Position numbers and translations under genes: made by a program | Shown here: positions 1 through 64,000 of the stretch, in pieces | How the letters are laid out: the number at the start of each line of letters is the position of its first letter | Numbering within the stretch: position 1 is the stretch's first letter | Notes under the pieces: model-generated | What the model was told of the DNA's origin: nothing | Database searches by the model: none | The model's input: only the letters and a program-made list of their open reading frames with translations | DNA from: a virus | Length of the DNA: 64,000 bases | IMG/VR virus record: IMGVR_UViG_3300024520_000050 | Span: 114,401 to 178,400 of that record | Reading direction: 5' to 3' (one strand)

Positions 1-1526
1 TCTTCTAATCCTTCTGATGCTGTTACAAGTTCACTTCTTAAAAATAAATCATCTCCTAATTGCTCTACTAAAGTTTCAGCACTTTTCGTTTCAAATGTAG
101 GATTGCCATTTTCATCAGGCTCACCAGGAAGTTTAATCATACCATCTTTAGCATCAAAATTTTCATAATTAGCCGTTGTTGTATTCTCCCAACCTTTAGT
201 TTTATCATTTTTCTTAAAGAATATAACAGCTGAATTAGATTTATAATCTTCTCCTACTGCACCTAAACTTTGTAATTCACCTTCACCTTCAGGAATGTCA
301 GCTGTACCACCCCCTTCGCCACGATTAGTAGTACTCATAACAGAATTTACCAATGCATGATTATTATCTATAGTTGTATAAGAAAATCCATCAGTTTGTA
401 AGTCTGCAGTAACTCCCACTAAATCAGCTTCTGCATGAATATTTCTATATTTATCTATCATATCACTTTCTTGTGATTTTGTACCATCAACTCCATGACT
501 AGAAATAGAACTAGTATATGTCCTAACAACAGGTGGTCTTGATTCTGTGTCTGTTCCTGCTCCGTTATTTCCACTTTTAGCAGGTCTTTCTGCTTGATCA
601 GAATTTTGAGCCATTTTTTGTCTAGTAACATCTGTAGTGTGTAAATCAGTTTTTTCAGATTGACCATATGTAAATATAAGATCTTGAGTTTTCTGACGAG
701 CATAATCTATTGCTTCTTGTTCACTTTTACCTAATTTATACAATGCATGATCTTTTTGAAGTCTATAATATTGACTTCCTTCACTATCTTTAATAAATCC
801 ATCTAATGCACCTTTAATAATATGATCTACTTGAGTCCAATTATCTGAATCTTTTTTAGAATGTTTTTGCCAATATGCAACCCAATCAGGGACAGAAGTT
901 CCATCTGCTAATTTCTTATCAGGTAGTTTTGTAAAGTTAGGATCTTTTGCATACCATGACTTACCACTTATTGTTTTACCTATTTCATCGAATAATCTTT
1001 TAGCTGCTTGGGAATGATCCAAAGTTTTTTCCATTCCCCAATTACCAGTAAATTTACGAGCAGAACCATCATCTAAACGTAATGAACCACTTAAAGGATT
1101 ATAAGTTGGATCGCCAAAATAAGATACTGTACCATTTGCTGATTCTATTTTTTGTTTAATCATAATAGCTTCATCTGCATTTCTTTTAGCTTCAGATAAT
1201 ATTCTAAAATCTGTTTTTCCTGCCCATTCAGTTGCTAATGTTTGAAATTGATCTCTATTTATGCTAGAATAATCTCTATCAGCTGCATCAACCATTGATG
1301 ATACATCTGTACTAAAACCTTTTTCTAATTGTTGTGCTAACTCAAAATCATCATTATGATCACGAGTTTGTTTTAACATGGCTGCTTTACTTTTAGCTAT
1401 CATGTCTCTTAGTTCATTAGCGCGAGTATCCCTCGCGACAATGCCCTCTTTCATACTTGTTATGTCTTCGACATATGGAGTTACTTCACTTACTTTAGCT
1501 GATGTTACACCTTTAATTATTGCCAT
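1..1526 (-). CDS. Large probable virion/structural protein, N-terminal ~508 residues (runs off window)
   Basis: An uninterrupted minus-strand frame starts at the ATG at 1524-1526 (MAIIKGVTSAK) and runs off the left edge without a stop, so only the N-terminal part is seen. The protein is hydrophilic and Asp/Ser/Thr-rich with no membrane segment or recognisable catalytic motif. Its size and composition resemble phage internal or tail structural proteins, and it sits beside the replication module with its own promoter, as if it opens a separate late transcription unit. No family was recognised, so a virion role is inference. Confidence 0.7.
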   Translation of the reverse strand, partial: MAIIKGVTSAKVSEVTPYVEDITSMKEGIVARDTRANELRDMIAKSKAAMLKQTRDHNDDFELAQQLEKGFSTDVSSMVDAADRDYSSINRDQFQTLATEWAGKTDFRILSEAKRNADEAIMIKQKIESANGTVSYFGDPTYNPLSGSLRLDDGSARKFTGNWGMEKTLDHSQAAKRLFDEIGKTISGKSWYAKDPNFTKLPDKKLADGTSVPDWVAYWQKHSKKDSDNWTQVDHIIKGALDGFIKDSEGSQYYRLQKDHALYKLGKSEQEAIDYARQKTQDLIFTYGQSEKTDLHTTDVTRQKMAQNSDQAERPAKSGNNGAGTDTESRPPVVRTYTSSISSHGVDGTKSQESDMIDKYRNIHAEADLVGVTADLQTDGFSYTTIDNNHALVNSVMSTTNRGEGGGTADIPEGEGELQSLGAVGEDYKSNSAVIFFKKNDKTKGWENTTTANYENFDAKDGMIKLPGEPDENGNPTFETKSAETLVEQLGDDLFLRSELVTASEGLE

Positions 1527-1586
1527 TATTGTATATTATATAAAAAATAAAGTATTATTTTTGCTTAGTTACTATTTGTAACTTTA

Positions 1587-1594
1587 CAAATATA
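1587..1594 (-). promoter_or_regulatory. Bacteroidota-type -7 promoter element
   Basis: On the minus strand the octamer TATATTTG matches the Bacteroidota sigma -7 consensus TAnnTTTG. It lies about 60 bases upstream of the start of the large protein at 1526. A TTG about 25 bases further upstream could serve as the -33 element, though the spacing is a little long. The 130-base gap 1527-1654 otherwise shows no gene. Confidence 0.45.
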
Positions 1595-1654
1595 ATACTT
1601 TACCTTATAATTATCGAAACAATAGCTTAAAAACGTACGAATCCTTTACTTAGC

Positions 1655-2230
1655 CTAAGTTGACTTAATAATAGGTGTGTTTCGCCTTGTATATTCGCTA
1701 AGAAAGTTTTGTGCAATCTCCACCATTGATGAAGTATGCCTATCTCCTTTAAATTTATTTACTTGATCACATACAACTTGTACGTTGTCCATTGTGTATC
1801 CACCACTTGGAGCTATTTGATCCAATGATGGACTATGTGGATGTACTCGTTTATATTCTGATCTCCGTGAATAAGGTTTAATAAAGAAAGATGTTGTTGT
1901 GATTTCACACATTCCATTCTTTAATTTATTAATTACCCATTCTTCTGTTAAGTCAAAATCATTTCCTCGTGCTTTAGCTCGTGCTTTAGCTCCTGCAATT
2001 AATGTTCTAGCTCTATACTTAATTGGATTTGCTAGAGCCCATATTTCCATCTTCTTACGTCGTTTTTCTCTCTTTTGATCTTGTACTATTAAATCATCTA
2101 CATAACGCTTAATACTAGCTTTAGATCGTCTCCTAAGACCTGCAAAGTTAATAATTTGCTGTATCTCTACGATTGTTGCTGATATGTATGCACTCTTTAT
2201 GATTTCTTTTGTCTTTTTACAATATCTCAT
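1655..2230 (-). CDS. HNH homing endonuclease
   Basis: 191 residues. The C-terminal third carries the phage HNH signature seen as HPHSPSLDQIAPSGGYTMDN followed by VQVVCDQVNKFKGD, the pattern of free-standing HNH nucleases (SLDRIxPxxGYTxxNVxxVC..N..K). The N-terminal part is basic (RREKRRKK) and probably binds DNA. It lies alone between the large structural gene and dUTPase, with its own upstream promoter-like motif, as expected of a mobile gene. Family assignment is firm; the target site is unknown. Confidence 0.8.
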   Translation of the reverse strand: MRYCKKTKEIIKSAYISATIVEIQQIINFAGLRRRSKASIKRYVDDLIVQDQKREKRRKKMEIWALANPIKYRARTLIAGAKARAKARGNDFDLTEEWVINKLKNGMCEITTTSFFIKPYSRRSEYKRVHPHSPSLDQIAPSGGYTMDNVQVVCDQVNKFKGDRHTSSMVEIAQNFLSEYTRRNTPIIKST

Positions 2231-2250
2231 ATTATATTTATGAGTTAGAC

Positions 2251-2265
2251 AATATTCGTTATTTT
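2251..2265 (-). promoter_or_regulatory. Recurring promoter-like motif (AAAATAACGAATATT), copy 1
   Basis: The minus-strand 15-mer AAAATAACGAATATT ends about 20 bases before the HNH start codon and is followed by an A/T-rich TATAAT-like stretch. Near-identical copies precede the SSB-like gene, the RecT gene and the 10731-11246 gene, always just before the start codon. It is probably a phage-specific promoter box. Confidence 0.5.
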
Positions 2266-2740
2266 ATTTTCCTGTACTTCCGAATCCACCTTCACGATCT
2301 GAATTATATTTTAATTCTTCTACTTCTATCCAATCAGTTTGTTCAACTTTAGTTGCAAACACTTGACCTACTCTATCTCCTATTTCATAAGGGAAATCAT
2401 GATATGTCAATTTGTATTCGTCATTTCTTTTTTCATGGAAAGCTTTAATAATTCCACTAGGAATACATGTAAATCTCATTTGATATTCACCAGGATAATC
2501 TGCATCACCTTGGCCTGGACTATTGTTCATAACCCAATTAGTTTTAGTTAAACTACTTCTTGGTACTAATTCTAGTTTATAATCATCAGGTAACTTAGCT
2601 GCAAAACCTAATTTGCAATATACTTTACTTGGTGATTTATATTCTATTTCAGTCACAACCACATCAAAACCACAAGCTAACTTAGTTGCTTTTGTTGGTA
2701 TTTTAAATAGAGGGTGTAATCTTTTAAATTCAATTTTCAT
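2264..2740 (-). CDS. dut: dUTPase (dUTP pyrophosphatase, trimeric type)
   Basis: 158 residues, normal for the homotrimeric family. The five dUTPase motifs are visible: ACGFD (22-26), PRSSL (60-64), GDADYPGEY (78-86), YEIGDRVGQ, and the C-terminal Gly-rich DREGGFGSTGK that closes over the substrate. It hydrolyses dUTP to dUMP and pyrophosphate, keeping uracil out of DNA and feeding dTMP synthesis. It is translationally coupled to the upstream gene, whose stop overlaps its start. Confidence 0.95.
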   Translation of the reverse strand: MKIEFKRLHPLFKIPTKATKLACGFDVVVTEIEYKSPSKVYCKLGFAAKLPDDYKLELVPRSSLTKTNWVMNNSPGQGDADYPGEYQMRFTCIPSGIIKAFHEKRNDEYKLTYHDFPYEIGDRVGQVFATKVEQTDWIEVEELKYNSDREGGFGSTGK

Positions 2741-3363
2741 TATTTTGTATTATTATAAAATTCAACTAAAAATTCATCCATATAAGTACTTGGTATTTTC
2801 AATCTATATTTTAGATCGTTACAAGCAACTCTAAAATTATATTTAGTATTACTAACATGCCAATTACCAGGACCTATGTTATTATTAGATAATAGTAGTC
2901 TTGTACCATTATTTTTATTGATTAACAACCATGGAATCCATTTATCTTCTAACATTGCATCGCCAATTAATGTAATAGCTAACTTAACTTTTACTTTATC
3001 CATAGTCTTCAATAAGTCTATAATTTGACGTGAGTATTCACTCATATCTCTACTATTTACATTCTTAAGTAATAAAGCAAATTCATTTGGATTATATATA
3101 TTAGATTGACCTATTTTACGATATTGATTATCTTCTACTGATGTATAAGATTTAGGATAATTAAATATCCCACCCCTCCATGTCTTTGTAATGATTCTAG
3201 TTACATCAGGACTATATTTAATAGTCCATTTCATTTTCAAATCATCTAACATCTTTTTAACAGTAGTCTTATTATATGCTCCTGTAAAAGCACCATGTAA
3301 CCAAATTAATTGATCATCTTCAAACCAATCTTCAGTTAACTTTTGTTTCTGTTTATTTATCAT
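2740..3363 (-). CDS. Unknown protein, possible BRCT-like N-terminus
   Basis: 207 residues, overlapping its upstream neighbour by four bases (ATGA). Residues ~18-60 (IWLHGAFTGAYNKTT ... TRIIT) loosely resemble a BRCT fold segment, which in phage proteins is usually found near ligases. The remainder has no motif I recognise. The BRCT suggestion is weak; structural prediction would settle it. It sits between HAD phosphatase and dUTPase in the nucleotide-metabolism operon. Confidence 0.6.
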   Translation of the reverse strand: MINKQKQKLTEDWFEDDQLIWLHGAFTGAYNKTTVKKMLDDLKMKWTIKYSPDVTRIITKTWRGGIFNYPKSYTSVEDNQYRKIGQSNIYNPNEFALLLKNVNSRDMSEYSRQIIDLLKTMDKVKVKLAITLIGDAMLEDKWIPWLLINKNNGTRLLLSNNNIGPGNWHVSNTKYNFRVACNDLKYRLKIPSTYMDEFLVEFYNNTK

Positions 3364-3749
3364 AGTACATTTTGCTCAACTAATAATTCTCGTATTTTTA
3401 TCCAATCAACATAAGGTCTATGATCATCATCTCCTTGTAATAATGGACATCCTAATGCCGCATCATCAATATAAAGACTACCATAACATTTTGGACTCTC
3501 TGTCCACTTCCATTGCATTGGGTTTCGTTGTACTCCACTTAATTTAATATCATTATCTTTAAACCATTGTACTGCATCTTGTAAATACATAATACCATCC
3601 TTATTAGATCGCATTGTAAACAAAAGTAAATGATGTCCTGCTTCTACTAATTCTTGGAGTACTTCAACAGAATTAGGAATAGTTATACTTACTGATAATG
3701 GCTTGGTATGCTTTACACACGTTCCATCCATATCTACACATATATACAT
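3360..3749 (-). CDS. HAD-superfamily phosphatase
   Basis: 129 residues. Motif I is DMDGT (6-10) with the nucleophile and acid/base aspartates, motif II is the Thr in LFTMRS (43-48), and motif IV is YIDDAALG (93-100). The small size and lack of a cap resemble phage HAD phosphatases that act on nucleotides or on 5'/3' nucleic acid ends. The operon context (dUTPase, dNTP pyrophosphohydrolase) favours a nucleotide substrate, but a polynucleotide phosphatase role cannot be excluded. Confidence 0.8.
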   Translation of the reverse strand: MYICVDMDGTCVKHTKPLSVSITIPNSVEVLQELVEAGHHLLLFTMRSNKDGIMYLQDAVQWFKDNDIKLSGVQRNPMQWKWTESPKCYGSLYIDDAALGCPLLQGDDDHRPYVDWIKIRELLVEQNVL

Positions 3750-3753
3750 ATAT

Positions 3754-3939
3754 TTATTTTAATTTAACTACATATTCGGTTGGTCTAGCTAATATTGTAC
3801 GATTAGCCGTATGTTCTATTCTAAATCCACGAGGTGTGAATGCCTTGACTATTCCTTTTTGTAAACTTCTAATTCTTGGGGCAATAAAAGTAACAGTATC
3901 ACCTATTACTACTTCTTGTCCTATTGCATCTTTATTCAT
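3754..3939 (-). CDS. Small KOW/SH3-like protein
   Basis: 61 residues beginning MNKDAIGQEV. The repeated short beta pattern (VVIGDTVTFIAP, KGIVKAFTPRGFRIE) looks like a small SH3/KOW barrel, common in phage nucleic-acid-binding accessory proteins. Its start codon lies inside the tail of the preceding 45-residue gene, indicating coupled translation. Function unknown. Confidence 0.6.
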   Translation of the reverse strand: MNKDAIGQEVVIGDTVTFIAPRIRSLQKGIVKAFTPRGFRIEHTANRTILARPTEYVVKLK

Positions 3940-4069
3940 TTTCTTTTGTTATTTTTACTATTCCAATACTATCAAAAAATATGTGTGTTGCTTCATCTTT
4001 ATTATCCGCTTCTATTTCAATCCAATATCTATCCTCTCCTACGTAATAATGTACTATAAATGTTTTCAT
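3932..4069 (-). CDS. Small conserved-looking protein (45 aa)
   Basis: Open frame MKTFIVHYYVGEDRYW... ending KITKENE, start at 4069 overlapping the stop of the upstream gene (TAATG) and stop overlapping the start of the next gene. Both overlaps and the amphipathic beta pattern argue that it is real. The opening resembles the 57-residue gene at 58985-59158 (MRTFEVNYTIDD), so the two may be paralogues. Function unknown. Confidence 0.6.
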   Translation of the reverse strand: MKTFIVHYYVGEDRYWIEIEADNKDEATHIFFDSIGIVKITKENE

Positions 4070-4638
4070 TATCCATAATGTTTATTCCTATCATCAATAC
4101 TACATCCAATAATGTCATTATCTAATAACATCAGTAAACACGATATAGCATGTGCTAGGTGATTTAAATTTGATTCTACATCAATGTCTTCATTCAATAA
4201 ATATCGATTGATATGACGTTGTGCAGCATCGGTATACGTTGTTTTATTTGCTCCTTTTGAGAAGTTATATGCATTGTATTTCTTAGCTCCGTAACTAAAT
4301 ACGTTTGCTACTTCTACAATTGCATTCTGTGGAATTAGAGAAAGACGAGGTTTTTCAACCCCATCTTTACTATATTCTTTCATTGCTTTTTCTTCAGGAG
4401 GATTCTCATCTAGGAATTTACTTAAAGAGTCAGTTGTAATAGTAGTTGTAAAATCATGCGTATTCGCACCAACCTTAAGTATTTGCTCTACGGTTACTTT
4501 TACTTCATCTCCCAAACGATCGAAAGTTAAAGTTCCATACACTTCATCAGTATTTATTACTTCTCCATTCCCGTAAACGGTTTGTACCCATTCTCCTTTT
4601 TTAATAGTGAATTCCTCACCATCTAATCTTATTTTCAT
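4069..4638 (-). CDS. DUF5664-type dATP/dGTP pyrophosphohydrolase with extra N-terminal domain
   Basis: 189 residues. The C-terminal ~95 residues carry the all-alpha signature KPRLSLIP (96-103), GAKKY (117-121), DAAQRH (137-142) and SNLNHLAHA (156-164), characteristic of the dATP/dGTP diphosphohydrolase-like DUF5664 family. Relatives in phages with modified adenine strip dATP or dGTP from the pool. Residues 1-60 form an additional beta-rich domain. It sits beside dUTPase and a HAD phosphatase, consistent with dNTP pool control. Substrate is inferred, not shown. Confidence 0.75.
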   Translation of the reverse strand: MKIRLDGEEFTIKKGEWVQTVYGNGEVINTDEVYGTLTFDRLGDEVKVTVEQILKVGANTHDFTTTITTDSLSKFLDENPPEEKAMKEYSKDGVEKPRLSLIPQNAIVEVANVFSYGAKKYNAYNFSKGANKTTYTDAAQRHINRYLLNEDIDVESNLNHLAHAISCLLMLLDNDIIGCSIDDRNKHYG

Positions 4639-5315
4639 GCTGATATTAATTCATCAGTAAATCTTAATGTTTCTTGTTCGACGTAATACTTACTATCAAA
4701 TTCTTGTCTTGCCATGACATCAATAGTACTACTGTCTGTTATATTAAATTTATCTATAAGTCTATTCAACATCTCATCACTTCTGAGAAGAATATGAATA
4801 GAATCATCAAACTCATCTAATTTTGTTTCAGGATTCCACGCAGTATAAATAGCTTGAACTGTAGAGTTATTAACAATTGACTTACGTTCTTGCTCTTGAT
4901 ACATTTCACTATAATTAGATTCAATCATTTTTATAACCCGTTGTTTAATGGTTACTTTAAATCTAATTACTGCTATATTTGAATTAATATCTTGGTATTG
5001 ATAACAATCGATAAATCGTTTATGATCTCTCAATACGTCTAATTGATATTTAAATCGTGGATTTCTTGTATCACAAGTGATAAAGAATATAAAATTAGGT
5101 TCTTCTTGTTCAACTTCTGCATTGATACTATAATCTTTAATGTTTTCATCATCAACATAAACATTCAACGGTTTAAAAGTTTCAGCCAAATTAGGCTCTA
5201 ACTTCTGAACTGCTTCCTGAATAGCTAATGGAAAATATAAAGACTGTTCAATAAAGAAAATGTACTTTGCAAACTTAGTTAAGTCTACATTTTTAATATC
5301 TGTATTTATTGTCAT
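4635..5315 (-). CDS. Unknown acidic protein (226 aa)
   Basis: 226 residues, acidic, no membrane segment. A four-base overlap joins it to the pyrophosphohydrolase gene and six bases separate it from the 5'-3' exonuclease gene, so it belongs to the same transcription unit. No motif recognised; a role in replication is suggested only by position. Confidence 0.65.
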   Translation of the reverse strand: MTINTDIKNVDLTKFAKYIFFIEQSLYFPLAIQEAVQKLEPNLAETFKPLNVYVDDENIKDYSINAEVEQEEPNFIFFITCDTRNPRFKYQLDVLRDHKRFIDCYQYQDINSNIAVIRFKVTIKQRVIKMIESNYSEMYQEQERKSIVNNSTVQAIYTAWNPETKLDEFDDSIHILLRSDEMLNRLIDKFNITDSSTIDVMARQEFDSKYYVEQETLRFTDELISA

Positions 5316-5321
5316 TAATTC

Positions 5322-6092
5322 TTAGAAATTTAATTCTGAAAACTTTATTGGTTTCGGTGTTACCAAGCTCTCATTATGTGTCAGAATCCAACTCAATCTG
5401 AATCCTTCTTCGAGCTTTTTAATACCTTCTTCAATACCATAACGATCAACAAATAATTGAGTACAGACTTGTTTCATTTCCTCTTCTGTTGTCAAGTTTT
5501 TAAGTACATCATAAGTACTCACATCTCCCATTCCTTCCACTCCTTTGTAGTTCTCTTTCGGACTACCTTTTAACAATTGTGCATACGTTTGGAAATATCC
5601 AGTTGCATGTATTTTATTCTTACTAGTTAATGATATTTTTCCAGGATATCTAATAACTGTTGTTTTATTCGTCTTTATGTTATAATATATTCCTGGTGTA
5701 GCAAGATAGTCTCTATCATTTGCACACATTATAACATTATTTAATCTTGTAGCTAATATAGAAATAACGTCATCATTTTCCACACCCAAATAAGTTGTTG
5801 CTTTAAATGTAGAATTTATCTCACGAAAGCAATCGCTTAGGTAAGGTAAATAACTAGCTATTAATGCTTTCTTTTCAGGTGTACGACGTTGCCCTTTATA
5901 CTCATGACTTACCGCTATATCATTTCTAAAGTTACTATTACTATCCTCTGAGATGAAATTAAATTCATCTGTTTGAAACTGCTTGCATAGACTACCAAGA
6001 TGTTCATAAATAGTCTCTCGGCAATTCTTCTTGTTTCCATGTATAAAAGCCATTGAACTACTATCTATAGCTAATCTTGTTGTCTCTAACAT
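5322..6092 (-). CDS. 5'-3' exonuclease (FEN/PIN-like, T4 RNase H or T7 gp6 type)
   Basis: 256 residues. Metal-binding acidic residues are visible at D10, in GVENDD (103-108), and in CANDRDYL (123-130); the helix-hairpin-helix region appears as KGSPKENYKGVEGMGD (175-190). This is the FEN-like nuclease pattern that removes RNA primers or resects 5' strands. It overlaps the downstream-acting PD-(D/E)XK nuclease gene by seven bases, next to the ligase, as expected for Okazaki fragment processing. Confidence 0.85.
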   Translation of the reverse strand: MLETTRLAIDSSSMAFIHGNKKNCRETIYEHLGSLCKQFQTDEFNFISEDSNSNFRNDIAVSHEYKGQRRTPEKKALIASYLPYLSDCFREINSTFKATTYLGVENDDVISILATRLNNVIMCANDRDYLATPGIYYNIKTNKTTVIRYPGKISLTSKNKIHATGYFQTYAQLLKGSPKENYKGVEGMGDVSTYDVLKNLTTEEEMKQVCTQLFVDRYGIEEGIKKLEEGFRLSWILTHNESLVTPKPIKFSELNF

Positions 6093-6721
6093 AAAAATTG
6101 TTTTACTGTTGTTACTTTATATTTTAATTTAGAATCACCTTTGGTCCACTTAACCTTTCCGGTTTTGCGGTCCAATGTTGTCTTCTTGTACACACTTTCC
6201 ACGATCATAGACCTTGGTGTGAATGTCTTCAAAAACAGTGTCTCTTTCTTCGGTTTAGTTGCATAAGGTATAACCTTTTGCACATAAATATTGAATCGTT
6301 GACACATTAATGACTGACGATCAGGGAATGTAGCTGAACTAGTAAGTCCGCGCCCAAACGCTCCCTTGACATCAATGTATATAACACCTCTATTGTTATT
6401 ACAATAAAAGAAAGGGCGACCTTCATAGCCGCCCTTCTTATCATGATAGAGTTTCTTATATGCTTTCTTGTTAAACTTAAATATAAAGTCTGGTGTATAA
6501 TTTCGTTTCTTGGTAAGTATAAATCTTTCTTTCTTTTGTTTGGTTTTCAATTGTGCTACACGCGCGGAGCGCACTTCATTAGTAATCAAATATGTTTTCT
6601 TTTCAGACCATATCCAATCTATATAACCTTGGTCATATAATTCAACCAACCAATCATAGAAGTATCTTTCTTCATCAGAATCGAAATTAAAGTTTATTTT
6701 ACTCTGTAATTTATTATTCAT
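6086..6721 (-). CDS. PD-(D/E)XK nuclease
   Basis: 211 residues. The catalytic core is YTPDF (75-79) followed by YIDVKG (115-120), giving D78 and D117-x-K119, with a helix-borne glutamate pair at E17/E18. This is the restriction-endonuclease-like fold used by phage Holliday junction resolvases and TnsA-like or recombination nucleases. The C-terminal ~60 residues are basic and may bind DNA. It lies between the 5'-3' exonuclease and ligase genes. Confidence 0.8.
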   Translation of the reverse strand: MNNKLQSKINFNFDSDEERYFYDWLVELYDQGYIDWIWSEKKTYLITNEVRSARVAQLKTKQKKERFILTKKRNYTPDFIFKFNKKAYKKLYHDKKGGYEGRPFFYCNNNRGVIYIDVKGAFGRGLTSSATFPDRQSLMCQRFNIYVQKVIPYATKPKKETLFLKTFTPRSMIVESVYKKTTLDRKTGKVKWTKGDSKLKYKVTTVKQFLC

Positions 6722-7835
6722 AATCTCTTACCGCGATACCAACAGCTTCAAGTGGTACTTTCTTATTTGAAAGTTTACGATACTCAACCGTAATCATTTG
6801 TCCTTTGACTTTGTCATCGAACTCGGCTGCCCATTTTTCACGTTGAGCACTTGTACCTTTCAATTTTACATGGAATTTTTCGCCGTCTTTAGTCTCACAA
6901 ATTAATGTAGACTGTAGAGCCATCTTACCTTTATTCCAGTAATGATCAATACACTTGAATTCATCAGTTACACGTGGTTTTATTTTCTTTTTACCAGATG
7001 TTCTGAAGCCAAAATCATACATAGAATTAGGGTCACAAAAGATAGTCCCTTCAAAACCTAACTCAAGTGATTCTTTATGGAATGCTATCAACTCTGCATG
7101 AGTATTAATAGGTGTTCCAACATCAACTTTAATGTTAGGTAAATTACTTACATCTAATGCAAGTAATAAACTACGACGTTGAGTGAATGTTAATCCGGGG
7201 ATTGCTATATCATAAATATGATACTCCAATTTTTCATTTGGATCATTACTCTTAACCATACTACCAATGTCTTGTAATGCTACTCCATGCAAATACAATT
7301 CACCATCGAATGTTTCATCCAATTGTTTATCATGCATTTCTGTAACAGAATCAAGAATATGTTGTAGATTAAATATTTTACCTTCACGAGATTTGTTTCT
7401 CACGAGGCCATTATAACGTTCAGCAAAGTTTCTACAACCATCATACTTTCTCTGTGCAAATCCAGGTTTAAATGGACCACTAGCTTCTTTATAAGGATTC
7501 AATAACATCGGCATGTCACTCAAATCCTTAAATGTATTGTACGTAGTAGATTTAACATAAGCTAAATTCAACTTATATCCTTTAGCAAACAATTTGGTAT
7601 GACGACTAACAAGCTCTTTCTCAGCTTGTTGCTTTGCTGTTGTAGCATTCTTCCTACCTAAATTCTTTCCTTCTCTAACTACGACTTTACTAGTCTTAGA
7701 ATTAACTTCATTGCCCACTGTTCCTGTTTCAGTGAACATAGTGTATTCATTTATACCCTTTGTCTTACGAGTATACATTTGCACATAGACTTCCTTTCCA
7801 GGTTTAGCCTTTCTATATAATTTTTTTAACTTCAT
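6714..7835 (-). CDS. ATP-dependent DNA ligase with WGR-like N-terminal domain
   Basis: 373 residues. The nucleotidyltransferase lysine is in QRKYDG (K130), with DGELYL (177-182) and EGTIF further on, and an OB-fold C-terminus ending in a basic-acidic mix. Residues ~18-90 (ending AKGYKLN) look like a WGR domain, a nucleic-acid-binding module known from PARPs and some bacterial ligases. It seals nicks after replication. A second ligase with the same architecture lies at 49308-50393. Confidence 0.85.
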   Translation of the reverse strand: MKLKKLYRKAKPGKEVYVQMYTRKTKGINEYTMFTETGTVGNEVNSKTSKVVVREGKNLGRKNATTAKQQAEKELVSRHTKLFAKGYKLNLAYVKSTTYNTFKDLSDMPMLLNPYKEASGPFKPGFAQRKYDGCRNFAERYNGLVRNKSREGKIFNLQHILDSVTEMHDKQLDETFDGELYLHGVALQDIGSMVKSNDPNEKLEYHIYDIAIPGLTFTQRRSLLLALDVSNLPNIKVDVGTPINTHAELIAFHKESLELGFEGTIFCDPNSMYDFGFRTSGKKKIKPRVTDEFKCIDHYWNKGKMALQSTLICETKDGEKFHVKLKGTSAQREKWAAEFDDKVKGQMITVEYRKLSNKKVPLEAVGIAVRDYE

Positions 7836-7855
7836 ATTATATTGTTTTTAATAAT

Positions 7856-7887
7856 AAAAAAGCCGATACAAATTAATGTATCGGCTA
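7856..7887 (-). terminator. Rho-independent terminator
   Basis: The minus strand folds into a 10-bp stem AGCCGATACA/TGTATCGGCT with a short AT loop followed by a run of T. It lies just after the stop of the 7906-8190 gene and before the ligase start. Confidence 0.85.
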
Positions 7888-7905
7888 TGTTTCAATTGAG
7901 TTATA

Positions 7906-8190
7906 TTATTCACCCGGTGGATGATTTTCACTCTCTTTAATCTTTACGATTTTCCCAGTACTTACGTCCTTAATAGGATAAACTCTTTCGAATTCTGTAT
8001 CTCCTTCAATTACATATTTATACTCGGATTTTTGTAGAACAATACCTTGAAAGTATTCTCCACTTTGATCTTCTATAACTATTAACCAACGTGAATCACC
8101 TAAATCTTCTTGATATGCTAATTTAAGCACATCTGATTCTCCAGTAATTATTTTATTAATATAGTTATCATTAAGTTCTATCTTATTCAT
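7906..8190 (-). CDS. Unknown protein (94 aa)
   Basis: 94 residues, mixed charge, no motif recognised. It is the last gene of the primase-led unit, its start touching the stop of the previous gene and its end followed at once by a terminator. Confidence 0.6.
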   Translation of the reverse strand: MNKIELNDNYINKIITGESDVLKLAYQEDLGDSRWLIVIEDQSGEYFQGIVLQKSEYKYVIEGDTEFERVYPIKDVSTGKIVKIKESENHPPGE

Positions 8191-8492
8191 TACGTTACGA
8201 TTGCTAAAATAGATTCCGCAAGGCTAATAAGTTCAACACGCATTTCTTCTTTCTTTTCATCAGTTAAATTAATCTCTGATTTTAGAATATCGGTAAGAAT
8301 GTCTAATTTTTCTTTCTTCAATCCTATGGCTGCAGCACGAACACGAATTAAACTAAATTCATGATTCATTCTTTCAGCTAATTCTTGCATTGTTGGAAGC
8401 TGTTCTTTTGTTTCCCCTTGTACAGGTCCTTCTACTTCAGGTTGAGGTTGTGCTGTAGTTAACGGCATCTCTTTGATTTTGTCGTCTGACAT
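8190..8492 (-). CDS. Unknown helical protein (~100 aa)
   Basis: I place the start at the ATG at 8490-8492 (MSDDKIKEM). A proline/glutamine-rich first 30 residues precede a predicted alpha-helical, charged stretch (LAERMNHEFSLIRVRAAA onward). The gene overlaps the end of the primase gene by about 55 bases in another frame, which suggests coupling. No family recognised. Confidence 0.6.
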   Translation of the reverse strand: MSDDKIKEMPLTTAQPQPEVEGPVQGETKEQLPTMQELAERMNHEFSLIRVRAAAIGLKKEKLDILTDILKSEINLTDEKKEEMRVELISLAESILAIVT

Positions 8493-9453
8493 TTTCAATT
8501 ATTGTTTTGGTATTAATTAGTCCCATTCCTTGACAGAATTCAGCTACATCTTTATAGATCCAGATGTTTTCTGTAGGAAGTATTATATTGTTTATTTGGT
8601 CTTCTTCAGCAAATTTAGTTGACATTTCAATTCCTGTTGGATCATTATCATATAAATAATAGATGTTTCTAAATCTTGATTTTAAATCCTTCATTATATG
8701 CGATGGAATACGAATACTTTCACTCTGAGGAGCTACTGCATTATAACCCATTTCCCACATACATAGCATATCTTTACCACCACTAACTATATACAAATCA
8801 TCACCAAAATGAGGAAGTTGCTTATAACCAAAGATGTTATTAATGCAAGTATTAGATTTCCATTTATTATAATCAGAATATGGTTGATATAATTTAACCT
8901 TATTAGATTTATTAAACGAATACATATAACATGGATCTGTAGATTTATATCTATATTTCAATTTAAAACTAACTGATCCAGCATTAGACATATATGAATT
9001 TACTGGTCTAGCTACTTTACTTACATTTTCAATTGTAATATGATATTGTTTCCAATAGTCAATATCATCTTGATTCCAATTCCTTAGTTTAATTTTAAAA
9101 TTAACACTTGGCTTCTTGTATTTCTTTTTTACTGAAACATCTCTTTGAGGTTTCAATACTTTCGAAACAGCATTTAATACCATATCATTATTAATTCTAA
9201 TCATTGCTTCATAGAAATTACAATCATGAATCCACATGACATATTTGAAACAATCAAAGTTGGCGTCTATTCCTCGGGCTCTATCTACAAAGATGTATTT
9301 TTGTCCATACCATTTAAAGAAACATGTTCCATTTCCATCTTGGCGCATAGGATTTTTATACATTGCTTTATTATCAGTTAGATGTTCACCCCAATAGTGT
9401 TCCATTATCTGCTTTTCTGTCGTTACTGACAGAATATCTTGTTTTAAAATCAT
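8437..9453 (-). CDS. DnaG-type primase with TOPRIM domain
   Basis: 338 residues. A degenerate zinc/CHC2-like N-terminus (YKNPMRQDGNGTCFF ... FVDRARG, residues 32-61) is followed by a TOPRIM core: YIVSGGKDM (221-229) holding the first acidic motif (with Gly in place of the usual Glu) and YLYDNDPTG (266-274) as the DxD motif. It would synthesise RNA primers for the phage polymerase. The length and layout match short phage DnaG-like primases. Confidence 0.8.
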   Translation of the reverse strand: MILKQDILSVTTEKQIMEHYWGEHLTDNKAMYKNPMRQDGNGTCFFKWYGQKYIFVDRARGIDANFDCFKYVMWIHDCNFYEAMIRINNDMVLNAVSKVLKPQRDVSVKKKYKKPSVNFKIKLRNWNQDDIDYWKQYHITIENVSKVARPVNSYMSNAGSVSFKLKYRYKSTDPCYMYSFNKSNKVKLYQPYSDYNKWKSNTCINNIFGYKQLPHFGDDLYIVSGGKDMLCMWEMGYNAVAPQSESIRIPSHIMKDLKSRFRNIYYLYDNDPTGIEMSTKFAEEDQINNIILPTENIWIYKDVAEFCQGMGLINTKTIIENVRRQNQRDAVNYSTTST

Positions 9454-9570
9454 TCATTCCGTTCTATTATGTCCACACTTTTGATTATCTTAATTCTCTA
9501 CTGAATAGTTTCTCAAGATACAAAAGAAATTATACTACAGTGTAATATAATTTCTTTGCGTCTTTATACA

Positions 9571-9604
9571 AAACAATGGGATTCCTTTACGTAGTCCCAT
9601 TGTT
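9571..9604 (-). terminator. Rho-independent terminator after the SSB-like gene
   Basis: An 11-bp stem AACAATGGGA/TCCCATTGTT on the minus strand with a ~12-base loop, followed by TTTG, lies ten bases beyond the SSB-like stop codon. The remaining bases to 9453 contain no gene. Confidence 0.8.
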
Positions 9605-9613
9605 TCTTATCAT

Positions 9614-10681
9614 CTAAAATGGTACGTCATCATTTGTTGGCTCCTCAACTTTAGTTTCACCTTCACTTGGAAGATCATCTATTGTTACTTCTTGGAAACT
9701 TAATGAATTACCCCAGAAAGATTTCCATGGATACTCTTCATGAGTCAAGTGCTCTACAGCTTTCTTGCTCAATTTAGATTCTCCCAATTTACTTCCTGCT
9801 ACTATAACATCATCATAGTTATTAGTACGATCAGTTATACGGAATGTTGCTTCAAATCCAACAGGAAATACTGTAAATGGAGCTAAAACATCGTGATAGA
9901 TTTTATCACCATCTTGGTTAGGACGTACTCCTAAGAATAATCCTAATGGGTTGTTGGCTCCATCTTTAGTAAAATACTCTTTACCTTCAAAGTCTTGACC
10001 GCTATCAGCCATTAACATGTTTAATGCAGTATACTCACCGTTGAAAATATTATCGATTACTTCAGTTGGATCTTCGCCCAATACAAAATCATCAAGACGA
10101 GTTGATTTAGCATCATCTTCATCAATGCGGTGTCTGTCCAAAGTAGACATTCTAAATACCAAATCATATAAAGCTACTTCTCCTTGACGAGCAACACGTG
10201 CTGTAGCAGCATTAATACGACGTAGAGGATCTTTTTCTGAATAAGCAGAATCTTCAGCCTGAGCCTTCAATACTTGCTTCTCCATTGATGCTTTACCTGA
10301 TAAAAGGATCCATCCATTTTGATTATGCGCATCGATAATTTGTGTTTTACCAGATGTCTTTCCAACCACTGGACGGTTAGAAATGTAGATTTTATAATCT
10401 ACGAATACTTCATCACTATAAACTGGTTGTTTAAGTTTCAATGTAGTATTTGGGTTAAATTTACAAAGCAATGAAACAACGCGATAGTCATTCTCTTTAA
10501 TTACACGAAGGTAATTAGGTTCTTTAACATCGTATTGTGCAGGGATCTCTTTAATTCTACGCAAGTCATCTGCGTTAGGATTAAACATGATTGGAGTTGC
10601 ATATACTCCACCTGTAAATGTTGCTTTATAATTGATTTGTGCTCTTTCTGAACTTTCTTTAGTTCTGTTAGTTGATCTCAT
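9614..10681 (-). CDS. Single-stranded DNA-binding-like protein with acidic C-terminal tip
   Basis: 355 residues. It ends in an acidic tail closing with TNDDVPF, very like the DDIPF tip by which bacterial SSB recruits replication partners. The body is beta-rich with charged loops. The position among primase, RecT and helicase genes and a private promoter and terminator fit a highly expressed ssDNA-binding protein. The OB fold itself is not evident by eye, so the call rests on the tail, size and context. Confidence 0.65.
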   Translation of the reverse strand: MRSTNRTKESSERAQINYKATFTGGVYATPIMFNPNADDLRRIKEIPAQYDVKEPNYLRVIKENDYRVVSLLCKFNPNTTLKLKQPVYSDEVFVDYKIYISNRPVVGKTSGKTQIIDAHNQNGWILLSGKASMEKQVLKAQAEDSAYSEKDPLRRINAATARVARQGEVALYDLVFRMSTLDRHRIDEDDAKSTRLDDFVLGEDPTEVIDNIFNGEYTALNMLMADSGQDFEGKEYFTKDGANNPLGLFLGVRPNQDGDKIYHDVLAPFTVFPVGFEATFRITDRTNNYDDVIVAGSKLGESKLSKKAVEHLTHEEYPWKSFWGNSLSFQEVTIDDLPSEGETKVEEPTNDDVPF

Positions 10682-10704
10682 TAATATAATTATTATATAT
10701 CAAT

Positions 10705-10720
10705 AATCTTCGTTATTTTT
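10705..10720 (-). promoter_or_regulatory. Recurring promoter-like motif, copy 2
   Basis: Minus-strand AAAAATAACGAAGATT lies 24 bases before the SSB-like start and is followed by TATATAATAA, a -10-like stretch. It matches the boxes at 2251, 11273 and 12020. Confidence 0.5.
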
Positions 10721-10730
10721 AATTTTATCT

Positions 10731-11246
10731 CTACTGTTGTACAATGTCAACAGTCTCTCCTTTGTTGAATTCTACTTCAACGTCAATTGTATCATCAGTT
10801 GATACGTTAGGCATATGATTCAATACATATGCTCCAGTTAATCCATCAATACCTGTGATATTAAATTCATTTGATTCTGTATTTGATACTTCAAATAAGT
10901 TACAAATTGTATTATGAATATCAGTACTTTTCACACAACGTGTTGCTGTGTGGATTTGATAACTTTTGTGTTGTTTTTTAGGTCCTTTTACTGTAATATC
11001 TTTTACAATACCAATAACTGAATCATATTCAACATCTTCAGTTTGTGAAATGTTGTATTCAGGAAACATAATTAAACGATTAGCAGCATCGCTTACACCT
11101 AAAACTTCCATAGCTTTACGATTAAGTTTAATTGTTGGACGTTTGCCGTCTACAACTGGAAGTGTAGTTAATACAGGTTCGTTCGGATACTTGTCTTGTT
11201 GAACGATAGTTATTGTTTCTGATTTTACTCTAGTTAAATCTAACAT
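10731..11246 (-). CDS. Unknown beta-rich protein (171 aa)
   Basis: 171 residues, Val/Thr-rich with alternating beta pattern and an acidic C-terminus. No motif recognised. It lies between the RecT and SSB-like genes and has its own promoter-like box, so it may be an abundant replication accessory or a DNA-mimic or binding protein; this is inference from context only. Confidence 0.65.
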   Translation of the reverse strand: MLDLTRVKSETITIVQQDKYPNEPVLTTLPVVDGKRPTIKLNRKAMEVLGVSDAANRLIMFPEYNISQTEDVEYDSVIGIVKDITVKGPKKQHKSYQIHTATRCVKSTDIHNTICNLFEVSNTESNEFNITGIDGLTGAYVLNHMPNVSTDDTIDVEVEFNKGETVDIVQQ

Positions 11247-11272
11247 TAATGTTTTATTTAAATAATTTATAG

Positions 11273-11288
11273 TTGTTTGTTATTTTTT
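11273..11288 (-). promoter_or_regulatory. Recurring promoter-like motif, copy 3 (variant)
   Basis: Minus-strand AAAAAATAACAAACAA, followed by CTATAAAT, lies 27 bases before the start at 11246. It differs from the other copies by AACAAA in place of AACGAA. Confidence 0.4.
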
Positions 11289-11995
11289 TAATTAATTGGA
11301 ATAGCATCGTTATTTGCGTCAATATCATACTCAGCTCTAGTAAACTCTACTACTTCATGGGTATCATATAATCCACCAATTACATCTGATGCAACTCCTC
11401 TCGCTCCACGTACTACACATCGTGCATACATCATGAAACGAGGTAATTTCTTCCAATTATCCTTACCTGTCCATTTTGCTTTAACAGCATCTGACCAATA
11501 GAAAGAATAATCTGAAGATATAGTCTTCTGCATATCTTTAAAGTATCTAGAAAATCTTATAGTTGTTACAAATTCAGGATGATCGTTAACTTTAACTTGT
11601 TCATCTTTATACGCAACATTACCTTCTGGATCTTTATAGTATTTGAAAACACCTTCTTCATCCGCTGGTAAGATTTTACCATCTTCTCCTCGTAAATAAG
11701 CAGGAGTTCTCTTCATTACAGGTTCCATATCTTTAATCAATTCAACTCCAATTCCTGCTTTTGCAAGAAGTCCTGGAATAACTGATGATTTTAAAGCTAC
11801 ATTGCCTTGAATTAAATGCATAGAGTTAACTGCTGTTAAAGGATCCATACCTAACTGGGCACCTTTATTTACAATTACTACTACGTCTTCTGCTTTTTTA
11901 ATACCAGCTGGTATTAAATTCTTGTCAATCATTATTTGTGCGCGTTGGAACATGTCGTCCGTATCGATTACAATTAATTGCTTGTCTTTATTCAC
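11288..11995 (-). CDS. RecT-family ssDNA annealing protein
   Basis: 235 residues. The family pattern is visible as an N-terminal amphipathic region (KGAQLGMDPLTAVNSMHLI), WSDAVKAKW mid-protein and the diagnostic C-terminal block ARGVASDVIGGLYDTHE. RecT proteins anneal complementary single strands during phage recombination and replication. The flanking SSB-like protein and the 5'-3' exonuclease would supply substrate and partner. Confidence 0.9.
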   Translation of the reverse strand: MNKDKQLIVIDTDDMFQRAQIMIDKNLIPAGIKKAEDVVVIVNKGAQLGMDPLTAVNSMHLIQGNVALKSSVIPGLLAKAGIGVELIKDMEPVMKRTPAYLRGEDGKILPADEEGVFKYYKDPEGNVAYKDEQVKVNDHPEFVTTIRFSRYFKDMQKTISSDYSFYWSDAVKAKWTGKDNWKKLPRFMMYARCVVRGARGVASDVIGGLYDTHEVVEFTRAEYDIDANNDAIPIN

Positions 11996-12019
11996 TTAAT
12001 TTAATTTATCATAGTGATA

Positions 12020-12036
12020 AATATTCGTTATTTTTT
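12020..12036 (-). promoter_or_regulatory. Recurring promoter-like motif, copy 4
   Basis: Minus-strand AAAAATAACGAATATT lies 25 bases before the RecT start, inside the very end of the helicase gene, and is followed by CTATGATAAAT, a possible -10. Confidence 0.5.
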
Positions 12037-12867
12037 AATACATCTTCCTGTATTCTTAAACTGATCGCAATAATCTTCAAATTCAACTAAATCAATTTCG
12101 ACAAAGTCAAAATACTTTAAGTTATTTAACATCGGTATAATTTGATCTGGTATTCCTTCTCTATTCTTCACTATATGCCAGTATATGAAGTCAATATCTT
12201 CACCCTTGTGTTCCAATCTAATTGGAAAGTTGTGGTCTGTATAGGACTTTAAATTCAATTTGCTGGGCATGTGAGTGAACATTATATAATCTGAATACTG
12301 CTCCATACTTGAAGCACCAAATAAATCACTTGAATTAGGATATTGCATACTTGGAATTTGTATTCTTTCTGGTTTTTTAATCTCTCTATTCATTTGAGAA
12401 AGTAAAATGAAAAATACACTTCCTCCTTCATATGAAATCTTCTTCTTCACACCATTTAATGTTGCCATTAATTGATCAATCTTATCTTTTTGATTATCAC
12501 CTTTAATAATAACAGCATGATCAATTTCTACAACTAAGTACTCACCGTCCTTACATAATTCTTTCCAATAATAATATACAGTTTCACCAATAACTTTGTG
12601 AGTTTGTGGTTCTTCTACATATAATAAAGGATAATCAAATAATTGACTATGAAACTTATTGAATACATATTCCATCCTACTTGCCGCTAACGGATGTTCA
12701 CTTGAATACAGTTCTTGTAATGTGATTTTACTCATATTAGCAATCTCTCTACCAATTGTTTTTTGCGCTAACATTTCAAAGTTAAAACTTAATCCTATGC
12801 TCTTTTGACCAGCATCTATTAAATTCTTATGAATACTATTTGATATTCTTTTACTCAATGTTGATTT
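12028..12867 (-). CDS. Replicative DnaB-type helicase, exon 2 (C-terminal 279 residues)
   Basis: This exon begins at the codon for the P-loop lysine (KSTLSKRI) and continues through the RecA-fold core: Walker B-like YLVVEIDHAVII, the sensor region FFILLSQMNRE, and the DnaB motif 4 region DLFGASSMEQYSD. It has no proper start codon of its own; only a TTG immediately precedes it. Joined to exon 1 across the intron it gives a helicase of about 356 residues lacking the DnaB N-terminal domain, as in many phages. Confidence 0.85.
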   Translation of the reverse strand, partial: KSTLSKRISNSIHKNLIDAGQKSIGLSFNFEMLAQKTIGREIANMSKITLQELYSSEHPLAASRMEYVFNKFHSQLFDYPLLYVEEPQTHKVIGETVYYYWKELCKDGEYLVVEIDHAVIIKGDNQKDKIDQLMATLNGVKKKISYEGGSVFFILLSQMNREIKKPERIQIPSMQYPNSSDLFGASSMEQYSDYIMFTHMPSKLNLKSYTDHNFPIRLEHKGEDIDFIYWHIVKNREGIPDQIIPMLNNLKYFDFVEIDLVEFEDYCDQFKNTGRCIKK

Positions 12868-13983
12868 CAAATTGTTATTATCTATGAGCTTTTTATCTCA
12901 TACTCTGGAAGTTTCCCTCATTTTCATCAGTTGGTCAATTCCAACTCAGTTTAGCGTACATTTTCATCTACTAGAGATGGTGGATACTCTTGGATCTATT
13001 ATATTCTGTTTCCAGTTTCAAGACCTACGCGTTACGGTACTTAATAGTTGTTAATCTATTAAGTTACCACGGTATTAGGATGCTAAACCCTTCACCGTAT
13101 TTACCCACTAATAATTTGGAAAATCGCTTTTCCAAGCGGCAAATCCATTTTGTTTAAATATTTTATACCTTATTAATTTTCTTTCTAAATAAACAGTAGA
13201 ATGATCATACATTAATCCTAGTAGCTTTGCAGCTTTAATACCAGACCAACGAACCATTTCTACATCAGTTCCTTTCTTTTTTGAATAATTTCTTTTTTCA
13301 TTAAGAAAATTACATATTGCGTCTAACATATACTTATTAGAAACTATATTAATTACAAGAGATCGTTTCCCTTCTTTATTTGTATTACCAAAAGTGATAC
13401 AACCATCCCCATCAAAATAACCTCTAATAAAATCTATTTTAAGATTCTTAGGTATGTTCGGAATAGAATTAATTGACCATGTCTTATTAGGGACACAACC
13501 CAAAGAAATTAAATCTTGACTTATCTGCTTACATCTTATACTAAGTCTGTAAGCATTTAATTTAGATCTATATGTAATCTTACAATCACTACCTAAGAAT
13601 TTTTTAAAATTTTCAATATGTGTTTTATCAGATTCTTTTAAGGTTAGATTAATTTTATTCCCTGTTGGACTTACGTAACCATCAGCATATAAAAATCCTA
13701 ACCAATAAGCTTTTTCTTCAGTATCAATTTTTGAAAAGATATTCTTTTTTAATCCTAATTGTTGATTTTGTTTATTTATAACAACTATACCATTCTTTTT
13801 TAAGTATTTTGATATAGTTGCGCGGCTAACAGGATATTGCTTACTAAGTGAGGAGCAACTCTCACCGTCTTCATATCCTTTAATTATAGCTTTTCCAATT
13901 TTTAATTCATTTATTTTTCCCATAATTTAATATAGGTATAATATTTAAACAGAACGTTACAATCATTTATTAATTGTACCATT
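12868..13983 (-). mobile_element. Self-splicing (probably group I) intron with LAGLIDADG gene, in the helicase P-loop
   Basis: The intron is placed so that exon 1 ends in GCG GGT and exon 2 begins AAA TCA ACA, restoring GLSGAGKST. Exon 1 ends in U and the intron ends in G (TTTG), the group I rule. Downstream of the endonuclease gene the minus strand shows ACGGTGAAGGG and AATACCGTGGTAAC, complementary as a P4-type helix, and a terminal hairpin ATGAG/CTCAT near the 3' end. P1 pairing was not resolved by eye. Length is 1116 nt. Confidence 0.8.
13108..13923 (-). CDS. LAGLIDADG homing endonuclease (intron-encoded)
   Basis: 271 residues with two LAGLIDADG motifs, WLGFLYADGY and IRGYFDGDG, so a single-chain enzyme. 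Residues 1-45 contain a helix-turn-helix (SCSSLSKQYPVSRATISKYL). It starts about 60 bases inside the 5' end of the helicase intron. It would cut intronless helicase genes at the P-loop coding site and drive intron homing. Confidence 0.9.
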   Translation of the reverse strand: MGKINELKIGKAIIKGYEDGESCSSLSKQYPVSRATISKYLKKNGIVVINKQNQQLGLKKNIFSKIDTEEKAYWLGFLYADGYVSPTGNKINLTLKESDKTHIENFKKFLGSDCKITYRSKLNAYRLSIRCKQISQDLISLGCVPNKTWSINSIPNIPKNLKIDFIRGYFDGDGCITFGNTNKEGKRSLVINIVSNKYMLDAICNFLNEKRNYSKKKGTDVEMVRWSGIKAAKLLGLMYDHSTVYLERKLIRYKIFKQNGFAAWKSDFPNY

Positions 13984-14214
13984 ACCCGCACCAGATAAAC
14001 CACTTAGGGTCAGTATGGTGTTAGGTTCTAACATTAAAGCTTTATTCAATCGTTCATAACATGTATTAAGGAAGACTATTTCACCATTAGCTCTCTTACG
14101 TATATACTCTTTATTCTGCATTACTGCTTGAGCTTGAGTCATTATACGTGGTAACCCTAAAGGTTTATTCTTAAGAGAGTTTAATTTTTCTTTTAGTTCC
14201 TTGTGTGTCCCCAT
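13984..14214 (-). CDS. Replicative DnaB-type helicase, exon 1 (N-terminal 77 residues)
   Basis: Starts MGTHKELKEK at 14214 and ends with NTILTLSGLSGAG, the first part of the Walker A loop; reading on into the intron gives NGTINK and a stop. The block EIVFLNTCYERLNKALM corresponds to the DnaB segment just before the P-loop. It overlaps the upstream gene by 44 bases. Together with exon 2 it makes the 5'-3' replicative helicase that would work with the TOPRIM primase. Confidence 0.85.
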
Positions 14215-14743
14215 TATTATGAATATTCATTGCTATCTTATATTCGTTTGATTCCATACTTCTTTCAATCATTGCATCAACGTTAGAAGTATTATTTAAC
14301 CAGGCTTCTAAACCCTGCATGAATTCTAATTTATTGTCACTTACTTGTGAAGCTTTAACTCTAAACCAGACTTCGTATCTTACTGCGTTTTGTACAGCTT
14401 CCATATTGTACGATTCCTCTATCAATGTTTGGATACGTTTCTTTATTCTTGTCTTATTACCACTTCTAAGATTACGTCCATCTATACTTAGATGTGCTCC
14501 TGCATTAGTAGGAAATTCAACTCGAATAAGATCGTACCATTCCTCAAGACTTTTACTCTTGTTCTCTGTAATTGATATTGATTCAGCTGTAGTATTTAAA
14601 TCACAATTAATTGTAATTGGATAACACTCACCTATCAAGTTTGCTTTTGTATACAATATGAATTTATTATCACCTTGAGGTTCTATTATAGATTGTTTTA
14701 CCAATTCATTCAGAAACTCTTCAGTACATACTAATTTACTCAA
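14171..14743 (-). CDS. Unknown protein upstream of helicase (190 aa)
   Basis: 190 residues; residues ~115-150 (VRYEVWFRVKAS ... FMQGLEAWLNN) look like a compact helical domain. Its end overlaps the start of the helicase gene, so a helicase-loading or replication-accessory role is plausible but not shown by any motif. The 120 bases between 14744 and 14863 are AT-rich and hold no gene; they may contain a promoter. Confidence 0.6.
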   Translation of the reverse strand: MSKLVCTEEFLNELVKQSIIEPQGDNKFILYTKANLIGECYPITINCDLNTTAESISITENKSKSLEEWYDLIRVEFPTNAGAHLSIDGRNLRSGNKTRIKKRIQTLIEESYNMEAVQNAVRYEVWFRVKASQVSDNKLEFMQGLEAWLNNTSNVDAMIERSMESNEYKIAMNIHNNGDTQGTKRKIKLS

Positions 14744-14863
14744 TTTATTAAATTTATTGTTTATATTATTAGTTTGTTTGATTGCGTTTCAGTAACTTAA
14801 TATACGCAATTTTATTGAGTTTGGCCTACTAAGATAGTTAATCTTGTAATCATAACTCATTGA

Positions 14864-15160
14864 TTATGAATATTTTTTCCAAAGCTGCTCAAAATCTTTA
14901 TGATTTCTTATGATTCTAAGCATACCCCATTCTTCAAATTCACTTAACGCAAATATAGCTTCATTTCCTGCATTGTCAGATGTCTTATATTCCTTACAAA
15001 AAGGCCATCTCAATTCCATATACATATAAAATTTAACATCAAGTAAACTATACTTAGCTCTCATTAATTGAAACCCTAATTTATAGTGTTTGTTATCAAT
15101 GAGATGCTTCAAGTTTTCTCGTTCACTTAGTGTGAACTTCTTTAATTGTGGATATATCAT
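14864..15160 (-). CDS. Unknown protein (98 aa)
   Basis: 98 residues, helical and aromatic-rich. It shares with the two genes upstream (15173-15529, 15541-15900) a short pattern of paired helices around KLGFQLMRAKYS, so the three may be distant paralogues. No function recognised. Confidence 0.55.
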   Translation of the reverse strand: MIYPQLKKFTLSERENLKHLIDNKHYKLGFQLMRAKYSLLDVKFYMYMELRWPFCKEYKTSDNAGNEAIFALSEFEEWGMLRIIRNHKDFEQLWKKYS

Positions 15161-15172
15161 AATCTTTTGTTT

Positions 15173-15529
15173 TTATTTCCCGTCCAATATCCATTTATAT
15201 GTTTGTTCATATGCATAAGTCATACCTTTACGTCTAGCTTTTGTTATAGTAAAACTATTAATAAACGAATAAAAATTACTAAATTTACGTTTACCTTTAA
15301 AATATTTCTCACAAAAATACTGAGGTTCATCGCAATCAAACCAACTACTCTTATACTTCTTAAACTGAACATACATCCATTCTTCAGCAGTAGTTCGACC
15401 AACACCATGTATACTTCTTAACAGTTTAAAAGCAATATGCCAATTAACTGGATCATTAGTATTTATGAATGTCAATAACTTTTGTTCTACATCTTTAGTT
15501 ATTGGACTAAAATCGAATCCTTGTTTCAT
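15173..15529 (-). CDS. Unknown basic protein (118 aa)
   Basis: 118 residues, basic C-terminus (TITKARRKGMTY). The segment AFKLLRSIHGVGRTTAEEW is similar in outline to its neighbours. No domain recognised. Confidence 0.55.
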   Translation of the reverse strand: MKQGFDFSPITKDVEQKLLTFINTNDPVNWHIAFKLLRSIHGVGRTTAEEWMYVQFKKYKSSWFDCDEPQYFCEKYFKGKRKFSNFYSFINSFTITKARRKGMTYAYEQTYKWILDGK

Positions 15530-15540
15530 TTTTAATTAAT

Positions 15541-15900
15541 TTATGGATCATCACAACAAGGTGCCGTAGGAAACTCTGTAGCTTCTGTATTGCTTACGTA
15601 TTTTTCAATCCATCCGCCATCTCCTTCGTTAAAATAACAAACTCCCCAATAACTGGGTGTATGTGGTAATTCATCAAGCTCATTACTTTCTACAAGTTCT
15701 ACAATTAATTTTTGTAAATCTGGCCAATTATTATGCAATGTACACTTCCAACATAAAGGAGGATGTTTCTTTTTTAACATGTATAAGAGTTGATATTTAT
15801 ACTTTATATCCATTTCAGATACCAAGTTAATTGCTAACTTAGTAAAGATTAAATCATCAGACTTAACCAACTCCATCAGTGATGTTGTTGTTTTATTCAT
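15541..15900 (-). CDS. Unknown Cys-containing protein (119 aa)
   Basis: 119 residues with CWKC near the middle and a C-terminal ATEFPTAPCCDDP. The gene directly follows (by two bases) the polymerase start region, forming a unit with it. No family recognised. Confidence 0.55.
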   Translation of the reverse strand: MNKTTTSLMELVKSDDLIFTKLAINLVSEMDIKYKYQLLYMLKKKHPPLCWKCTLHNNWPDLQKLIVELVESNELDELPHTPSYWGVCYFNEGDGGWIEKYVSNTEATEFPTAPCCDDP

Positions 15901-15901
15901 A

Positions 15902-17842
15902 TTAAAATAAACTATAGTTAAAATCTACAATAGAATTAATTATCTTATTTGCCTCACGTGTATAATAGTTATAGTTAATATCCCATTCTTCTTGCTCTAC
16001 AAATTTATTTAAAATACTCACTTTGTATGCTCTTCCTTTTTGAGGATTAGCTTCCATTTGAGATTCACTACCACAATCATATCGCTTAACAAAATGACCA
16101 CCAATCTTATTACTAATATAATATCGATTAGTTTTTTGTAAAACTGTTTCAGTAATCACTCCATCTTTTACTTCTTTAAGAAGCATTTTAGGCATTCCTT
16201 TAACTGTTTTCTTAGTCTTTTTTGCTAAACAAAAATCAAATATTCCATGGTTTTTTATCTTACCATAATCTCCTGTAGTTAAATGATTTTCAATCGTTTC
16301 TCTAATAGGAATTCCATCAGTGAAATATCTAGATACAGCAATTGATACTACTCTTTTAGAATGATCTTTATGATATTGTAATTCTCCTTTCATCTCTTTA
16401 TCTATCTCAAAAGTACCTTTATACTTAATCTTACCATTTGTATAGACAGCTGCATAGTTATTTACATCTCTAGTAATTAACTTACTATAATGCGAATCCT
16501 CTAGTTCTAACTTTGTCAAATCCTCCCACCACTTTACAATAGCGTGCATTTCATCTAATTTATCTTTATGAATTTTTATTACAATACCATCTGTATTAGC
16601 TTGTAACACAGTAGCTATGTTTGCAAATTTCTCTGCTAACATCGTCAATAATAATTGTCCATTGATAGTAATTGACATAGTAAATTTAGGATCATATAAA
16701 TAACTATATTGGTCATTACTTTTGCCGTATGTACCATTTAATGCCAATTTTAAACCAGCATCAATAACCTTATCTCCACTCTTCTTAGCCGCTCTCCTTG
16801 TATTATAAATCTCTTCATAAATTTCACAGAATACTTCTCCCAAATGTTCAGGATATAAATTATTTTTAATACTCAAATTAGGGTAATAAGAAGCAACATC
16901 CCAATCAATTAAATGATATTCTTCATCAGCTTCGTAAACTCCAGGTGCACAATTACCATGAATACCACCAAGACCATATACATACTCAAGTCCTTTATGT
17001 ATCACTTTAAGGTCTTTAAATACACCTTTAGTTTCTGTGATTGTTTTATTCTTCAAAAATGATAACAAATCATTGAACTCCTTAGATTCAAATTCAACAT
17101 AGTCAAATATACATTCACCTAAGTCAATTTCTGGACGGTAAGTACGTTGATCTCTCAATTGAGCCCAAGTTAAATTTTGTTTCTCACATATAATCTTAGC
17201 AAATATTTCTGATCCTATCTTAGGATCATTTGCGTTAAGTAGTGATAGTCCATATTGTTTTGATATTTTCTTTCTTAATTCAATTTTACCTATACATTCT
17301 AAATATAACTGGTGAGTAGCTAGTACATCATTAAAGTTATACTCCATTGTAGGTTTAATCTGACCTTCAGTAAGCATGTGGTCATGTGCAAATGGTAAGT
17401 CTTGAATATTCTTCCATCTTATTGCAAACTCACACCATTTCAAACCAACCATCTTAGCACGATTATTAAAATGATTAATTAGAAATAAATCTAACTGTGG
17501 AACTCTAGTATTCTTTGGAGAAATACTACAGAATTCACTTCCGATAATCTTGTTTGCAATTGTCTTAATTATTTTAGCTTTCTCATCTCCAGTTTTATTT
17601 TTAAACTGATATGGTTTAGTTAAAATTTTATGGATGACGGGGTAATCGAATCCAATATTATTGAATCCAATCATCCCTTTCATCTCATCGCTTAATGTGA
17701 ATTTAACAAACTCACTTAAATCATCTTGCCATTCACATACAACAAAATCACGTCTTTCATGTGTATCTATATTATAATAAATACAACTAAAAAAGTTACC
17801 AAAAGTCTCGATATCATATACCCAAACTTTTCTATTGACCAA
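15902..17842 (-). CDS. Family B DNA polymerase
   Basis: 646 residues. Exonuclease motifs: DIETFGNF (10-17), GFNNIGFDYP, and YNFNDVLATH. Polymerase motifs: A as DVASYYPNLS, B as LKLALNGTYGKS, C as QANTDGIVI, in which the canonical YxDTD is reduced to NTD. It is shorter than T4 or RB69 enzymes and lies in the compact range of phage PolB. It is the replicative polymerase with proofreading domain. Confidence 0.95.
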   Translation of the reverse strand: MVNRKVWVYDIETFGNFFSCIYYNIDTHERRDFVVCEWQDDLSEFVKFTLSDEMKGMIGFNNIGFDYPVIHKILTKPYQFKNKTGDEKAKIIKTIANKIIGSEFCSISPKNTRVPQLDLFLINHFNNRAKMVGLKWCEFAIRWKNIQDLPFAHDHMLTEGQIKPTMEYNFNDVLATHQLYLECIGKIELRKKISKQYGLSLLNANDPKIGSEIFAKIICEKQNLTWAQLRDQRTYRPEIDLGECIFDYVEFESKEFNDLLSFLKNKTITETKGVFKDLKVIHKGLEYVYGLGGIHGNCAPGVYEADEEYHLIDWDVASYYPNLSIKNNLYPEHLGEVFCEIYEEIYNTRRAAKKSGDKVIDAGLKLALNGTYGKSNDQYSYLYDPKFTMSITINGQLLLTMLAEKFANIATVLQANTDGIVIKIHKDKLDEMHAIVKWWEDLTKLELEDSHYSKLITRDVNNYAAVYTNGKIKYKGTFEIDKEMKGELQYHKDHSKRVVSIAVSRYFTDGIPIRETIENHLTTGDYGKIKNHGIFDFCLAKKTKKTVKGMPKMLLKEVKDGVITETVLQKTNRYYISNKIGGHFVKRYDCGSESQMEANPQKGRAYKVSILNKFVEQEEWDINYNYYTREANKIINSIVDFNYSLF

Positions 17843-18251
17843 GACGTGTTAATTTAATACCTTTCATATTTGTTATGCTAATGGTATTTCTAATATCTAC
17901 ACTTTTCCATTGATCATTTTGATCTTGAAATAATAAGTAACCGCTTTCATTTCTGAAATCATTACCACGCTTGTAGTATTCAGTTTTATTTTCTCCTTGG
18001 TGTTGTTTTATTACTCTTGCAATTACTTGAGAATGACCTGGACCATTAATCTCACTTAATTTTAAATCAGCGATTTCATCCATAGCAGTTTGTAGTTGAG
18101 CTAATTCAGTTTCTCGATTGGGTAATTTGTTATATTCAATCTTGACAAATTCTCCAATGTTCAATTGCTCGACAATGTCAAACAAATTTTTATGCGTTGT
18201 ACCATACTCAGTAGTATGATGATTATCTAATACTTGCTTAATTTTATTCAT
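17832..18251 (-). CDS. Unknown protein (139 aa)
   Basis: 139 residues overlapping the polymerase start by 11 bases in another frame. The C-terminal half reads like a small beta-barrel (YLLFQDQNDQWKSVDIRN). Tight coupling to the polymerase suggests a replication role; no motif supports a specific one. Confidence 0.55.
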   Translation of the reverse strand: MNKIKQVLDNHHTTEYGTTHKNLFDIVEQLNIGEFVKIEYNKLPNRETELAQLQTAMDEIADLKLSEINGPGHSQVIARVIKQHQGENKTEYYKRGNDFRNESGYLLFQDQNDQWKSVDIRNTISITNMKGIKLTRLGQ

Positions 18252-19014
18252 CTTCTTTCTTATTTAATCTAGTTAATATAAGTTCATCCATTTCTTTATC
18301 ATTAATGAAAACGGACTCATTTTGTTTTCTTTCTTGTTTTTCTCTATACTTTCTTTTATGAGTAATCCTATCATACTGTCTTGACGACATACTATCATAT
18401 GTAGTAAACTCAACTAATTGAGATCTACGCATACTTTCCGAAGGATTTAAACATTTAAGGACTCTAATATTTCGCATTGTAGTCCAATTTGTTTCCCACC
18501 CAAAACCATCTGTTATGAATCTAACTTTCCATCGTTCATAAGAGAATATACTTGGTCGCCAGATTCCTCTGTCCTGTTGTACAAATCTAATAATATAATA
18601 ATCATCATATTCATTTAATACAGTACCAATTCTCTTTATAGAATTTTGATGCTTCTTACGATATTTAGCGAGGACTTTTACCATTTTTCCAAATTCATTC
18701 AATTCATCTTTTCTTAATTTAATAAGATCTCGATATAATCTTCTACAATAAATACTTGGCTTCTTGGTTTTTGTACCTTTAAAGAAATTAATTAATCTAT
18801 TATATTTAATTATACGTTGTTTAGATTCTTCATTATATTCCTTCTCATCTTCTGGTTTAAGTTTCTCATCATAAAGATAATACGAATCGCCACTTCTAAT
18901 CTTTTCAAGTAGAATAGCTTCTCCTTCATAGTCTACTTCTTCCTGATAATCAGTATAAATATCAACATGATTATTCTTTGTTAGAGTTGTGTTTATTTTT
19001 ACTTTTCTTCTCAT
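18244..19014 (-). CDS. Unknown basic protein (~256 aa)
   Basis: I choose the ATG at 19012-19014 (MRRKVKINTTL); an in-frame ATG at 19077 would lengthen the overlap with the upstream gene to 107 bases. The protein is rich in Arg, Lys and Tyr and ends acidic. No domain recognised. Confidence 0.55.
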   Translation of the reverse strand: MRRKVKINTTLTKNNHVDIYTDYQEEVDYEGEAILLEKIRSGDSYYLYDEKLKPEDEKEYNEESKQRIIKYNRLINFFKGTKTKKPSIYCRRLYRDLIKLRKDELNEFGKMVKVLAKYRKKHQNSIKRIGTVLNEYDDYYIIRFVQQDRGIWRPSIFSYERWKVRFITDGFGWETNWTTMRNIRVLKCLNPSESMRRSQLVEFTTYDSMSSRQYDRITHKRKYREKQERKQNESVFINDKEMDELILTRLNKKEDE

Positions 19015-19477
19015 ACTTCTTGTCAAGTCCGTGAAAATGCTGCATTGACTCATTGCATTGTTGTTGATACTTGCCAATTAGTATACTTCCCCACAACTTG
19101 TAGAAATTAATATCTAATAGGTGTTGTCCTAATGTTCGAGCTGTTTTCTTAGGAATCTTGTCAAATGAACGTTCATTCATCATAGCACAAATCAATGCGT
19201 CAGTAGCACTTTCTTCCATACTCCTTACAACATCATTATAACTACCTACATTTCCTATATGTAATGGATATTTAATCATTACCCCTTTCATTAAACACTC
19301 TTCCCCTGTAATCGTTAGCATTAATTCACCTTTGATATTTGGTTTAAATTGTATTAACTCGAGGGATAACAAACTGTCAACTACTTTTTTCCAATTGTCG
19401 GTCAATTCATAGTCTTTCCCGGCTCGAACAATTAACAAGCATGCTTGCTGCATATCCGATAATTCAAAATTATTCAT
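18971..19477 (-). CDS. Unknown protein (168 aa)
   Basis: 168 residues; an N-terminal winged-helix-like pattern (SDMQQACLLIVRAG ... LLSLELIQF) and a basic C-terminus (KKYEKKSKNKHNSNKE). It overlaps both neighbours. Possible small DNA-binding protein, but this is only an impression from secondary-structure pattern. Confidence 0.5.
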   Translation of the reverse strand: MNNFELSDMQQACLLIVRAGKDYELTDNWKKVVDSLLSLELIQFKPNIKGELMLTITGEECLMKGVMIKYPLHIGNVGSYNDVVRSMEESATDALICAMMNERSFDKIPKKTARTLGQHLLDINFYKLWGSILIGKYQQQCNESMQHFHGLDKKYEKKSKNKHNSNKE

Positions 19478-20207
19478 TATTTTCTGATATTAAGTTAATT
19501 AATCCTGGACTAAGCTTAATATGATCGTTATTTCTCATCCATTTAATATATCTACTTTCATTAATAATTAAATCAGTAATGGTACGACCCATGTGCTTTC
19601 CAAATTTCATTGTGTATTCTGGATTACTTATTGTTGCTCCAGATAGATCATCATATGACAAAATATAATCTTGCCACGGATATCTTTGCTTATTTAATAA
19701 TTTAAGTATATCAACACATGCTATAACATCATTCTTTGCATCATGTGCATTTAAATCCTTTCCAATTAAATATTTATGTACACATTCTAATGTAAGTCGA
19801 TCTAATGATTTAAGTATTTCACTTGGTATTACATTTTTAATAATGTAAAATAAGTCAATAAACTTTGTATTCTTTAAATTCAAATTGACATTATTTCGTG
19901 TAAATAAACTAAGCATCAACGGTACATCATATTTGCAAATATTATATCCACATAAATATTCACTTTGTTCGAATAAGTTAGTTACAGGTTTAACAAGATT
20001 GAGAAAGATTGGTTTATCTTCTACATCTTCTTTTGATATACCATGTACATTACTTGCTGCTTCTGGGATGACCATTTGAGGATTAATCAAACTATCAATT
20101 GTACGCTTTTTCTTATAGTTAACTGCATAAATAGATACAATACCAATAGTATCTATTTTTAATCCAGTTGTTTCTAAATCGAAATACGTTATGTTTTCTT
20201 TTTTCAT
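19470..20207 (-). CDS. DEDDh 3'-5' exonuclease (DnaQ/RNase T family, ExoX-like C-terminus)
   Basis: 245 residues. ExoI FDLETTG (D10, E12), ExoII in CGYNICKYDVPLM, and ExoIII in AHDAKNDV give the DEDDh tetrad. The C-terminal block MKFGKHMGRTITDLI matches the small domain following exonuclease X-like nucleases. It probably trims 3' ends in DNA repair or RNA processing; the polymerase already has its own proofreading domain. Confidence 0.85.
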   Translation of the reverse strand: MKKENITYFDLETTGLKIDTIGIVSIYAVNYKKKRTIDSLINPQMVIPEAASNVHGISKEDVEDKPIFLNLVKPVTNLFEQSEYLCGYNICKYDVPLMLSLFTRNNVNLNLKNTKFIDLFYIIKNVIPSEILKSLDRLTLECVHKYLIGKDLNAHDAKNDVIACVDILKLLNKQRYPWQDYILSYDDLSGATISNPEYTMKFGKHMGRTITDLIINESRYIKWMRNNDHIKLSPGLINLISENNE

Positions 20208-20911
20208 ATTTTATATGTTTTAGGTATTTCAAAATCCTTTAAATTATGTTTTTTTGGTGGAGTTTTCTCTGCAACATATCCATCATTTTCATCACGAACA
20301 ATTTGTAGTTCGGCTGAACCAAATCCTGCAATAAAACTATCACAAGCTTCTAAATTAGTAATATTGCGATTATATGACTCTTCTCCAAGTTTTAATCTAA
20401 TTAAATTATTACGTACATATTTATATGCTGTACCTAAATTTTTAAATCGATAAATTCTATTAGTCATATCAGGATCAGTACTACCTTGAAAACTGTAACA
20501 TATTGAATGTCCTATTTCCTTGCCATCATCTTTAATATACTTGCAATTCCAAAACTTAACTTCATTTTCTTCATTTGCAATTACATGTCCTTGATGGCCA
20601 TTTTCTAGAAAGTTAACATCTTCCCTTAATAACAAACGTAATTCATATAAACAATGTTGTTTTCTTTTAAACAACTGTAACTGTTCACGACTTGTAGTCT
20701 GTTCTTTAGTTAAAGTAAGTACATGAGTTGTATTCCGTCTATCCCATATTAATTTCAATTCAGTATTGAAATCTGGAGCACGACCAACCTTCAGTGTATC
20801 CTTTATAATTTGTAAATAGGTTTCTAATGTAGCTCTAATAATAACTTCATCATAACCTTCTGCGTAATAAACTTTTCCATTGTACTCATACCTATAAATC
20901 TTAGGTCTCAT
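20204..20911 (-). CDS. Unknown protein (235 aa)
   Basis: 235 residues, overlapping the exonuclease gene by four bases. Mixed alpha/beta with two basic patches. No motif recognised. Confidence 0.55.
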   Translation of the reverse strand: MRPKIYRYEYNGKVYYAEGYDEVIIRATLETYLQIIKDTLKVGRAPDFNTELKLIWDRRNTTHVLTLTKEQTTSREQLQLFKRKQHCLYELRLLLREDVNFLENGHQGHVIANEENEVKFWNCKYIKDDGKEIGHSICYSFQGSTDPDMTNRIYRFKNLGTAYKYVRNNLIRLKLGEESYNRNITNLEACDSFIAGFGSAELQIVRDENDGYVAEKTPPKKHNLKDFEIPKTYKI

Positions 20912-20963
20912 ATTATAAATTTTTAGTTAAAAATCGGTGAATATCACCTTCTTCAATTTTAAT

Positions 20964-21299
20964 TTAACTAACTTTATAATCTGCAATGAAATAAATATAA
21001 TCATCTGCATCTGGTCTACGATGGCTTTTGCTTTTTTCACTTAATCTAAATGGAATTGTTAAACCTACAATGAGTTCATCATTACCAATTATTGTACGTT
21101 CTCGACAAACATCAACTTTAACATCAGTTAAGGAATTAACTAAATCAGCTACACTTTGATATCCAATACTCGAATTAATATTTTCTGCACTTTGTACAAG
21201 TTTAATAAATTGATTCTTAGATATTGTTTTCTTATTATAAATACCATCACTAAACATATTAGCACTATTTATTAGTACTATCTTTTTGTAAATCTTCAT
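20964..21299 (-). CDS. Unknown protein (111 aa)
   Basis: 111 residues starting MKIYKKIVLINS, no family recognised. Its start overlaps the preceding gene's end by 35 bases. Confidence 0.5.
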   Translation of the reverse strand: MKIYKKIVLINSANMFSDGIYNKKTISKNQFIKLVQSAENINSSIGYQSVADLVNSLTDVKVDVCRERTIIGNDELIVGLTIPFRLSEKSKSHRRPDADDYIYFIADYKVS

Positions 21300-21618
21300 A
21301 TATCTCCTCTAGTTCGTTATAAAAATTATTTGTATCCTCAACATGCTTCTCCTTCAATCCTTCGGCTATTTTAAGAGATAAATCAAGATAACTACTTTTA
21401 ATCTTACGTAAATTATAAAATTCTATGTCAGATTGTTCATCTTGTTTAGCAAAAAAATAATCACCTGATTTGATTATAGGTAACCACATATTAATACGTT
21501 TTGATGGTACGTTTTCTCCCCAAAGCATGCATCGTGTACTTCCACCATCTCTAAATCTATATAACCAATGACTACCAAATAACTGATCTAACCGACTTCT
21601 TCTTTCTTTCTCTGTCAT
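21265..21618 (-). CDS. Unknown protein (117 aa)
   Basis: 117 residues with an aromatic N-terminal half and an acidic helical C-terminus. The segment LRKIKSSYLDLSLKIAEGLK is close to LMQIKKSYPELGRQMFRGLE in the next gene upstream, so the pair probably arose by duplication. Confidence 0.5.
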   Translation of the reverse strand: MTEKERRSRLDQLFGSHWLYRFRDGGSTRCMLWGENVPSKRINMWLPIIKSGDYFFAKQDEQSDIEFYNLRKIKSSYLDLSLKIAEGLKEKHVEDTNNFYNELEEIYEDLQKDSTNK

Positions 21619-21932
21619 AATTCTTTTAATTTTTTAAGTACATCATCCATTACACATTCTAATTCCAAACCTCTAAACATTTGTCTACCCAATTCAGGAT
21701 ATGATTTTTTAATTTGCATTAAGTTATTAATTGCATCTGCAGTACATGTTTCTTTTGGTAATGCAAATATTCGATTATATTCAAATAAACTAATTAACGT
21801 ACGTTGTGCTTTTTGAAAACTATAATGTCTATTATCATATATATGATAATACATTAATGGCTTCTTTACTCCATGATAACTAAAGAAGGTGTACTTATCC
21901 AGTACACCTTCTAATATTTCTAATTCATCCAT
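21615..21932 (-). CDS. Unknown protein (105 aa)
   Basis: 105 residues, paralogue-like to 21265-21618 in its C-terminal helix. A perfect 12-bp inverted repeat lies within its first eight codons (21884-21912), so the 5' end of the gene doubles as a hairpin. Confidence 0.5.
   Translation of the reverse strand: MDELEILEGVLDKYTFFSYHGVKKPLMYYHIYDNRHYSFQKAQRTLISLFEYNRIFALPKETCTADAINNLMQIKKSYPELGRQMFRGLELECVMDDVLKKLKEL
21884..21912 (-). terminator. Perfect inverted repeat inside a start region, terminator- or attenuator-like
   Basis: AGAAGGTGTACT and its exact complement are separated by five bases, and on the minus strand are followed by TTTAG. It lies 25 bases beyond the stop of the MoxR gene but within the N-terminal codons of the next gene. 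It could end the MoxR transcript or control translation of the downstream gene. Confidence 0.5.
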
Positions 21933-21936
21933 TTAA

Positions 21937-23199
21937 TTACATTCTATTTAAAAGTAATTTACCAATTTCTATATCAGCCATAATACCATGTAATTGAATT
22001 TTATCTGTTGCCATTATTTCTAGTCCCATATCTAAACGAAGATCATTAGGAATACCAGAAGTTTTCAAGAAAGCTTTCATGTTATTCATTTGTTTCTTAG
22101 ACAATTTACCATTCAATTCATCTGTACAGTAATATAATAAACGAGTGGTAATAACATTTAAAATATCAACTCTAAGATTACTACCTGTTGCAAAAGGAGT
22201 TATCACTTTCCTTTTAATAAATGCAGGAAAATCTTCAGCATTCAATAACTCTTCTGGTGTTACTAATTTAACTAAGTCATTATTAATAAATGTGGCAAAT
22301 TGAGTTGCTGTAATTTTATCCAACACTCCTTCACCCATAATATTAACCATACCTAAATTCTCTTTTAAATCAGAAAATATACGAATTGTATTTGCAAAAT
22401 ATTCAATTGATCTAGGAGTAGTAAGTTCGCCTGTTTTAATCGTCTCTGGGTTAGCTAATACAAAATTAACCACACGTTCATCGATATCATGATTTAATGC
22501 CCATTTAGCCCATAATTTAGCTTCAAACTCCATAGACATATGAAACATGCGAGTTAATTGTGCATCATCTAATTCAGTGATAGAATAATTTCCTCCACCA
22601 GGATTCGCTGTTAAAATAATACTCCATTTTGGTGGCAATGTCCATGAATCTAATCCACCATCTTGAAGTAATTGCATAATACCATTAATAATACGTTTAC
22701 CCGCACGATTAAAATCATCAATTACAAAGAACCCTTCTTCGGGATCACCTAAATCTACATTAGGTACAAATTGTGGTGGAGATACAATCATTTGATTAGC
22801 TTTATGCATATCTCTTTCCCAACCATTATTGAGATAAGATCCTACAAGATCCTTATCAACTAACTTACTCTTGATAACTTCACCTGATTCATTCTTCAAA
22901 TTAACCCAAGCACCTGTACCTGGCATTCCAAGTAAGTCACCCATTTCTTCAAATTGTGCTGGAGCAATTGACTTAAATCCAATTCCTTTTTCCTTTGCAA
23001 TTTGTTCTGGGATACTTGTCTTACCAATACCGTGTTTTCCCCAAATACATATTGATACTTTCTTTCCACTCTTGGAAGTCTCTGTTACTAAATTAGAAGT
23101 ATGAACATGCTCCATTACATCTTTAATCATATCTGCTGGTAACATCATACCATGATAATCATAATTAATCTGCTTTCCTTTTTTTGCTGTATCAGCCAT
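21937..23199 (-). CDS. MoxR-type AAA+ ATPase
   Basis: 420 residues. Walker A is GKHGIGKTS (54-62), Walker B is FFVIDDFNRA, followed by a sensor 1 region LTANPGGGNYS. The MoxR pattern of a methanol-dehydrogenase-regulator-like ATPase paired with a VWA protein is completed by the next gene downstream in transcription order upstream at 23234-24697. Such pairs act as ATP-driven chaperones inserting metals or remodelling targets; in phages the target is unknown. Confidence 0.85.
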   Translation of the reverse strand: MADTAKKGKQINYDYHGMMLPADMIKDVMEHVHTSNLVTETSKSGKKVSICIWGKHGIGKTSIPEQIAKEKGIGFKSIAPAQFEEMGDLLGMPGTGAWVNLKNESGEVIKSKLVDKDLVGSYLNNGWERDMHKANQMIVSPPQFVPNVDLGDPEEGFFVIDDFNRAGKRIINGIMQLLQDGGLDSWTLPPKWSIILTANPGGGNYSITELDDAQLTRMFHMSMEFEAKLWAKWALNHDIDERVVNFVLANPETIKTGELTTPRSIEYFANTIRIFSDLKENLGMVNIMGEGVLDKITATQFATFINNDLVKLVTPEELLNAEDFPAFIKRKVITPFATGSNLRVDILNVITTRLLYYCTDELNGKLSKKQMNNMKAFLKTSGIPNDLRLDMGLEIMATDKIQLHGIMADIEIGKLLLNRM

Positions 23200-23233
23200 T
23201 TTATTTATTTATTTATATTAATTCTTATAATAA

Positions 23234-24697
23234 TTAAAAATCCATTTTAATTTTAATTCCTTGAAAATCTTCCATGTCCTCTGCAGAACGTCCTTGATTC
23301 TTACTAATTAACCACATAATTGGACAATTACATTTAGGTGGTTGAGGTGCTTCACCATCAGTAAAATATATTAAGCAATCAGGTTTATATATTTCATTAG
23401 CATAATTAATAGGTGGATCAAATGATGTTCCTCCTCTTCCTGTTACTTCTCCTGGAAACTTACCTTTATAATCCCATATTTTACCAACATCATAATCACA
23501 TTCTATAATTTGCACCTCTGCTTCTGATTTATGTATCCAGTGGATCTCACTAAAGAATTCAGCTAATGATTCATTATCCACAGAACCTGATGTATCAATT
23601 GCAACTAGAACCTTACATTCTGTCTTAATCTTTGTACCAGGAAATGTACCGAATCGTTTACTTCTTCTCTTCAATGTAGTTTCAATAAATGATTTCTCAC
23701 CATTGGCAGCAAACTGTCTCAATTGTCTTTTCCAATTAACACTTGGTCTTAAACTTGCAATTAAATCATCAAGATATTGTAATAATCCAGCAGGCATTTT
23801 ACCTCTCCAGTTACTATTACTTTTAGTTTGTGATCGATCTAATTTCTTAACAACCTCACTAACAGTACTATCTACCCATGAATTAGCAAATTCCTTTTGA
23901 CCTTTATTCAATTTAGAAATATCTCCCCATGTTGAATGCATTGTTCGATTATTTTCTTGAGACATAAACTTAGCTAAGTTCTTCTGTGAACTATTCAACT
24001 TACCCCAATTTGGATTATTTTCTAATCCATTTCCTTCATTGCCACCTTGTTGATTACCTTGCTGACCATCTTGTTGATCGCTTTGTTGATTACCTTGCTG
24101 ATTTTGATTACCAGAACCACTTTTTGATTTATCACTTTTTCCACCTTTGGGATTAAGTGTTTGTCTAATCTTTTCTGATTCCTTAATCAATACTGAATAG
24201 TAATAATCAGTTGTTTGATGATTATCAGATCCTGTCCATTCAGGAGTAATGTTAGGAAAGAAATGTGGATAATTCTCTAATAAGGCTAATGTTGGGCGCA
24301 TCTTCTCAGGTATCTTATTCAATAGAATACATTGATGTACAACAAAATCTACTGCTGCATTTGCAAGAGTTTTATTACCATATTTACCCCAATTAAAAAT
24401 GTGCTTAAATAGAATATGTAATATCTCATGTTTTATTACCCAATATTTTGCATTTAAATAATCCTCTGATTTTAAACCTTTATCTCCTCTAATCGTTTCA
24501 GTCCAGAATTTATTATTTACTGCTAAACTCAGCAGATTAGTAGTTGGATTCATACAAATAGCTGCAGTTTGTACAGCATGTTCTCCATCAGTAACTTCTC
24601 TATTTAAATGATTAAAGAAATGCCCATAAAATGATTCTTTAATAATCAATTGTATAGCCGTCTTTTGAATATCCTCTAATACTTCATAATTTGTCAT
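23234..24697 (-). CDS. Zincin/VWA-like protein (DUF2201-type putative metallopeptidase)
   Basis: 487 residues. A zinc-metalloprotease motif HEILH (90-94) lies in the N-terminal domain. A Gln/Asn/Gly/Ser low-complexity linker follows (about residues 180-240). The C-terminal third is a VWA-like domain with the MIDAS motif DTSGS and a later YFTDGEAP. This is the partner of the MoxR ATPase. It may be a cofactor-inserting chaperone or a regulated protease acting on host proteins. Confidence 0.8.
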   Translation of the reverse strand: MTNYEVLEDIQKTAIQLIIKESFYGHFFNHLNREVTDGEHAVQTAAICMNPTTNLLSLAVNNKFWTETIRGDKGLKSEDYLNAKYWVIKHEILHILFKHIFNWGKYGNKTLANAAVDFVVHQCILLNKIPEKMRPTLALLENYPHFFPNITPEWTGSDNHQTTDYYYSVLIKESEKIRQTLNPKGGKSDKSKSGSGNQNQQGNQQSDQQDGQQGNQQGGNEGNGLENNPNWGKLNSSQKNLAKFMSQENNRTMHSTWGDISKLNKGQKEFANSWVDSTVSEVVKKLDRSQTKSNSNWRGKMPAGLLQYLDDLIASLRPSVNWKRQLRQFAANGEKSFIETTLKRRSKRFGTFPGTKIKTECKVLVAIDTSGSVDNESLAEFFSEIHWIHKSEAEVQIIECDYDVGKIWDYKGKFPGEVTGRGGTSFDPPINYANEIYKPDCLIYFTDGEAPQPPKCNCPIMWLISKNQGRSAEDMEDFQGIKIKMDF

Positions 24698-24725
24698 TTA
24701 CTTCTTTTGTTTAATTAATTATATT

Positions 24726-24754
24726 AAAAAAGGTGTACCGCAATGGCACACCTT
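24726..24754 (-). terminator. Rho-independent terminator
   Basis: Minus-strand stem AAAGGTGTGCC/GGTACACCTTT with a five-base loop and a following T run, a few bases after the stop of the SleB-like gene. Confidence 0.85.
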
Positions 24755-24758
24755 TAAT

Positions 24759-25349
24759 TTATACATTTTTCAATTTTTCATGTCGGTAGAATCGATGTCT
24801 ACGTTTTGTATAAAAATTACACATTGAATGACATCCTCTGTCAGGAGGGTTTTTAAATGATTCAAAATATAAAACATCATTAGGAAGTTTATATTTATCA
24901 TCAATGTATCCTACATTACATGCATAGGCAATATCATATAGCTCTCGATCTTTTGGGTCATCCCAATTGAAATACTGCTTTAATTTGCCTGATTTTAATA
25001 ATTTTATAGATCGTGAGTTATTAAGTGAAGGGGTGTTATAATACTTCCGCCAACTACACTTTTTATGTCTGAATCTATTGTACATTGTTTGAATTACAAA
25101 GTAAACATCCGCCTTAGAATTTTCACTTGTTAAAGTAGATGATTGTGTTTTAATATATTTTATAAAACTAATCATGTTCCTCATGTTACCTAATCCATAA
25201 TCTAATGTAGGTATTTCGACACCTACTGCGATTGGTAACATTACTTCAATTGTTCCTATTAATTCACGCGTTATCGGTTCTGATGAAAGTGTTCCACCTT
25301 GAGGAAGCGATGTAAACGACATGACAAATAATAAAAAGAAGTTTCTCAT
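24759..25349 (-). CDS. Probable secreted cell-wall hydrolase (SleB-like)
   Basis: I start at the ATG at 25347-25349 (MRNFFLLFVMSFTSLPQG), which gives a signal peptide of about 20 residues; a longer frame begins at 25400. The mature part shows the SleB/lysozyme-like outline: ADVYFVIQTMYNR early, and late CNVGYIDD ... FESFKNPP ... RRHRFYRHEK, comparable to the ...GNHRFYR end of cell-wall hydrolases. Several cysteines suggest disulfides. Candidate endolysin or spanin partner; the catalytic Glu is not certain. Confidence 0.55.
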   Translation of the reverse strand: MRNFFLLFVMSFTSLPQGGTLSSEPITRELIGTIEVMLPIAVGVEIPTLDYGLGNMRNMISFIKYIKTQSSTLTSENSKADVYFVIQTMYNRFRHKKCSWRKYYNTPSLNNSRSIKLLKSGKLKQYFNWDDPKDRELYDIAYACNVGYIDDKYKLPNDVLYFESFKNPPDRGCHSMCNFYTKRRHRFYRHEKLKNV

Positions 25350-25422
25350 TTTTGCTGTTTTCGTTAACAATATTATTTGGTTGAAACCATAAAGATCCAA
25401 CTAAATATTTTATACGACGTAT

Positions 25423-26454
25423 CTATGAAGGTAATTGTTCAACATAATATTTATCACCTTTATCCGCAACTCTAATATTGAGTATGTCTTCGAATGGTTG
25501 TAAATCAAGTTCTTGACCACTTTTTTTAATATTTTTAAATAAATACTCTACATTATCTCGTAAATGCCACGATCTACTATTGTATGCATCTCTTCTATCA
25601 ATACAAGCTCTTAAATCTGGTTTGCGTACAAATATTTTATCATACATAGCTATTCTAGTCTCTGCAGCTATGGAAGTATCATAAAAACATGCTACTAATT
25701 TAGATAACATAGATTCTACATTACCTTTTTTAATCATCATAATTCCAAGATTCCAAGTAGTTTCTCCGCATAACAATCGATATAAATTATCCCAATCATA
25801 TACAGCTAAATCATCACGTACATCTTCTTTAACTTCCCAATCATATACAACTTGTTGTAAATCAATTTCATTGATTAAGGTCATACTTCTATCCTTCAAT
25901 GCATTTAATTCATTTTCTTCTATTTGAGAATGATTACATTTAACTTGATAATCAGCTTCCCAATGATTCGTTAGTCGTTTTTTTATTGCTTTTTCTTCAT
26001 GCGACATCATATGATCATACTCATCTCTAGCATAATATGTTTGAAACATAAATGATACCATCTGGGGATCACGATACATTTGATCTTGAACAAATGTATA
26101 TGCAACTTCATTTTTTCGTTCACTAAAGTATTCTCCTGCAGGTACCGTCCACCATTTAATTATTTCAAATGGACTACGTGCATTATCATAACGATTTGTA
26201 GTTATTCCTTGTTTAATTATTAAACAATTAGCTTCTTCTGCTTTAAATACTTGTGTTGCTCCTACATCTTTAATCCATTTTCTTAATGGAAGTTTCTTAA
26301 TTCTACAATTTGGAAATACATAAATTTTACTACTAGCATTTATATTAGAAATATCTACAATAGATTTACCTTTATGTTTTGGGTTCTTATCTTGTAGTCT
26401 ATCACTATAAATACCAAGTAAATATGTAACATCCGTTTCTTCTATTTTTATCAT
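25423..26454 (-). CDS. Unknown protein (343 aa)
   Basis: 343 residues, Tyr/Trp/Arg-rich, no membrane segment, no motif recognised. Overlaps the upstream gene by four bases, opening a run of unknown genes from 25.4 to 28.5 kb. Confidence 0.6.
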   Translation of the reverse strand: MIKIEETDVTYLLGIYSDRLQDKNPKHKGKSIVDISNINASSKIYVFPNCRIKKLPLRKWIKDVGATQVFKAEEANCLIIKQGITTNRYDNARSPFEIIKWWTVPAGEYFSERKNEVAYTFVQDQMYRDPQMVSFMFQTYYARDEYDHMMSHEEKAIKKRLTNHWEADYQVKCNHSQIEENELNALKDRSMTLINEIDLQQVVYDWEVKEDVRDDLAVYDWDNLYRLLCGETTWNLGIMMIKKGNVESMLSKLVACFYDTSIAAETRIAMYDKIFVRKPDLRACIDRRDAYNSRSWHLRDNVEYLFKNIKKSGQELDLQPFEDILNIRVADKGDKYYVEQLPS

Positions 26455-27335
26455 CTTATAATTTTAAATCCTAATTTCAACAATCCTCGAGTTAAATCTT
26501 CATCATTTTCAGTCTTCATTAATTCAGAAAACAACAATTCTGGTTTTTTTAATTTAATTGCCTGACATTCAACAACATCATAATAAATATTATTATAGTT
26601 AGGCATATGAATAGCATCTTCAAAACCCGCTTCATACATATTAACTTGTGCTACTTTATGATGTTGTGTATCATCTGACAATAACCTACTTAAAAATAAA
26701 TTATATATTGCATCATAGTTTACATATTCAGGTATTAATTTTGCAATATTATCCATTAATGGCATAGCATCTGAATTAAACACTTTAGATATAAACTTAT
26801 GTTGTAGGAATTTATCTTTCAATCCTTCCCATGTATTCAACATCAATACATTTCCATCCCTGGTTTGAGTATCATTTAATATCAAAAAGTCACGAAAGTA
26901 ATGTGTAGTTCTACCATTTGGCTCAATGCATGTAATATTATCTAATGTATACGAACTATCTTCTTCCTGTTTTAACTTTTGATATCTATTATAACTCATT
27001 GCATATGGATTACGTTTAATTGTATTAAATCCAAATAATTTTACAATACTTTCAGTCAATGTAATAAAGAATTCTTCACGTACTTCATCCATGATTGTTT
27101 GATCTTCCCATATTTCTAAGTTCAATAAAGAAGCTAAACATTGTGTATATGCTATTTTCTCTAGAAATCTTGTTGTTGGAATACTTAAATAGTGTTCTTT
27201 AAACATTATAAACTTAAGATTCTCAGCTTCTAAATCAAACAATTCATGAAATGGGATACTTAAATCTATTTCAATATCATTATGAAGTGGTATCCCATCA
27301 TTTAAATCCACTTCGCTTATTTTAATCTTCTTCAT
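26451..27335 (-). CDS. Unknown protein (294 aa)
   Basis: 294 residues, predominantly helical, acidic. Coupled by overlap to both neighbours. No family recognised. Confidence 0.6.
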   Translation of the reverse strand: MKKIKISEVDLNDGIPLHNDIEIDLSIPFHELFDLEAENLKFIMFKEHYLSIPTTRFLEKIAYTQCLASLLNLEIWEDQTIMDEVREEFFITLTESIVKLFGFNTIKRNPYAMSYNRYQKLKQEEDSSYTLDNITCIEPNGRTTHYFRDFLILNDTQTRDGNVLMLNTWEGLKDKFLQHKFISKVFNSDAMPLMDNIAKLIPEYVNYDAIYNLFLSRLLSDDTQHHKVAQVNMYEAGFEDAIHMPNYNNIYYDVVECQAIKLKKPELLFSELMKTENDEDLTRGLLKLGFKIIR

Positions 27336-27657
27336 TTTCTATAATTTTATAAGGTATTCCTTTAGGTATTTCTATATGACAACCAATCATTTCAACATAG
27401 TCAATATCATCAAGCAATATCATAGTATTTTTAAAATAATAAATGAGTAGTACTCTATTTTTAATTTCGAAGAAAACATCGTATTTATTACATTTAATAA
27501 AATGATCAGTTACTTGATTATCAGCACTGTTAGTTGCTAATATCTTTACTACAAGATCTGCAGAATTATTTTCAACAATTTCCAAATCATCGACTGTAAC
27601 ATCAATTTCAATGGAATCAAAATACTCTTTATTTAATGTCTTTATTGTCTCTATCAT
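27322..27657 (-). CDS. Unknown acidic protein (111 aa)
   Basis: 111 residues, Val/Ile/Asp-rich beta pattern, no motif. Overlaps the next gene by 14 bases. Confidence 0.5.
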   Translation of the reverse strand: MIETIKTLNKEYFDSIEIDVTVDDLEIVENNSADLVVKILATNSADNQVTDHFIKCNKYDVFFEIKNRVLLIYYFKNTMILLDDIDYVEMIGCHIEIPKGIPYKIIENEED

Positions 27658-27662
27658 TCATC

Positions 27663-28178
27663 TTATTCTAATTCTTCATCGTTAATTAAATATACATTTG
27701 CTGTGTCACCTACGCGCCCAGCTAAGTATTGATATTCGTGTTCTCCTCCTTCAAAGGAAATAATTTCAATTCTATCACCTTCATTAAAAGGATGACTTAC
27801 ACCAAGATCCCAACCACCTACAGTAACTATATTTCCTAATTCATATCTCCAACATTGTCCTGGTATATCATCAGAATGTAATTGATGTGAATCTTTACTA
27901 TCATAAGTAGCTAGATAAATTTCTTCATCAGTTTTGTGATCTGGTACCATAGCTAATTCAACTAATTTATTATGAGTAGTTAAAGCAAATGCTGGATCTA
28001 CACTTAGAGTATCAAAGAATCTTAAGAAGTTATTCTCATACTCTTCTTTGAGATCAATTAACTGTTCAATTCTTTCATTGACTAACTGACCATTAGAAGC
28101 CATTTTCATAATCTTTTCAATTTCTTCCTCAATATTTAAATAAGTTTGAAAGTCTAATAATTCAAATTTAATCTGCAT
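27663..28178 (-). CDS. Unknown protein (171 aa)
   Basis: 171 residues: a helical, acidic N-terminal half and a beta-rich C-terminus with GGEHEYQYLAGRVGD. No family recognised. Confidence 0.5.
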   Translation of the reverse strand: MQIKFELLDFQTYLNIEEEIEKIMKMASNGQLVNERIEQLIDLKEEYENNFLRFFDTLSVDPAFALTTHNKLVELAMVPDHKTDEEIYLATYDSKDSHQLHSDDIPGQCWRYELGNIVTVGGWDLGVSHPFNEGDRIEIISFEGGEHEYQYLAGRVGDTANVYLINDEELE

Positions 28179-28494
28179 GTGTAATTTTTCTTTTTTCGTT
28201 TTGAAAATATTTTATCTTCTTATTGCATTCACTTAGGAAATGCACAATACATTCTACTTCTGTATCAAATACTTCTAGAGATTCCCATTGCCAACTATCA
28301 TAAGGCCTCATAGAAATTCCTGTAGCATAAGGAGTACCATCCTTTTTTAATTTGTAAAATTGCTGGCTACTATATCTACCTTTAATCTTTTGAAATACAC
28401 CTTCAGTAGGATACATTACTCGTTTATTCCAATCAGTACAACAAACCCAATACGTTTGTGTTTGATCATTTTCATTATAAAATTCTATTTTCAT
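28168..28494 (-). CDS. Unknown protein (108 aa)
   Basis: 108 residues with CCTDW near the N-terminus and a basic C-terminus. No family recognised; overlaps its downstream neighbour by 11 bases. Confidence 0.5.
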   Translation of the reverse strand: MKIEFYNENDQTQTYWVCCTDWNKRVMYPTEGVFQKIKGRYSSQQFYKLKKDGTPYATGISMRPYDSWQWESLEVFDTEVECIVHFLSECNKKIKYFQNEKRKITHAD

Positions 28495-28514
28495 TTTGTC
28501 ATTATTTTATTGTT

Positions 28515-28778
28515 TTAAAGGATCTTCTTTTCATAAGTGATACTTCCATTAGACCAATGTATTTTCATGCCTTGTGGCGTCATAGGACCAAGTTTAACTG
28601 CTGTTACTTTTTTAATTCTGTCTGTATTATATGCTGGAAGTCCTTTGAAGAGACTGATAACTTCTTGTTTGAATCCTTCTTTGGTTTGGATTTCTTCTTT
28701 TTCTTCGTCTTTCCAGATTTTCCAGAGTTTGTCGAATTGTTTATTCTTTCGCTTAAATCGTTTTCTTCCAGGATACAT
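28515..28778 (-). CDS. Unknown basic protein overlapping the AAA ATPase gene (87 aa)
   Basis: 87 residues starting MYPGRKRFKRKNKQ. Its first 175 bases lie inside the Lys/Ser-rich tail of the BCS1-like gene in another frame. The C-terminal part outside the overlap (KLGPMTPQGMKIHWSNG) looks protein-like, so I think it is real, but a shorter start or a frameshifted extension of the ATPase is possible. Confidence 0.45.
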   Translation of the reverse strand: MYPGRKRFKRKNKQFDKLWKIWKDEEKEEIQTKEGFKQEVISLFKGLPAYNTDRIKKVTAVKLGPMTPQGMKIHWSNGSITYEKKIL

Positions 28779-29923
28779 GGTTCAGTTTTTAATATGTTAA
28801 GTACACCATTAACATCACGAAGGTGTTTAATACACCATTGTTCTAATTGAGCCATGGATTTAGGCATACATTTAATTTCAGGAAGTACAATTTTAATATC
28901 ATAAAATCTAGTTAAGAATGTAATTACCATATCTCTTGTTGGTGCTTTAAATTCACATTTCAAGTCAACTCTACCTGCACGAATAAGTGCTGGATCTAAG
29001 CTTTCTATGTGATTAGTAGTTAATATAATCATAACATCATTCTTAGCTAATACACCACTTAAGAAGTTAATAAATGCATCAAATTTAACACCTGACTTGT
29101 TAATTCTCTTACGTCCTTTAAATACCAAATCAATATCTTCAATTAATATCATTGAATTTGGTTCTACACAATCAAATGCATTCTTTAAATCATCAAGATC
29201 TGAAATATCACTTAAATCTAAATAATAAATATTCATTCCATATTTATACGCAATAGATGCTGATATTGATGATTTACCTGTACCTGGAAGACCATAATAT
29301 AAATGAGTTAAACTTGTAGATATTTTCTTATCTTTTAATAACGCATTATCATCTTTCCAGGTATCAATTGAGTTTAAAATACTTTCTTTAATGTCTTTAT
29401 TCAATACAATATCCTCAATATTTTTTGGATAATACTTTTTATGTTCTTTCCAATAATGAGTCCAAGTATGAATAATTAACTTATCTTCTTCGGACTTATC
29501 TGATACATATGATTCTCCTACAGTTCTAAGTAAATCATTAATAATAGTCTTATTAACTACTGTTTTTAATGTATAAGTACCTTGTTCTCTTGTGCTATAA
29601 TTATCATCTGATGCTTCTACACTCTTACTTATATGTATTGGATGGCTTTCAAACCAAATAAAAAATGAATCATTTCGTGGTTCATATTTAGGTTCATCGT
29701 CATCATAATGTGCATACGATACTCCTACATTTTGAAACTTATCATGATGATTATTAAGCAACCATTCATTAAATTGATTATAAATTAATTTATTATCTTT
29801 CAATGTAACTTCATAAATTGCTTTATTCTTTGAAGCATTAAACAAAGCTTTGCCAGCCCATAATGTTAATACAGGTGCTTGAGCTTTCAACTGCTTCCCA
29901 ATAAATTCTAGTATTTTACTCAT
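28604..29923 (-). CDS. BCS1-like AAA ATPase
   Basis: 439 residues. The AAA core has Walker A YGLPGTGKSS, Walker B ILIEDIDLVF, sensor 1 LTTNH, and the second region PALIRAGRVD with arginine finger, close in wording to BCS1/ClpX-like AAA proteins. The N-terminal ~200 residues are beta-rich and unlike host chaperones. The C-terminus is a Lys/Ser-rich tail. BCS1-type ATPases remodel or translocate folded proteins; here the client is unknown. Confidence 0.8.
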   Translation of the reverse strand: MSKILEFIGKQLKAQAPVLTLWAGKALFNASKNKAIYEVTLKDNKLIYNQFNEWLLNNHHDKFQNVGVSYAHYDDDEPKYEPRNDSFFIWFESHPIHISKSVEASDDNYSTREQGTYTLKTVVNKTIINDLLRTVGESYVSDKSEEDKLIIHTWTHYWKEHKKYYPKNIEDIVLNKDIKESILNSIDTWKDDNALLKDKKISTSLTHLYYGLPGTGKSSISASIAYKYGMNIYYLDLSDISDLDDLKNAFDCVEPNSMILIEDIDLVFKGRKRINKSGVKFDAFINFLSGVLAKNDVMIILTTNHIESLDPALIRAGRVDLKCEFKAPTRDMVITFLTRFYDIKIVLPEIKCMPKSMAQLEQWCIKHLRDVNGVLNILKTEPCILEENDLSERINNSTNSGKSGKTKKKKKSKPKKDSNKKLSVSSKDFQHIIQTELKK

Positions 29924-29952
29924 TGTATATTTTTAAATATTAATAATTAGTT

Positions 29953-30627
29953 TTAAAGATCAATAAACCTAGGAATGAATCCACCTTGAATACATCCTAC
30001 GATAGGTACCATTTGATCTCCTGCTTGATCTGCACCAAGACTCATTAAAGATTGATACCATGTTTTACGATTATTAGCTAAACTAGGTTCAACCATCACA
30101 TGATATCCACCTCTAGTTTCAATTACTGTTAATGCCTCCTTCCCGACAACATCTACACATTGTCCAATAAGTTCATCATTCTTGAAATCAAAATCAAAAT
30201 CTACATAAACTGTACGACTTTTACTCCTTTGAATACAAGATAATACTTCTGCATGTGGATTGAATCCTTTATTATTCGTTTTCAACATGTGTGCTAACTT
30301 TCCAATACTATCAAATGTAGCTGAACGTATATCACGTGGATTAGGATTAATATATGTAACTAAAGCTTGCTGAGGAACTTGTTGTCTTCCTTTGAGGAAG
30401 TAATTTCCTTCTTTAACTTCTAATGCATATAACTTCTGTAACAATCTCTCTTTATTACTAGTAAACCGTTTTAATTGTGTTTTATCATTACTTTTTACAA
30501 GTTCCGGACAATATTTCTTCCTGGCGAACAAGGAGCAATAAAACTTTTCATTATCTTCTAATTCAGGTAACCATTCAATGAATCTCTCTAATTGAGGTCC
30601 ATCGGCTACAATTGTATATGTGCTCAT
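29953..30627 (-). CDS. Possible archaeo-eukaryotic primase (AEP)-like protein
   Basis: 224 residues. VDFDFDF (142-148) followed ~25 residues later by RGGYHVMV (172-179) resembles the AEP/PrimPol pairing of a metal-binding DxD strand and an sxH motif. The usual third acidic motif is not obvious. The phage already has a DnaG-type primase, so this could be a repair polymerase, RNA-end-acting enzyme or a degenerate relative. Assignment is tentative. Confidence 0.45.
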   Translation of the reverse strand: MSTYTIVADGPQLERFIEWLPELEDNEKFYCSLFARKKYCPELVKSNDKTQLKRFTSNKERLLQKLYALEVKEGNYFLKGRQQVPQQALVTYINPNPRDIRSATFDSIGKLAHMLKTNNKGFNPHAEVLSCIQRSKSRTVYVDFDFDFKNDELIGQCVDVVGKEALTVIETRGGYHVMVEPSLANNRKTWYQSLMSLGADQAGDQMVPIVGCIQGGFIPRFIDL

Positions 30628-31514
30628 TTTTCATTCTTTATTATTTGTTTTTGAATATGTTCCATCCATTGTTCTTTAGATTCCCATTTATTCTCACACC
30701 ATTCACTTAGTATCTCATTCAATATTTCAGTATCTGTAAATACTCTTGGTTTAGGATCCATCTTCTCTGACTCTTCATAAGTAACTGATTCAATACTTTC
30801 TACCCAATATAATCGATCTCCACGATCTTGCTTAGAACTATCTATTTCAGCATTTATAGTAACATCATAATATTTATTACCAATCTTCACATAAACACTA
30901 GCTTCTTCCTGGGCAAATCCTTGACCGCATTCAAAGTAATCATAACCAACATCTTTAAAGTATTCTTCAATTTGTTCTGGATGTTTTAACATGTCTTCAT
31001 CTTCAAATAAATCCCAATCATCAAATAAATATTGCTCAGTAGGAGTATCTACATAATTATCTTTAATTTCTTGCGCTATACGTTGTTCGCGATCGTATTC
31101 AATCTTCAACTTATCATGAATTATTTGCACTTCTTCTAATGTTTTATTACCTAAAGATCTAGTATCCATATAACTATAGCTACCAGATGGTTTCTTATCT
31201 GAATATCTATCATCATATTTGATAATATTAACTAATAATTCACTTCTTGAATCTTTTCTATCTTTATGAATAGCTCCAATATCTGTTGCTCCTTTATCAA
31301 TAAAATATTGGCCACATGATTGACACAAATGTGCATTTACTTGACCTTCTATTGATGCAAATGCAATATCTGTATCATTAGTATCTTCATATTTAATTTT
31401 ACAGTTTTTACATTTTGTATCTTTTACTTTAGAACCTCGTATTCTTAACCACGCTTCTTTTGTTGTAAAGTTTAATTTAACTGTCTTTACATTATATTTA
31501 TCTAATTTATTCAT
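30624..31514 (-). CDS. Zinc-ribbon protein (296 aa)
   Basis: 296 residues with two CxxC pairs in the first third (CKNCKI and CQSCGQ), forming a likely zinc ribbon, then a long acidic region. It overlaps the AEP-like gene by four bases, so the two may work together on nucleic acid. Family not recognised. Confidence 0.55.
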   Translation of the reverse strand: MNKLDKYNVKTVKLNFTTKEAWLRIRGSKVKDTKCKNCKIKYEDTNDTDIAFASIEGQVNAHLCQSCGQYFIDKGATDIGAIHKDRKDSRSELLVNIIKYDDRYSDKKPSGSYSYMDTRSLGNKTLEEVQIIHDKLKIEYDREQRIAQEIKDNYVDTPTEQYLFDDWDLFEDEDMLKHPEQIEEYFKDVGYDYFECGQGFAQEEASVYVKIGNKYYDVTINAEIDSSKQDRGDRLYWVESIESVTYEESEKMDPKPRVFTDTEILNEILSEWCENKWESKEQWMEHIQKQIIKNEK

Positions 31515-31517
31515 TCT

Positions 31518-31913
31518 TTATACATTTGTATAACATCTATATTTGTTGCCTTGTTCATCATAATATATTAAATCAACACCTGCCAGTGTACATTTAAATT
31601 GGAAATCACATTGTGGATCTTGAGGAGCATTTTCATACCATGATAATAAATAATGATCTTCTCCATACTCTTCTAATATTTTATCATAAATATTATCCTC
31701 ATCAAAATCTCTTTCCAACCAAGGAGCTAGTTTTCTATACTTATCTAATTCTGCTTTAATTATATCCCAATTATCCATATAATTATATGCATTTACTCCA
31801 GGTATAGATTCTCTTTCAAAGTGTTGTGTATCAGCATCTCCACCCATATATTCAACATCTAAAAAGAATTTACCTGAGTTAGATTCTTCTACTTTTTCAA
31901 ATTTCTTATTCAT
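31518..31913 (-). CDS. Unknown acidic protein (131 aa)
   Basis: 131 residues, Asp/Glu/Tyr-rich, no motif. Stop and start overlap with the neighbour by one base. Confidence 0.5.
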   Translation of the reverse strand: MNKKFEKVEESNSGKFFLDVEYMGGDADTQHFERESIPGVNAYNYMDNWDIIKAELDKYRKLAPWLERDFDEDNIYDKILEEYGEDHYLLSWYENAPQDPQCDFQFKCTLAGVDLIYYDEQGNKYRCYTNV

Positions 31914-32137
31914 TAATAATCTATATCGATTAATACTTCTTCATTTTCTTCTGCTCCTAATTCAAATAATCTTACAGCAATTTCATCAATATCGTATTTT
32001 GAATTATCAAAATATTCTTTTGAGTTTGCTTCCCATGGTATATAACAACCACATCCTACTTCTCGAGTAATCTCTTTATATAATTCTTCATTAAAATCAC
32101 TACATGCTGAAAATACTTTTCTTGTAATTATCCTCAC
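31913..32137 (-). CDS. Unknown acidic protein (74 aa)
   Basis: 74 residues, ending in an acidic stretch; coupled to both neighbours. No family recognised. Confidence 0.5.
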   Translation of the reverse strand: MRIITRKVFSACSDFNEELYKEITREVGCGCYIPWEANSKEYFDNSKYDIDEIAVRLFELGAEENEEVLIDIDY

Positions 32138-32424
32138 TTTATTTTTATTTTCTGTGCCTTAACAGCTTGCATTTCCTTTTTAATAGATTTACATCTATCT
32201 TCAAAACCTTTTACTAAGTCTGTCATTGGTGTTGGTTCGTTTTCTTCTCTGTTAGCATCTGCATCAAATACAAAATCAGAACCAAAAGTTATAAATCCAC
32301 GTCCTTGGATTGGTGTACTTTCAGTTCTGATTTCATTAAACAGATTGTATTCTTCTTCAGTGATAGGGCATACTATCTTACCACCGTAGTAGAACTTATC
32401 TTTTACTCTTGTAATAATTATCAT
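32134..32424 (-). CDS. Unknown protein (96 aa)
   Basis: 96 residues beginning MIIITRVKDKFYYGG with a basic helical C-terminus. Overlaps the next gene upstream by 29 bases. No family recognised. Confidence 0.5.
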   Translation of the reverse strand: MIIITRVKDKFYYGGKIVCPITEEEYNLFNEIRTESTPIQGRGFITFGSDFVFDADANREENEPTPMTDLVKGFEDRCKSIKKEMQAVKAQKIKIK

Positions 32425-32887
32425 CGTTTCCTTTTGCGAATATTAATTCTAATACGTGTTTCTTTGGTATATAACATAATGATTTATGTTTCCTTGAACT
32501 AGAATGCGTACCACAATAACCTTCCTCAGATATGTATTTATTTAAATGTGAAAGATTTTTTGATTTTAACATGCCTTCAAGATCATTAAATGCCTTCCCT
32601 CCGTCATCTGTATAAAATGCAATTTCATACATCTCATCATCTTCACTAGCATGGAGCTTTGAATTATGACCTTCATAAAACATAGTACAGTTGATAGTAT
32701 TAAATACACCATTTATTTTCATACCATGTGAAAAGTATCTTGCATGACCATCAGCACCAGGATTTTGATCATGTCTTAAATCATCTAAATCTAAATCTAA
32801 TACTTTAATACCTTGACCTTCCATTAACTTAAAACATAAGTCTTGTTGATCATTAAGATATAACATTTCTAAATTTTCTTTCATCAT
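32396..32887 (-). CDS. Unknown protein (163 aa)
   Basis: 163 residues, several His and Cys residues spread without a clear zinc motif. Four-base overlap with the phosphoesterase gene. Confidence 0.5.
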   Translation of the reverse strand: MMKENLEMLYLNDQQDLCFKLMEGQGIKVLDLDLDDLRHDQNPGADGHARYFSHGMKINGVFNTINCTMFYEGHNSKLHASEDDEMYEIAFYTDDGGKAFNDLEGMLKSKNLSHLNKYISEEGYCGTHSSSRKHKSLCYIPKKHVLELIFAKGNDDNYYKSKR

Positions 32888-33588
32888 ATTTCAATTACGT
32901 GTTTACCTAATCCATCATAATAATTTAATGTCTTAGATTCTAAATATTTATCAAGTACGCCATCAATATGAGTATGACCCACATGTTGTGTATAACCTTC
33001 AATTTGATACTTATCAAGTTGACTAGGCCTTACCCAGAATATACCTGAATAAGGATCGTGTCCACCGTTAATCTTACCAATGTAATATAACTCATCCATT
33101 TGAGTACCATTGAGCAATTCACTCAATTCCATATTACCATCAAGTACATCTTGATATGCATCAGGATACCTCTCATTTAAAGCATCTGTAATAAATGTAG
33201 TTACACCAGCATGGGTAAATAAATGCACCTCATTGGTATCAGGATTTGTATATTGCCATGCATTTACATACATATCTTTGTGATGTTTCATCATTACATT
33301 AATACGTACAAAATATTCACTACTGAATCCACTACATTTTAATTTACTAACCCAATCGTTATAAAGATATTGCACATCATGATTTCCAAGTATTAATTCA
33401 ATCTTATCACCATATTTCTCTTTAATCTTAATGATCTTTTGAAATATACGAATTTGTGTTGATGGATGAATTGTGAATGAATCCCAATAATCGCCCCCAA
33501 ACACAACTTTATCGACTGCTTCTATTTCTTCATCCGTTGGAATGTAATTTGATTGCCCATGAGGGTCGAATATTGTTAGTATTTTCAT
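32884..33588 (-). CDS. Calcineurin-like metallophosphoesterase
   Basis: 234 residues with all five family motifs in order: DPHG (8-11), GGDYWD (31-36), GNHD, THAG and GHTH. The binuclear metal site hydrolyses phosphomono- or diesters. Phage members act as protein, nucleotide or polynucleotide phosphatases; a role in healing RNA or DNA ends is possible but not shown. Confidence 0.9.
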   Translation of the reverse strand: MKILTIFDPHGQSNYIPTDEEIEAVDKVVFGGDYWDSFTIHPSTQIRIFQKIIKIKEKYGDKIELILGNHDVQYLYNDWVSKLKCSGFSSEYFVRINVMMKHHKDMYVNAWQYTNPDTNEVHLFTHAGVTTFITDALNERYPDAYQDVLDGNMELSELLNGTQMDELYYIGKINGGHDPYSGIFWVRPSQLDKYQIEGYTQHVGHTHIDGVLDKYLESKTLNYYDGLGKHVIEI

Positions 33589-33592
33589 TGTT

Positions 33593-34003
33593 CTATTTTA
33601 AATTATACCATTTAATAAATTCAACTACACAGTAATAAACTGCTTCAAGTTTACTATTCATCTGTTTTGTGTATGTTTTTGTTGCCTCTGGACGATGCGG
33701 AAGATTCATAGATTCAGTGACTGTTTTACAACTTTCAATTAAATGTCGATCTCCAGAAGCATTTTGAACATTAATACCAGCGTATGTTTTCATCATTGAA
33801 AAAAAATGAACACATTCCATTGATTCAATTTTTTCAACTACTGGCATTATCCAATTCCATGAATTATGAAAGAATGTTTCTTCCAAATTTAATAACTCCG
33901 CTTCAACTTCCATTAAATCAGAATAATGAGTCTTCCAAACGTATTGTAAGTCTCCCATAAACTTAGCAATAAGTAAATTACTATCTTTTATTTCATCTTT
34001 CAT
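33593..34003 (-). CDS. Unknown protein sharing a domain with the YqeY gene (136 aa)
   Basis: 136 residues. The stretch NWIMPVVEKIESM recurs almost exactly (NWLIPVLEKLESM) at the N-terminus of the YqeY-domain protein at the right edge of the window, so it belongs to a small phage domain family of unknown function. Confidence 0.55.
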   Translation of the reverse strand: MKDEIKDSNLLIAKFMGDLQYVWKTHYSDLMEVEAELLNLEETFFHNSWNWIMPVVEKIESMECVHFFSMMKTYAGINVQNASGDRHLIESCKTVTESMNLPHRPEATKTYTKQMNSKLEAVYYCVVEFIKWYNLK

Positions 34004-34404
34004 TACTCTTCTATTTTTAAAATTTCTTCAATTTGTTCTTGAGATAACTCACCATCACCAAAATCTTCACAAGGTATAGCTGATGTACATGTTAATTTAC
34101 CATCAACCAACTCAATAATTATTCGTGTTGGATCTTGCCAATCTCCTCCTGCATCAAATTCAATTAGATCATCAGTTAGTCGAATGAATTCAACATTTTC
34201 CAAATCTACATCTTCTAAATTACCACCATGTTCTACTTCAGGCCAATTGTCCATACCATTAGTATTTTCTTCTAACCAGTCACATAATAATTGACTTGGC
34301 GTATCTTCTTCAGGATCATACGGATACCAACCCCAAGTACGCTCATTGATTTCTTTATCATTATTCATCCTTACAAGAATATAACTCTTAATTAATTCTA
34401 TCAT
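34003..34404 (-). CDS. Unknown acidic protein (133 aa)
   Basis: 133 residues, strongly acidic with several Trp. No motif recognised. Coupled to the preceding gene by a one-base overlap. Confidence 0.5.
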   Translation of the reverse strand: MIELIKSYILVRMNNDKEINERTWGWYPYDPEEDTPSQLLCDWLEENTNGMDNWPEVEHGGNLEDVDLENVEFIRLTDDLIEFDAGGDWQDPTRIIIELVDGKLTCTSAIPCEDFGDGELSQEQIEEILKIEE

Positions 34405-34413
34405 AATATTTAT

Positions 34414-34665
34414 TTATGTTGCTAATATTGCAAATCGTCCATGTTTTTTAATCTCTTCACCATAAGTCTCAACTAACCATTTATTGGTTTTTGTCCATGA
34501 TTCATCGCCATATTCAATCCATGCTATGGAATGACTATAATGAGTAGTTACATCATGTTCTTGCATTTCTTGTTCTACATCTTCATTCCAATCACATGCA
34601 TCAAGAAGTACTATAAATTCTATTTCTTGTTTTTTACCTTTACTCATCTTATTCACTTTTACCAA
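34414..34665 (-). CDS. Unknown protein (83 aa)
   Basis: 83 residues, acidic, with IEFIVLLDACDW near the start. No family recognised. Confidence 0.45.
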   Translation of the reverse strand: MVKVNKMSKGKKQEIEFIVLLDACDWNEDVEQEMQEHDVTTHYSHSIAWIEYGDESWTKTNKWLVETYGEEIKKHGRFAILAT

Positions 34666-34876
34666 CCCAATCAGGTGGACATATAACTTCTAATTGTTCT
34701 ATTTTACCTTGTATAATATCATCAATACGATCTTGCATTTCTCTATACTTATTATACTCGTCCCACATAGGATCATTTGGTTGTGCTGCTTCCATATTCA
34801 TGTTAGCTCTCATAAACCCTAAAGCTTTTGATGTAGTGAATAACTCCTGTAATGGAGTGTTTTCATTAATTGTCAT
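34649..34876 (-). CDS. Unknown acidic protein (75 aa)
   Basis: 75 residues, helical, Glu/Gln/Asn-rich. Overlaps both neighbours. No family recognised. Confidence 0.45.
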   Translation of the reverse strand: MTINENTPLQELFTTSKALGFMRANMNMEAAQPNDPMWDEYNKYREMQDRIDDIIQGKIEQLEVICPPDWVGKSE

Positions 34877-35121
34877 TTGTATTCTTTACTTACTTTTGCT
34901 AAAATTTGTTTTATTCCAAGTAACTTAAATGCAGTTACTCTATGTCTTCCATCTTTAATCATATAAACTCCATTCTCATTCAACTTAACTCGAATTGGAG
35001 GTAATCCTTCAATTCCATGTTCTCTAATAAAATCAATTAAAGATAATGTAGATGGATTCAATGGATATCTATCCACTTTAATATTACCAATATTAATTAA
35101 CTTTTCAATCGTTTTCATCAA
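34873..35121 (-). CDS. ParB/Srx-like domain protein
   Basis: 82 residues, essentially one ParB-like nuclease-fold domain: PPIRVKLNENGVYMIKDGRHR with the hallmark DGRHR (57-61) followed by TAFKLLGI. In phages such stand-alone domains bind CTP or act as nucleases or kinases of proteins. Four-base overlap with the upstream gene. Confidence 0.75.
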   Translation of the reverse strand: MMKTIEKLINIGNIKVDRYPLNPSTLSLIDFIREHGIEGLPPIRVKLNENGVYMIKDGRHRVTAFKLLGIKQILAKVSKEYK

Positions 35122-35386
35122 TTAAATGATCTGATAATTTCTTCTTTTTATTTCTTCTCTTGTCATTCTTTATCTCCAACATTTCCCAAAAAACAGTAAA
35201 TCCTACAGCTATATTACTATATCCTATATGTATCCATTTTTCTAAGATCATCAGAATATGATGATTCACCACATCATAGTACATGCAAATATCCATTGCA
35301 CATACTACTATTACCATAAAGAATAACATGAAAATTATCAAAGAGAAAAGGTTTAAAAAAATTAAGTTAGGTAAATCAATACTCAA
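35105..35386 (-). CDS. Small membrane protein (93 aa)
   Basis: 93 residues with one strong transmembrane segment (IIFMLFFMVIVVCAMDI, ~17-34), a second weak hydrophobic stretch, and a basic tail (KNDKRRNKKKKL). Topology suggests the tail in the cytoplasm. Function unknown; holin- or superinfection-exclusion-like roles are possibilities only. Confidence 0.5.
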   Translation of the reverse strand: MSIDLPNLIFLNLFSLIIFMLFFMVIVVCAMDICMYYDVVNHHILMILEKWIHIGYSNIAVGFTVFWEMLEIKNDKRRNKKKKLSDHLIDEND

Positions 35387-35699
35387 CTATCATCTTATCG
35401 CAATAGTCATTACACCATGCAATAAATTGTTTACGAGGATAACTATCCTCATTTCCTTCTGTAAAAGGAATAAGTGTTATATTATAAGATGGATTCTTTT
35501 GTGCACGATGTGTGCTAATTCCACGACCTTTCTTCTTTCTAAATTGGTCTGCTAGACTACACGCTGCAATACCAATATGGACTACATTATTCTCATGTAG
35601 TATTCCTGTAATTGATACTCTACGTTGTTCTTCATTCCCTTTATGGTTTACAAAAGTCTTGTGTCCATAAAAATGAAATTTTTCATCATTGTTTGACAT
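35376..35699 (-). CDS. Unknown protein (107 aa)
   Basis: 107 residues, His/Lys-rich, no motif recognised. It is the first gene after the tRNA-Met terminator. Confidence 0.5.
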   Translation of the reverse strand: MSNNDEKFHFYGHKTFVNHKGNEEQRRVSITGILHENNVVHIGIAACSLADQFRKKKGRGISTHRAQKNPSYNITLIPFTEGNEDSYPRKQFIAWCNDYCDKMIVEY

Positions 35700-35718
35700 G
35701 ATTTTATATTTAATGTTT

Positions 35719-35757
35719 AAAAAATAAAAGAGCGATAGAATTAACTATCACTCTTAT
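35719..35757 (-). terminator. Rho-independent terminator downstream of tRNA-Met
   Basis: Minus-strand stem AAGAGTGATAG/CTATCGCTCTT with a six-base AT loop and a T-rich tail. Confidence 0.85.
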
Positions 35758-35764
35758 TGTATTG

Positions 35765-35837
35765 TCGCAGGAGAGAGACTCGAACTCTCGATTTTCGGCT
35801 TATGAAACCGGCGATTTAACCACTAATCTATCCTGCA
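35765..35837 (-). tRNA. tRNA-Met (anticodon CAT)
   Basis: 73 nt cloverleaf with D arm GATT/AATC, anticodon loop TTCATAA and T arm GAGAG/CTCTC around TTCGAGT. The first acceptor pair is U1:G72, a wobble rather than Watson-Crick pair. Anticodon stem has a 27:43 C:A mismatch. CCA is not encoded. Could instead be an Ile2 tRNA if the C34 is lysidylated. Confidence 0.85.
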
Positions 35838-35843
35838 AGATCC

Positions 35844-35923
35844 GTAAATAAGGAGAGTTTTAATAGAAACAACTATGGTGTGTTCCGCACTGTGCTCACC
35901 TTCTCAGGGTAATACTTATTTAC
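35844..35923 (-). ncRNA. Stem-closed 80-nt element between tRNAs (E1)
   Basis: A 9-bp perfect stem GTAAATAAG/CTTATTTAC encloses an ~62-nt interior with smaller hairpins (for example GCACAGTGC and GGTG/CACC). No tRNA arms are present. Two other elements in the array (E2, E5) have the same 80-nt span. Candidate small structured RNA of unknown role. The following bases to 36011 hold no gene. Confidence 0.3.
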
Positions 35924-36011
35924 TAGCTTAATTTATACCTCTAAGCGGACTATTGTACTTATTACTTAGACTTTTAGTTTAAACAAATCTCCTTTGATAA
36001 ATTAAACTTTG

Positions 36012-36087
36012 TCGTAAAGGTTGGACTCAAACCAACAATCTCATCCATTATGTTGAGGATGTGCCTTTTCCAGCAGACTACTTTACA
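36012..36087 (-). tRNA. tRNA of unassigned anticodon with 10-nt anticodon loop
   Basis: Acceptor (U1:G72 wobble, six Watson-Crick pairs), D arm GTCT/AGGC with GG loop, T arm GTTGG/CCAAC with TTTGAGT. The anticodon stem CATCC/GGATG closes a 10-nt loop TCAACATAAT instead of 7 nt, so the anticodon cannot be read with confidence. Either a degenerate tRNA, an expanded-loop decoder, or a loop carrying a 3-nt insertion. Confidence 0.6.
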
Positions 36088-36094
36088 ATTTCAG

Positions 36095-36168
36095 GGTGCT
36101 CATTGAGAATTGAACTCAAATTTCATGAACCACAATCATGTGTCCTAGCCATTTGGACGATGAGTACC
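36095..36168 (-). tRNA. tRNA-His (anticodon GTG)
   Basis: Full cloverleaf with anticodon stem CATGA/TCATG and loop TTGTGGT; T arm TTGAG/CTCAA. The extra 5' G (position -1, base 36168) opposite C73 that marks tRNA-His is encoded. The acceptor contains an A3:C70 mismatch. The phage also encodes a Thg1 family enzyme (37854-38702), whose substrate is tRNA-His. Confidence 0.85.
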
Positions 36169-36188
36169 ATTTAAACTTTTGTATTATA

Positions 36189-36911
36189 TTATAATTTAGA
36201 ATTTAATCCTAAAGTTTTTATCCATTTTCTAATTGCATTGTCAGAAACATTATATAGTTTACCAGTTTTAACATAACCAAGTGCTTTAATTTGATTAATT
36301 AATGTTATTGGATCAGGCAAGCTTTTAATGTACTCTTGTCTTTTAAACGTCACACTACAGGGTTTGCATCTTCTTGATGATCTATAAATTTCTATATTGC
36401 AATCTATACATCCCCTAGTGATCTTTTTAATCTTCTTTTTGATTTTTGTATTCTTATGATTTTTACCACAGTAACTATCAGTTTGAGCATGACAATTAGC
36501 GCAAAGTATTTGAAGATTCTCTATTCGATTATCATTATTAACTCCATTAATATGATGTAATTCTAAAGGAGCTGGTTTTCCAAACCACTCACTTAAATTA
36601 CAGTTTTCGCATTGTTTTTGTTTGAAATCTTCTTTAAACAATCTCCTTTTTAAATTTGTTCTAGAACAAGTACTATTTTTAACAAGATATACTTCTATTG
36701 GCTTCTTAATAGAGTTAGTGTTCGTGCCTCCCTTATTCCAACTTTGACCTTTAAAATGAGAAGTATTTAAACTATGTTCTTTAATTTTGTTATGAATTAG
36801 CTCATAACTACTTCCACTGAGTGTCATTCCTAATATCCTACACACTTGAGCAAGTGATATACTATTACTAATTGCGTTTTCAATTTCTTTTTTTGTAAAT
36901 TTATATTTCAT
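36189..36911 (-). CDS. HNH homing endonuclease with extra zinc finger
   Basis: 240 residues. The HNH core shows zinc cysteines in QCENCNLSEW and ILCANCHAQ and the catalytic LELHHINGVNNDNRIENLQ. A further C-terminal pair of CxxC motifs (RGCIDC, RRCKPC) and a helix-turn-helix ending KLYNVSDNAIRKW complete it. It stands alone in the tRNA array, flanked by tRNA-His and a terminator, typical of a mobile free-standing gene. Confidence 0.9.
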   Translation of the reverse strand: MKYKFTKKEIENAISNSISLAQVCRILGMTLSGSSYELIHNKIKEHSLNTSHFKGQSWNKGGTNTNSIKKPIEVYLVKNSTCSRTNLKRRLFKEDFKQKQCENCNLSEWFGKPAPLELHHINGVNNDNRIENLQILCANCHAQTDSYCGKNHKNTKIKKKIKKITRGCIDCNIEIYRSSRRCKPCSVTFKRQEYIKSLPDPITLINQIKALGYVKTGKLYNVSDNAIRKWIKTLGLNSKL

Positions 36912-36936
36912 AATTACAAATATAATGAATATAAAT

Positions 36937-36984
36937 TAAAAAGGTAGAGTAATGAATACAAACTTGCAATCAACTCTACCTTTT
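36937..36984 (-). terminator. Rho-independent terminator
   Basis: Minus-strand stem AAAAGGTAGAGT/ACTCTACCTTTTT with a ~20-base loop, directly after the tRNA at 36986-37059. Confidence 0.75.
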
Positions 36985-36985
36985 G

Positions 36986-37059
36986 TATCTCTAGTAAGAT
37001 TCGAACTTACACTGAATATGGTCTAAACATATTGCCTCTACCAATTGGGCTATAGAGAT
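36986..37059 (-). tRNA. tRNA with UAG anticodon (CUA codon), short variable arm
   Basis: Acceptor ATCTCTA/TAGAGAT is perfect, T arm GTAAG/CTTAC is canonical, anticodon stem ATATG/CATAT closes TTTAGAC, giving anticodon TAG and A37. That anticodon belongs to leucine, but the variable region (TCAGT) is only five bases while leucine tRNAs have a long arm, as the tRNA-Leu(UAA) in this same array does. Amino-acid identity is therefore uncertain. Confidence 0.8.
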
Positions 37060-37077
37060 ATTCCTACCATTATAAGA

Positions 37078-37485
37078 TTACTTATCTTCTATGTCAAGTG
37101 AATAAATACCACTTAATTTATTTGGATCTAATGTCCAATTAGTACTAACTGATGTACTATTCATTATAGCTTTGCCATCTGTAATGTCATGAGAAACAAG
37201 ATTATCGCTACTATTAATAATATGAGTAGCTGGACTTCCAAAATTAAAATCACTATAATCATTACCATAATTAGTATAACCTGGAGAACCATACCACCAT
37301 CTATCCCAATTATGTGGAACATAAAATGGTCGTGTCCAATTAACTTTTTTAATCTTTGTATTAGGTAATAATTCCCAATCTTTCCAATCTGGTAGAATGC
37401 GTTTTATAGTTTTAATAAACATTGCTAAATTGCAAGCTTCGGGTAATAAGATTGTATTATTATCATAATCTAATTGTATTTTCAT
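37078..37485 (-). CDS. Unknown protein (135 aa)
   Basis: 135 residues, rich in Tyr, Trp, Asn and Gly in the middle (WDRWWYGSPGYTNYG), no motif recognised. Between two tRNA genes. Confidence 0.5.
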   Translation of the reverse strand: MKIQLDYDNNTILLPEACNLAMFIKTIKRILPDWKDWELLPNTKIKKVNWTRPFYVPHNWDRWWYGSPGYTNYGNDYSDFNFGSPATHIINSSDNLVSHDITDGKAIMNSTSVSTNWTLDPNKLSGIYSLDIEDK

Positions 37486-37506
37486 TTGTTAGTTGTTAGG
37501 TATTAA

Positions 37507-37586
37507 AATGATTGTAGACCGGTGACACTTGGTTAAAACTTTAGTAAGTCTGTGGGCGGTATTATTCCCATCTTATAACAATCATT
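37507..37586 (-). ncRNA. Stem-closed 80-nt element between tRNAs (E2)
   Basis: A 9-bp stem AATGATTGT/ACAATCATT encloses an interior with inner pairings ACCG/CGGT and ACTT/AAGT. Same 80-nt span as E1 and E5. No known RNA family recognised. Confidence 0.3.
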
Positions 37587-37604
37587 GTATTTTAATTATA
37601 TTAG

Positions 37605-37677
37605 AGCCTCCGGAGGAATTTGAATCCACAACTTTTACCTTACAAGGGTAACGCTCTACCAGTTGAGCTACGGAGGC
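37605..37677 (-). tRNA. tRNA-Thr (anticodon TGT)
   Basis: Perfect acceptor GCCTCCG/CGGAGGC, D arm GCTC/GAGC, anticodon stem TTACC/GGTAA with loop CTTGTAA, T arm with one mismatch (GTGGA/TCCTC). Discriminator U73. 73 nt. Confidence 0.9.
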
Positions 37678-37728
37678 TTTTATTATTAAGTTTAAAAAAG
37701 GGATAAACTCCCCACAACTCTTTTTTAT

Positions 37729-37798
37729 ATGTCTTGTTGTAAACAAGTGCAGACATCTCATACTTCGTGCAAAACGCTTCGCTTTAAAGATAAGACAT
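37729..37798 (-). ncRNA. Stem-closed 70-nt element between tRNA-Thr and Thg1 (E3)
   Basis: A 7-bp stem ATGTCTT/AAGACAT encloses small hairpins (GCGAAGC and TTGTTTACAA). Size and closing stem are tRNA-like, but no D, anticodon or T arm is evident. On the minus strand it is followed by a second hairpin (AAAAAAG/CTTTTTT around GGGGAGTTTATCCC, ~37692-37727) that may be a terminator. Confidence 0.3.
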
Positions 37799-37853
37799 AA
37801 AATTAAGTAACATGTAACAAAAACTTTATTAGTCTTTATTACATGTTTGTATA

Positions 37854-38702
37854 TTATAGTAATGAATTAATGATCTCTGATCTAGAAAATATAGGAGTTT
37901 CCACAACTTCCCACTTACTTCTAATTTTTACTACATCCTTAAAGTACACAGTTGTAGGATTAACTTGCCAATCTCCATTCTCTAATTGAAAAGCTTCATT
38001 ATTCACCTTATCATCCACATATTGATTCTTTACAATCAAACTACCTCTCTTCTTAGAAAAATGCAAGTCATTCCAATTATGTCCTTTCTGAAAACACATT
38101 TCTTGCATATCAGAACCATTCTTTAAATGTAATTCTTTATGTGAATATAATGATTGTGCTAACATAGCAATACTGTTCTTCTCTGCATCACGTTGACGTG
38201 CTACAAAATAGTTATTTATATCACTTTGTGGTATTGAAAATGCACGTGAATCGAAGTTCGCTAATTTTGGTAAATATGTTTGTTGAACTAATGAAGTTTG
38301 AAGTTCAATGATTTCTGGTTCTTCAGCAAAGCATTTTAAAAACCTCAACTGATTAAATATACCAGTAGCTAAACTAGCACTTACACTAGTCATCTTCTGA
38401 ACATTATAATTAAACCATGCTTCAGTAGTTAACTTATCATAATCAGTAATTAAAATACTAATTTCATCTGATTGTGTATAAGCAGCTTTAGCTCCTTGAA
38501 TGTTTTCACATAAATAAATAGCGGTTTTCTGCATATCTTCAATTAAACCCTCATCAAAAGGTTTATTTAATCCTTTAGTATAAGAACTAAATTTTTTTCC
38601 ATCAATACGACAGATAACTGGAACATGTCTAGATAAATAATAACGATTTCTATTTTCGTAATATTCTTTCATTCTAGTCATTATAGGGCATTTTCTACTC
38701 AT
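37854..38702 (-). CDS. Thg1-family tRNA-His guanylyltransferase / 3'-5' polymerase
   Basis: 282 residues. Family motifs are RIDGKKFSS (32-40) with the metal-binding Asp, KPFDEGL (47-53) and QSDEISIL (77-84). These enzymes add G-1 to tRNA-His, and Thg1-like proteins rebuild damaged 5' ends in the 3'-5' direction on a template strand. The first 15 codons exist in a second, diverged copy at 39725-39775 beyond the homing endonuclease gene, showing that an insertion rebuilt the start of this gene. Confidence 0.9.
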   Translation of the reverse strand: MSRKCPIMTRMKEYYENRNRYYLSRHVPVICRIDGKKFSSYTKGLNKPFDEGLIEDMQKTAIYLCENIQGAKAAYTQSDEISILITDYDKLTTEAWFNYNVQKMTSVSASLATGIFNQLRFLKCFAEEPEIIELQTSLVQQTYLPKLANFDSRAFSIPQSDINNYFVARQRDAEKNSIAMLAQSLYSHKELHLKNGSDMQEMCFQKGHNWNDLHFSKKRGSLIVKNQYVDDKVNNEAFQLENGDWQVNPTTVYFKDVVKIRSKWEVVETPIFSRSEIINSLL

Positions 38703-38707
38703 AATAA

Positions 38708-39643
38708 TTATTTTTTAAATTTCCAAATAAAATTTTTATATTTCTTTCTTTCTCCTCTACAACATTTTGATATTGCAGATGCATTAAAATTTAACTGTTT
38801 CTTAATTTCTTGTCCACTGTTCCATGTTTTTATTAAATTATTATTAAGATCGTACTGACATATTACTTTCTTCATATCCTTCGGAATGTATAAATTTGAT
38901 TTCCTTAGATGATTCTTAATAGAATTTATAGCAACATTATATTTTTTAAATAATGCATATGCAGATTCCCCATTAACATAGTCTTGTTGTATTATTGTAA
39001 ATAATTTTTCAGATGTAAATACAGGTTGCTTATTTATATAAGGTGAATAATCCCATTTATACGCATAACAACTTGGATAATTATTTCCAATATATTCTAA
39101 AAATGTTTTAGATTCTCTTTTACGTATTCTAATATAAGGTAGATTATTCTCATTATAATTAATTCTAGCTTTGAATTGAATAAGTTGATTACATAAAAAT
39201 TGATTATCATTTACAGTAAAGCAATAAGTTGCTAATTTTATATCTTCACTTCTTTTATTTCTAGAATTTCTTAGTAAACAACCATCCCCAATATACCAAT
39301 ATAAGCAATGTATTTTATTTAATACTAGACATAATGGTATTATTTTTATTCTATTAATATACCACAAGTGGTATATTTTTGTAAATTCAGGAAGAGATCT
39401 TGTTCGGAATACATAACTAGTGTAAGTTTTATTAGTTCTTTTATCGTACACTTTTCTTTTTAAAGGTCCAAGTTCATATACTGTTCCTTTTGCAAATTCT
39501 AAAAAATTAGAACTAACAAATTCACAATGTTCTTTTTGAGATGAAGTGTAAGAAAAGTATGCATTTTTAGCTTTCTTAGCTTTGATAATACAACCATCTC
39601 CCAATAAACATCCTTCTAGTATCTCTTTTTGTTTTTGATTCAT
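38708..39643 (-). CDS. LAGLIDADG homing endonuclease inserted at the 5' end of thg1
   Basis: 311 residues with LEGCLLGDGC near the N-terminus and LYWYIGDGCL as second motif, then a C-terminal NUMOD1-type DNA-binding module (YDLNNNLIKTW ... AISKCCRGERKKYKN). The gene fills the gap between the original Thg1 start region (39725-39775) and the intact Thg1 frame. It would cut thg1 alleles lacking the insertion. Confidence 0.9.
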   Translation of the reverse strand: MNQKQKEILEGCLLGDGCIIKAKKAKNAYFSYTSSQKEHCEFVSSNFLEFAKGTVYELGPLKRKVYDKRTNKTYTSYVFRTRSLPEFTKIYHLWYINRIKIIPLCLVLNKIHCLYWYIGDGCLLRNSRNKRSEDIKLATYCFTVNDNQFLCNQLIQFKARINYNENNLPYIRIRKRESKTFLEYIGNNYPSCYAYKWDYSPYINKQPVFTSEKLFTIIQQDYVNGESAYALFKKYNVAINSIKNHLRKSNLYIPKDMKKVICQYDLNNNLIKTWNSGQEIKKQLNFNASAISKCCRGERKKYKNFIWKFKK

Positions 39644-39724
39644 TTTAATATGTATAATTAGTATAGTATGAATGACTTTCCATAAATATACACATTATAT
39701 ATTAATTATACGAATCAAACAATA

Positions 39725-39775
39725 TTAATCATAGTTCTCTTTCATGCGTTGCATGATTGGACAATTCTTACTCAT
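39725..39775 (-). pseudogene. Remnant of the original thg1 5' end
   Basis: A 16-codon frame MSKNCPIMQRMKENYD and stop parallels the real Thg1 start MSRKCPIMTRMKEYYE, with many silent or near-silent nucleotide changes between the two. Its ATG overlaps the stop of the upstream gene (ATGAGTAA), the coupling expected for the ancestral thg1. It was cut off from the rest of the gene by the endonuclease insertion. Confidence 0.75.
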
Positions 39776-40658
39776 GATTTATTGATTTAAAATATTCACT
39801 AATCGTATAATCATTCCAGTTATACTTTTCTTTACTTCTACTTGATCTACTAAATGTTTGTTCTACAGCATTAATATAAAATGAATGTTCTCCTTGATAG
39901 AATTTATTCCAATTATCATCAGAAAATAATCTACGTAGCTTTAGTTGTTCTAATGCTAAGTTATCAAAACTAGTAATATCAAATGTTTTAATGCAGTGAT
40001 TTATCCACCACTTCCATTGTTGATGATTTAAACTATCAATGTCTACTTGTCCGGTATTGGCGCCGAAGTCTTTTTCTCCGAGTATGAGTAACTTTTTTAC
40101 TCCTTTGTTGTGTAATTCAATTACATCATTGATAGTATCAATGCCCATAATTACATGAAATACAGTGTTCTCATAGTTAAGTATTTCATTAGGTACATTC
40201 CAAGTTAAACTACTACGATATGATATACCTAATCCTTTGATTAAATCCATATCGATACATTTTAATATGTCAAATATATCACGTTTAATATGACCTTGAT
40301 TAACTGTAAGATTGCATATGAAACCTTTAATTTTACACCAAAATAAAAAGAACATTAAATTATGAGTTAATTTATTACATCCAATAGCTAATTCAATACC
40401 TGGTGGAATACCCTTTAATTTAGCTTTCAACGCAGTGTAATCACATTCTAATCCATTCACCTTAGCCGACTCATGACAGAAGCTACATAGCACATAGGAA
40501 CCGTTATCTCGTTGCCCAAATGAACATTGATTAGATACTCGTATGTCGATATTTAAAGGATGATCTAATTTCATAGAACCTTCAAATTCTATAATTCGTG
40601 TACCAACATTATCAATTGTAATAGAACAATTTCCATTATTATATTTAACTAATTGCAT
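39768..40658 (-). CDS. Radical-SAM-like enzyme
   Basis: 296 residues. Three cysteines C45, C58 and C61 (SNQCSFG, VLCSFCHE) could ligate a 4Fe-4S cluster; the first spacing is wider than the canonical CxxxCxxC. The block ELAIGCNKLTHNL further on recalls the AIGGGNP region of small radical SAM proteins. It is immediately upstream of thg1 and the tRNA array, so a tRNA-modifying role is an attractive but unproven idea. Confidence 0.5.
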   Translation of the reverse strand: MQLVKYNNGNCSITIDNVGTRIIEFEGSMKLDHPLNIDIRVSNQCSFGQRDNGSYVLCSFCHESAKVNGLECDYTALKAKLKGIPPGIELAIGCNKLTHNLMFFLFWCKIKGFICNLTVNQGHIKRDIFDILKCIDMDLIKGLGISYRSSLTWNVPNEILNYENTVFHVIMGIDTINDVIELHNKGVKKLLILGEKDFGANTGQVDIDSLNHQQWKWWINHCIKTFDITSFDNLALEQLKLRRLFSDDNWNKFYQGEHSFYINAVEQTFSRSSRSKEKYNWNDYTISEYFKSINHE

Positions 40659-40668
40659 AGTTTAAAGT

Positions 40669-41169
40669 TTAATGATTATCATTATCTGTTTCTAATACTG
40701 AATTACTTGAGAATAAGAATGCTTTTACTAACTCTTTATCTTCAAATATATGATGAAGTTCTTCTCCGTCAACTGAACCATGATCTATTCCACCAGATTC
40801 CCATCCATAACTTTTATAAGTAACTGTCTTACCATTGTGTTCATATGATTTCATTTCATAGTTCATCATATCTTCTATATAAACAACAGATTTACATTGA
40901 GTAACTTCTTTGATACATTCTTCTAATGTACGAAAATGATCTTCTTCTTTATCATTAGACCAATCACGACAATAGATAGCTAAGTATGATGCTTTAGTGT
41001 CAAAATCATAATGATGATCTTGTTCCCACCCAAAATCTTGTGGATAAATGTTAATATCACCATTCTCATCAGGAGTTGGTATATTATTTAATGTATCATT
41101 TTCACTGATACTTATACTATGACAACTACTCGAGTTTGTCTCAAATACTCTTTTTCTTACTACTTTCAT
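40669..41169 (-). CDS. Unknown protein (166 aa)
   Basis: 166 residues starting MKVVRKRVFETNSSSCHSIS. The opening resembles other phage hypothetical proteins beginning RxxVFETNSSS, but function is not known. Upstream leader carries two copies of the AACTAACTAA motif. Confidence 0.55.
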   Translation of the reverse strand: MKVVRKRVFETNSSSCHSISISENDTLNNIPTPDENGDINIYPQDFGWEQDHHYDFDTKASYLAIYCRDWSNDKEEDHFRTLEECIKEVTQCKSVVYIEDMMNYEMKSYEHNGKTVTYKSYGWESGGIDHGSVDGEELHHIFEDKELVKAFLFSSNSVLETDNDNH

Positions 41170-41195
41170 TAGTTAGTTTTATTTATTTTAGTTAG

Positions 41196-41588
41196 TTAAT
41201 TTAAACATAAATCAAGTATAAACCTTCTTTTTCGCTTATTCATATCAGTATTCGTTAATTGATAACTCAACGATCCAACTAAATGGGCATTTCTAATAGT
41301 AATTATACAACTATCTATTCCATAAACAACTATAAATAAACCATTTCTAGATAGTGATTCTACGCGATCTACTTTACGTTTTCCTAATTGTACATCACTA
41401 TCTGAAAGAATCATTAAAAACTGTTCATTCGATAAACAAGCATATAATGGATCATTAAAAATACCATAATTATTCTGCATTAGAGTAGTTACATTTAACA
41501 ATTCACGTGCTAGTTTTAAATGACCAGCATTTAAGAATTGTAATACTTTTTCATAGTAATTATCTACTTTTGCTTGATCTATATTCAT
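41196..41588 (-). CDS. Unknown protein (130 aa)
   Basis: 130 residues, helical, no motif recognised. Immediately downstream of the intron-containing tRNA-Leu in transcription order. Confidence 0.5.
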   Translation of the reverse strand: MNIDQAKVDNYYEKVLQFLNAGHLKLARELLNVTTLMQNNYGIFNDPLYACLSNEQFLMILSDSDVQLGKRKVDRVESLSRNGLFIVVYGIDSCIITIRNAHLVGSLSYQLTNTDMNKRKRRFILDLCLN

Positions 41589-41634
41589 ATTGTTTTAGTT
41601 TAATTAGTTATATATAACTTGTTGATAATCAAGT

Positions 41635-41938
41635 ACATCTGGAGGGACTCGAACCCTCACGGCCATTACGGCCAATGGATTTTCATACCACTATAGCTTT
41701 CACTACCAATTTAATGTTTTGTGGTCTGGACTATACCTCAATCTTATTAATGATTAATCATTAACTTAGACTACTCCCGTCTAGTCTCTACACCTTCAAT
41801 ATCTAATGATAAAGCTTGGCTCGGTATTGCCATTTAACAGGTTTCACCGAATTTGAGAGTATGCGCAATATTAAATTTCTTTAATAAGGCTCAAATTATC
41901 CATAAGTCCATCGCGTCTACCAGTTCCGCCACAGATGC
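41635..41938 (-). tRNA. tRNA-Leu (anticodon TAA) interrupted by a group I intron
   Basis: Exon 1 (41904-41938) ends GGACTT and exon 2 (41635-41683) starts AAAATCC; joined they give anticodon stem ATGGA/TCCAT with loop CTTAAAA. The long variable arm GGCCGTAATGGCC and T arm GAGGG/CCCTC are canonical leucine features. G1:U72 is a wobble. The intron lies between U34 and A35, precisely the position of the cyanobacterial and plastid tRNA-Leu(UAA) intron. Confidence 0.9.
41684..41903 (-). mobile_element. Group I intron in tRNA-Leu(UAA), 220 nt, no ORF
   Basis: The four conserved group I core segments occur in order on the minus strand: AATTCGGTGAAACC (P), AATACCGAGCCAAGC (Q), GGTGTAGAGACTAGACGG (R) and AAGATTGAGGTATAGTCC (S). 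P and Q pair through CGGT/ACCG. The internal guide TTTGAGCC precedes them. Wording matches the tRNA-Leu(UAA) intron of cyanobacteria and chloroplasts. It should self-splice without a protein. Confidence 0.92.
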
Positions 41939-41941
41939 ATA

Positions 41942-42262
41942 TTATTTATCTCCAAAAAGTCGACCAAGTCTATTATATTCCACTCTTAATTGATTTAACT
42001 TTATAGCTTCTTGTTCTTCTTTCCATTCTTTTTGTTGAATCTTGCGTTTTTCAAACTCTTCATCAGTTTCTTCTTGATTATAGTATGCTATCATTTCAAG
42101 ATCTTCAAGTCCATCAATATCCCATGCATAAAATCGTATGTTAGTGCAACCTTTTTCTCTTGCTAATTTCAAGTAATCTAATAACATAGTGATATCAATT
42201 TCATCTTCGCAATCAATATCTAAACATCCTAATGGATTCTTTTCAAATGTTTTCTTTATCAT
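41942..42262 (-). CDS. Unknown acidic protein (~106 aa)
   Basis: I choose the start MIKKTFEKNP at 42262; a frame extending to 42322 adds 20 residues. N-terminal half alpha/beta (CTNIRFYAWDIDG), C-terminal half a charged coiled-coil (EEQEAIKLNQLRVEYNRL). No family recognised. The ~145 bases to the next tRNA carry no gene. Confidence 0.5.
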   Translation of the reverse strand: MIKKTFEKNPLGCLDIDCEDEIDITMLLDYLKLAREKGCTNIRFYAWDIDGLEDLEMIAYYNQEETDEEFEKRKIQQKEWKEEQEAIKLNQLRVEYNRLGRLFGDK

Positions 42263-42408
42263 AATATTTAATTTATTAAAAATGATATAATCGTTTTGTA
42301 AATTGTTGTATTTTGAACACATGTCATCTCAACAACTCGGTTCCCGTGGCGGGATAACAACTTCACAAACTTCTGTCTGTGGTAATAAATTATATCTAAG
42401 CATGCTTG

Positions 42409-42482
42409 TATTCCTGGTAAGATTCGAACTTACGACCTTCTCATCCGTAATGAGATGCTCTATCCAGCTGAGCTACAGAAAT
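42409..42482 (-). tRNA. tRNA-Arg (anticodon ACG)
   Basis: Anticodon stem TCTCA/TGAGA with loop TTACGGA, T arm GTAAG/CTTAC, D arm GCTC/GAGC, acceptor ATTTCTG/CAGGAAT with one T4:G69 wobble. A34 would be edited to inosine by host TadA to read CGN. Confidence 0.9.
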
Positions 42483-42487
42483 ATCCT

Positions 42488-42769
42488 TTAAATAAGAAAG
42501 TTCTTCTTTCTATTCTTTTTCTTTCTTGCTACATTATCTTTTATAATCATTTCACCATAATCTTCTGTTTTACAGACAACTTCATGAGGATATATTCTAC
42601 CTCTTGTCCATAAACTTATATAAGGGTTCATTCTTGGAAAGTAATTTTTCCATACTCCACCTTTCATTCTTCTATACCATACGAACTTTTCAAACATAAG
42701 GAAGAAGAATATCCATTTAAGTGGTACAATAATAAAATAATATAATAATTTAATTTTTATGTTCTTCAT
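42488..42769 (-). CDS. Small membrane protein (93 aa)
   Basis: 93 residues with one hydrophobic segment (LLYYFIIVPLKWIFFFLMF, ~9-27) and a very basic tail (NVARKKKNRKKNF). Function unknown. Confidence 0.5.
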   Translation of the reverse strand: MKNIKIKLLYYFIIVPLKWIFFFLMFEKFVWYRRMKGGVWKNYFPRMNPYISLWTRGRIYPHEVVCKTEDYGEMIIKDNVARKKKNRKKNFLI

Positions 42770-42831
42770 TTTAATTTTTAACTTATTAGTGTTAGATTAT
42801 CATAATTAATTGATAATCAGTATGTTACTGC

Positions 42832-42903
42832 ACGCAATGAAAGACTCGAACTTCCAACCTGCAGTTTTGGAGACTGCTGCTCTACCAATTGAGCTAATCA
42901 CGT
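42832..42903 (-). tRNA. tRNA-Trp (anticodon CCA)
   Basis: Anticodon stem GCAGT/ACTGC with loop CTCCAAA, G73 as usual for Trp, acceptor ACGTGAT/ATTGCGT with two internal wobbles. 72 nt. Confidence 0.9.
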
Positions 42904-42905
42904 AT

Positions 42906-42961
42906 AAATAGGTAGAGAGTCATTAAGACCCTCTTTCAGTTGCCGAAGCTTATACCTATTT
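42906..42961 (-). ncRNA. Stem-closed 56-nt element between tRNA-Trp and tRNA-Ile (E4)
   Basis: A 9-bp stem AAATAGGTA/TACCTATTT encloses GCTTCGGC and an inner hairpin GAG(G)GTC/GACTCTC. It fills the whole space between two tRNAs, so it may be a processing signal or spacer RNA. Confidence 0.3.
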
Positions 42962-42962
42962 G

Positions 42963-43036
42963 TAGCCCTACCTGGACTCGAACCAGGGACCTTTCGCGTA
43001 TCAGGCGAACGCTCTAACCAACTGAGCTATAAGACT
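42963..43036 (-). tRNA. tRNA-Ile (anticodon GAT)
   Basis: Anticodon stem TTCGC/GCGAA with loop CTGATAC, T arm CCTGG/CCAGG, D arm GCTC/GAGC. Acceptor AGTCTTA/TAGGGCT includes T3:G70 and T5:G68 wobbles. A73. Confidence 0.9.
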
Positions 43037-43041
43037 ATCTA

Positions 43042-43335
43042 TTAAAATTCTGTAAATTGACAATGACCGTAGTAACCAAATATTTTATTAATTACATCAC
43101 ATTCATTCTCATTAATTTCTGTAATCCTAATATCTCTTAGTAACTCTTTACCATTTTCATATTCTACTTCTTCATTAGTACCAACACTAAATTCAAATGA
43201 TTCTTCATGTTTTTCTAATCTATTCTTATATTGAATCCAGTTCTCTTCATTCATTGTTGTAAAACCTATAAAATCTGCTTCATCTGCCCAATTACCTTCC
43301 CATTTAACTAGGAAGTATTTCTCTTCTTTACTCAT
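43042..43335 (-). CDS. Unknown acidic protein (97 aa)
   Basis: 97 residues, Glu/Asn/Trp-rich, no motif. Overlaps the IF-3 gene start by four bases, so it is co-translated with it. Confidence 0.5.
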   Translation of the reverse strand: MSKEEKYFLVKWEGNWADEADFIGFTTMNEENWIQYKNRLEKHEESFEFSVGTNEEVEYENGKELLRDIRITEINENECDVINKIFGYYGHCQFTEF

Positions 43336-43862
43336 TTCTTCTTTTTCTTTTTACCTATTATAATAGCAGTCCATGTGTTTCCACCTAATTTAGGAAATGA
43401 TGTGAATTCTGCTTGCCAAGTTAAATCTTGTTCATTAATACTATTAACAAATGATTTAATAATACCTGCTCCAGTTTCTTTACCTCTAGCCATATTACGT
43501 CCACCTTTGATTAATAAACTAATCTTTACTTGATTCTTCTTGTCAATAAACTTAGTTGCATTTTTAACTCGATAACTTATATCATTATCACTTATGTCTA
43601 AACCTAATTGAATTGTTTTCAATTTAGTTTTTGATTTAGGTTTGTTATCTTTCTGTCGCTTTTTAGCTTCAAACTTCTTCTTTTTGATGTCATAAATTTT
43701 GCAAATCGGCATATCTAGATCACCATTCATAAGAACTAAATCTAAATTTCTTTCTTTTGCATAATTCAACGCATATTGTGAACCACAAGGTTCAGTAAAA
43801 TCAAGTGTATCCACAATTAGGACCATATGATATAATTGTACTACTTCTTCGTTAATCTTCAA
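43332..43862 (-). CDS. infC: Translation initiation factor IF-3 homologue
   Basis: 176 residues, near the bacterial length. Family landmarks are ALNYAKERNLDLVLMN, PICKIYD, KLKTIQLGLDISDND and KISLLIKGGRNMARGKET, matching the N-domain, linker and C-domain of IF-3. IF-3 binds the 30S subunit, blocks 50S joining and checks initiator tRNA. A phage copy could bias host ribosomes toward phage mRNAs that lack Shine-Dalgarno sites. The Lys-rich C-terminal tail (GKKKKKK) is unusual. Confidence 0.88.
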   Translation of the reverse strand: MKINEEVVQLYHMVLIVDTLDFTEPCGSQYALNYAKERNLDLVLMNGDLDMPICKIYDIKKKKFEAKKRQKDNKPKSKTKLKTIQLGLDISDNDISYRVKNATKFIDKKNQVKISLLIKGGRNMARGKETGAGIIKSFVNSINEQDLTWQAEFTSFPKLGGNTWTAIIIGKKKKKK

Positions 43863-44059
43863 TCTTTTAATTCTTTTAAGTATTTATCTAAATGTGTATA
43901 ATATAATTCTAATGCTTTTTCTCTATTCTTAAATCCTGATCTTTCACTATTTACTTCAATAGTAAATCCTGTTTTCCAACATTGTAATTTAATACTGTTT
44001 GTTGGATCAGGTCTAAAGGAAGACCATTCTAATTCTTTTCTGTATTCTTCTTTTGTCAT
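43859..44059 (-). CDS. Unknown protein (66 aa)
   Basis: 66 residues, overlapping the IF-3 start and the upstream gene's end by four bases each. No family recognised. Confidence 0.5.
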   Translation of the reverse strand: MTKEEYRKELEWSSFRPDPTNSIKLQCWKTGFTIEVNSERSGFKNREKALELYYTHLDKYLKELKD

Positions 44060-44409
44060 ATTTCATATATTAACTCTTTATTATTCTCCCAAAAGTTACA
44101 TTTTTTATCATTCAATATTCTTTCATAATGAGAACAATATTCAATGGTTTTTAACTTCTGTTCTTCTTCATCAAAAACTTCTTTAGTTTTATAAATAGAT
44201 TTCATGCAGTATACATATTCTTCTGTTTTATCACACCATACTTGAGTATGAACTGTATCGATATGACTATGAAATGTGACAAATCCTTTGTTAGAGTTAC
44301 TTTTAACTTTAAATTCTTTGGTTATTGTTGTCCATTCTTCTCCATTATGAAGAAAGAATGGAAACTTACCTTTGCTTGTTCTTTTCATAATTATTATTTC
44401 TGATGGCAC
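44056..44409 (-). CDS. Unknown protein (117 aa)
   Basis: 117 residues, Lys/Glu/Phe-rich beta pattern, no motif. First gene of the IF-3 unit. Confidence 0.5.
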   Translation of the reverse strand: MPSEIIIMKRTSKGKFPFFLHNGEEWTTITKEFKVKSNSNKGFVTFHSHIDTVHTQVWCDKTEEYVYCMKSIYKTKEVFDEEEQKLKTIEYCSHYERILNDKKCNFWENNKELIYEI

Positions 44410-44431
44410 ATCTACCCACCTAACTTATACT

Positions 44432-44524
44432 GGTTAAGAAAAGTTATTGATGGGGTAGAACAGGTAAAGCCACTAACATTCACCCTGTGTTGTAGCATTA
44501 CAGTAAGCCTAGCGGAACTTAACC
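44432..44524 (-). ncRNA. Stem-closed element before tRNA-Tyr (E7)
   Basis: A 7-bp stem GGTTAAG/CTTAACC encloses 79 nt on the minus strand. The rest of the 155-base gap 44410-44564 holds no gene. Unknown role; may belong with the other stem-closed elements. Confidence 0.25.
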
Positions 44525-44564
44525 ATAGTTCATAATACTTATTCACATGCTCATAATTTAATAG

Positions 44565-44647
44565 TGGGACCGGTAGGATTCGAACCTACGTACTCCAAGA
44601 AGACTGGATTTACAGTCCAGCGCTTTTAACCACTCAGCCACGTTCCC
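44565..44647 (-). tRNA. tRNA-Tyr (anticodon GTA)
   Basis: Class II tRNA: anticodon stem CTGGA/TCCAG with loop CTGTAAA, long variable region TCTTCTTGGAGTAC, T arm GTAGG/CCTAC. Acceptor GGGAACG/CGGTCCC has an A5:G68 mismatch. Confidence 0.9.
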
Positions 44648-44665
44648 AATTTGTTTATTTAATAG

Positions 44666-44750
44666 CGGAAGATGAGAGATTCGAACTCCCGGTGAGTTAC
44701 CCCACGCTGGTTTTCAAGACCAGTGCATTAAACCACTCTGCCAATCTTCC
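44666..44750 (-). tRNA. tRNA-Ser (anticodon TGA)
   Basis: Acceptor GGAAGAT/ATCTTCC, anticodon stem CTGGT/ACCAG with loop CTTGAAA, long variable arm, G73 as in serine tRNAs. 85 nt. Confidence 0.92.
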
Positions 44751-44760
44751 TATTTAATAG

Positions 44761-44847
44761 CGGAAAGTAGTAGATTCGAACTACTGGTGCAATTACTCAC
44801 ACGCCGGTTTAGCAAACCGGTACCTTAAGCCACTCAGCCAACTTTCC
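44761..44847 (-). tRNA. tRNA-Ser (anticodon GCT)
   Basis: Acceptor GGAAAGT/ACTTTCC, anticodon stem CCGGT/ACCGG with loop TTGCTAA, long variable arm, G73. The body is close to the neighbouring tRNA-Ser(TGA), so the pair probably duplicated. Confidence 0.92.
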
Positions 44848-44855
44848 TATTAAAG

Positions 44856-44939
44856 AGTACATAATCGGATTCGAACCGACGTGAGCTATTAACTAATGGT
44901 TTTGCAGACCATCCTATTCGGCCACTCTAGCATATGTAC
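44856..44939 (-). tRNA. tRNA-Cys (anticodon GCA) with a long variable arm
   Basis: Perfect acceptor GTACATA/TATGTAC with U73, the Cys discriminator; anticodon stem ATGGT/ACCAT with loop CTGCAAA. The variable region is about 15 nt, making it class II, whereas ordinary tRNA-Cys is class I. The body resembles the adjacent serine tRNAs, suggesting origin from one. Confidence 0.85.
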
Positions 44940-45186
44940 TATGTAAAAAATTTATCCATTTCCAAGTGGAATACTTAGTAGAGCATCGAACATCTCCACA
45001 CCCTATTTAATACTAATTGATTGTCCGAGGTCGACTCTTCTTTATCAATTCTATATGTTTTAAGTATCTTACAATAAATATCATTCTCTTGGCAGAATTC
45101 TGAATCCCCTGCTTCCCTTTAACGTCTTCGGATGACATTGCTAGTTTGGTTCATTATTTATCTTCAGTAAATTTATATCTTAATAA
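44940..45186. other. Gene-free stretch with local hairpins
   Basis: No open frame and no tRNA. On the minus strand there is a hairpin-rich part (GTGGA ... TTCCAC around 44965-45000). A chance resemblance to rRNA was examined and dismissed. The function is unknown; it may be a structured RNA or spacer. Confidence 0.3.
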
Positions 45187-45384
45187 TTACTTATCTCTAA
45201 GTTCATATTCAAAATCATCTTTTGAAACTGTTTCGTTCCAATAATTAGATGTTCCATTACAGTGACCAATAGTAACTGTATTAGTAGTTTCTGCTTCAAT
45301 TTGAACTGTACATTTATCAGTTCCTGGTTGACTACAGTCAGTGATTACATATTCACCAACATCATCTTTAATGTCTTTACTCAT
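45187..45384 (-). CDS. Unknown acidic protein (65 aa)
   Basis: 65 residues, Thr/Asp/Glu-rich with three cysteines, no family recognised. Sits alone between tRNA clusters. Confidence 0.5.
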   Translation of the reverse strand: MSKDIKDDVGEYVITDCSQPGTDKCTVQIEAETTNTVTIGHCNGTSNYWNETVSKDDFEYELRDK

Positions 45385-45412
45385 AATTCATATTTAATTT
45401 AGTTAATAAAAG

Positions 45413-45485
45413 AGCGGGCATTCGGCCTCGAACCGAAAACCTTTGACTTGGAAGGACAATGCTCTACCAATTGAGCTATACCCGC
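45413..45485 (-). tRNA. tRNA-Gly (anticodon TCC)
   Basis: Acceptor GCGGGTA/TGCCCGC, U73, T arm TTCGG/CCGAA, anticodon stem TTGTC/GTCAA with a central T:T mismatch and loop CTTCCAA. Confidence 0.9.
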
Positions 45486-45494
45486 TTTAAAAAG

Positions 45495-45568
45495 CCGTCC
45501 ATGAGAGACTCGAACTCTCGATCCCCGCCGTGACAGGGCGGTATCCACTCCATCTGGACCGATGGACG
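45495..45568 (-). tRNA. tRNA-Asp (anticodon GTC)
   Basis: Acceptor CGTCCAT/ATGGACG, G73 (Asp identity), anticodon stem CCGCC/GGCGG with loop CTGTCAC, T arm GAGAG/CTCTC. Positions 8-9 are CG instead of the usual UA. Confidence 0.88.
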
Positions 45569-45571
45569 GTT

Positions 45572-45935
45572 TTATTTTGTTGTATGTAATTTATCCCATT
45601 CTAGTATCTTATCTAATAATTCATCATGTGTTATTGATGATTTCTTATTCTTACTAATGTTATCAGTATGAATCATTAATTTACAATTTGCTGGATGAGC
45701 TATATGTTTTGGATCAATCTTATTTTCAAATCCTTGTCTGACAGAGTACATATGATCTCTACTTACTCCTTTAAGATTTGGTTTTTTACTATTTGATGGA
45801 CTATACCATCCATGTTCTTTAATTAATTCAAAATTAAAAGCATCTGGATAATCTTTAAGTCCGAATATAAACTTACAATCTGCTTTATATTGTAAATACT
45901 TATCTTTACCTTTTCTCCGATGTAATATTAAAAAA
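45572..45935 (-). pseudogene. 5'-truncated HNH endonuclease fragment (minus strand)
   Basis: An open minus frame without a start codon encodes the C-terminal part of a phage HNH nuclease: DYPDAFNFELIKEHGWY, KGVSRDHMYSVRQGF, IAHPANCKLMIHTDN, KNKKS. The N-terminal zinc-finger half is missing. It is interrupted at the same point where an opposite-strand HNH fragment begins. Confidence 0.7.
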
Positions 45936-46268
45936 GATATTATTCAATTCCATACTCGTAATGCTTCTAGTGTAAGAAGAGTTGGAACATGTAAAGAGTG
46001 TTTACGAATAAAAAATCTTAAACGTCGTACAGATCTTAAAATAAAAGCAATTAATTATCTAGGTGGTCAATGTCAAGATTGTAATCTTAAATTAAAAGAA
46101 ACTTATATTGAAGTATTTGACTTTCATCATCTTAATCCTAAAACTAAAAAATATGTTTGGGCTCAAATGAAAAAACAATCATGGTTAAATATAACTAAAG
46201 AACTCGATAAATGTGTTTGTTTATGTGCAAATTGTCATAGAATTAGACACGCTAAAGAACATAAATAA
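45925..46268 (+). pseudogene. 5'-truncated HNH endonuclease fragment (plus strand)
   Basis: A plus frame without a start codon encodes a zinc-finger HNH: GTCKECLRIKN, GGQCQDCNLK, FDFHHLNPK, CLCANCHRIRH. It ends at 46266-46268. It is one of only two plus-strand coding segments in the window and abuts the minus fragment head to head, as if an inversion or secondary insertion joined two broken endonuclease genes. Confidence 0.7.
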
Positions 46269-46465
46269 TCGTAAGAACGACCTTTGCTCTTACGATTATA
46301 TTTTTTCTTGTTCTTATGAACTTTTTTAACTGATTTGTACCCATGAGGATTGTCCTCAAGATACACCGTGCGATGAGCATTTCCCAATACTGCATCAATG
46401 TCAATGTTGGATTCAACAGTTATACTGTTTTCTTCCTTTAACTTTTTCTTAGTACTCTTTTTCAT
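46235..46465 (-). CDS. Small basic protein, C-terminus probably altered by insertion
   Basis: 76 residues starting MKKSTKKKLKEENS. The last codons run into the antisense of the plus-strand HNH fragment, so the original stop was probably lost. The codons KKKYNRKSKGRSYDY form an inverted repeat (TAATCGTAAGA/TCTTACGATTA, 46266-46300) that may have been its terminator. Function unknown. Confidence 0.45.
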   Translation of the reverse strand: MKKSTKKKLKEENSITVESNIDIDAVLGNAHRTVYLEDNPHGYKSVKKVHKNKKKYNRKSKGRSYDYLCSLACLIL

Positions 46466-46480
46466 GATATTAAAATTAAG

Positions 46481-46726
46481 TTACCAATGAACTATAATTT
46501 CAACCACATCTTTGATTTCTTTAAATCCTTTGTACACACAAGATGTAGCAAAACATAATCCATCTTTAAAATATCGAGCTGTAATATAACAACGACCCAT
46601 CTTTTTGGCTTCGTCTTTATAATGAGCTTCACTTTTTTCAGCTTTCTGAATATATCCTTCAGCTGTTCTTGCAGGAGTAACTAAACCCTCTGCTATTTCA
46701 TTTAATCTGTCATTTAAGTCACACAT
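46481..46726 (-). CDS. Unknown protein (81 aa)
   Basis: 81 residues: helical N-terminus (LNDRLNEIAEGL), beta-rich C-terminus. No family recognised. Confidence 0.5.
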   Translation of the reverse strand: MCDLNDRLNEIAEGLVTPARTAEGYIQKAEKSEAHYKDEAKKMGRCYITARYFKDGLCFATSCVYKGFKEIKDVVEIIVHW

Positions 46727-46840
46727 ATTGTAAATTAAGATTAATAAATTTAGTTAGTTTAACTTTGTTATGCTTGAATTAGATGAATTAAACATAAATA
46801 TAAGATAAATATATAACATAGGCTTAATAAACGCTCTTTA

Positions 46841-46880
46841 GGTTAAACGTTGTTCGCCGCCGAACATTATTCAACCTATC
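46841..46880 (-). repeat. Long imperfect hairpin
   Basis: Minus-strand AGGTTGAATAATGTTCG pairs, with wobbles, to CGAACAACGTTTAACCT around a GCG loop. It lies in the 150-base gene-free gap before the next gene. It is not followed by a T run, so a processing or regulatory hairpin is more likely than a terminator. Confidence 0.4.
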
Positions 46881-47224
46881 TACAGCAATCTCTGTACGTC
46901 AGATACTTTTTGAATTGTTATACTACAAATTGTATGAATTCCATATTCTCCCGTTGGAGCAATGTCTTCACTAAACCAATCCATTAATTCTTCAGAAAGT
47001 TGTGGATACATGTTGCAAAGTTCTCCTTCACTGCCTTGTTCTCCATTTGGCCAATTATGATTATGCATTGAAGTTCCATCAGAAAATTGATATTTTGGAA
47101 ATTCATCAATTGCATTTGCTACTTCTTTTAAATCTTCTAATCTACCTTCATTAATTGTACTTATACTTGTAACATAATCAGCATCATTTGTATCAGCTAC
47201 AATTATTACTTGATATTCTTCCAT
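46880..47224 (-). CDS. Unknown acidic protein (114 aa)
   Basis: 114 residues, acidic, with a central HNHNWPNGEQG. No family recognised. The His-Asn cluster is not an HNH nuclease motif. Confidence 0.5.
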   Translation of the reverse strand: MEEYQVIIVADTNDADYVTSISTINEGRLEDLKEVANAIDEFPKYQFSDGTSMHNHNWPNGEQGSEGELCNMYPQLSEELMDWFSEDIAPTGEYGIHTICSITIQKVSDVQRLL

Positions 47225-47649
47225 CTTTCCTTGTTAAATCAAGAAATATTCATTTTATTTAGCACCATCTAATCACCCCAATCTCTACAAAGCTATTGCA
47301 AGCGATGCGAACTATCGGTTCTAGTTCATAAATGGTCACGATATAATAAATGCTTCCTTAAGACCTCAAGCCCTAAGCTGGAAATGTTCCACGTGCTTTT
47401 CCTTCTTTCTCACTTATTTACATCTTGCTGGTAACTCCTCAGTAGTAAACATATCTCTCTAATACCATATCAAGATTCTACTGGGTAATGTTATAAATAG
47501 TAGTTGAAGCGGTTGTCTTTACGATATCGACAATATATCAACATTCTTCTTTGGCCAAAGCCTTTGCTATTGTATCAGTTCACTGAATTACAATTACTAT
47601 AATTTCCATTACCTTCTAATTAACCGTTGGAAAGGTTTCAACGCCCGTA
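47225..47649. ncRNA. 425-base gene-free stretch, candidate structured RNA
   Basis: No open frame on either strand and no tRNA arms, although intergenic gaps are otherwise tens of bases. On the minus strand several hairpins are visible, for example CGTTG/CAACG near 47630 and GGCTTTGGCC near 47560. It sits in the tRNA array beside tRNA-Arg(TCT). I recognise no RNase P RNA, tmRNA or group I core. Function unknown. Confidence 0.35.
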
Positions 47650-47832
47650 TTATTCTAAACCATTATCATTCACTTTATTCTTAGACTTATCAATTTCTAT
47701 ATTAACCTTAACAAGTTCATCAGTCATTCTAGTAATATCTGGATGTAAAGGATTACTATCTTCTAACCATTTCAATCCATTAATTAATTTACGTCTTTTA
47801 GTCCTAAGACCTATCATTCTTAATATTCCCAT
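47650..47832 (-). CDS. Small basic helical protein (60 aa)
   Basis: 60 residues starting MGILRMIGLRTKRRKLING, similar in pattern (hydrophobic start, KRR, Pro, closing amphipathic helix) to the 53-residue gene at 54456-54617 and to 57102-57353. Function unknown. Confidence 0.5.
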   Translation of the reverse strand: MGILRMIGLRTKRRKLINGLKWLEDSNPLHPDITRMTDELVKVNIEIDKSKNKVNDNGLE

Positions 47833-47854
47833 TTTGTTTATTTATTTTAGTTAG

Positions 47855-47941
47855 TGATTCAGGCAGGACTCGAACCTGCGAGGTCATGATTGACACTGGG
47901 GTAGAAACCCAGGACGCTATCCATCTACGTTCTACTGAACC
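47855..47941 (-). tRNA. tRNA-Arg (anticodon TCT) with a long variable arm
   Basis: Anticodon stem CTGGG/CCCAG with loop TTTCTAC gives anticodon TCT; T arm GCAGG/CCTGC; A73. The variable region contains a hairpin GTCA/TGAC (about 16 nt), so the tRNA is class II although arginine tRNAs are class I. The D arm is irregular. Identity could have shifted toward a class II synthetase. Confidence 0.8.
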
Positions 47942-48017
47942 ATCTTATATTCATTGGAACTCACAATACAAATAAAAATATTATATTGTGGTATTCGAAA
48001 ACATATAAAATATTAAA

Positions 48018-48528
48018 ATGAATAATTGTAAAAAATTGTAGTAAAGAAACTAAAAATAAGAAATTTTGTTCTAGATCCTGTGCGGCAAGTTATAATAATA
48101 AAATATATATTAAACGTAAAATAACTAAAATTTGTACTGAATGTACAGATACTGTTAGAAACTATAGAAGTACTTTTTGTGAACTTCATTATCAAAAATC
48201 TTTAATTGATAAAAAAGAAGCATTGCTAAATAGAACGTTAGGTTATATCAGAAAAAAACGTAGTCATAATCATAGAGCTAGTTTACATGCTGATATTAGA
48301 GGTCATGCTAGAAGTTATTTTAAAGAATTAACTAAAGCTCCTTGTGCTAATTGTAATTATGATAAGCATGTACAATTATGTCATATAAAAGCAGTTAGTT
48401 CTTTTCCTGATTCTGCTTTAGTAAGAGAAGTTAATCACAAAGATAATATCATTCAATTATGTCCTAATTGCCATTGGGAGTTTGATAAAAGTGATTTGAC
48501 AATAAAAGATATACTATCAAATCACTAA
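48018..48528 (+). CDS. HNH endonuclease (plus strand) with an A6 frameshift near its start
   Basis: About 170 residues: zinc-finger part KFCSRSCAASYNNK and KICTECTDT, then HNH core APCANCNYDKHVQLCHIKA and LCPNCHWEF. The ATG at 48018-48020 opens MNNCKK, but six As at 48030-48035 put the frame out; one A fewer would give CKNCSKET and the intact protein. Either a sequencing or assembly slip, a mutation, or programmed slippage. It is antisense to the surrounding genes and abuts a tRNA 5' half. Confidence 0.75.
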
Positions 48529-48531
48529 TTT

Positions 48532-48563
48532 TTCAACGCTCTATCCTTTTGAGCTACGAAAGC
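48532..48563 (-). tRNA. Orphan tRNA 5' half (acceptor strand, D arm, anticodon stem)
   Basis: Sequence GCTTTCG, TA, D arm GCTC/GAGC and stem TTGAA followed by AAA gives the first 32-34 nt of a tRNA. It stops where the plus-strand HNH gene begins (stop at 48528). No complementary 3' half (needing CGAAAGC) was found in the window, so it is a remnant or a half-gene awaiting a partner elsewhere. Confidence 0.6.
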
Positions 48564-48571
48564 ATAATGAA

Positions 48572-48790
48572 TCAATGAATAGATTCATTCCAATTATTTT
48601 TATTAGGTGTTTGTTCGTAAATTTGTATTTTAACATCTAAAGTTGTTCTAGCATCATCAATACAATCTATATACTCTTCTACAGTTTCACATTCTTTATG
48701 ATCACTTAACACATTCAATAGTTCACATGCAGCATTATATAATTCTTCTGCTGCTTCGAGTTTTAAGTCTTTCATTATTTTATTATTCAA
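48572..48790 (-). CDS. Unknown protein (72 aa)
   Basis: 72 residues, all-helical, acidic (LEAAEELYNAACELLNVLSD). Four-base overlap with the next gene. No family recognised. Confidence 0.5.
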   Translation of the reverse strand: MNNKIMKDLKLEAAEELYNAACELLNVLSDHKECETVEEYIDCIDDARTTLDVKIQIYEQTPNKNNWNESIH

Positions 48791-49308
48791 TATCCTATAA
48801 TACCATCTTCTTTTAATTTAATATACATTGCTTGACGTCTAATGCCATAGTTTCTTGTCAATCTATGTCTATTAACAATAGTAAAATTTTTACAATCTTC
48901 ACTCATTTCAATAGCATTCATTTTAGAAGTACCTTGAATCATATTATCTTCATCTGATATATTTATAATTAATTCAGCTAATTCATTTAATGATTTAATA
49001 TTATTGACATATTGCCACATATCTAATTCTTCTTCTGGATCTAATTCTTCTTCATATTCAGTATCTTCTGGATGATAATATTTTAAAGCATATCCATCTC
49101 GAACACCATTATAATATGAACTTCCAAATTCACATTCCCAGTAAGTATCATCTAACACACAATGTAGTTTAATTTGCCAATATGTTATTTGCTTACCCAT
49201 ATCAGTGTCTGTCTGCTTAAGACTTACTACATTCCATCCTTCTTTGCAAGCAACATATTCATCATACAGACAATATTCTGTCATAACGTCATTTAATTCT
49301 TTACTCAT
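48787..49308 (-). CDS. Unknown acidic protein (173 aa)
   Basis: 173 residues, acidic with aromatic beta pattern. One-base overlap with the ligase gene, so likely co-translated. No family recognised. Confidence 0.5.
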   Translation of the reverse strand: MSKELNDVMTEYCLYDEYVACKEGWNVVSLKQTDTDMGKQITYWQIKLHCVLDDTYWECEFGSSYYNGVRDGYALKYYHPEDTEYEEELDPEEELDMWQYVNNIKSLNELAELIINISDEDNMIQGTSKMNAIEMSEDCKNFTIVNRHRLTRNYGIRRQAMYIKLKEDGIIGY

Positions 49309-50393
49309 TATTTATCTAATCTAAACCCATAGGCGACAGGAAATCTTGGTATTCCATCAAGCGTCCATTCAAAAAACCTTAGCTCTACAGTCTCTCCTAT
49401 ATAATCTTCTTTATTTTTAAGATAGTCCGCACGTTCTTCATGACTTGCTTTAAAGGATGCAGTAAATTCAACTGTATTACCCTCATCATTAATCATATTA
49501 CATAGTGCTTTACCCATTGTCGGACGACGTTCTTCTGGTATAATATCCAACAAAGTTGCAGTTCTATCAATAAAGTCTTTAAACTTCAATAAACTATCAC
49601 TTTTACCGTTTAATTTATATGAAGAATCTCCATGACGTATCATTGTACCTTCATAACCTTGTTCTAGGAACTTAGCATGATATTTCAACACTTCATCAAA
49701 TGTAGTAACTTTGTACGTTGGTACTAATTGTAGATTATGATCTTTATTTGTTTTATCTAAAGTAGAAACCAAATCCTGCAATATTTCATACCTTTTAATA
49801 AATGGATCGTCACTCACTAAATCATAAACATACCACTTAACATCCTCTGTCTCACCAGGTCTGTATTTCTTAATCAATTTCATATTATCCTGAAATGATT
49901 GACCAGCCGCATACAATTCGCCGTCGATTAAATAGGTCATATTACTAAGATCTTTTGTAATATGATCCATTGTATCGATTTCCTTATTGGTGCGACTAAA
50001 TAGTCTATTAATTGGTAAATCTGACCTTAGAATCGCCCTCATCCCATCTAACTTTGGCTGAATGTGGCAATTAGTCCAATCTATTTTATCAGCATGATCT
50101 TTATAACTTTTTGCCAACATTGGTTTGGTTACTTGAACATTCATAGCTTCACTTAAAGTTAAAAAGTATCCTTCACGTAATTTCTTAGTGAATTTACTTT
50201 CCATTTCTTTAATAGCTTGTTCGGGTCCAGTAGTTGCATTCTTCTTACCTGTATTCTTTGGCTTACATAATGATTTGTTAGTAACTTTCTTACCATCAAC
50301 TAATCCAGTTTCCTGTACTAATAAATCACCTTCAGTCCACATATTTAAGATACGAGGATTTCCCTTCGTATCTTTCTTGTATAATATTTTCAC
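49308..50393 (-). CDS. Second ATP-dependent polynucleotide ligase with WGR-like N-terminus
   Basis: 361 residues with lysine motif QPKLDG (K114), DGEL (157-160), EGTMIR, LKFKDF and an OB-fold end. The N-terminal ~80 residues match the layout of the first ligase (NATTGPEQA versus NATTAKQQA), so the two are paralogues. It is placed inside the tRNA region rather than with the replication genes, raising the possibility of an RNA substrate; sequence alone suggests a DNA ligase. Confidence 0.8.
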   Translation of the reverse strand: MKILYKKDTKGNPRILNMWTEGDLLVQETGLVDGKKVTNKSLCKPKNTGKKNATTGPEQAIKEMESKFTKKLREGYFLTLSEAMNVQVTKPMLAKSYKDHADKIDWTNCHIQPKLDGMRAILRSDLPINRLFSRTNKEIDTMDHITKDLSNMTYLIDGELYAAGQSFQDNMKLIKKYRPGETEDVKWYVYDLVSDDPFIKRYEILQDLVSTLDKTNKDHNLQLVPTYKVTTFDEVLKYHAKFLEQGYEGTMIRHGDSSYKLNGKSDSLLKFKDFIDRTATLLDIIPEERRPTMGKALCNMINDEGNTVEFTASFKASHEERADYLKNKEDYIGETVELRFFEWTLDGIPRFPVAYGFRLDK

Positions 50394-50417
50394 TTATTAA
50401 TTCTTAAATTAATAATC

Positions 50418-50729
50418 TTAGTTAGTTTTACTTAGCCATGGAGTATTGTAGTAATCAGTCTGTTTTCTAGCTTTATATCCATACTTGACATCACCTGAAT
50501 AAGGATGTTTGACTTCTCTCCACTTTTTGTTAGCCCATTCATTATTTTCAATGATTAAATCAGCTTTCTTATACTTAATTATAAACTTACTTTTATAATA
50601 TCTATAATCATTAACAGCTACACAGAATAATACTGGATTCTTATTGAATAAATTAATTGAACATGCTGCTTTCTGTAGATACATTAAATGGTTTAAATCA
50701 TTTTTCATTTTTAGATTCCATAATTTCAT
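50418..50729 (-). CDS. Unknown basic protein (103 aa)
   Basis: 103 residues, Lys/Tyr/Asn-rich, no motif. Overlaps the upstream gene by about 30 bases. Confidence 0.5.
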   Translation of the reverse strand: MKLWNLKMKNDLNHLMYLQKAACSINLFNKNPVLFCVAVNDYRYYKSKFIIKYKKADLIIENNEWANKKWREVKHPYSGDVKYGYKARKQTDYYNTPWLSKTN

Positions 50730-50955
50730 ATAGAAAAATACTTATTTCATCAAATGAATTCCAAAGAAGTGCGGTTACTATTTCATCTTTATCAAATTTA
50801 ATATTAGTACCTTCTATCATATTATCTTCATTACGAGCAGTTAATATTATATCACCTTTTTCAAGTGATGTCTTATCTTTAGTAAGTTGTTGTTTTACAC
50901 CAAGATTTATTAATGCTGTTACTATGTTGTCATACTTTTCTTTCTTTTCAACCAT
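50698..50955 (-). CDS. Unknown protein (85 aa)
   Basis: 85 residues with a short alpha/beta pattern; overlaps both neighbours. The phrase EDNMIEGT also occurs (EDNMIQGT) in the 48787-49308 protein, a possible shared segment. Function unknown. Confidence 0.5.
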   Translation of the reverse strand: MVEKKEKYDNIVTALINLGVKQQLTKDKTSLEKGDIILTARNEDNMIEGTNIKFDKDEIVTALLWNSFDEISIFLYEIMESKNEK

Positions 50956-51244
50956 TATCTTTATTTAATTTTTCCATTAATATACAACCAAATTCTTCAT
51001 TTGTTTGTAATAAATATCTACTTGATGTTGTTCTCATTTCTTTAACAGATTCAAAATCATGAGATGGATTACCAGACACTTTAATTCTATCTTTTTGATT
51101 ACCAATATCTACAACACCAATTAATCTACCATCAGTTGTATTAAAAGTATGAGCAGGATTTATACAAAATCCATTATCGTCACTATAATTTAATAGTCTC
51201 TGTTTATTCTTCCAATACTTACAACCTTTACATTTCATAATCAT
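50948..51244 (-). CDS. Small Cys-rich protein (98 aa)
   Basis: 98 residues beginning MIMKCKGCKYWKN with a later FCINPAH; four cysteine/histidine ligands suggest a zinc-binding site. No family recognised. Confidence 0.5.
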   Translation of the reverse strand: MIMKCKGCKYWKNKQRLLNYSDDNGFCINPAHTFNTTDGRLIGVVDIGNQKDRIKVSGNPSHDFESVKEMRTTSSRYLLQTNEEFGCILMEKLNKDNG

Positions 51245-51265
51245 AATTTATTTAGTTTAGTTAAT

Positions 51266-51296
51266 TAAAAAGAGTGTAGATTAATTTCTACACTCT
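51266..51296 (-). terminator. Rho-independent terminator
   Basis: Minus-strand 9-bp stem GAGTGTAGA/TCTACACTC with six-base loop and TTTTT tail, downstream of tRNA-Asn. Confidence 0.9.
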
Positions 51297-51329
51297 CCGT
51301 ACGATTATGTACTAATCGAGAATATTTTG

Positions 51330-51402
51330 CGCCCCAGGTAGGGTATGATCCTACATCCTTCAGCTTAACAGGCTGACGCTCAGCCAATTGAGCTACTGAG
51401 GC
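51330..51402 (-). tRNA. tRNA-Asn (anticodon GTT) with atypical T loop
   Basis: Acceptor GCCTCAG/CTGGGGC, G73, anticodon stem TCAGC/GCTGA with loop CTGTTAA. The T stem GTAGG/CCTAC closes ATCATAC; the near-universal T54-A58 pair is replaced by A54-T58, a compensating exchange. Otherwise normal. Confidence 0.85.
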
Positions 51403-51554
51403 AACAAGTATGGACTCCAATCTAGGAATCCATAACTCTAATTTAAAATACGCTGTTTGGTCCTATCAGTGGACACTTACATGTGTTACTTCACAATCCA
51501 AACCTTGTGCCCTTATCTATCTAGGATTTTCCGCTACTTTAAATATCTTTAATG
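51403..51554. other. Gene-free spacer with hairpins between tRNA-Asn and tRNA-Val
   Basis: About 150 bases. Minus strand contains a 9-bp hairpin ATGGATTCC/GGAGTCCAT (~51407-51430) and a stem GTTTGG/CCAAAC enclosing about 50 bases. No gene. Part of the same series of structured spacers. Confidence 0.3.
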
Positions 51555-51628
51555 TGAGAGTACCAAGATTCGAACTTGGGACCTTCTATATGTAAAACAG
51601 ATGCTCTAAACCGCTGAGCTATACTCCC
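51555..51628 (-). tRNA. tRNA-Val (anticodon TAC)
   Basis: Acceptor GGGAGTA/TACTCTC with a G2:T71 wobble, A73, anticodon stem TCTGT/ATAGA with loop TTTACAT, T arm CCAAG/CTTGG. Confidence 0.9.
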
Positions 51629-51634
51629 TTAATA

Positions 51635-51826
51635 TCATCTAAATGTTAATAATTCTAATTTTTCTAATGCTTCTTTTACTGTTATTTCAATAAATCCTGG
51701 AGTCATAATAGGACGTTTACCGTCTTCCATCATTGCATTTAATTCTTCAATCCATTTACCTTTAACAATAATCAAACCTTGTTCAATCAGGTAAGCTTCA
51801 AAACCTGTAAATTTTGTATCACTCAT
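51635..51826 (-). CDS. Unknown protein (63 aa)
   Basis: 63 residues, alpha/beta, no motif. Four-base overlap with the next gene. Confidence 0.5.
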   Translation of the reverse strand: MSDTKFTGFEAYLIEQGLIIVKGKWIEELNAMMEDGKRPIMTPGFIEITVKEALEKLELLTFR

Positions 51827-52146
51827 ATTCTATTATTTAAAACTCGTTCTACCATTCCTTTAAACATTTCTTTTGCTACTAAATGAGTATTATCTGATAT
51901 ATATAAATCCCATATATTAGATGCTGCTTTAGACTCTTCTTCAATTGAATCATACTCATTAACACTCATCAATTTATAAATACTAATTGTAGGATTTATA
52001 TTTAATTTAGCATTCATTTCACCTTTGATATATGATCGTGCTTCAAAATTTAATCCTGCAATATCTAAACGTAATTCACTCTCTTCTATATCCCATATAA
52101 GATGTTTAACCCAATTACGTGTTGGTTTAATGTTTGGTTCTCTCAT
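51823..52146 (-). CDS. Unknown protein (107 aa)
   Basis: 107 residues, helical and acidic. No motif recognised. Last protein gene before the nested tRNA locus. Confidence 0.5.
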   Translation of the reverse strand: MREPNIKPTRNWVKHLIWDIEESELRLDIAGLNFEARSYIKGEMNAKLNINPTISIYKLMSVNEYDSIEEESKAASNIWDLYISDNTHLVAKEMFKGMVERVLNNRI

Positions 52147-52171
52147 TGTATGATTGTTTGTTTATAAATAG

Positions 52172-52400
52172 TGACTCGGGTAGGATTCGAACCTACGATC
52201 CTCTGATTAATCTTTGGTTAATCTTTTGACTAACCCTTGTGGAAATGACAGGTTTCGAACCTGCATCAATGGTATTTGATTCACAATAGTCAAATTCTTG
52301 CGAATATCAACTGTTCGGGTTTTATTATATTTCCCGAAGCGTCTTCCAATTCCGCCACATTTCCAAAGTCAGATGCTTTAGCCAACTAAGCTACCGAGTC
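52172..52400 (-). tRNA. tRNA-Lys (anticodon TTT) interrupted in its anticodon loop by another tRNA-like gene
   Basis: 5' part (52365-52400): acceptor GACTCGG, D arm GCTT/AAGC, stem TCTGA, then CTTT. 3' part (52172-52209): TAA, stem TCAGA, variable GGATC, T arm GTAGG/CCTAC, acceptor CCGAGTC, A73. Joining restores loop CTTTTAA and a textbook tRNA-Lys. The 155-nt insert (52210-52364) contains a complete tRNA-like unit. A splicing mechanism is not evident. Confidence 0.85.
52240..52364 (-). tRNA. Inner class II tRNA-like gene inside tRNA-Lys
   Basis: Perfect acceptor GGAAATG/CATTTCC with A73, leucine-like D arm GCGGAATTGGAAGACGC, T arm GCAGG/CCTGT with TTCGAAA. The anticodon stem TTCGGG/CCCGAA closes a 13-nt loop AAATATAATAAAA, and the variable region is ~49 nt with two hairpins. 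Both are much larger than normal, so the anticodon cannot be assigned. Confidence 0.7.
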
Positions 52401-52404
52401 ATTA

Positions 52405-52603
52405 ACTTACCCATGTACATTAGGTAAGTTACATATACATTATCTTTAAGAATAAGATAACTAGATTAATTTGAGGTTCCTTGGTTTGTTGAACCTTGCG
52501 TGCAATCTTACATCACATAAATACTAACGATTTCATCGTGTCGCCACCTCCTTGAATCTACCTCAAGGTTAGAACCAGTTCTTTGCTGGAATTTGTAACT
52601 TCT
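52405..52603. ncRNA. Gene-free stretch with several strong hairpins
   Basis: Minus-strand hairpins: CCTTGA/TCAAGG, GGTTC/GGAACC, TTATCTT/AAGATAA and AACTTACC/GGGTAAGTT, the last directly before tRNA-Lys. No open frame. May be an RNA-processing leader or a structured RNA. Confidence 0.4.
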
Positions 52604-52804
52604 TTATATTTCTTTTTCAATTGTGACAAGATTAACTTCAATTATTTGAACATAATTATCTTCTTTTACTTCTTCTAAAGTCATATCAACTAAACTCCAA
52701 TCTTCTTTCTCAATTGCTTTATTAGCTAATTCTTCAGTCATAAATAGATTATTTCTTTCAAATATCGGCATTTCCCATTCACACCACACTTTATATATTA
52801 TCAT
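52604..52804 (-). CDS. Small acidic protein of a phage paralogue family (66 aa)
   Basis: 66 residues, MIIYKVWCEWEMPIF ... TEELANKAI. The arrangement (VxWceWE, then a helix E.A..A) is shared in outline with 54164-54442 and 60136-60384. Function unknown. Confidence 0.55.
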   Translation of the reverse strand: MIIYKVWCEWEMPIFERNNLFMTEELANKAIEKEDWSLVDMTLEEVKEDNYVQIIEVNLVTIEKEI

Positions 52805-52823
52805 ATTATATTGTTTTAATTAG

Positions 52824-52896
52824 TGGTACTACAGGGATTCGAACCCCAGACTCTCTGATCTTCAATCAGAAGCTCTACCAGCTGAGCTATAGTACC
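52824..52896 (-). tRNA. tRNA-Phe (anticodon GAA)
   Basis: Acceptor GGTACTA/TAGTACC, A73, anticodon stem TCTGA/TCAGA with loop TTGAAGA, D arm GCTC/GAGC. Confidence 0.9.
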
Positions 52897-52898
52897 AA

Positions 52899-52978
52899 AA
52901 TGAATAAGTGTAATCCTGTTGTATTACTTGCTCTCCTTTAATATATCACTAATTCCAAATGTAAGAGACCTATTCATT
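52899..52978 (-). ncRNA. Stem-closed 80-nt element (E5)
   Basis: An 8-bp stem AATGAATA/TATTCATT fills the space between tRNA-Phe and the next tRNA; interior has GTAATAC...GGATTAC pairing. Same 80-nt span as E1 and E2. Confidence 0.3.
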
Positions 52979-52990
52979 ATATTAATTTAG

Positions 52991-53086
52991 TTTCGGAAAC
53001 CAGATTCGAACTGATACTTGTCTCATAAATAAACGACTAGTAAACGTTTATCAATTATGAGTGCCTCTCCATTGGGCTATTCCGAA
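52991..53086 (-). tRNA. tRNA with a 30-nt anticodon loop containing a 7-bp hairpin
   Basis: Perfect acceptor TTCGGAA/TTCCGAA, A73, D arm GCC/GGC, T arm ATCAG/CTGGT with TTCGAAT. Anticodon stem CTCAT/ATGAG closes 30 nt in which ATAAACG/CGTTTAT form a hairpin. Removing about 23 nt would leave a 7-nt loop beginning AATTG, which would place TTG (Gln) at 34-36 but A instead of U at 33. Probable small intron or insertion; anticodon uncertain. Confidence 0.7.
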
Positions 53087-53090
53087 ATAT

Positions 53091-53127
53091 ACTCTCCCTG
53101 ATCATATATCCTAGATTCAGGGAGAGT
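53091..53127 (-). terminator. Perfect 11-bp hairpin between tRNA genes
   Basis: ACTCTCCCTGA and TCAGGGAGAGT with a 15-base loop. On the plus strand it is followed by TTTTG, on the minus strand by TATATTT. Either a terminator or a processing hairpin flanking the permuted tRNA. Confidence 0.6.
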
Positions 53128-53164
53128 TTTGTGACTAATCGTATTCAATAAGTTTTTGGCTTAA

Positions 53165-53248
53165 AATCATTTGCTCGACCAAAGAGCTTCACGTCCTTTT
53201 ATACTAGTTCTTGAGGACGTGACGGGATTCGAACCCGCTCCTTTGATT
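53165..53248 (-). tRNA. Circularly permuted tRNA (3' half upstream of 5' half)
   Basis: In transcription order: AATCA stem strand, variable AAGGA, T arm GCGGG-TTCGAAT-CCCGT, acceptor CACGTCC and U73 (53214-53248); 17-nt spacer (53197-53213); then acceptor GGACGTG, AA, D arm GCTC/GAGC, AAA and stem TGATT (53165-53196). Acceptor strands pair 7/7 and anticodon stem strands 5/5. The break is in the anticodon loop, so the anticodon is not determined. Confidence 0.75.
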
Positions 53249-53366
53249 ATTGACTTACTGACTTTCGTCGATGAATCTCATACTAAAGCTTGACTCGCAA
53301 CACTAAATGTTAAAATTACTAGTGTGTTAATCTAAGGCTAAAGCTAGAGTCATTTTTATTATTATC
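53249..53366. other. Gene-free leader of the permuted tRNA
   Basis: Minus strand holds a stem TGACTC/GAGTCA enclosing an inner AACAC/GTGTT hairpin (about 53285-53350), then TCAATAA, which is complementary to TTATTGA in the trailer of the permuted tRNA. The leader-trailer complementarity could bring the two ends together. Confidence 0.4.
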
Positions 53367-54155
53367 TTATTTAGAATGTAAGTATGCTAATACTTTTTCT
53401 CCTAAGTTACTTTCTTCTACTGGTACAACATTTGCTCTTCCTAAGGCTTCAATAACAGCACAGTACAAATTATCATATCTTTTCAAAATTACAGCACGTT
53501 CCATTAAACTCAATTCACCTGAGAATTTCTGTGTAGTATATTTACCAATATTTACCTGCTTAGATGTCTCACCTTTGATTGGAGCTCTATTACCTTCACT
53601 AGCATGAGGATCATTCAAAATAAATGATTCTTTAATTGTAGTTTTAGCAAATCCTTCTTCAATAGGTGTTTGATATACTCCATCAGTTCCAGTATAAGAA
53701 TCATCAGTTGTTTCCTTCCATAATTCAGTTGCTGAACGAACAGGTAAAATAGGGTATAATCCTTTCAACTTAGTATTATCCAATGTAGTTTTCAATCTTA
53801 ACAATTCTAATGAGCTATAAGTCCCCCATACTTTATCTTCTACAATTAGTTCTGCAGTTACTCTACCCGATGCATTGGTCTTCTCAATTGAAAATGCAAT
53901 ATTCATAAAATCACGAACTGATTCTTCCATCCAATCTAATTGCTGCCTAACTGTTGATTGCATATGAGTATAACCACGTTTGGTTGGTTCATCAGCATAT
54001 CCATCAAGTGGATCGTAAGTTCTACGTTCACCACGGAAAATTCCTTGGTTATTCTTAAACTTTTTCATCATATCTCCCAAACTGTTTTTAAAAGTTGTCT
54101 CTTTCTTCTCTCTTAGTCCTAAGAATGTACTTAGATTCTGTTTTGTTTTTTCCAT
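53367..54155 (-). CDS. Unknown protein (262 aa)
   Basis: 262 residues with a basic N-terminus and a central region GKYTTQKFSGELSLMERAV. Medium size and a leader separate from its neighbours suggest a well expressed protein. I do not recognise a family; it may be a phage-specific domain of unknown function. Confidence 0.55.
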   Translation of the reverse strand: MEKTKQNLSTFLGLREKKETTFKNSLGDMMKKFKNNQGIFRGERRTYDPLDGYADEPTKRGYTHMQSTVRQQLDWMEESVRDFMNIAFSIEKTNASGRVTAELIVEDKVWGTYSSLELLRLKTTLDNTKLKGLYPILPVRSATELWKETTDDSYTGTDGVYQTPIEEGFAKTTIKESFILNDPHASEGNRAPIKGETSKQVNIGKYTTQKFSGELSLMERAVILKRYDNLYCAVIEALGRANVVPVEESNLGEKVLAYLHSK

Positions 54156-54163
54156 TATTCTTG

Positions 54164-54442
54164 TTAGTTATTTATTTTAAATTTTTTAATATCCCAATCT
54201 TTCATATCTTTATCTCTACTATTCTTAATGTAATCATCAAGATCTTTAGCTTCTTTTTCAATTAAATCCCCATCTCTATTCATATGTTTGCATAATAAAA
54301 CATGTTGTTTATATTCTTCCATTTGTGATTGAAGAACTGCTTTATTAGCACCTTCTTTACTTTTATGTAAACTCATTGTCATCCAATTACCTTCGTAAAT
54401 ACAAGGTAAATACATTGCACCATATACTATATTTATATTCAT
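54164..54442 (-). CDS. Small protein of a phage paralogue family (92 aa)
   Basis: 92 residues. MTMSLHKSKEGANKAV matches LSLHWTKEGAAKAI in 60136-60384, and both carry a preceding VYGAMY or VYKALY. These are clearly paralogues, 6 kb apart. Function unknown. Confidence 0.6.
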   Translation of the reverse strand: MNINIVYGAMYLPCIYEGNWMTMSLHKSKEGANKAVLQSQMEEYKQHVLLCKHMNRDGDLIEKEAKDLDDYIKNSRDKDMKDWDIKKFKINN

Positions 54443-54455
54443 CTTTAATATTTTA

Positions 54456-54617
54456 TTAACCTATTAATTGTTCATCAATACTTTTAAGCATTAACTCAAG
54501 TTCATAAAGTCTATTTAATAATTCAGGTTTATTATAAACCTGAATTATTAATTTTTCAATCTCCAGTAATATCTGTCGTCTCTTCCAATTTAGTGCTACT
54601 CTCTTTATTAGATTCAT
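54456..54617 (-). CDS. Small basic helical protein (53 aa)
   Basis: Start MNLIKRVALNWKRRQ, end KSIDEQLIG. Resembles 47650-47832 in layout. The coding sequence contains a perfect 16-bp inverted repeat (TAATAATTCAGGTTTA and complement, ~54514-54548). Function unknown. Confidence 0.5.
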   Translation of the reverse strand: MNLIKRVALNWKRRQILLEIEKLIIQVYNKPELLNRLYELELMLKSIDEQLIG

Positions 54618-54628
54618 GATCATTTAAT

Positions 54629-54859
54629 TTAAAAATCAACACTTATTCTTAATATAATAGGTATCATATATTCTTCATCACATTCTTCACAGTAAAATCC
54701 TACTTCATAAGGTTTATTAACTATTGGATAAAATAAATAATTTGATTCCAAATCGATATGCATTGGTTTATTGCAAGATTTACATTCCTTTGTGATTACA
54801 ATTGGAAGATAAAATCTTTTTACTCCTAATTCATATTCTTCTTTAACTTGTTGATTCAT
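54629..54859 (-). CDS. Zinc-ribbon protein (76 aa)
   Basis: 76 residues with CKSCNK and YCEECDEE, two CxxC pairs 30 residues apart. Probable zinc ribbon in a small nucleic-acid- or protein-binding factor. Overlaps its upstream neighbour by 17 bases. Confidence 0.6.
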   Translation of the reverse strand: MNQQVKEEYELGVKRFYLPIVITKECKSCNKPMHIDLESNYLFYPIVNKPYEVGFYCEECDEEYMIPIILRISVDF

Positions 54860-55148
54860 TTATATTTAATTTAATATATAATTCCTCATAAATAGGCATT
54901 TCACAATCTACAAGATTAACTCCATCTATTTTAGTCCATTGACCTTCGGGTGTTTTAATCCAATTAGTTTCACAACCAAACCATACTACTTCACCATCTT
55001 TCTTCTCTAATCTTTCAATTTGATATGGATTAGCAGCGAATTCTTTTTGATCTGGTTCTCCGTAAGGATATTCACATTCAAATACTTCAGATTTTCTCAT
55101 GGTTTTCATCTTATTCAACTTCTTAGTTTCTAATTGTAGTTCTTCCAT
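54843..55148 (-). CDS. Unknown protein (101 aa)
   Basis: 101 residues, charged helical N-terminus and a Trp/Cys middle part (VVWFGCETNWIKTPEGQW). No family recognised. Confidence 0.5.
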   Translation of the reverse strand: MEELQLETKKLNKMKTMRKSEVFECEYPYGEPDQKEFAANPYQIERLEKKDGEVVWFGCETNWIKTPEGQWTKIDGVNLVDCEMPIYEELYIKLNINESTS

Positions 55149-55171
55149 TTTTGTTTTCTTTAAGTTATTAA

Positions 55172-55726
55172 TTAATCATAGTAACACCTTACAGTAGCAT
55201 ATATTTTCATAAATGTATTAAATATAGCACGTATATTTTCTGCTCCTACAGGATTTGCTGAATGTACTTTTATTTCAGAAGATAAGAATATTTTATTGTC
55301 AATACAATAATCAGTTAACCATTTAGCACAGTCCATACCAGAAGGTTGTAATACTCTATTCTTCCTTTGTTTACGCTTCTTATTTTTATCCTTATCAGCT
55401 ATTATTTCACCTAAATCATGATCAAAAGAAATACGTTCAGGTAATCCTCTTGTTTTAATAATATCAGAGAATTCATCTAAAGTAGTTACAAGAACCCAAT
55501 CTTTTAGTAAATATAATTCACCAAAACCATTGATTTTACGTAAGTATTCAATACTTCTTATAGGATGTCTTTCATCATCTAAGAATAAGTTATAATTTCC
55601 TATATTATCCAGTTCCTTTTCAAAATACTCAATTCTCTTCAAGTATTCAGGTTTACTAGAATGACGACATTCTTTAAGACTTTTAATCTTTTGTTCTAAT
55701 ACATAGATTTCATCCATCATCTTCAA
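55172..55726 (-). CDS. Cyclic-phosphate-processing receiver-like protein (cREC type)
   Basis: 184 residues. After a short helical N-terminus comes NLFLDDERHP (46-55), FDHDLGE (101-107), GMDCAKWLTDYC and VHSANPVGAENI, the full signature of the predicted cyclic-phosphate processing receiver (cREC) domain. This family has been proposed to act on 2',3'-cyclic phosphate RNA ends. Such ends arise when RNA or tRNA is cut by metal-independent ribonucleases, so its place in a tRNA array is suggestive. Confidence 0.75.
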   Translation of the reverse strand: MKMMDEIYVLEQKIKSLKECRHSSKPEYLKRIEYFEKELDNIGNYNLFLDDERHPIRSIEYLRKINGFGELYLLKDWVLVTTLDEFSDIIKTRGLPERISFDHDLGEIIADKDKNKKRKQRKNRVLQPSGMDCAKWLTDYCIDNKIFLSSEIKVHSANPVGAENIRAIFNTFMKIYATVRCYYD

Positions 55727-55955
55727 ATTTAAATTGTTCAGGTATTATTTCTGCTGGAATATGTGTTCCTTGAATAGTCTTTACTAATTCAATCTTTCCA
55801 TCTATAGATTCGTAAATATCTTTCCATATTTCATCTGATTGTGGACGAGGAGGATATTCTAGAGTAACTCCTATACTTCTTCTACGTGAAATTATTTCTA
55901 ACTTTCCGTCAATTAGGTTTATACTTACTATTGTTGGTGCTGGTATTGTATACAT
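55710..55955 (-). CDS. Unknown protein (81 aa)
   Basis: 81 residues, beta-rich, no motif. Overlaps the cREC gene start by 17 bases, so the two are probably co-translated. Confidence 0.5.
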   Translation of the reverse strand: MYTIPAPTIVSINLIDGKLEIISRRRSIGVTLEYPPRPQSDEIWKDIYESIDGKIELVKTIQGTHIPAEIIPEQFKFEDDG

Positions 55956-55981
55956 TTAGTTATTATTTAGTTATTAATTAG

Positions 55982-56054
55982 TCGGGATTGCAGGGCTCGA
56001 ACCTGCGGCTTCTACGTCCCAAACGTAGCACTCTACCAACTGAGCTAAATCCCG
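55982..56054 (-). tRNA. tRNA-Pro (anticodon TGG)
   Basis: Acceptor CGGGATT/AATCCCG with C1:G72 typical of proline, A73, anticodon stem CTACG/CGTAG with loop TTTGGGA. Confidence 0.92.
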
Positions 56055-56076
56055 ATGAGTGTTTCCACTCTATATT

Positions 56077-56754
56077 TTATAAATTATCATTCCAAGTTGC
56101 ACCTGGCCAATAACGTCCTTTATTCGCATTTATCGGTGCCATAATGAATGTTCTACTCTGCATTACACCTGCTATAAAAGTTCTTACATTATACTCATCT
56201 CTCCACCATTTACTTGGGCTTTGATTAAGAAATTCATAACCACTTCGTTCATATTTAATCATCATTGTGGTTTTACCTTCTCCAAATAATAATCCAGAAG
56301 TGTTCTCAGCCCAATTTAATTTAACAATTGGATTAATGATAGTTTTAAATACATCTAAATGAGTGTTATTTCCACCTACTATAAAGCATTGATAACTATT
56401 AAATGCAACATGAGTTGGTGTATCCAAATTATTAATAGTTCCACCTTGACTAATTAAAGTTAAATATCGTTGATGTTCTGCTTGGAAATCAACGGAAACA
56501 GTAAAGTCAATGTAAAAGAATACACTATCAACACCACTTGAATCAATATTCAATGAATTAGCTTGATAGTTAACTATACCTTTTAACTCATGCTCATAAG
56601 TCGTATTATACGGTATATAAACACCTGTGTTAATGTAATAAGCAATACTATCTACAGATGTAGAATTAGTATTATTTGGTTGTATGTCATTCTTTTCACA
56701 TCCAATAGATGTAAATATCACTAAACTTAGTAATAATAAAAATAGATTTTTCAT
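56077..56754 (-). CDS. Lipoprotein of unknown function
   Basis: 225 residues with a signal peptide (NLFLLLLSLVIFTS) and lipobox SIGC, so cleavage and lipidation at Cys19. The mature protein is beta-rich with many Asn, Thr and Tyr. A phage-encoded outer-membrane lipoprotein may block superinfecting phages or alter the host surface. Confidence 0.65.
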   Translation of the reverse strand: MKNLFLLLLSLVIFTSIGCEKNDIQPNNTNSTSVDSIAYYINTGVYIPYNTTYEHELKGIVNYQANSLNIDSSGVDSVFFYIDFTVSVDFQAEHQRYLTLISQGGTINNLDTPTHVAFNSYQCFIVGGNNTHLDVFKTIINPIVKLNWAENTSGLLFGEGKTTMMIKYERSGYEFLNQSPSKWWRDEYNVRTFIAGVMQSRTFIMAPINANKGRYWPGATWNDNL

Positions 56755-56776
56755 TGTTTATAATTTAAATTGATAA

Positions 56777-57010
56777 TTAAAATTGATCTAATACTTCTTT
56801 AACTTCGCACATTCCTCTTTCACCAGTTTCAATATTGTGAAACTTACGTGATGAAATGAAAAAGTCAATTCTAGCACCATCTTGTTTTCTAATGATGCGT
56901 TTGCAATAATCAGTAATCTTTTCCAACATAAAGTCGTCATTATTATTGATTAATTCGATTAGTTCTTTGTTATATTTTTCTCTATTAAGAGCTTTAATTC
57001 TTTTACTCAT
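56777..57010 (-). CDS. Unknown basic protein (77 aa)
   Basis: 77 residues, MSKRIKALNREKYNKELIEL, helical with CKR and MCEVKE cysteines. No family recognised. Confidence 0.5.
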   Translation of the reverse strand: MSKRIKALNREKYNKELIELINNNDDFMLEKITDYCKRIIRKQDGARIDFFISSRKFHNIETGERGMCEVKEVLDQF

Positions 57011-57025
57011 GATAATTAAGTTTTG

Positions 57026-57097
57026 TGGTCCTGGGTAGATTCGAACTACCGACTGCCTGGTTATGAGTCAGATCTTCTACCGCTGAAGTACAGGACC
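57026..57097 (-). tRNA. tRNA-Met or tRNA-Ile2 (anticodon CAT)
   Basis: Perfect acceptor GGTCCTG/CAGGACC, A73, D arm CTTC/GAAG, loop CTCATAA. The anticodon stem TCTGA/CCAGG has an A31:C39 mismatch. A second CAT tRNA in the array suggests that one of the two is the lysidine-modified Ile2 reader of AUA. Confidence 0.85.
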
Positions 57098-57101
57098 ATC
57101 T

Positions 57102-57353
57102 CTATTTCAATTTATGTATCTTATTCATATCAACATTACTATCATTATATTCACTGTTGATTTGTTTCTTTACTATTTCAGCTGATTTCTTATAACCTAA
57201 TAATTGACCATCAACAATAGTTCTTCTCTTTTGAAAATCAATATTGATAGGTTTATTTGTACGCATTCTTTCATTAAACTCTTCGTCTAATATTTCTTTT
57301 TTCTTAGTAAATTCAAGAATCTTAGCTAATATTAATCTTAATATTTCTTTCAT
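57102..57353 (-). CDS. Unknown basic helical protein (83 aa)
   Basis: 83 residues, Lys/Glu/Ile-rich, helical with a KRR in the middle. Similar in outline to 47650-47832 and 54456-54617. Start overlaps the next gene's stop. Confidence 0.45.
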   Translation of the reverse strand: MKEILRLILAKILEFTKKKEILDEEFNERMRTNKPINIDFQKRRTIVDGQLLGYKKSAEIVKKQINSEYNDSNVDMNKIHKLK

Positions 57354-57670
57354 TTTATATATTTTAATGCACTTTCTAATCCTTTTTCGAAAGCTTGTTT
57401 ATATGTTTTATCAATGTTAGTAAGGCTATCCATTTCTCCATCAATATTATATAAATCAACAGTATATCTTTTACCATCTCCTGTTTTAATTGGACTGACA
57501 ATAACATCGAGACCATATTCCGTTCTTAACCAGGTTTGTATATCTGATCTACGATATGTATGAATATTATAACCATTCTTTCCTTTAATCATTCCTGAAA
57601 AAGGTATTGCATGATTTATTAAATCTCTATATTTTTCTGCCAATTCGTATGAAACTACATCATCTTTCAT
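57350..57670 (-). CDS. Unknown protein, tandem family member 1 (106 aa)
   Basis: 106 residues. It shares with the next two genes the pattern IQTWLRTEYGLDVIVSPI (beta strand and WLR) and a C-terminal helix (YKQAFEKGLESALKYIK). Function unknown. Confidence 0.6.
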   Translation of the reverse strand: MKDDVVSYELAEKYRDLINHAIPFSGMIKGKNGYNIHTYRRSDIQTWLRTEYGLDVIVSPIKTGDGKRYTVDLYNIDGEMDSLTNIDKTYKQAFEKGLESALKYIK

Positions 57671-58065
57671 TTTATATATTTAAGTGTCATTTCAAGTGCT
57701 TCTTCCAAAGCTAATTCATAAGTTACATGTGAATCACCAGATATTCTAGTTTGCATTCTATTCTTAATATTCAACTTTTTCATCTTCCAATTGAATAATG
57801 TCATACTACCAGATAATTTATTACGTTGGACTGGATAAACTTCAATATATAATTTATGTTTAGTTCGTATCCAACTTGCTAATTTAGATTGAAGAGGTAA
57901 TGATACAAGAATTGGATGTTTATTTCTATAACCACCAAGTACATATTGACCTTTTTCTTTATTAGCATATCTATTTGTAAATGCTTTTGTATTATAAGCT
58001 ACTTCACATGGCCAATCAAAATCAAGTTCTTTAGCTATTTTCGCTGTCACTATCGTTATTTCCAT
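57667..58065 (-). CDS. Unknown protein, tandem family member 2 (132 aa)
   Basis: 132 residues. Family pattern seen as LASWIRTKHKLYIEVYPV and YELALEEALEMTLKYIK. Four-base overlap with member 1. The three copies have diverged strongly, pointing to an old duplication under selection. Confidence 0.6.
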   Translation of the reverse strand: MEITIVTAKIAKELDFDWPCEVAYNTKAFTNRYANKEKGQYVLGGYRNKHPILVSLPLQSKLASWIRTKHKLYIEVYPVQRNKLSGSMTLFNWKMKKLNIKNRMQTRISGDSHVTYELALEEALEMTLKYIK

Positions 58066-58549
58066 CTTTAAGTTGATTTAATCCATAAATTAATCCTTCT
58101 TCAAAGGCTTCTTCATATGTGTAAGTTAATTTATAATAATCCCATTTCTTTTCAAGTGAACCTAATTCTTTACTAACAAACCAATTATCATCTTTAATAG
58201 TAAATCTTTTACTATCTTTTCCATTTATATACAATATACGTGAATTTAAAATATCAAAATTTAGTAATAATGATATTTCTAATTTTTGACTTCTCAACCA
58301 ATCTTGTAATTCTCCTTGTAATGGGGCAGCTATAAAATCTGCATCTGGATGATGAGAATTATACTTATATTTAATAGCTCTTTTATCATCAGGAAGAACA
58401 TCATAGAAAGTTTCATTTATATCTTCAAAATTGTCAAATAATATTCTTTCTTTATATGCTGATGGATAGTAATATCCTTCTGTAGCTTCATCAAAACCAA
58501 CTTCTTTTGCTAATTTAGCTGTATCATAATTTATTATATCCATTTTCAA
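58031..58549 (-). CDS. Unknown protein, tandem family member 3 (172 aa)
   Basis: 172 residues; LQDWLRSQKLEISLLLNF and YEEAFEEGLIYGLNQLKD match the other two members. Overlaps member 2 by 35 bases. Confidence 0.6.
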   Translation of the reverse strand: MKMDIINYDTAKLAKEVGFDEATEGYYYPSAYKERILFDNFEDINETFYDVLPDDKRAIKYKYNSHHPDADFIAAPLQGELQDWLRSQKLEISLLLNFDILNSRILYINGKDSKRFTIKDDNWFVSKELGSLEKKWDYYKLTYTYEEAFEEGLIYGLNQLKDGNNDSDSENS

Positions 58550-59001
58550 ATAATATTTAATTGTTTTAATACTTTCTTCAATTCACTCTTATTTTTAGGG
58601 TTTCCTTCGAATAATATACTTTGTTCTGTACTATCTAATTCAACTCCTCTATGACCTCTAATGGTAACATAAGGAAAAGAGTGCCATAATCTTAAACTAA
58701 CCATCGTCCAACAAGGTAATTCTCCAGAAACATCAGTTTTCTTAAACCGCCAAACTCCTTCATCTGTAAAGTTAAAACTTTCAATATCTTCTCTATCTAA
58801 GTATTTAACTCTAATCATCTCATTTTCTATGTCTTCTTCAATATGCTCTAAATCATCTATTTTATCTACAGTATAATTATGCCATTCTGTTTCTCCAAAT
58901 TGCGGATGTCTAGGATGAACAATAGCATATTCCAGCTCATATTCAAATCCTACATGAAATTCTTCAATTGTAGGTTCGTAGTATTTAGTTTGCATATTCA
59001 T
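58546..59001 (-). CDS. Unknown protein (151 aa)
   Basis: 151 residues, acidic with a DIESFNFTDEGVWRFKKTD segment; no family recognised. Overlaps its neighbour by four bases. Confidence 0.5.
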   Translation of the reverse strand: MNMQTKYYEPTIEEFHVGFEYELEYAIVHPRHPQFGETEWHNYTVDKIDDLEHIEEDIENEMIRVKYLDREDIESFNFTDEGVWRFKKTDVSGELPCWTMVSLRLWHSFPYVTIRGHRGVELDSTEQSILFEGNPKNKSELKKVLKQLNII

Positions 59002-59158
59002 TTACTTCTTTTGACCAGCAATTATTCTTCTTTCTATCTAGATTCCTTACCTTTATTTCATTTTCAATATCTTCTTTTATAGTAATAAGATTAGTTCCTG
59101 TTACTCTAAAAGAATCATCAATATCATCAATTGTATAGTTAACTTCAAATGTTCTCAT
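58985..59158 (-). CDS. Small protein (57 aa)
   Basis: Start MRTFEVNYTIDD at 59158, end KEVNEYAN at 58985, overlapping the next gene's start by 17 bases. Similar beginning to the 45-residue gene at 3932-4069. Function unknown. Confidence 0.55.
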   Translation of the reverse strand: MRTFEVNYTIDDIDDSFRVTGTNLITIKEDIENEIKVRNLDRKKNNCWSKEVNEYAN

Positions 59159-59188
59159 AATAATTAGTTTAATGTTAATAAAAATATT

Positions 59189-59261
59189 GTTGGCCTACAA
59201 GGACTCGAACCTTGAATGACTACACCAAAAGCAGTTGTGTTACCAATTACACCATAGGCCA
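59189..59261 (-). tRNA. tRNA-Gln (anticodon TTG)
   Basis: Perfect acceptor TGGCCTA/TAGGCCA with U1:A72 typical of Gln, A73, anticodon stem ACTGC/GTAGT with loop TTTTGGT, T arm CAAGG/CCTTG. Confidence 0.92.
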
Positions 59262-59274
59262 ATCTGTAAGTATA

Positions 59275-59634
59275 TTACTTACTAAACCAAACAACATGCG
59301 TACATGTATCTGGTATATTATTTAAAAATTCTTGAGAATGATTCCACTGATGAAGACAAATCTCTATTTCTTTATTATATCTAATATCATCAAACATATC
59401 AATTGCAGGATAAGCAGCAATTTGATTAGGGCCAATTTTATTAGCTAAAACCCAAGTTTTAAACTCATTGAGAGGTTTAATATTACATTCCCAATCTGCA
59501 TCAATATTATATACATGCCATAAATTAGCATCAATAATAGCTTCTGCAGTCATGTGACCATAAGCTACAGCAAGATCTTCTTGCTCATTGAGATAACGTT
59601 TTATCTCAGTTATTGTAAATGTTGTTTGACTCAT
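59275..59634 (-). CDS. Unknown protein (119 aa)
   Basis: I use the start MSQTTFTITEIKRYL at 59634; a longer frame to 59730 overlaps the membrane protein gene. Trp/His-rich C-terminus (HQWNHSQEFL). No family recognised. Confidence 0.5.
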   Translation of the reverse strand: MSQTTFTITEIKRYLNEQEDLAVAYGHMTAEAIIDANLWHVYNIDADWECNIKPLNEFKTWVLANKIGPNQIAAYPAIDMFDDIRYNKEIEICLHQWNHSQEFLNNIPDTCTHVVWFSK

Positions 59635-59644
59635 TTTATTTGTT

Positions 59645-59860
59645 TTATTCATTATTATTGTAATTATCAAATCTATCAAATTCTTCCGCAAATGTTCTCC
59701 AATCACAATATAAAGTTGCTGCAAATGCACATAAGGTTAATACAATAAGTGCCATGCCAACTCCACCTAATCCAGGTAACCATGAATCCATTGTATTGCA
59801 AATATTATTTCCTTGGGAACCTAGTATAAAAGATACTAGAATTATAATGTTATATTTCAT
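59645..59860 (-). CDS. Small membrane protein (71 aa)
   Basis: 71 residues: a short N-terminal hydrophobic segment that may be a signal sequence (YNIIILVSFILG), a transmembrane helix (GMALIVLTLCAFAATLY, ~35-51) and an acidic tail. Function unknown. Confidence 0.5.
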   Translation of the reverse strand: MKYNIIILVSFILGSQGNNICNTMDSWLPGLGGVGMALIVLTLCAFAATLYCDWRTFAEEFDRFDNYNNNE

Positions 59861-59914
59861 TTTTTATGTTTTTTAATTTGATAATTATAATGATTTATGC
59901 TTAAATATACAACT

Positions 59915-60136
59915 TTATGTTGAATAATGTGCAATAAGTACGTCAAGTGATGACTTTTCTAAGCTATTTCCACATATTGGACAGTAGTTGATTTTAATCT
60001 CTTCGCTATATCCATCTACAGGTAATGTATCCAATATAGTCTCTTTGAAACTATGTCGTAAAAATAATTTATCCTTATTTATTGTTAGATAAGCTGATTG
60101 GCTTAAATCTTTTCCTTCTTTACAATATTCACACAT
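59915..60136 (-). CDS. Zinc-ribbon protein (73 aa)
   Basis: 73 residues with CEYC at the N-terminus and YCPICGNSLE near the C-terminus, a zinc-ribbon arrangement like small phage Lar-type or restriction-alleviation proteins, though the family is not certain. One-base overlap with the next gene. Confidence 0.6.
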   Translation of the reverse strand: MCEYCKEGKDLSQSAYLTINKDKLFLRHSFKETILDTLPVDGYSEEIKINYCPICGNSLEKSSLDVLIAHYST

Positions 60137-60384
60137 TATTCTAATATTTTTACCTCTTTAATATACCAATCTTGGTTATCGTCCCATTTATATCGTTTAC
60201 TATAATCAGGATCTCTAGCTTTCCAATATGCTACACTCTCATCGTATTCTCCTTTAACTTCCATTTTGTGTAATTCAATTGCTTTTGCAGCACCTTCTTT
60301 AGTCCAATGTAAGCTTAATGTAGCATAACTACTTTCGTGGATCATTCCGTTATATAATGCTTTATATACTATATCATTCTTCAT
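60136..60384 (-). CDS. Small protein, paralogue of 54164-54442 (82 aa)
   Basis: 82 residues with LSLHWTKEGAAKAI, matching MSLHKSKEGANKAV in its paralogue. C-terminus ends IKEVKILE. Function unknown. Confidence 0.6.
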   Translation of the reverse strand: MKNDIVYKALYNGMIHESSYATLSLHWTKEGAAKAIELHKMEVKGEYDESVAYWKARDPDYSKRYKWDDNQDWYIKEVKILE

Positions 60385-60671
60385 TGTCTTCTATTTAATT
60401 CATTGTTAAATATATTCAACCATTTTACTTTACCACCTAAATAACCATTTGGTATTTTAGTTCTACTATTGCCATTCAAACAATTAATACAATTACTAAT
60501 GTGAGATGATGTCATTTTATTGACTGATATTTGTTGTCTTTTAGCTGTAACCCAAATGTGATTCTCAATTAAACTTTTGAATTCAATTTGTAAATAATCT
60601 AAAACATGAGTTTCAGGTTTCATCCAATCTTCTATTCGTATTTCATCTATACGAGGTATTTCTATTGTCAT
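60381..60671 (-). CDS. Unknown protein (96 aa)
   Basis: 96 residues, helical with cysteines in SNCINCLNG. No family recognised; coupled to both neighbours by four-base overlaps. Confidence 0.5.
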   Translation of the reverse strand: MTIEIPRIDEIRIEDWMKPETHVLDYLQIEFKSLIENHIWVTAKRQQISVNKMTSSHISNCINCLNGNSRTKIPNGYLGGKVKWLNIFNNELNRRQ

Positions 60672-60928
60672 ATTCCTATTCTTTGATTCCCTTCAACAAC
60701 CGCAACAGCTCCTCCAGGTATTTGTTCTAAAATCTTTGTTATCCAAGTAGCATCACAATAACTTGTAATATTATTATCAATACGTCTATAAGTGATTAAT
60801 TTAGACCAAGTTCCTGTACTAAGATTAAAACTATTATCTGAAACACGGACAACCATAGCTTTAAATGATTCTTTTTCGCTAAATTTAAAATGGATAATTA
60901 CAACATCTCCTTTTTTTGGTATTTTCAT
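60668..60928 (-). CDS. Small beta-barrel-like protein (86 aa)
   Basis: 86 residues beginning MKIPKKGDVVIIHFKF; the strand pattern and opening glycine resemble KOW/SH3-like barrels. Function unknown. Confidence 0.5.
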   Translation of the reverse strand: MKIPKKGDVVIIHFKFSEKESFKAMVVRVSDNSFNLSTGTWSKLITYRRIDNNITSYCDATWITKILEQIPGGAVAVVEGNQRIGI

Positions 60929-60929
60929 A

Positions 60930-61367
60930 TTATATGGTTTGTAGATGATGTAATCTTTTTAAATTATCATCAGTTAGATATTGTTCTGCTTCTTTTGGAA
61001 AGTACTTAATTTGATGCATATCATTTTCCCATCCTTCGAAACATTTTTCAATAAATACATTTAAGAATTCTGCCAATATATATTTATCTTCGATATCGTC
61101 AATTATATTTACTAATTCTAATTGACCTGGGCGAAGGCGTCCAAAACGCATCATTGTTATTAAATTTCTAACAGGTATAGAAGCACTTAGAACACGTCTT
61201 GATACTTTCATTTCAAGTTGCTTAATTACTTCTGATTCTTCTTTTGTTTTAATACTATTCAAGTGCACATCACAAATTTTATTAAATGCATCTCTTTGAT
61301 TATCAGTATAAGAATCATACAAACCAGAAGCTTTAAATACTCTAAATATTGTTTTTAATAAACTCAT
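60930..61367 (-). CDS. Unknown protein (145 aa)
   Basis: 145 residues, largely helical, mixed charge. No family recognised. Confidence 0.5.
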   Translation of the reverse strand: MSLLKTIFRVFKASGLYDSYTDNQRDAFNKICDVHLNSIKTKEESEVIKQLEMKVSRRVLSASIPVRNLITMMRFGRLRPGQLELVNIIDDIEDKYILAEFLNVFIEKCFEGWENDMHQIKYFPKEAEQYLTDDNLKRLHHLQTI

Positions 61368-61558
61368 GGTTCGTTTTTATGTCGTTTTACAATTACATTA
61401 ACACCATCATAACCTGTTTCCTTGGTATACTTCTTCTTAATACGTTGTTGAGTTGACCAATATGCTTTCCAATATGATGGTTCATTGGATACTTCTTCTA
61501 TATATAATGGATTCTTCTTTGCTTTAGGAATAAATACCATTGCTAAAAATTTAAACAT
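61364..61558 (-). CDS. Small basic protein (64 aa)
   Basis: 64 residues with a short hydrophobic start (FKFLAMVFIPKAK) and a basic C-terminus. Function unknown. Confidence 0.45.
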   Translation of the reverse strand: MFKFLAMVFIPKAKKNPLYIEEVSNEPSYWKAYWSTQQRIKKKYTKETGYDGVNVIVKRHKNEP

Positions 61559-61580
61559 ATCATTTAAGTTTTAGGATTAA

Positions 61581-61624
61581 AAAATACTTGCGGTTCGGAT
61601 TATCAGATTCCAACCCCGCAAGTC
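61581..61624 (-). terminator. Rho-independent terminator
   Basis: Minus-strand ACTTGCGG/CCGCAAGT with inner GGTT/AACC and GGAT/ATCC pairings, then ATTTTTT. It directly follows the secreted-protein gene at 61630-62148. Confidence 0.9.
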
Positions 61625-61629
61625 ACTAA

Positions 61630-62148
61630 TTATATTTTTATAACTTTAGGATAAATCTTATACCAAGTAAATGCCCAATGAAGAGTCATATCACTACGGT
61701 AATCATTACCATATACTTTCTTTAAATAAACATCATCAGCATGATAACCATATTGAATCATATAACCATCAACTATGCTAGCATGTGTTGTAACTCCCCA
61801 ATGTGGATTATGAAATGTACATTTATATATGTATTCATTTTTACTTACCTTTTGAAATGAAGCTGTAAATGCTTCAGTAGGATAATCATTAACTGGTCTT
61901 ACAACATATTTACTACCTTGACGAGAAATCATCCATTCAGAATACTTCTCTTCTGTCTCAGTATATGTATTACCATCATAAGTAAGTGTGCGGGTAACAG
62001 CTAATGACCAGATACCTTCAATATCATCTAAATTTTTAGACATATCAAAGTAATCAATTTCATCCATTATTTCGTTGTCTGTCATGATCGATTGACCATA
62101 ACTCATGCTGATTAGCATGGTGAATAATAACATTAATAAATTTTTCAT
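61630..62148 (-). CDS. Secreted protein (172 aa)
   Basis: 172 residues with signal peptide MKNLLMLLFTMLISMSYGQS (cleavage after SYG). The mature part is beta-rich with many Tyr, Thr and Trp, possibly a lipocalin-like barrel. Own terminator. A phage product exported to the periplasm, function unknown. Confidence 0.6.
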   Translation of the reverse strand: MKNLLMLLFTMLISMSYGQSIMTDNEIMDEIDYFDMSKNLDDIEGIWSLAVTRTLTYDGNTYTETEEKYSEWMISRQGSKYVVRPVNDYPTEAFTASFQKVSKNEYIYKCTFHNPHWGVTTHASIVDGYMIQYGYHADDVYLKKVYGNDYRSDMTLHWAFTWYKIYPKVIKI

Positions 62149-62172
62149 GATTTGTTATTTTAATTGTTAATA

Positions 62173-62236
62173 ATTAAATTTATAAATAGATTCTGCAGGG
62201 CTGTCTACCTTCATCGGTGCATGATCATGCTTCGAA
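62173..62236 (-). terminator. Terminator-like hairpin
   Basis: An 8-bp outer stem ATAGATTC/GAATCTAT encloses an inner palindrome GCATGATCATGC; the 3' side is followed by TTTATAAATTTAATT. It directly follows the TAG stop of the 62238-63173 gene. Confidence 0.6.
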
Positions 62237-62237
62237 T

Positions 62238-63173
62238 CTATATTTGCAGTTGTTTAACTAGTTTATACGTATGTTTTGGGTCTAGTTGTTTCATTATACT
62301 ATAACTAATATCCGCACAAGGAAGTGTAAGATGAACCACTTTAGTCTGAACATCTTTACATTTTGTAATATTATATATTACAACAGCATAATCAAAAGCT
62401 TTATGTACAAACTGTATAATAAATAAATCATCTGTACCATCATCACGTGTATAAACTACATTAGTAGGATAATCAGGCGTTAATGCTTTAATCTTTGCTT
62501 TAAGTTTCTTTATTTCTTCAAAGCACTTCTTACCTCTTTCTTTACATCTAAGTGATTCATTAGCATATAATTCAGCATGTTCCTTCCAATCAGTTAATTT
62601 AATATTTTTACATCCAATTTCTAATTGTAACTTTTCTAATTCTGTTAGTTTATTTGGCATAATCATTTCATTTTGTAAGTAATTAATTTCATAATCTATA
62701 ACTTTTAATATCGATTCTATAAATCCAGCATTAAACATAGATTTACCCATTTTAGGTATTCCTGGTATCGTAGATATTTTATGTTGAGTTCCGCCAAAAT
62801 CCATATTGAAGAGTATCATATCCTTCAAACTTTGTATTGGCATATGAAATGATGCATCAACATCATGATCTACACCTATCATAGAATCTTTATTGATTCC
62901 AATTAAATTGGGCATAGATGATTCCATTGGACTATGGTTTGTCCATTCAATTATCCTATAAACATTTGGAAGTACAACCCAATGATTATCAAAAACTTTT
63001 GTTATTAGCTCTTTTCCTGGTGATCTATTACATTGCATTTCATATAATATTGCACATTCAAATGGATCTACTTGAGGTGGGAATTTTATATCAAACATAA
63101 CTTCTCTAAACCACCAAAGGGATGGTTCTTGAAGAAGAATTAAATCACAATCAACATATGTTCTATCATTCAT
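62238..63173 (-). CDS. Unknown protein (311 aa)
   Basis: 311 residues, Met/Ile/Lys-rich with a central helical, basic region (RCKERGKKCFEEIKKLKAKI) suggesting a coiled coil. No family recognised. Stop codon is TAG. Confidence 0.55.
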   Translation of the reverse strand: MNDRTYVDCDLILLQEPSLWWFREVMFDIKFPPQVDPFECAILYEMQCNRSPGKELITKVFDNHWVVLPNVYRIIEWTNHSPMESSMPNLIGINKDSMIGVDHDVDASFHMPIQSLKDMILFNMDFGGTQHKISTIPGIPKMGKSMFNAGFIESILKVIDYEINYLQNEMIMPNKLTELEKLQLEIGCKNIKLTDWKEHAELYANESLRCKERGKKCFEEIKKLKAKIKALTPDYPTNVVYTRDDGTDDLFIIQFVHKAFDYAVVIYNITKCKDVQTKVVHLTLPCADISYSIMKQLDPKHTYKLVKQLQI

Positions 63174-63325
63174 AATTTTTTAGTTTTAATTTTAGTGTGA
63201 GTTCTACTCTTTCTAAATCCATAATATTGCATAGATATAATCTGATGCATTTTACCTTTATGGGTAATAAAAGAATTTACACTATATTTATTAGCTTGTT
63301 TATTTGGAAGATATATAGTAGCCAT
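63170..63325 (-). CDS. Small basic protein (51 aa)
   Basis: Start MATIYLPNKQANKYSVN at 63325, end THTKIKTKKL with TGA overlapping the next start (ATGA). Its basic, beta-prone sequence resembles small ribosome- or nucleic-acid-binding proteins. Function unknown. Confidence 0.5.
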   Translation of the reverse strand: MATIYLPNKQANKYSVNSFITHKGKMHQIISMQYYGFRKSRTHTKIKTKKL

Positions 63326-63336
63326 GATTTTTTAGT

Positions 63337-64000
63337 TTAGTTTGATAATATTTCTTTAACAATAGTAGATGCTAATTTAGCATCAGCGTTAGGAAATTCA
63401 TCACGTACAAATTTCATTACTTTACCCATATCTTTCATGGACGTAGCTTCAAGATCAATAATGGCCCAATTGATTTGTTGACGCAAATCTTCTTCACTCA
63501 TTTGATCAGGTAAGAATTCATTAATAATATCAATTTCTTCCTTTTCAGGATCAGCTAAATCAAATCTAGATTGAGCAATATAAATATCAAATGAATCCTG
63601 ACGTTCTTTGACCATCTTCGAAAGTGCTTTCTCACGCATTTCTTCAGTTACTTGATTACCACTTGTAGCTAATAACATAAATTGTGCTTTGATAGCACGT
63701 AATGTACGTTTACGAGCAACATCTCCAGCTTTCATAGCATTGAGTAGCTCGGTATTAATTTTTATTGTTAAGTCCATTGTCGTGTTAGGTTTAATATTTA
63801 TAGCTTTTAAATATTGTGTAATAAAATCAGCAGTTACTCGATATGTACATTGTAATAATGATTCTCCATGATTACAACAATCATCACATTCGATATTTAA
63901 TTCTTCATGTTTAATCCACATTGAACCATGAAAATCTAATAATTGTGCTGATAATTCTTTCATTGATTCAAGCTTTTCAAGAACTGGTATTAACCAATTC
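63337..64000 (-). CDS. YqeY-domain (GatB-tail-like) protein, 5' end outside window
   Basis: The C-terminal ~150 residues are a YqeY domain: LLNAMKAGDVARKRTLRAIK, KMVKERQDSFDIY, EEIDIINEFLPDQMSEEDL and MKDMGKVMKFV. YqeY is related to the tail of GatB, which binds tRNA during Glu-tRNA-Gln or Asp-tRNA-Asn amidation. The frame is open to the right edge, with an N-terminal domain sharing NWLIPVLEKLESM with the protein at 33593-34003, so the ATG at 63963 is internal. Confidence 0.75.
   Translation of the reverse strand, partial: NWLIPVLEKLESMKELSAQLLDFHGSMWIKHEELNIECDDCCNHGESLLQCTYRVTADFITQYLKAINIKPNTTMDLTIKINTELLNAMKAGDVARKRTLRAIKAQFMLLATSGNQVTEEMREKALSKMVKERQDSFDIYIAQSRFDLADPEKEEIDIINEFLPDQMSEEDLRQQINWAIIDLEATSMKDMGKVMKFVRDEFPNADAKLASTIVKEILSN

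Follow-up and report, generated by a model that had tools for sequence, protein, structure and literature searches.

Does the anticodon loop act as a recurring insertion site in the tRNA array of this phage? The window analysed here is a 64,000-nt stretch (positions 114,401–178,400) of IMG/VR record IMGVR_UViG_3300024520_000050, a large crAss-like phage with about 20 ordinary tRNA genes in its genome. A sequence-only reading had listed six interrupted or odd tRNAs, all broken at the anticodon loop, and had proposed one system behind them, serving either camouflage of the site cut by anticodon nucleases or repeated homing. All six lie on the minus strand. Their structures largely held up, but a single insertion system did not; tRNA-Leu alone has a recognisable intron. 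We conclude that the six cases are separate in origin and are mostly non-decoding tRNA-like RNAs, with punctuation of transcripts by RNase P and RNase Z as the most likely mechanism. Confidence and doubt are about evenly balanced in this conclusion. The structures are observed, as are the recurrence and spacing of such elements in relatives; the enzymatic steps, and the extension of the role to this phage, are ones that we infer. Coordinates refer to the window unless marked as genome positions.

Interrupted tRNA-Leu and tRNA-Lys genes

41633–41938, minus strand: tRNA-Leu(UAA) with a 220-nt group I intron; exon 1 41938–41904, intron 41903–41684, exon 2 41683–41633 (ARAGORN with introns; Rfam Intron_gpI)
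52171–52400, minus strand: tRNA-Lys(UUU) split inside the anticodon; exon 1 52400–52365, insert 52364–52210, exon 2 52209–52171 (ARAGORN with introns; fold z −4.75)
52240–52364, minus strand: tRNA-like RNA nested in tRNA-Lys (Rfam tRNA 35.4 bits; fold)

ARAGORN, run with introns, places the Leu intron between U34 and A35, where cyanobacterial and plastid genes classically have theirs. The intron matches Rfam Intron_gpI (RF00028) along the full model (1–253) with 59.1 bits (gathering threshold 50, E = 1e-14), and the group I assignment of the sequence-only reading is confirmed by this score together with the intron call. By the covariance model it is a group I intron with a conserved catalytic core, and self-splicing is predicted. 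Searches with Rfam at gathering and relaxed thresholds found no group I core in the Lys RNA or in the RNAs at 52990, 36012 and 53142.

The Lys gene is of a different kind. Removal of its 155-nt insert gives a perfect tRNA-Lys(UUU), with all exon stems perfect and a mature anticodon loop of CUUUUAA. The nested tRNA described within it is a complete tRNA-like RNA whose 5' end is the first base of the insert, but it is not an ordinary tRNA: an intact acceptor and T arm are combined with a type-II-like D arm, a 13-nt anticodon loop and an extra hairpin, and partial inspection found no excision that gives a normal anticodon loop. C(−4) and U(−1) precede its 5' end, and both are favourable for E. 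coli RNase P (PMC9433436). In the fold, base pairing is possible between Lys exon 1 and the trailer of the nested RNA; E. coli RNase P is slower on precursors whose leader is paired to the 3' end of the tRNA (PMC9433436). The Lys tRNA may mature through processing of the nested RNA and joining of its halves by the Rnl2-like RNA ligase that the phage encodes, both steps being inferred. If RNase P cut where the nested RNA begins, the resulting Lys 5' half would end exactly in the anticodon and carry a 3'-OH, and the ligase could join it to a trimmed 3' half. We know of nothing that would make the second cut.

RNAs with altered or missing anticodon arms

52990–53086, minus strand: tRNA-like RNA with a 30-nt anticodon loop (Rfam tRNA 33.4 bits; fold; structure inspection)
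36012–36088, minus strand: tRNA-like RNA with a 10-nt anticodon loop, TCAACATAAT (fold; cloverleaf scan)
48532–48563, minus strand: orphan 5' half of an Arg-like tRNA (sequence; CGAAAGC search)
48022–48528, plus strand: antisense HNH endonuclease frame adjoining the orphan half (translation; Pfam HNH_2 8e-7 on the 3' part)
53142–53261, minus strand: permuted tRNA-like RNA (YrlA model 29 bits; fold; shuffle tests)

An RNA was counted as a decoding tRNA if any single excision left a 7-nt anticodon loop in which position 33 is U and position 37 a purine. The hairpin insert reported at 52991–53086 is real as a structure, in that the stems are intact and the enlarged loop forms a hairpin prolonging the anticodon stem (CTCATAA-TTG-ATAAACG ... 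CGTTTAT-TTATGAG), but it is not an intron: every single excision was inspected and none leaves a normal loop (U37, or no U33). The 10-nt loop noted at 36012–36087 sits on a sound cloverleaf with intact stems (acceptor 7/7, D 4/4 and T 5/5 pairs in the cloverleaf scan). This RNA is called by neither ARAGORN nor Rfam and its folding z is only −1.5; again no single excision, all being inspected, yields a decoding loop. At 48532 an antisense HNH gene abutting a tRNA 5' half had been listed among the insertions. The two do adjoin; the half (48563–48532) comprises the acceptor strand GCTTTCG, the D arm and the anticodon stem to about position 31, and the translated HNH frame does not open with a start codon. 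Insertion did not stand, because a CGAAAGC search found no exact matching 3' half within the window, and we regard the half as an orphan remnant.

Read from 53261 to 53142, the remaining RNA consists of a T arm, an acceptor hairpin (8 bp, 16-nt loop) and a D arm, closed by an outer 9-bp stem. The permutation break proposed at 53165–53248 is borne out as a layout, the acceptor being Watson–Crick in all 8 bp (shuffle P = 3e-4). Sequence and fold place a 4 × 11 internal loop between the anticodon-like and outer stems instead of a bulge-helix-bulge. A permuted tmRNA was rejected: there is no tag frame of the usual length, the D stem is a proper one and G3–U70 is missing. We also discarded a tRNA_int_endo match at genome 27235–27345, which is below cut-off (13 bits) and unconfirmed by Pfam. 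That the RNA is a Y RNA of the YrlA type, and neither a permuted tRNA nor a processing element, is a serious possibility towards which we do not lean. It matches the YrlA model (RF02553) over its full length, outer stem included, and Y RNAs have been reported as tRNA mimics, also in mycobacteriophages (PMC12282133). However, its 29 bits compare with a gathering threshold of 69, and are largely explained by layout because tandem tRNAs of another phage reach 17–19 bits on the same model; the outer stem has a shuffle P of 0.04, and no Ro60/TROVE gene was found, PF05731 being unmatched in the 178,400 bases of the phage.

In the nested Lys RNA and the RNAs at 52990–53086 and 36012–36088, the features by which RNase P, RNase Z and the CCA-adding enzyme recognise their substrates are still present and a usable anticodon arm is gone; the permuted RNA probably belongs to the same non-decoding class. 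What is kept in this class is the stacked acceptor and T stem, usually the D arm, and an N-C 3' end, and the non-decoding elements of the window have 7/7 acceptor and 5/5 T pairs. Outside the window, the element at genome 24590–24663 has its anticodon arm closed to a tetraloop, and a weak one at 10328–10419 has altered D and T loops. Shuffled versions of the genome gave 0–2 strict T arms and not one acceptor-plus-T-arm pair, and the tRNA-like structures are therefore not due to chance. The observation that every break falls at the anticodon loop is subject to detection bias, because an element can be recognised only while its acceptor and T arm persist; elements with the D arm also altered or lost occur in this genome (7095 and 10328) and in relatives.

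Non-decoding elements in other Crassvirales

No relative with this tRNA array was found in IMG/VR (queries: DUF7873 and its alignment, Thg1, TerL, DNA ligase, Lys-insert patterns and a radical-SAM-like protein), nor was a phage with the array found in a pattern scan of genome contigs; one pattern match was rejected as coding DNA. In the nearest large relative by terminase (G001) the sequence stops before the array and the ligase orthologue is located elsewhere, and a distant phage with Thg1 (G018) has 21 ordinary tRNAs and no interruption.

Elements of tRNA-like shape recur in other Crassvirales. Their acceptor stem, T arm and N-C 3' end are retained and the anticodon arm is lost, and they end 15–22 nt upstream of start codons, in particular those of DNA primase and DNA polymerase. 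At the primase gene the filter finds an element at this distance in 8 of 14 genomes and a variant is present in three more; the remaining three (cr10_1, cr118_1 and crAss001) have none at that place. The polymerase gene is preceded by one in three genomes, these examples having been chosen by the scan itself. Both positions are kept across Crassvirales subfamilies. The primase element of cr6_1 is reduced to acceptor and T arm (45 nt), and the polymerase element of cr109_1 (60 nt) has no anticodon arm. The two acceptor strands of an element match each other specifically: 11 of 12 pair at 6/7 or better, the twelfth sequence having been shortened at input, and none of 20000 re-pairings reached this.

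In five gut Crassvirales selected by capsid-protein similarity (cr6_1, cr4_1, cr115_1, cr53_1 and cr109_1), same-strand spacing to ORFs is significant: 11 of the 15 non-decoding T-arm elements lie at most 45 nt from an ORF start (0.04–0.11 expected per genome), and the ordinary tRNAs are similarly placed (7/10 within 45 nt). Those for DNA polymerase and DNA primase are among the genes concerned. For the phage studied here the spacing is not significant, with 1/7 non-decoding (P = 0.28) and 1/18 decoding RNAs near ORFs; the four elements of the window lie next to other RNA genes and not at start codons, and no such element lies upstream of the phage's own primase-like gene. A punctuation role in this phage is therefore suggested by analogy with its relatives. 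A literature search covering part of the journals found no paper on phage tRNA punctuation or on crAss tRNA-like elements.

It is probable that the anticodon-less elements mark RNA for cutting instead of protecting tRNAs from the enzymes that cut them. RNase P and RNase Z would cut at these elements, and a long transcript would thereby yield separate mRNAs or adjoining tRNAs. Selection would retain the acceptor/T half, and the anticodon arm would be free to grow, shrink or accept inserts. The earlier impression of a system rather than isolated accidents survives as a recurring class of anticodon-less tRNA-like elements in crAss-like phages, and not in the sense first meant. A bolder combination, that Crassvirales use such RNAs to cut polycistronic transcripts, with fixed sites before DNA primase and polymerase, and that the Lys insert is a new kind of intron with an RNase P cut at its 5' splice site and closure by the phage ligase, seems to us unlikely as a whole.

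Alternative explanations

36189–36911, minus strand: HNH endonuclease between tRNA-His and tRNA-Leu(UAG) (Pfam HNH 22.5 bits)
37854–38702, minus strand: Thg1-like 3'-5' polymerase (tRNA-His guanylyltransferase; Pfam Thg1 93 bits; phrog_4717)
38708–39643, minus strand: LAGLIDADG homing endonuclease in the array (Pfam LAGLIDADG_2 89 bits)
55172–55726, minus strand: cREC domain (cyclic-phosphate processing receiver), candidate RNA-repair enzyme (Pfam PF20274 71.7 bits)

Camouflage would mean that interrupted anticodon loops cannot be cut by host nucleases of the PrrC, RloC or VapC types until they are spliced. It is attractive in that tRNA-Lys(UUU), the PrrC target, is among the interrupted genes, AAA is used more than any other codon (63 per 1000), and phage tRNAs have been proposed to evade cleavage through changes in the anticodon loop (PMC10264068). 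The phage also encodes an RNA ligase, Thg1 and cREC, for which a role in RNA repair has been proposed (PMC7824862). Nevertheless, the RNAs at 36012 and 52990 cannot be restored to a decoding loop, no restoring excision was found for the nested RNA, and the half at 48563 has no partner. The anticodon loops of most tRNAs in the array are ordinary, and mature Lys and Leu, once spliced, would be normal nuclease substrates. The repair set looks incomplete, since no polynucleotide kinase, RtcB or RlaP was found (AAA_33, RtcB and RlaP searched). We find no support for camouflage and consider it very improbable. Repeated homing, with introns or homing endonucleases targeting the conserved loop and the odd RNAs as decayed introns, does describe one case, the Leu intron, and the several HNH and LAGLIDADG genes within the array and the HNH frame beside the orphan half fit it as well. 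As a general explanation it is rather improbable: the Lys insert and the RNAs at 52990, 36012 and 53142 have no detected intron core, and most of the similar elements in gut Crassvirales have no adjoining nuclease gene.

Simple decay, in which tRNA genes lose function and the anticodon loop is merely the first part to go, would suit the half without a partner and the weak element at genome 10328–10419. The stems, however, are perfect even where the sequences have diverged, each element has its own specific pairing and the site before primase and polymerase is conserved across subfamilies; we hold decay to be quite improbable. The fixed distance to start codons and the link to replication genes could instead mark the primase and polymerase elements as translational operators or other tRNA-shaped cis-regulators and not cleavage sites. 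This, too, we judge rather improbable, as ordinary tRNAs of the same genomes lie at equal distance from ORFs and elements also precede cr6_1 gp70, cr4_1 gp87 and phi40:1 gp030.

If the punctuation reading is true, tRNA-shaped RNAs of phages serve more than translation, and a widespread order of gut phages organises its transcripts through borrowed host tRNA-processing enzymes, as mitochondria do. It would account for undetermined tRNA calls in phage genomes and would be a warning not to take such RNAs for tRNAs with introns or for evasive ones. Splicing by tRNA processing and ligation in bacteria would have a test case in the Lys gene.

Relation to known systems

In cyanobacteria and plastids, tRNA-Leu(UAA) carries a group I intron of subgroup IC3. 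The phage gene shares with this known case the tRNA, the U34/A35 site and, by Rfam, the group I core, a likeness known from site and core; it differs in being phage-borne, with an intron that has no ORF. In T4-type tRNA repair, Rnl1 and PnkP act against PrrC. An RNA ligase in a tRNA-rich phage is found here too, but it is Rnl2-like, and no kinase or phosphatase was found in a search limited to AAA_33, RtcB and RlaP. cREC and Thg1 occur together here as in other phage repair sets (PMC7824862).

Circularly permuted tRNA genes are known from algae and one archaeon (PMC3978253). The RNA at 53261–53142 likewise has its 3' half before its 5' half, a complementary acceptor and a short intervening sequence there; it differs in having no evident bulge-helix-bulge and an undefined anticodon, in a phage with no splicing endonuclease above cut-off. 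With the bacterial Y RNA (YrlA, RF02553) it has in common the T arm, capped acceptor, D arm and outer closing stem, but it stays below half the gathering score and its phage has no Ro60 gene. In mitochondria, tRNAs punctuate long transcripts and are cut out by RNase P and RNase Z. The present case differs in concerning phage genomes, in elements some of which have no anticodon arm at all, and in that cleavage is predicted. The acceptor/T half is kept in both, and tRNAs or tRNA-like elements of five gut Crassvirales likewise lie a few to tens of nucleotides from same-strand ORFs, a spacing that is not significant in the present phage.

Interrupted and tRNA-like RNAs in the array

ARAGORN finds 20 uninterrupted tRNAs, every one on the minus strand, and the count rises to 23 when introns are allowed. 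Among and beside them, within the tRNA array (35764–59261), lie the following RNAs.

52400–52171, tRNA-Lys(UUU) carrying a 155-nt insert
52364–52240, tRNA-like RNA nested in that insert
53086–52990, tRNA-like RNA, stems intact, 30-nt anticodon loop
36088–36012, tRNA-like RNA, stems intact, 10-nt anticodon loop
53261–53142, RNA of permuted layout (T arm, then acceptor, then D arm)
48563–48532, Arg-like tRNA 5′ half adjoining an antisense HNH frame

The sequence-only reading had described such changes as falling always in the anticodon loop. Its two odd loops and its permutation break (53165–53248) are present, and its group I intron in tRNA-Leu is borne out by a 220-nt insert in tRNA-Leu(UAA) that scores above the gathering score of the group I intron model. 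The Lys exons form a perfect tRNA without the insert, which opens with a complete tRNA-like RNA recognized by the Rfam tRNA model, followed by a hairpin. At 48532 the HNH frame, which has no start codon, does abut the 5′ half; no exact 3′ half was found within the window.

In a T-arm scan, which missed Tyr and His at 7/7 because of mismatches and whose list leaves out variant-T-arm tRNAs (Thr, Asn), every listed T arm has its acceptor partner upstream, except that at 53233, in the permuted RNA, where the partner lies downstream. In block-shuffled genomes strict T arms numbered 0–2, and an acceptor accompanied none of them, which supports the structures. Of 10,000 shuffles, 3 produced an 8-bp complement of the 53233 acceptor; the outer stem of 53261–53142 is weak (P = 0.04). 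The apparent exclusivity of the anticodon loop depends on what can be detected, because an RNA without acceptor or T arm would escape the scan. The D arm is altered too in the elements at genome 7095 and 10328 (coordinates of the whole record).

For 36012 and 52990, no single excision, of all those possible, leaves a loop of 7 nt in which position 33 is U and position 37 a purine; the best ARAGORN guess for 52990, Ile(UAU), has U37. No excision giving a decoding loop was found among the part inspected for the nested RNA, and the anticodon arm of the element at genome 24590–24663 reads ATGGTT-GGCT-AACCAT. Judged by sequence, these are non-decoding tRNA-like RNAs. They keep the parts recognized by RNase P, RNase Z and the CCA-adding enzyme, with encoded N73-C74, as in most normal tRNAs of the phage.

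Tenable identities for 53261–53142 are a Y RNA, to which a 29-bit match to the YrlA model points, and a permuted or processing element. The score is far under the model's gathering score of 69 bits, and much of it reflects layout, because tandem tRNAs of another phage reach 17–19 bits; moreover, no Ro60 gene was found in the 178,400-base record.

Several further features of the region were observed. tRNA-Cys(GCA) (44855–44939) and tRNA-Arg(UCT) (47854–47941) have long Ser-like variable arms and tRNA-Leu(UAG) (36985–37059) a short one; their charging identity may depart from the anticodon. No tRNA-Glu or tRNA-Ala was found in the array, even though GAA, at 58 per 1000, ranks with the commonest codons. 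At 45560–46300, tRNA-Asp is separated from a small ORF by a second antisense HNH-like frame (+) and another nuclease-like frame (−). Some tRNAs of the window are packed closely between ORFs, such as tRNA-Met 57025, flanked by 4 and 14 nt. Outside the window, tRNA-like elements occur at genome 7065–7190, 10328–10419 and 24590–24663, those at 7095 and 10328 being 20–40 nt ahead of ORFs. An AT-rich leader (CTATTTATAA...TTATTAACAATTAAA) recurs in intergenic regions, ahead of start codons after RNA elements (e.g. window 52163–52212, genome 10288–10330).

Elements in other Crassvirales

The window spans bases 114,401–178,400 of a virus record of 178,400 bases, whose major capsid protein matches crAss-like phages (20–23% identity, up to 89% of length). 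Large-terminase relatives in IMG/VR (49–100% identity) are mostly short contigs, and IMG/VR searches found no close relative carrying the array. The genome (31% G+C, commonest codon AAA) is probably near complete, because the record ends overlap exactly over ∼ 100 bases. It also encodes a translation initiation factor IF-3 (window 43332–43862; infC, 84 bits), with only one similar phage record found, and a BCS1-like AAA ATPase (BCS1_N + AAA; 28604–29923), a family known mainly from mitochondria.

Eight phages, the relatives picked by capsid similarity, were scanned, and the same class of non-decoding element was found in Cellulophaga phage phi40:1 as well as in gut Crassvirales. Across five gut genomes, 11/15 non-decoding elements and 7/10 ordinary tRNAs lie ≤ 45 nt upstream of a same-strand ORF of ≥ 80 codons, against 0.03–0.11 expected per genome; the null draws random rather than intergenic positions, so the P values are too small for literal reading. 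Recurrence ahead of one orthologous gene is independent of this null. By annotation, DNA polymerase lies directly downstream of an element in cr109_1, cr4_1 and cr6_1, cases selected by the scan itself, and DNA primase in cr4_1, cr53_1, cr115_1 and cr6_1. When the regions ahead of primase in cr109_1 and nine further genomes are included, an element ends 15–22 nt ahead of the start codon in 8 of 14 genomes, most weakly in cr273_1 and cr125_1. A variant T-arm motif occupies the same place in cr60_1, cr113_1 and cr109_1 (the last matched by the tRNA model too), the T arm of cr10_1 is 121 nt away, and the primase upstream regions of cr118_1 and crAss001 have no element. Interiors span 11–108 nt; the cr6_1 primase element is acceptor and T arm only. 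Each acceptor strand pairs far better with its own partner than with partners taken from other elements.

One element that includes a T arm (CTAATGTCGTAGAAAGCTGGAG...) occurs in almost the same form in three Crassvirales, 20–37 nt before a small ORF:

cr115_1 (NC_055898), 42870
cr53_1 (NC_055889), 93012
cr109_1 (NC_055892), 99011

In phi40:1 (KC821612.1), gp030, which bears the annotation intein/RtcB, is preceded at a distance of 27 nt by a tRNA-like element (20678–20817) that contains a long insert. Tenacibaculum phage Gundel_1 (MT732474.1) has, within a tRNA cluster, a tRNA annotated with undetermined anticodon (73382–73455).

Proposed processing and anticodon nucleases

We favour RNase P/RNase Z processing at the non-decoding elements as the mechanism. 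These enzymes would need the acceptor/T half, and such processing would account for the retention of that half, for ordinary tRNAs in the same position and for the gathering of size changes in the anticodon region. In the phage studied here the spacing test was negative and the four window elements (the nested RNA, 52990, 36012 and the permuted RNA) are located among other RNA genes, so their processing role would be one carried over from the relatives.

In tRNA-Lys, insert and nested RNA share their first base, and the predicted RNase P site is therefore the end of exon 1. RNase P leaves a 3′-OH product end, suited to ATP-dependent RNA ligases, of which the genome encodes an Rnl2-type example; no PNK, RtcB or RlaP was found in the phage. 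Cutting at the nested RNA 5′ end would give exon 1 a 3′-OH and make it a candidate substrate for this ligase. Within the leader CUUU, C(−4) and U(−1) favour E. coli RNase P; in the fold this leader can also pair with the trailer, a pairing that disfavours that enzyme (PMC9433436). The scheme covers the cut after exon 1, not that before exon 2; possibly the Lys gene is dead.

Loop changes have been proposed to let phage tRNAs evade nucleases (PMC10264068); most of the RNAs discussed here could not act as tRNAs. The repair-related genes of the phage fit the sets described in PMC7824862 and are a matter separate from the loop changes.
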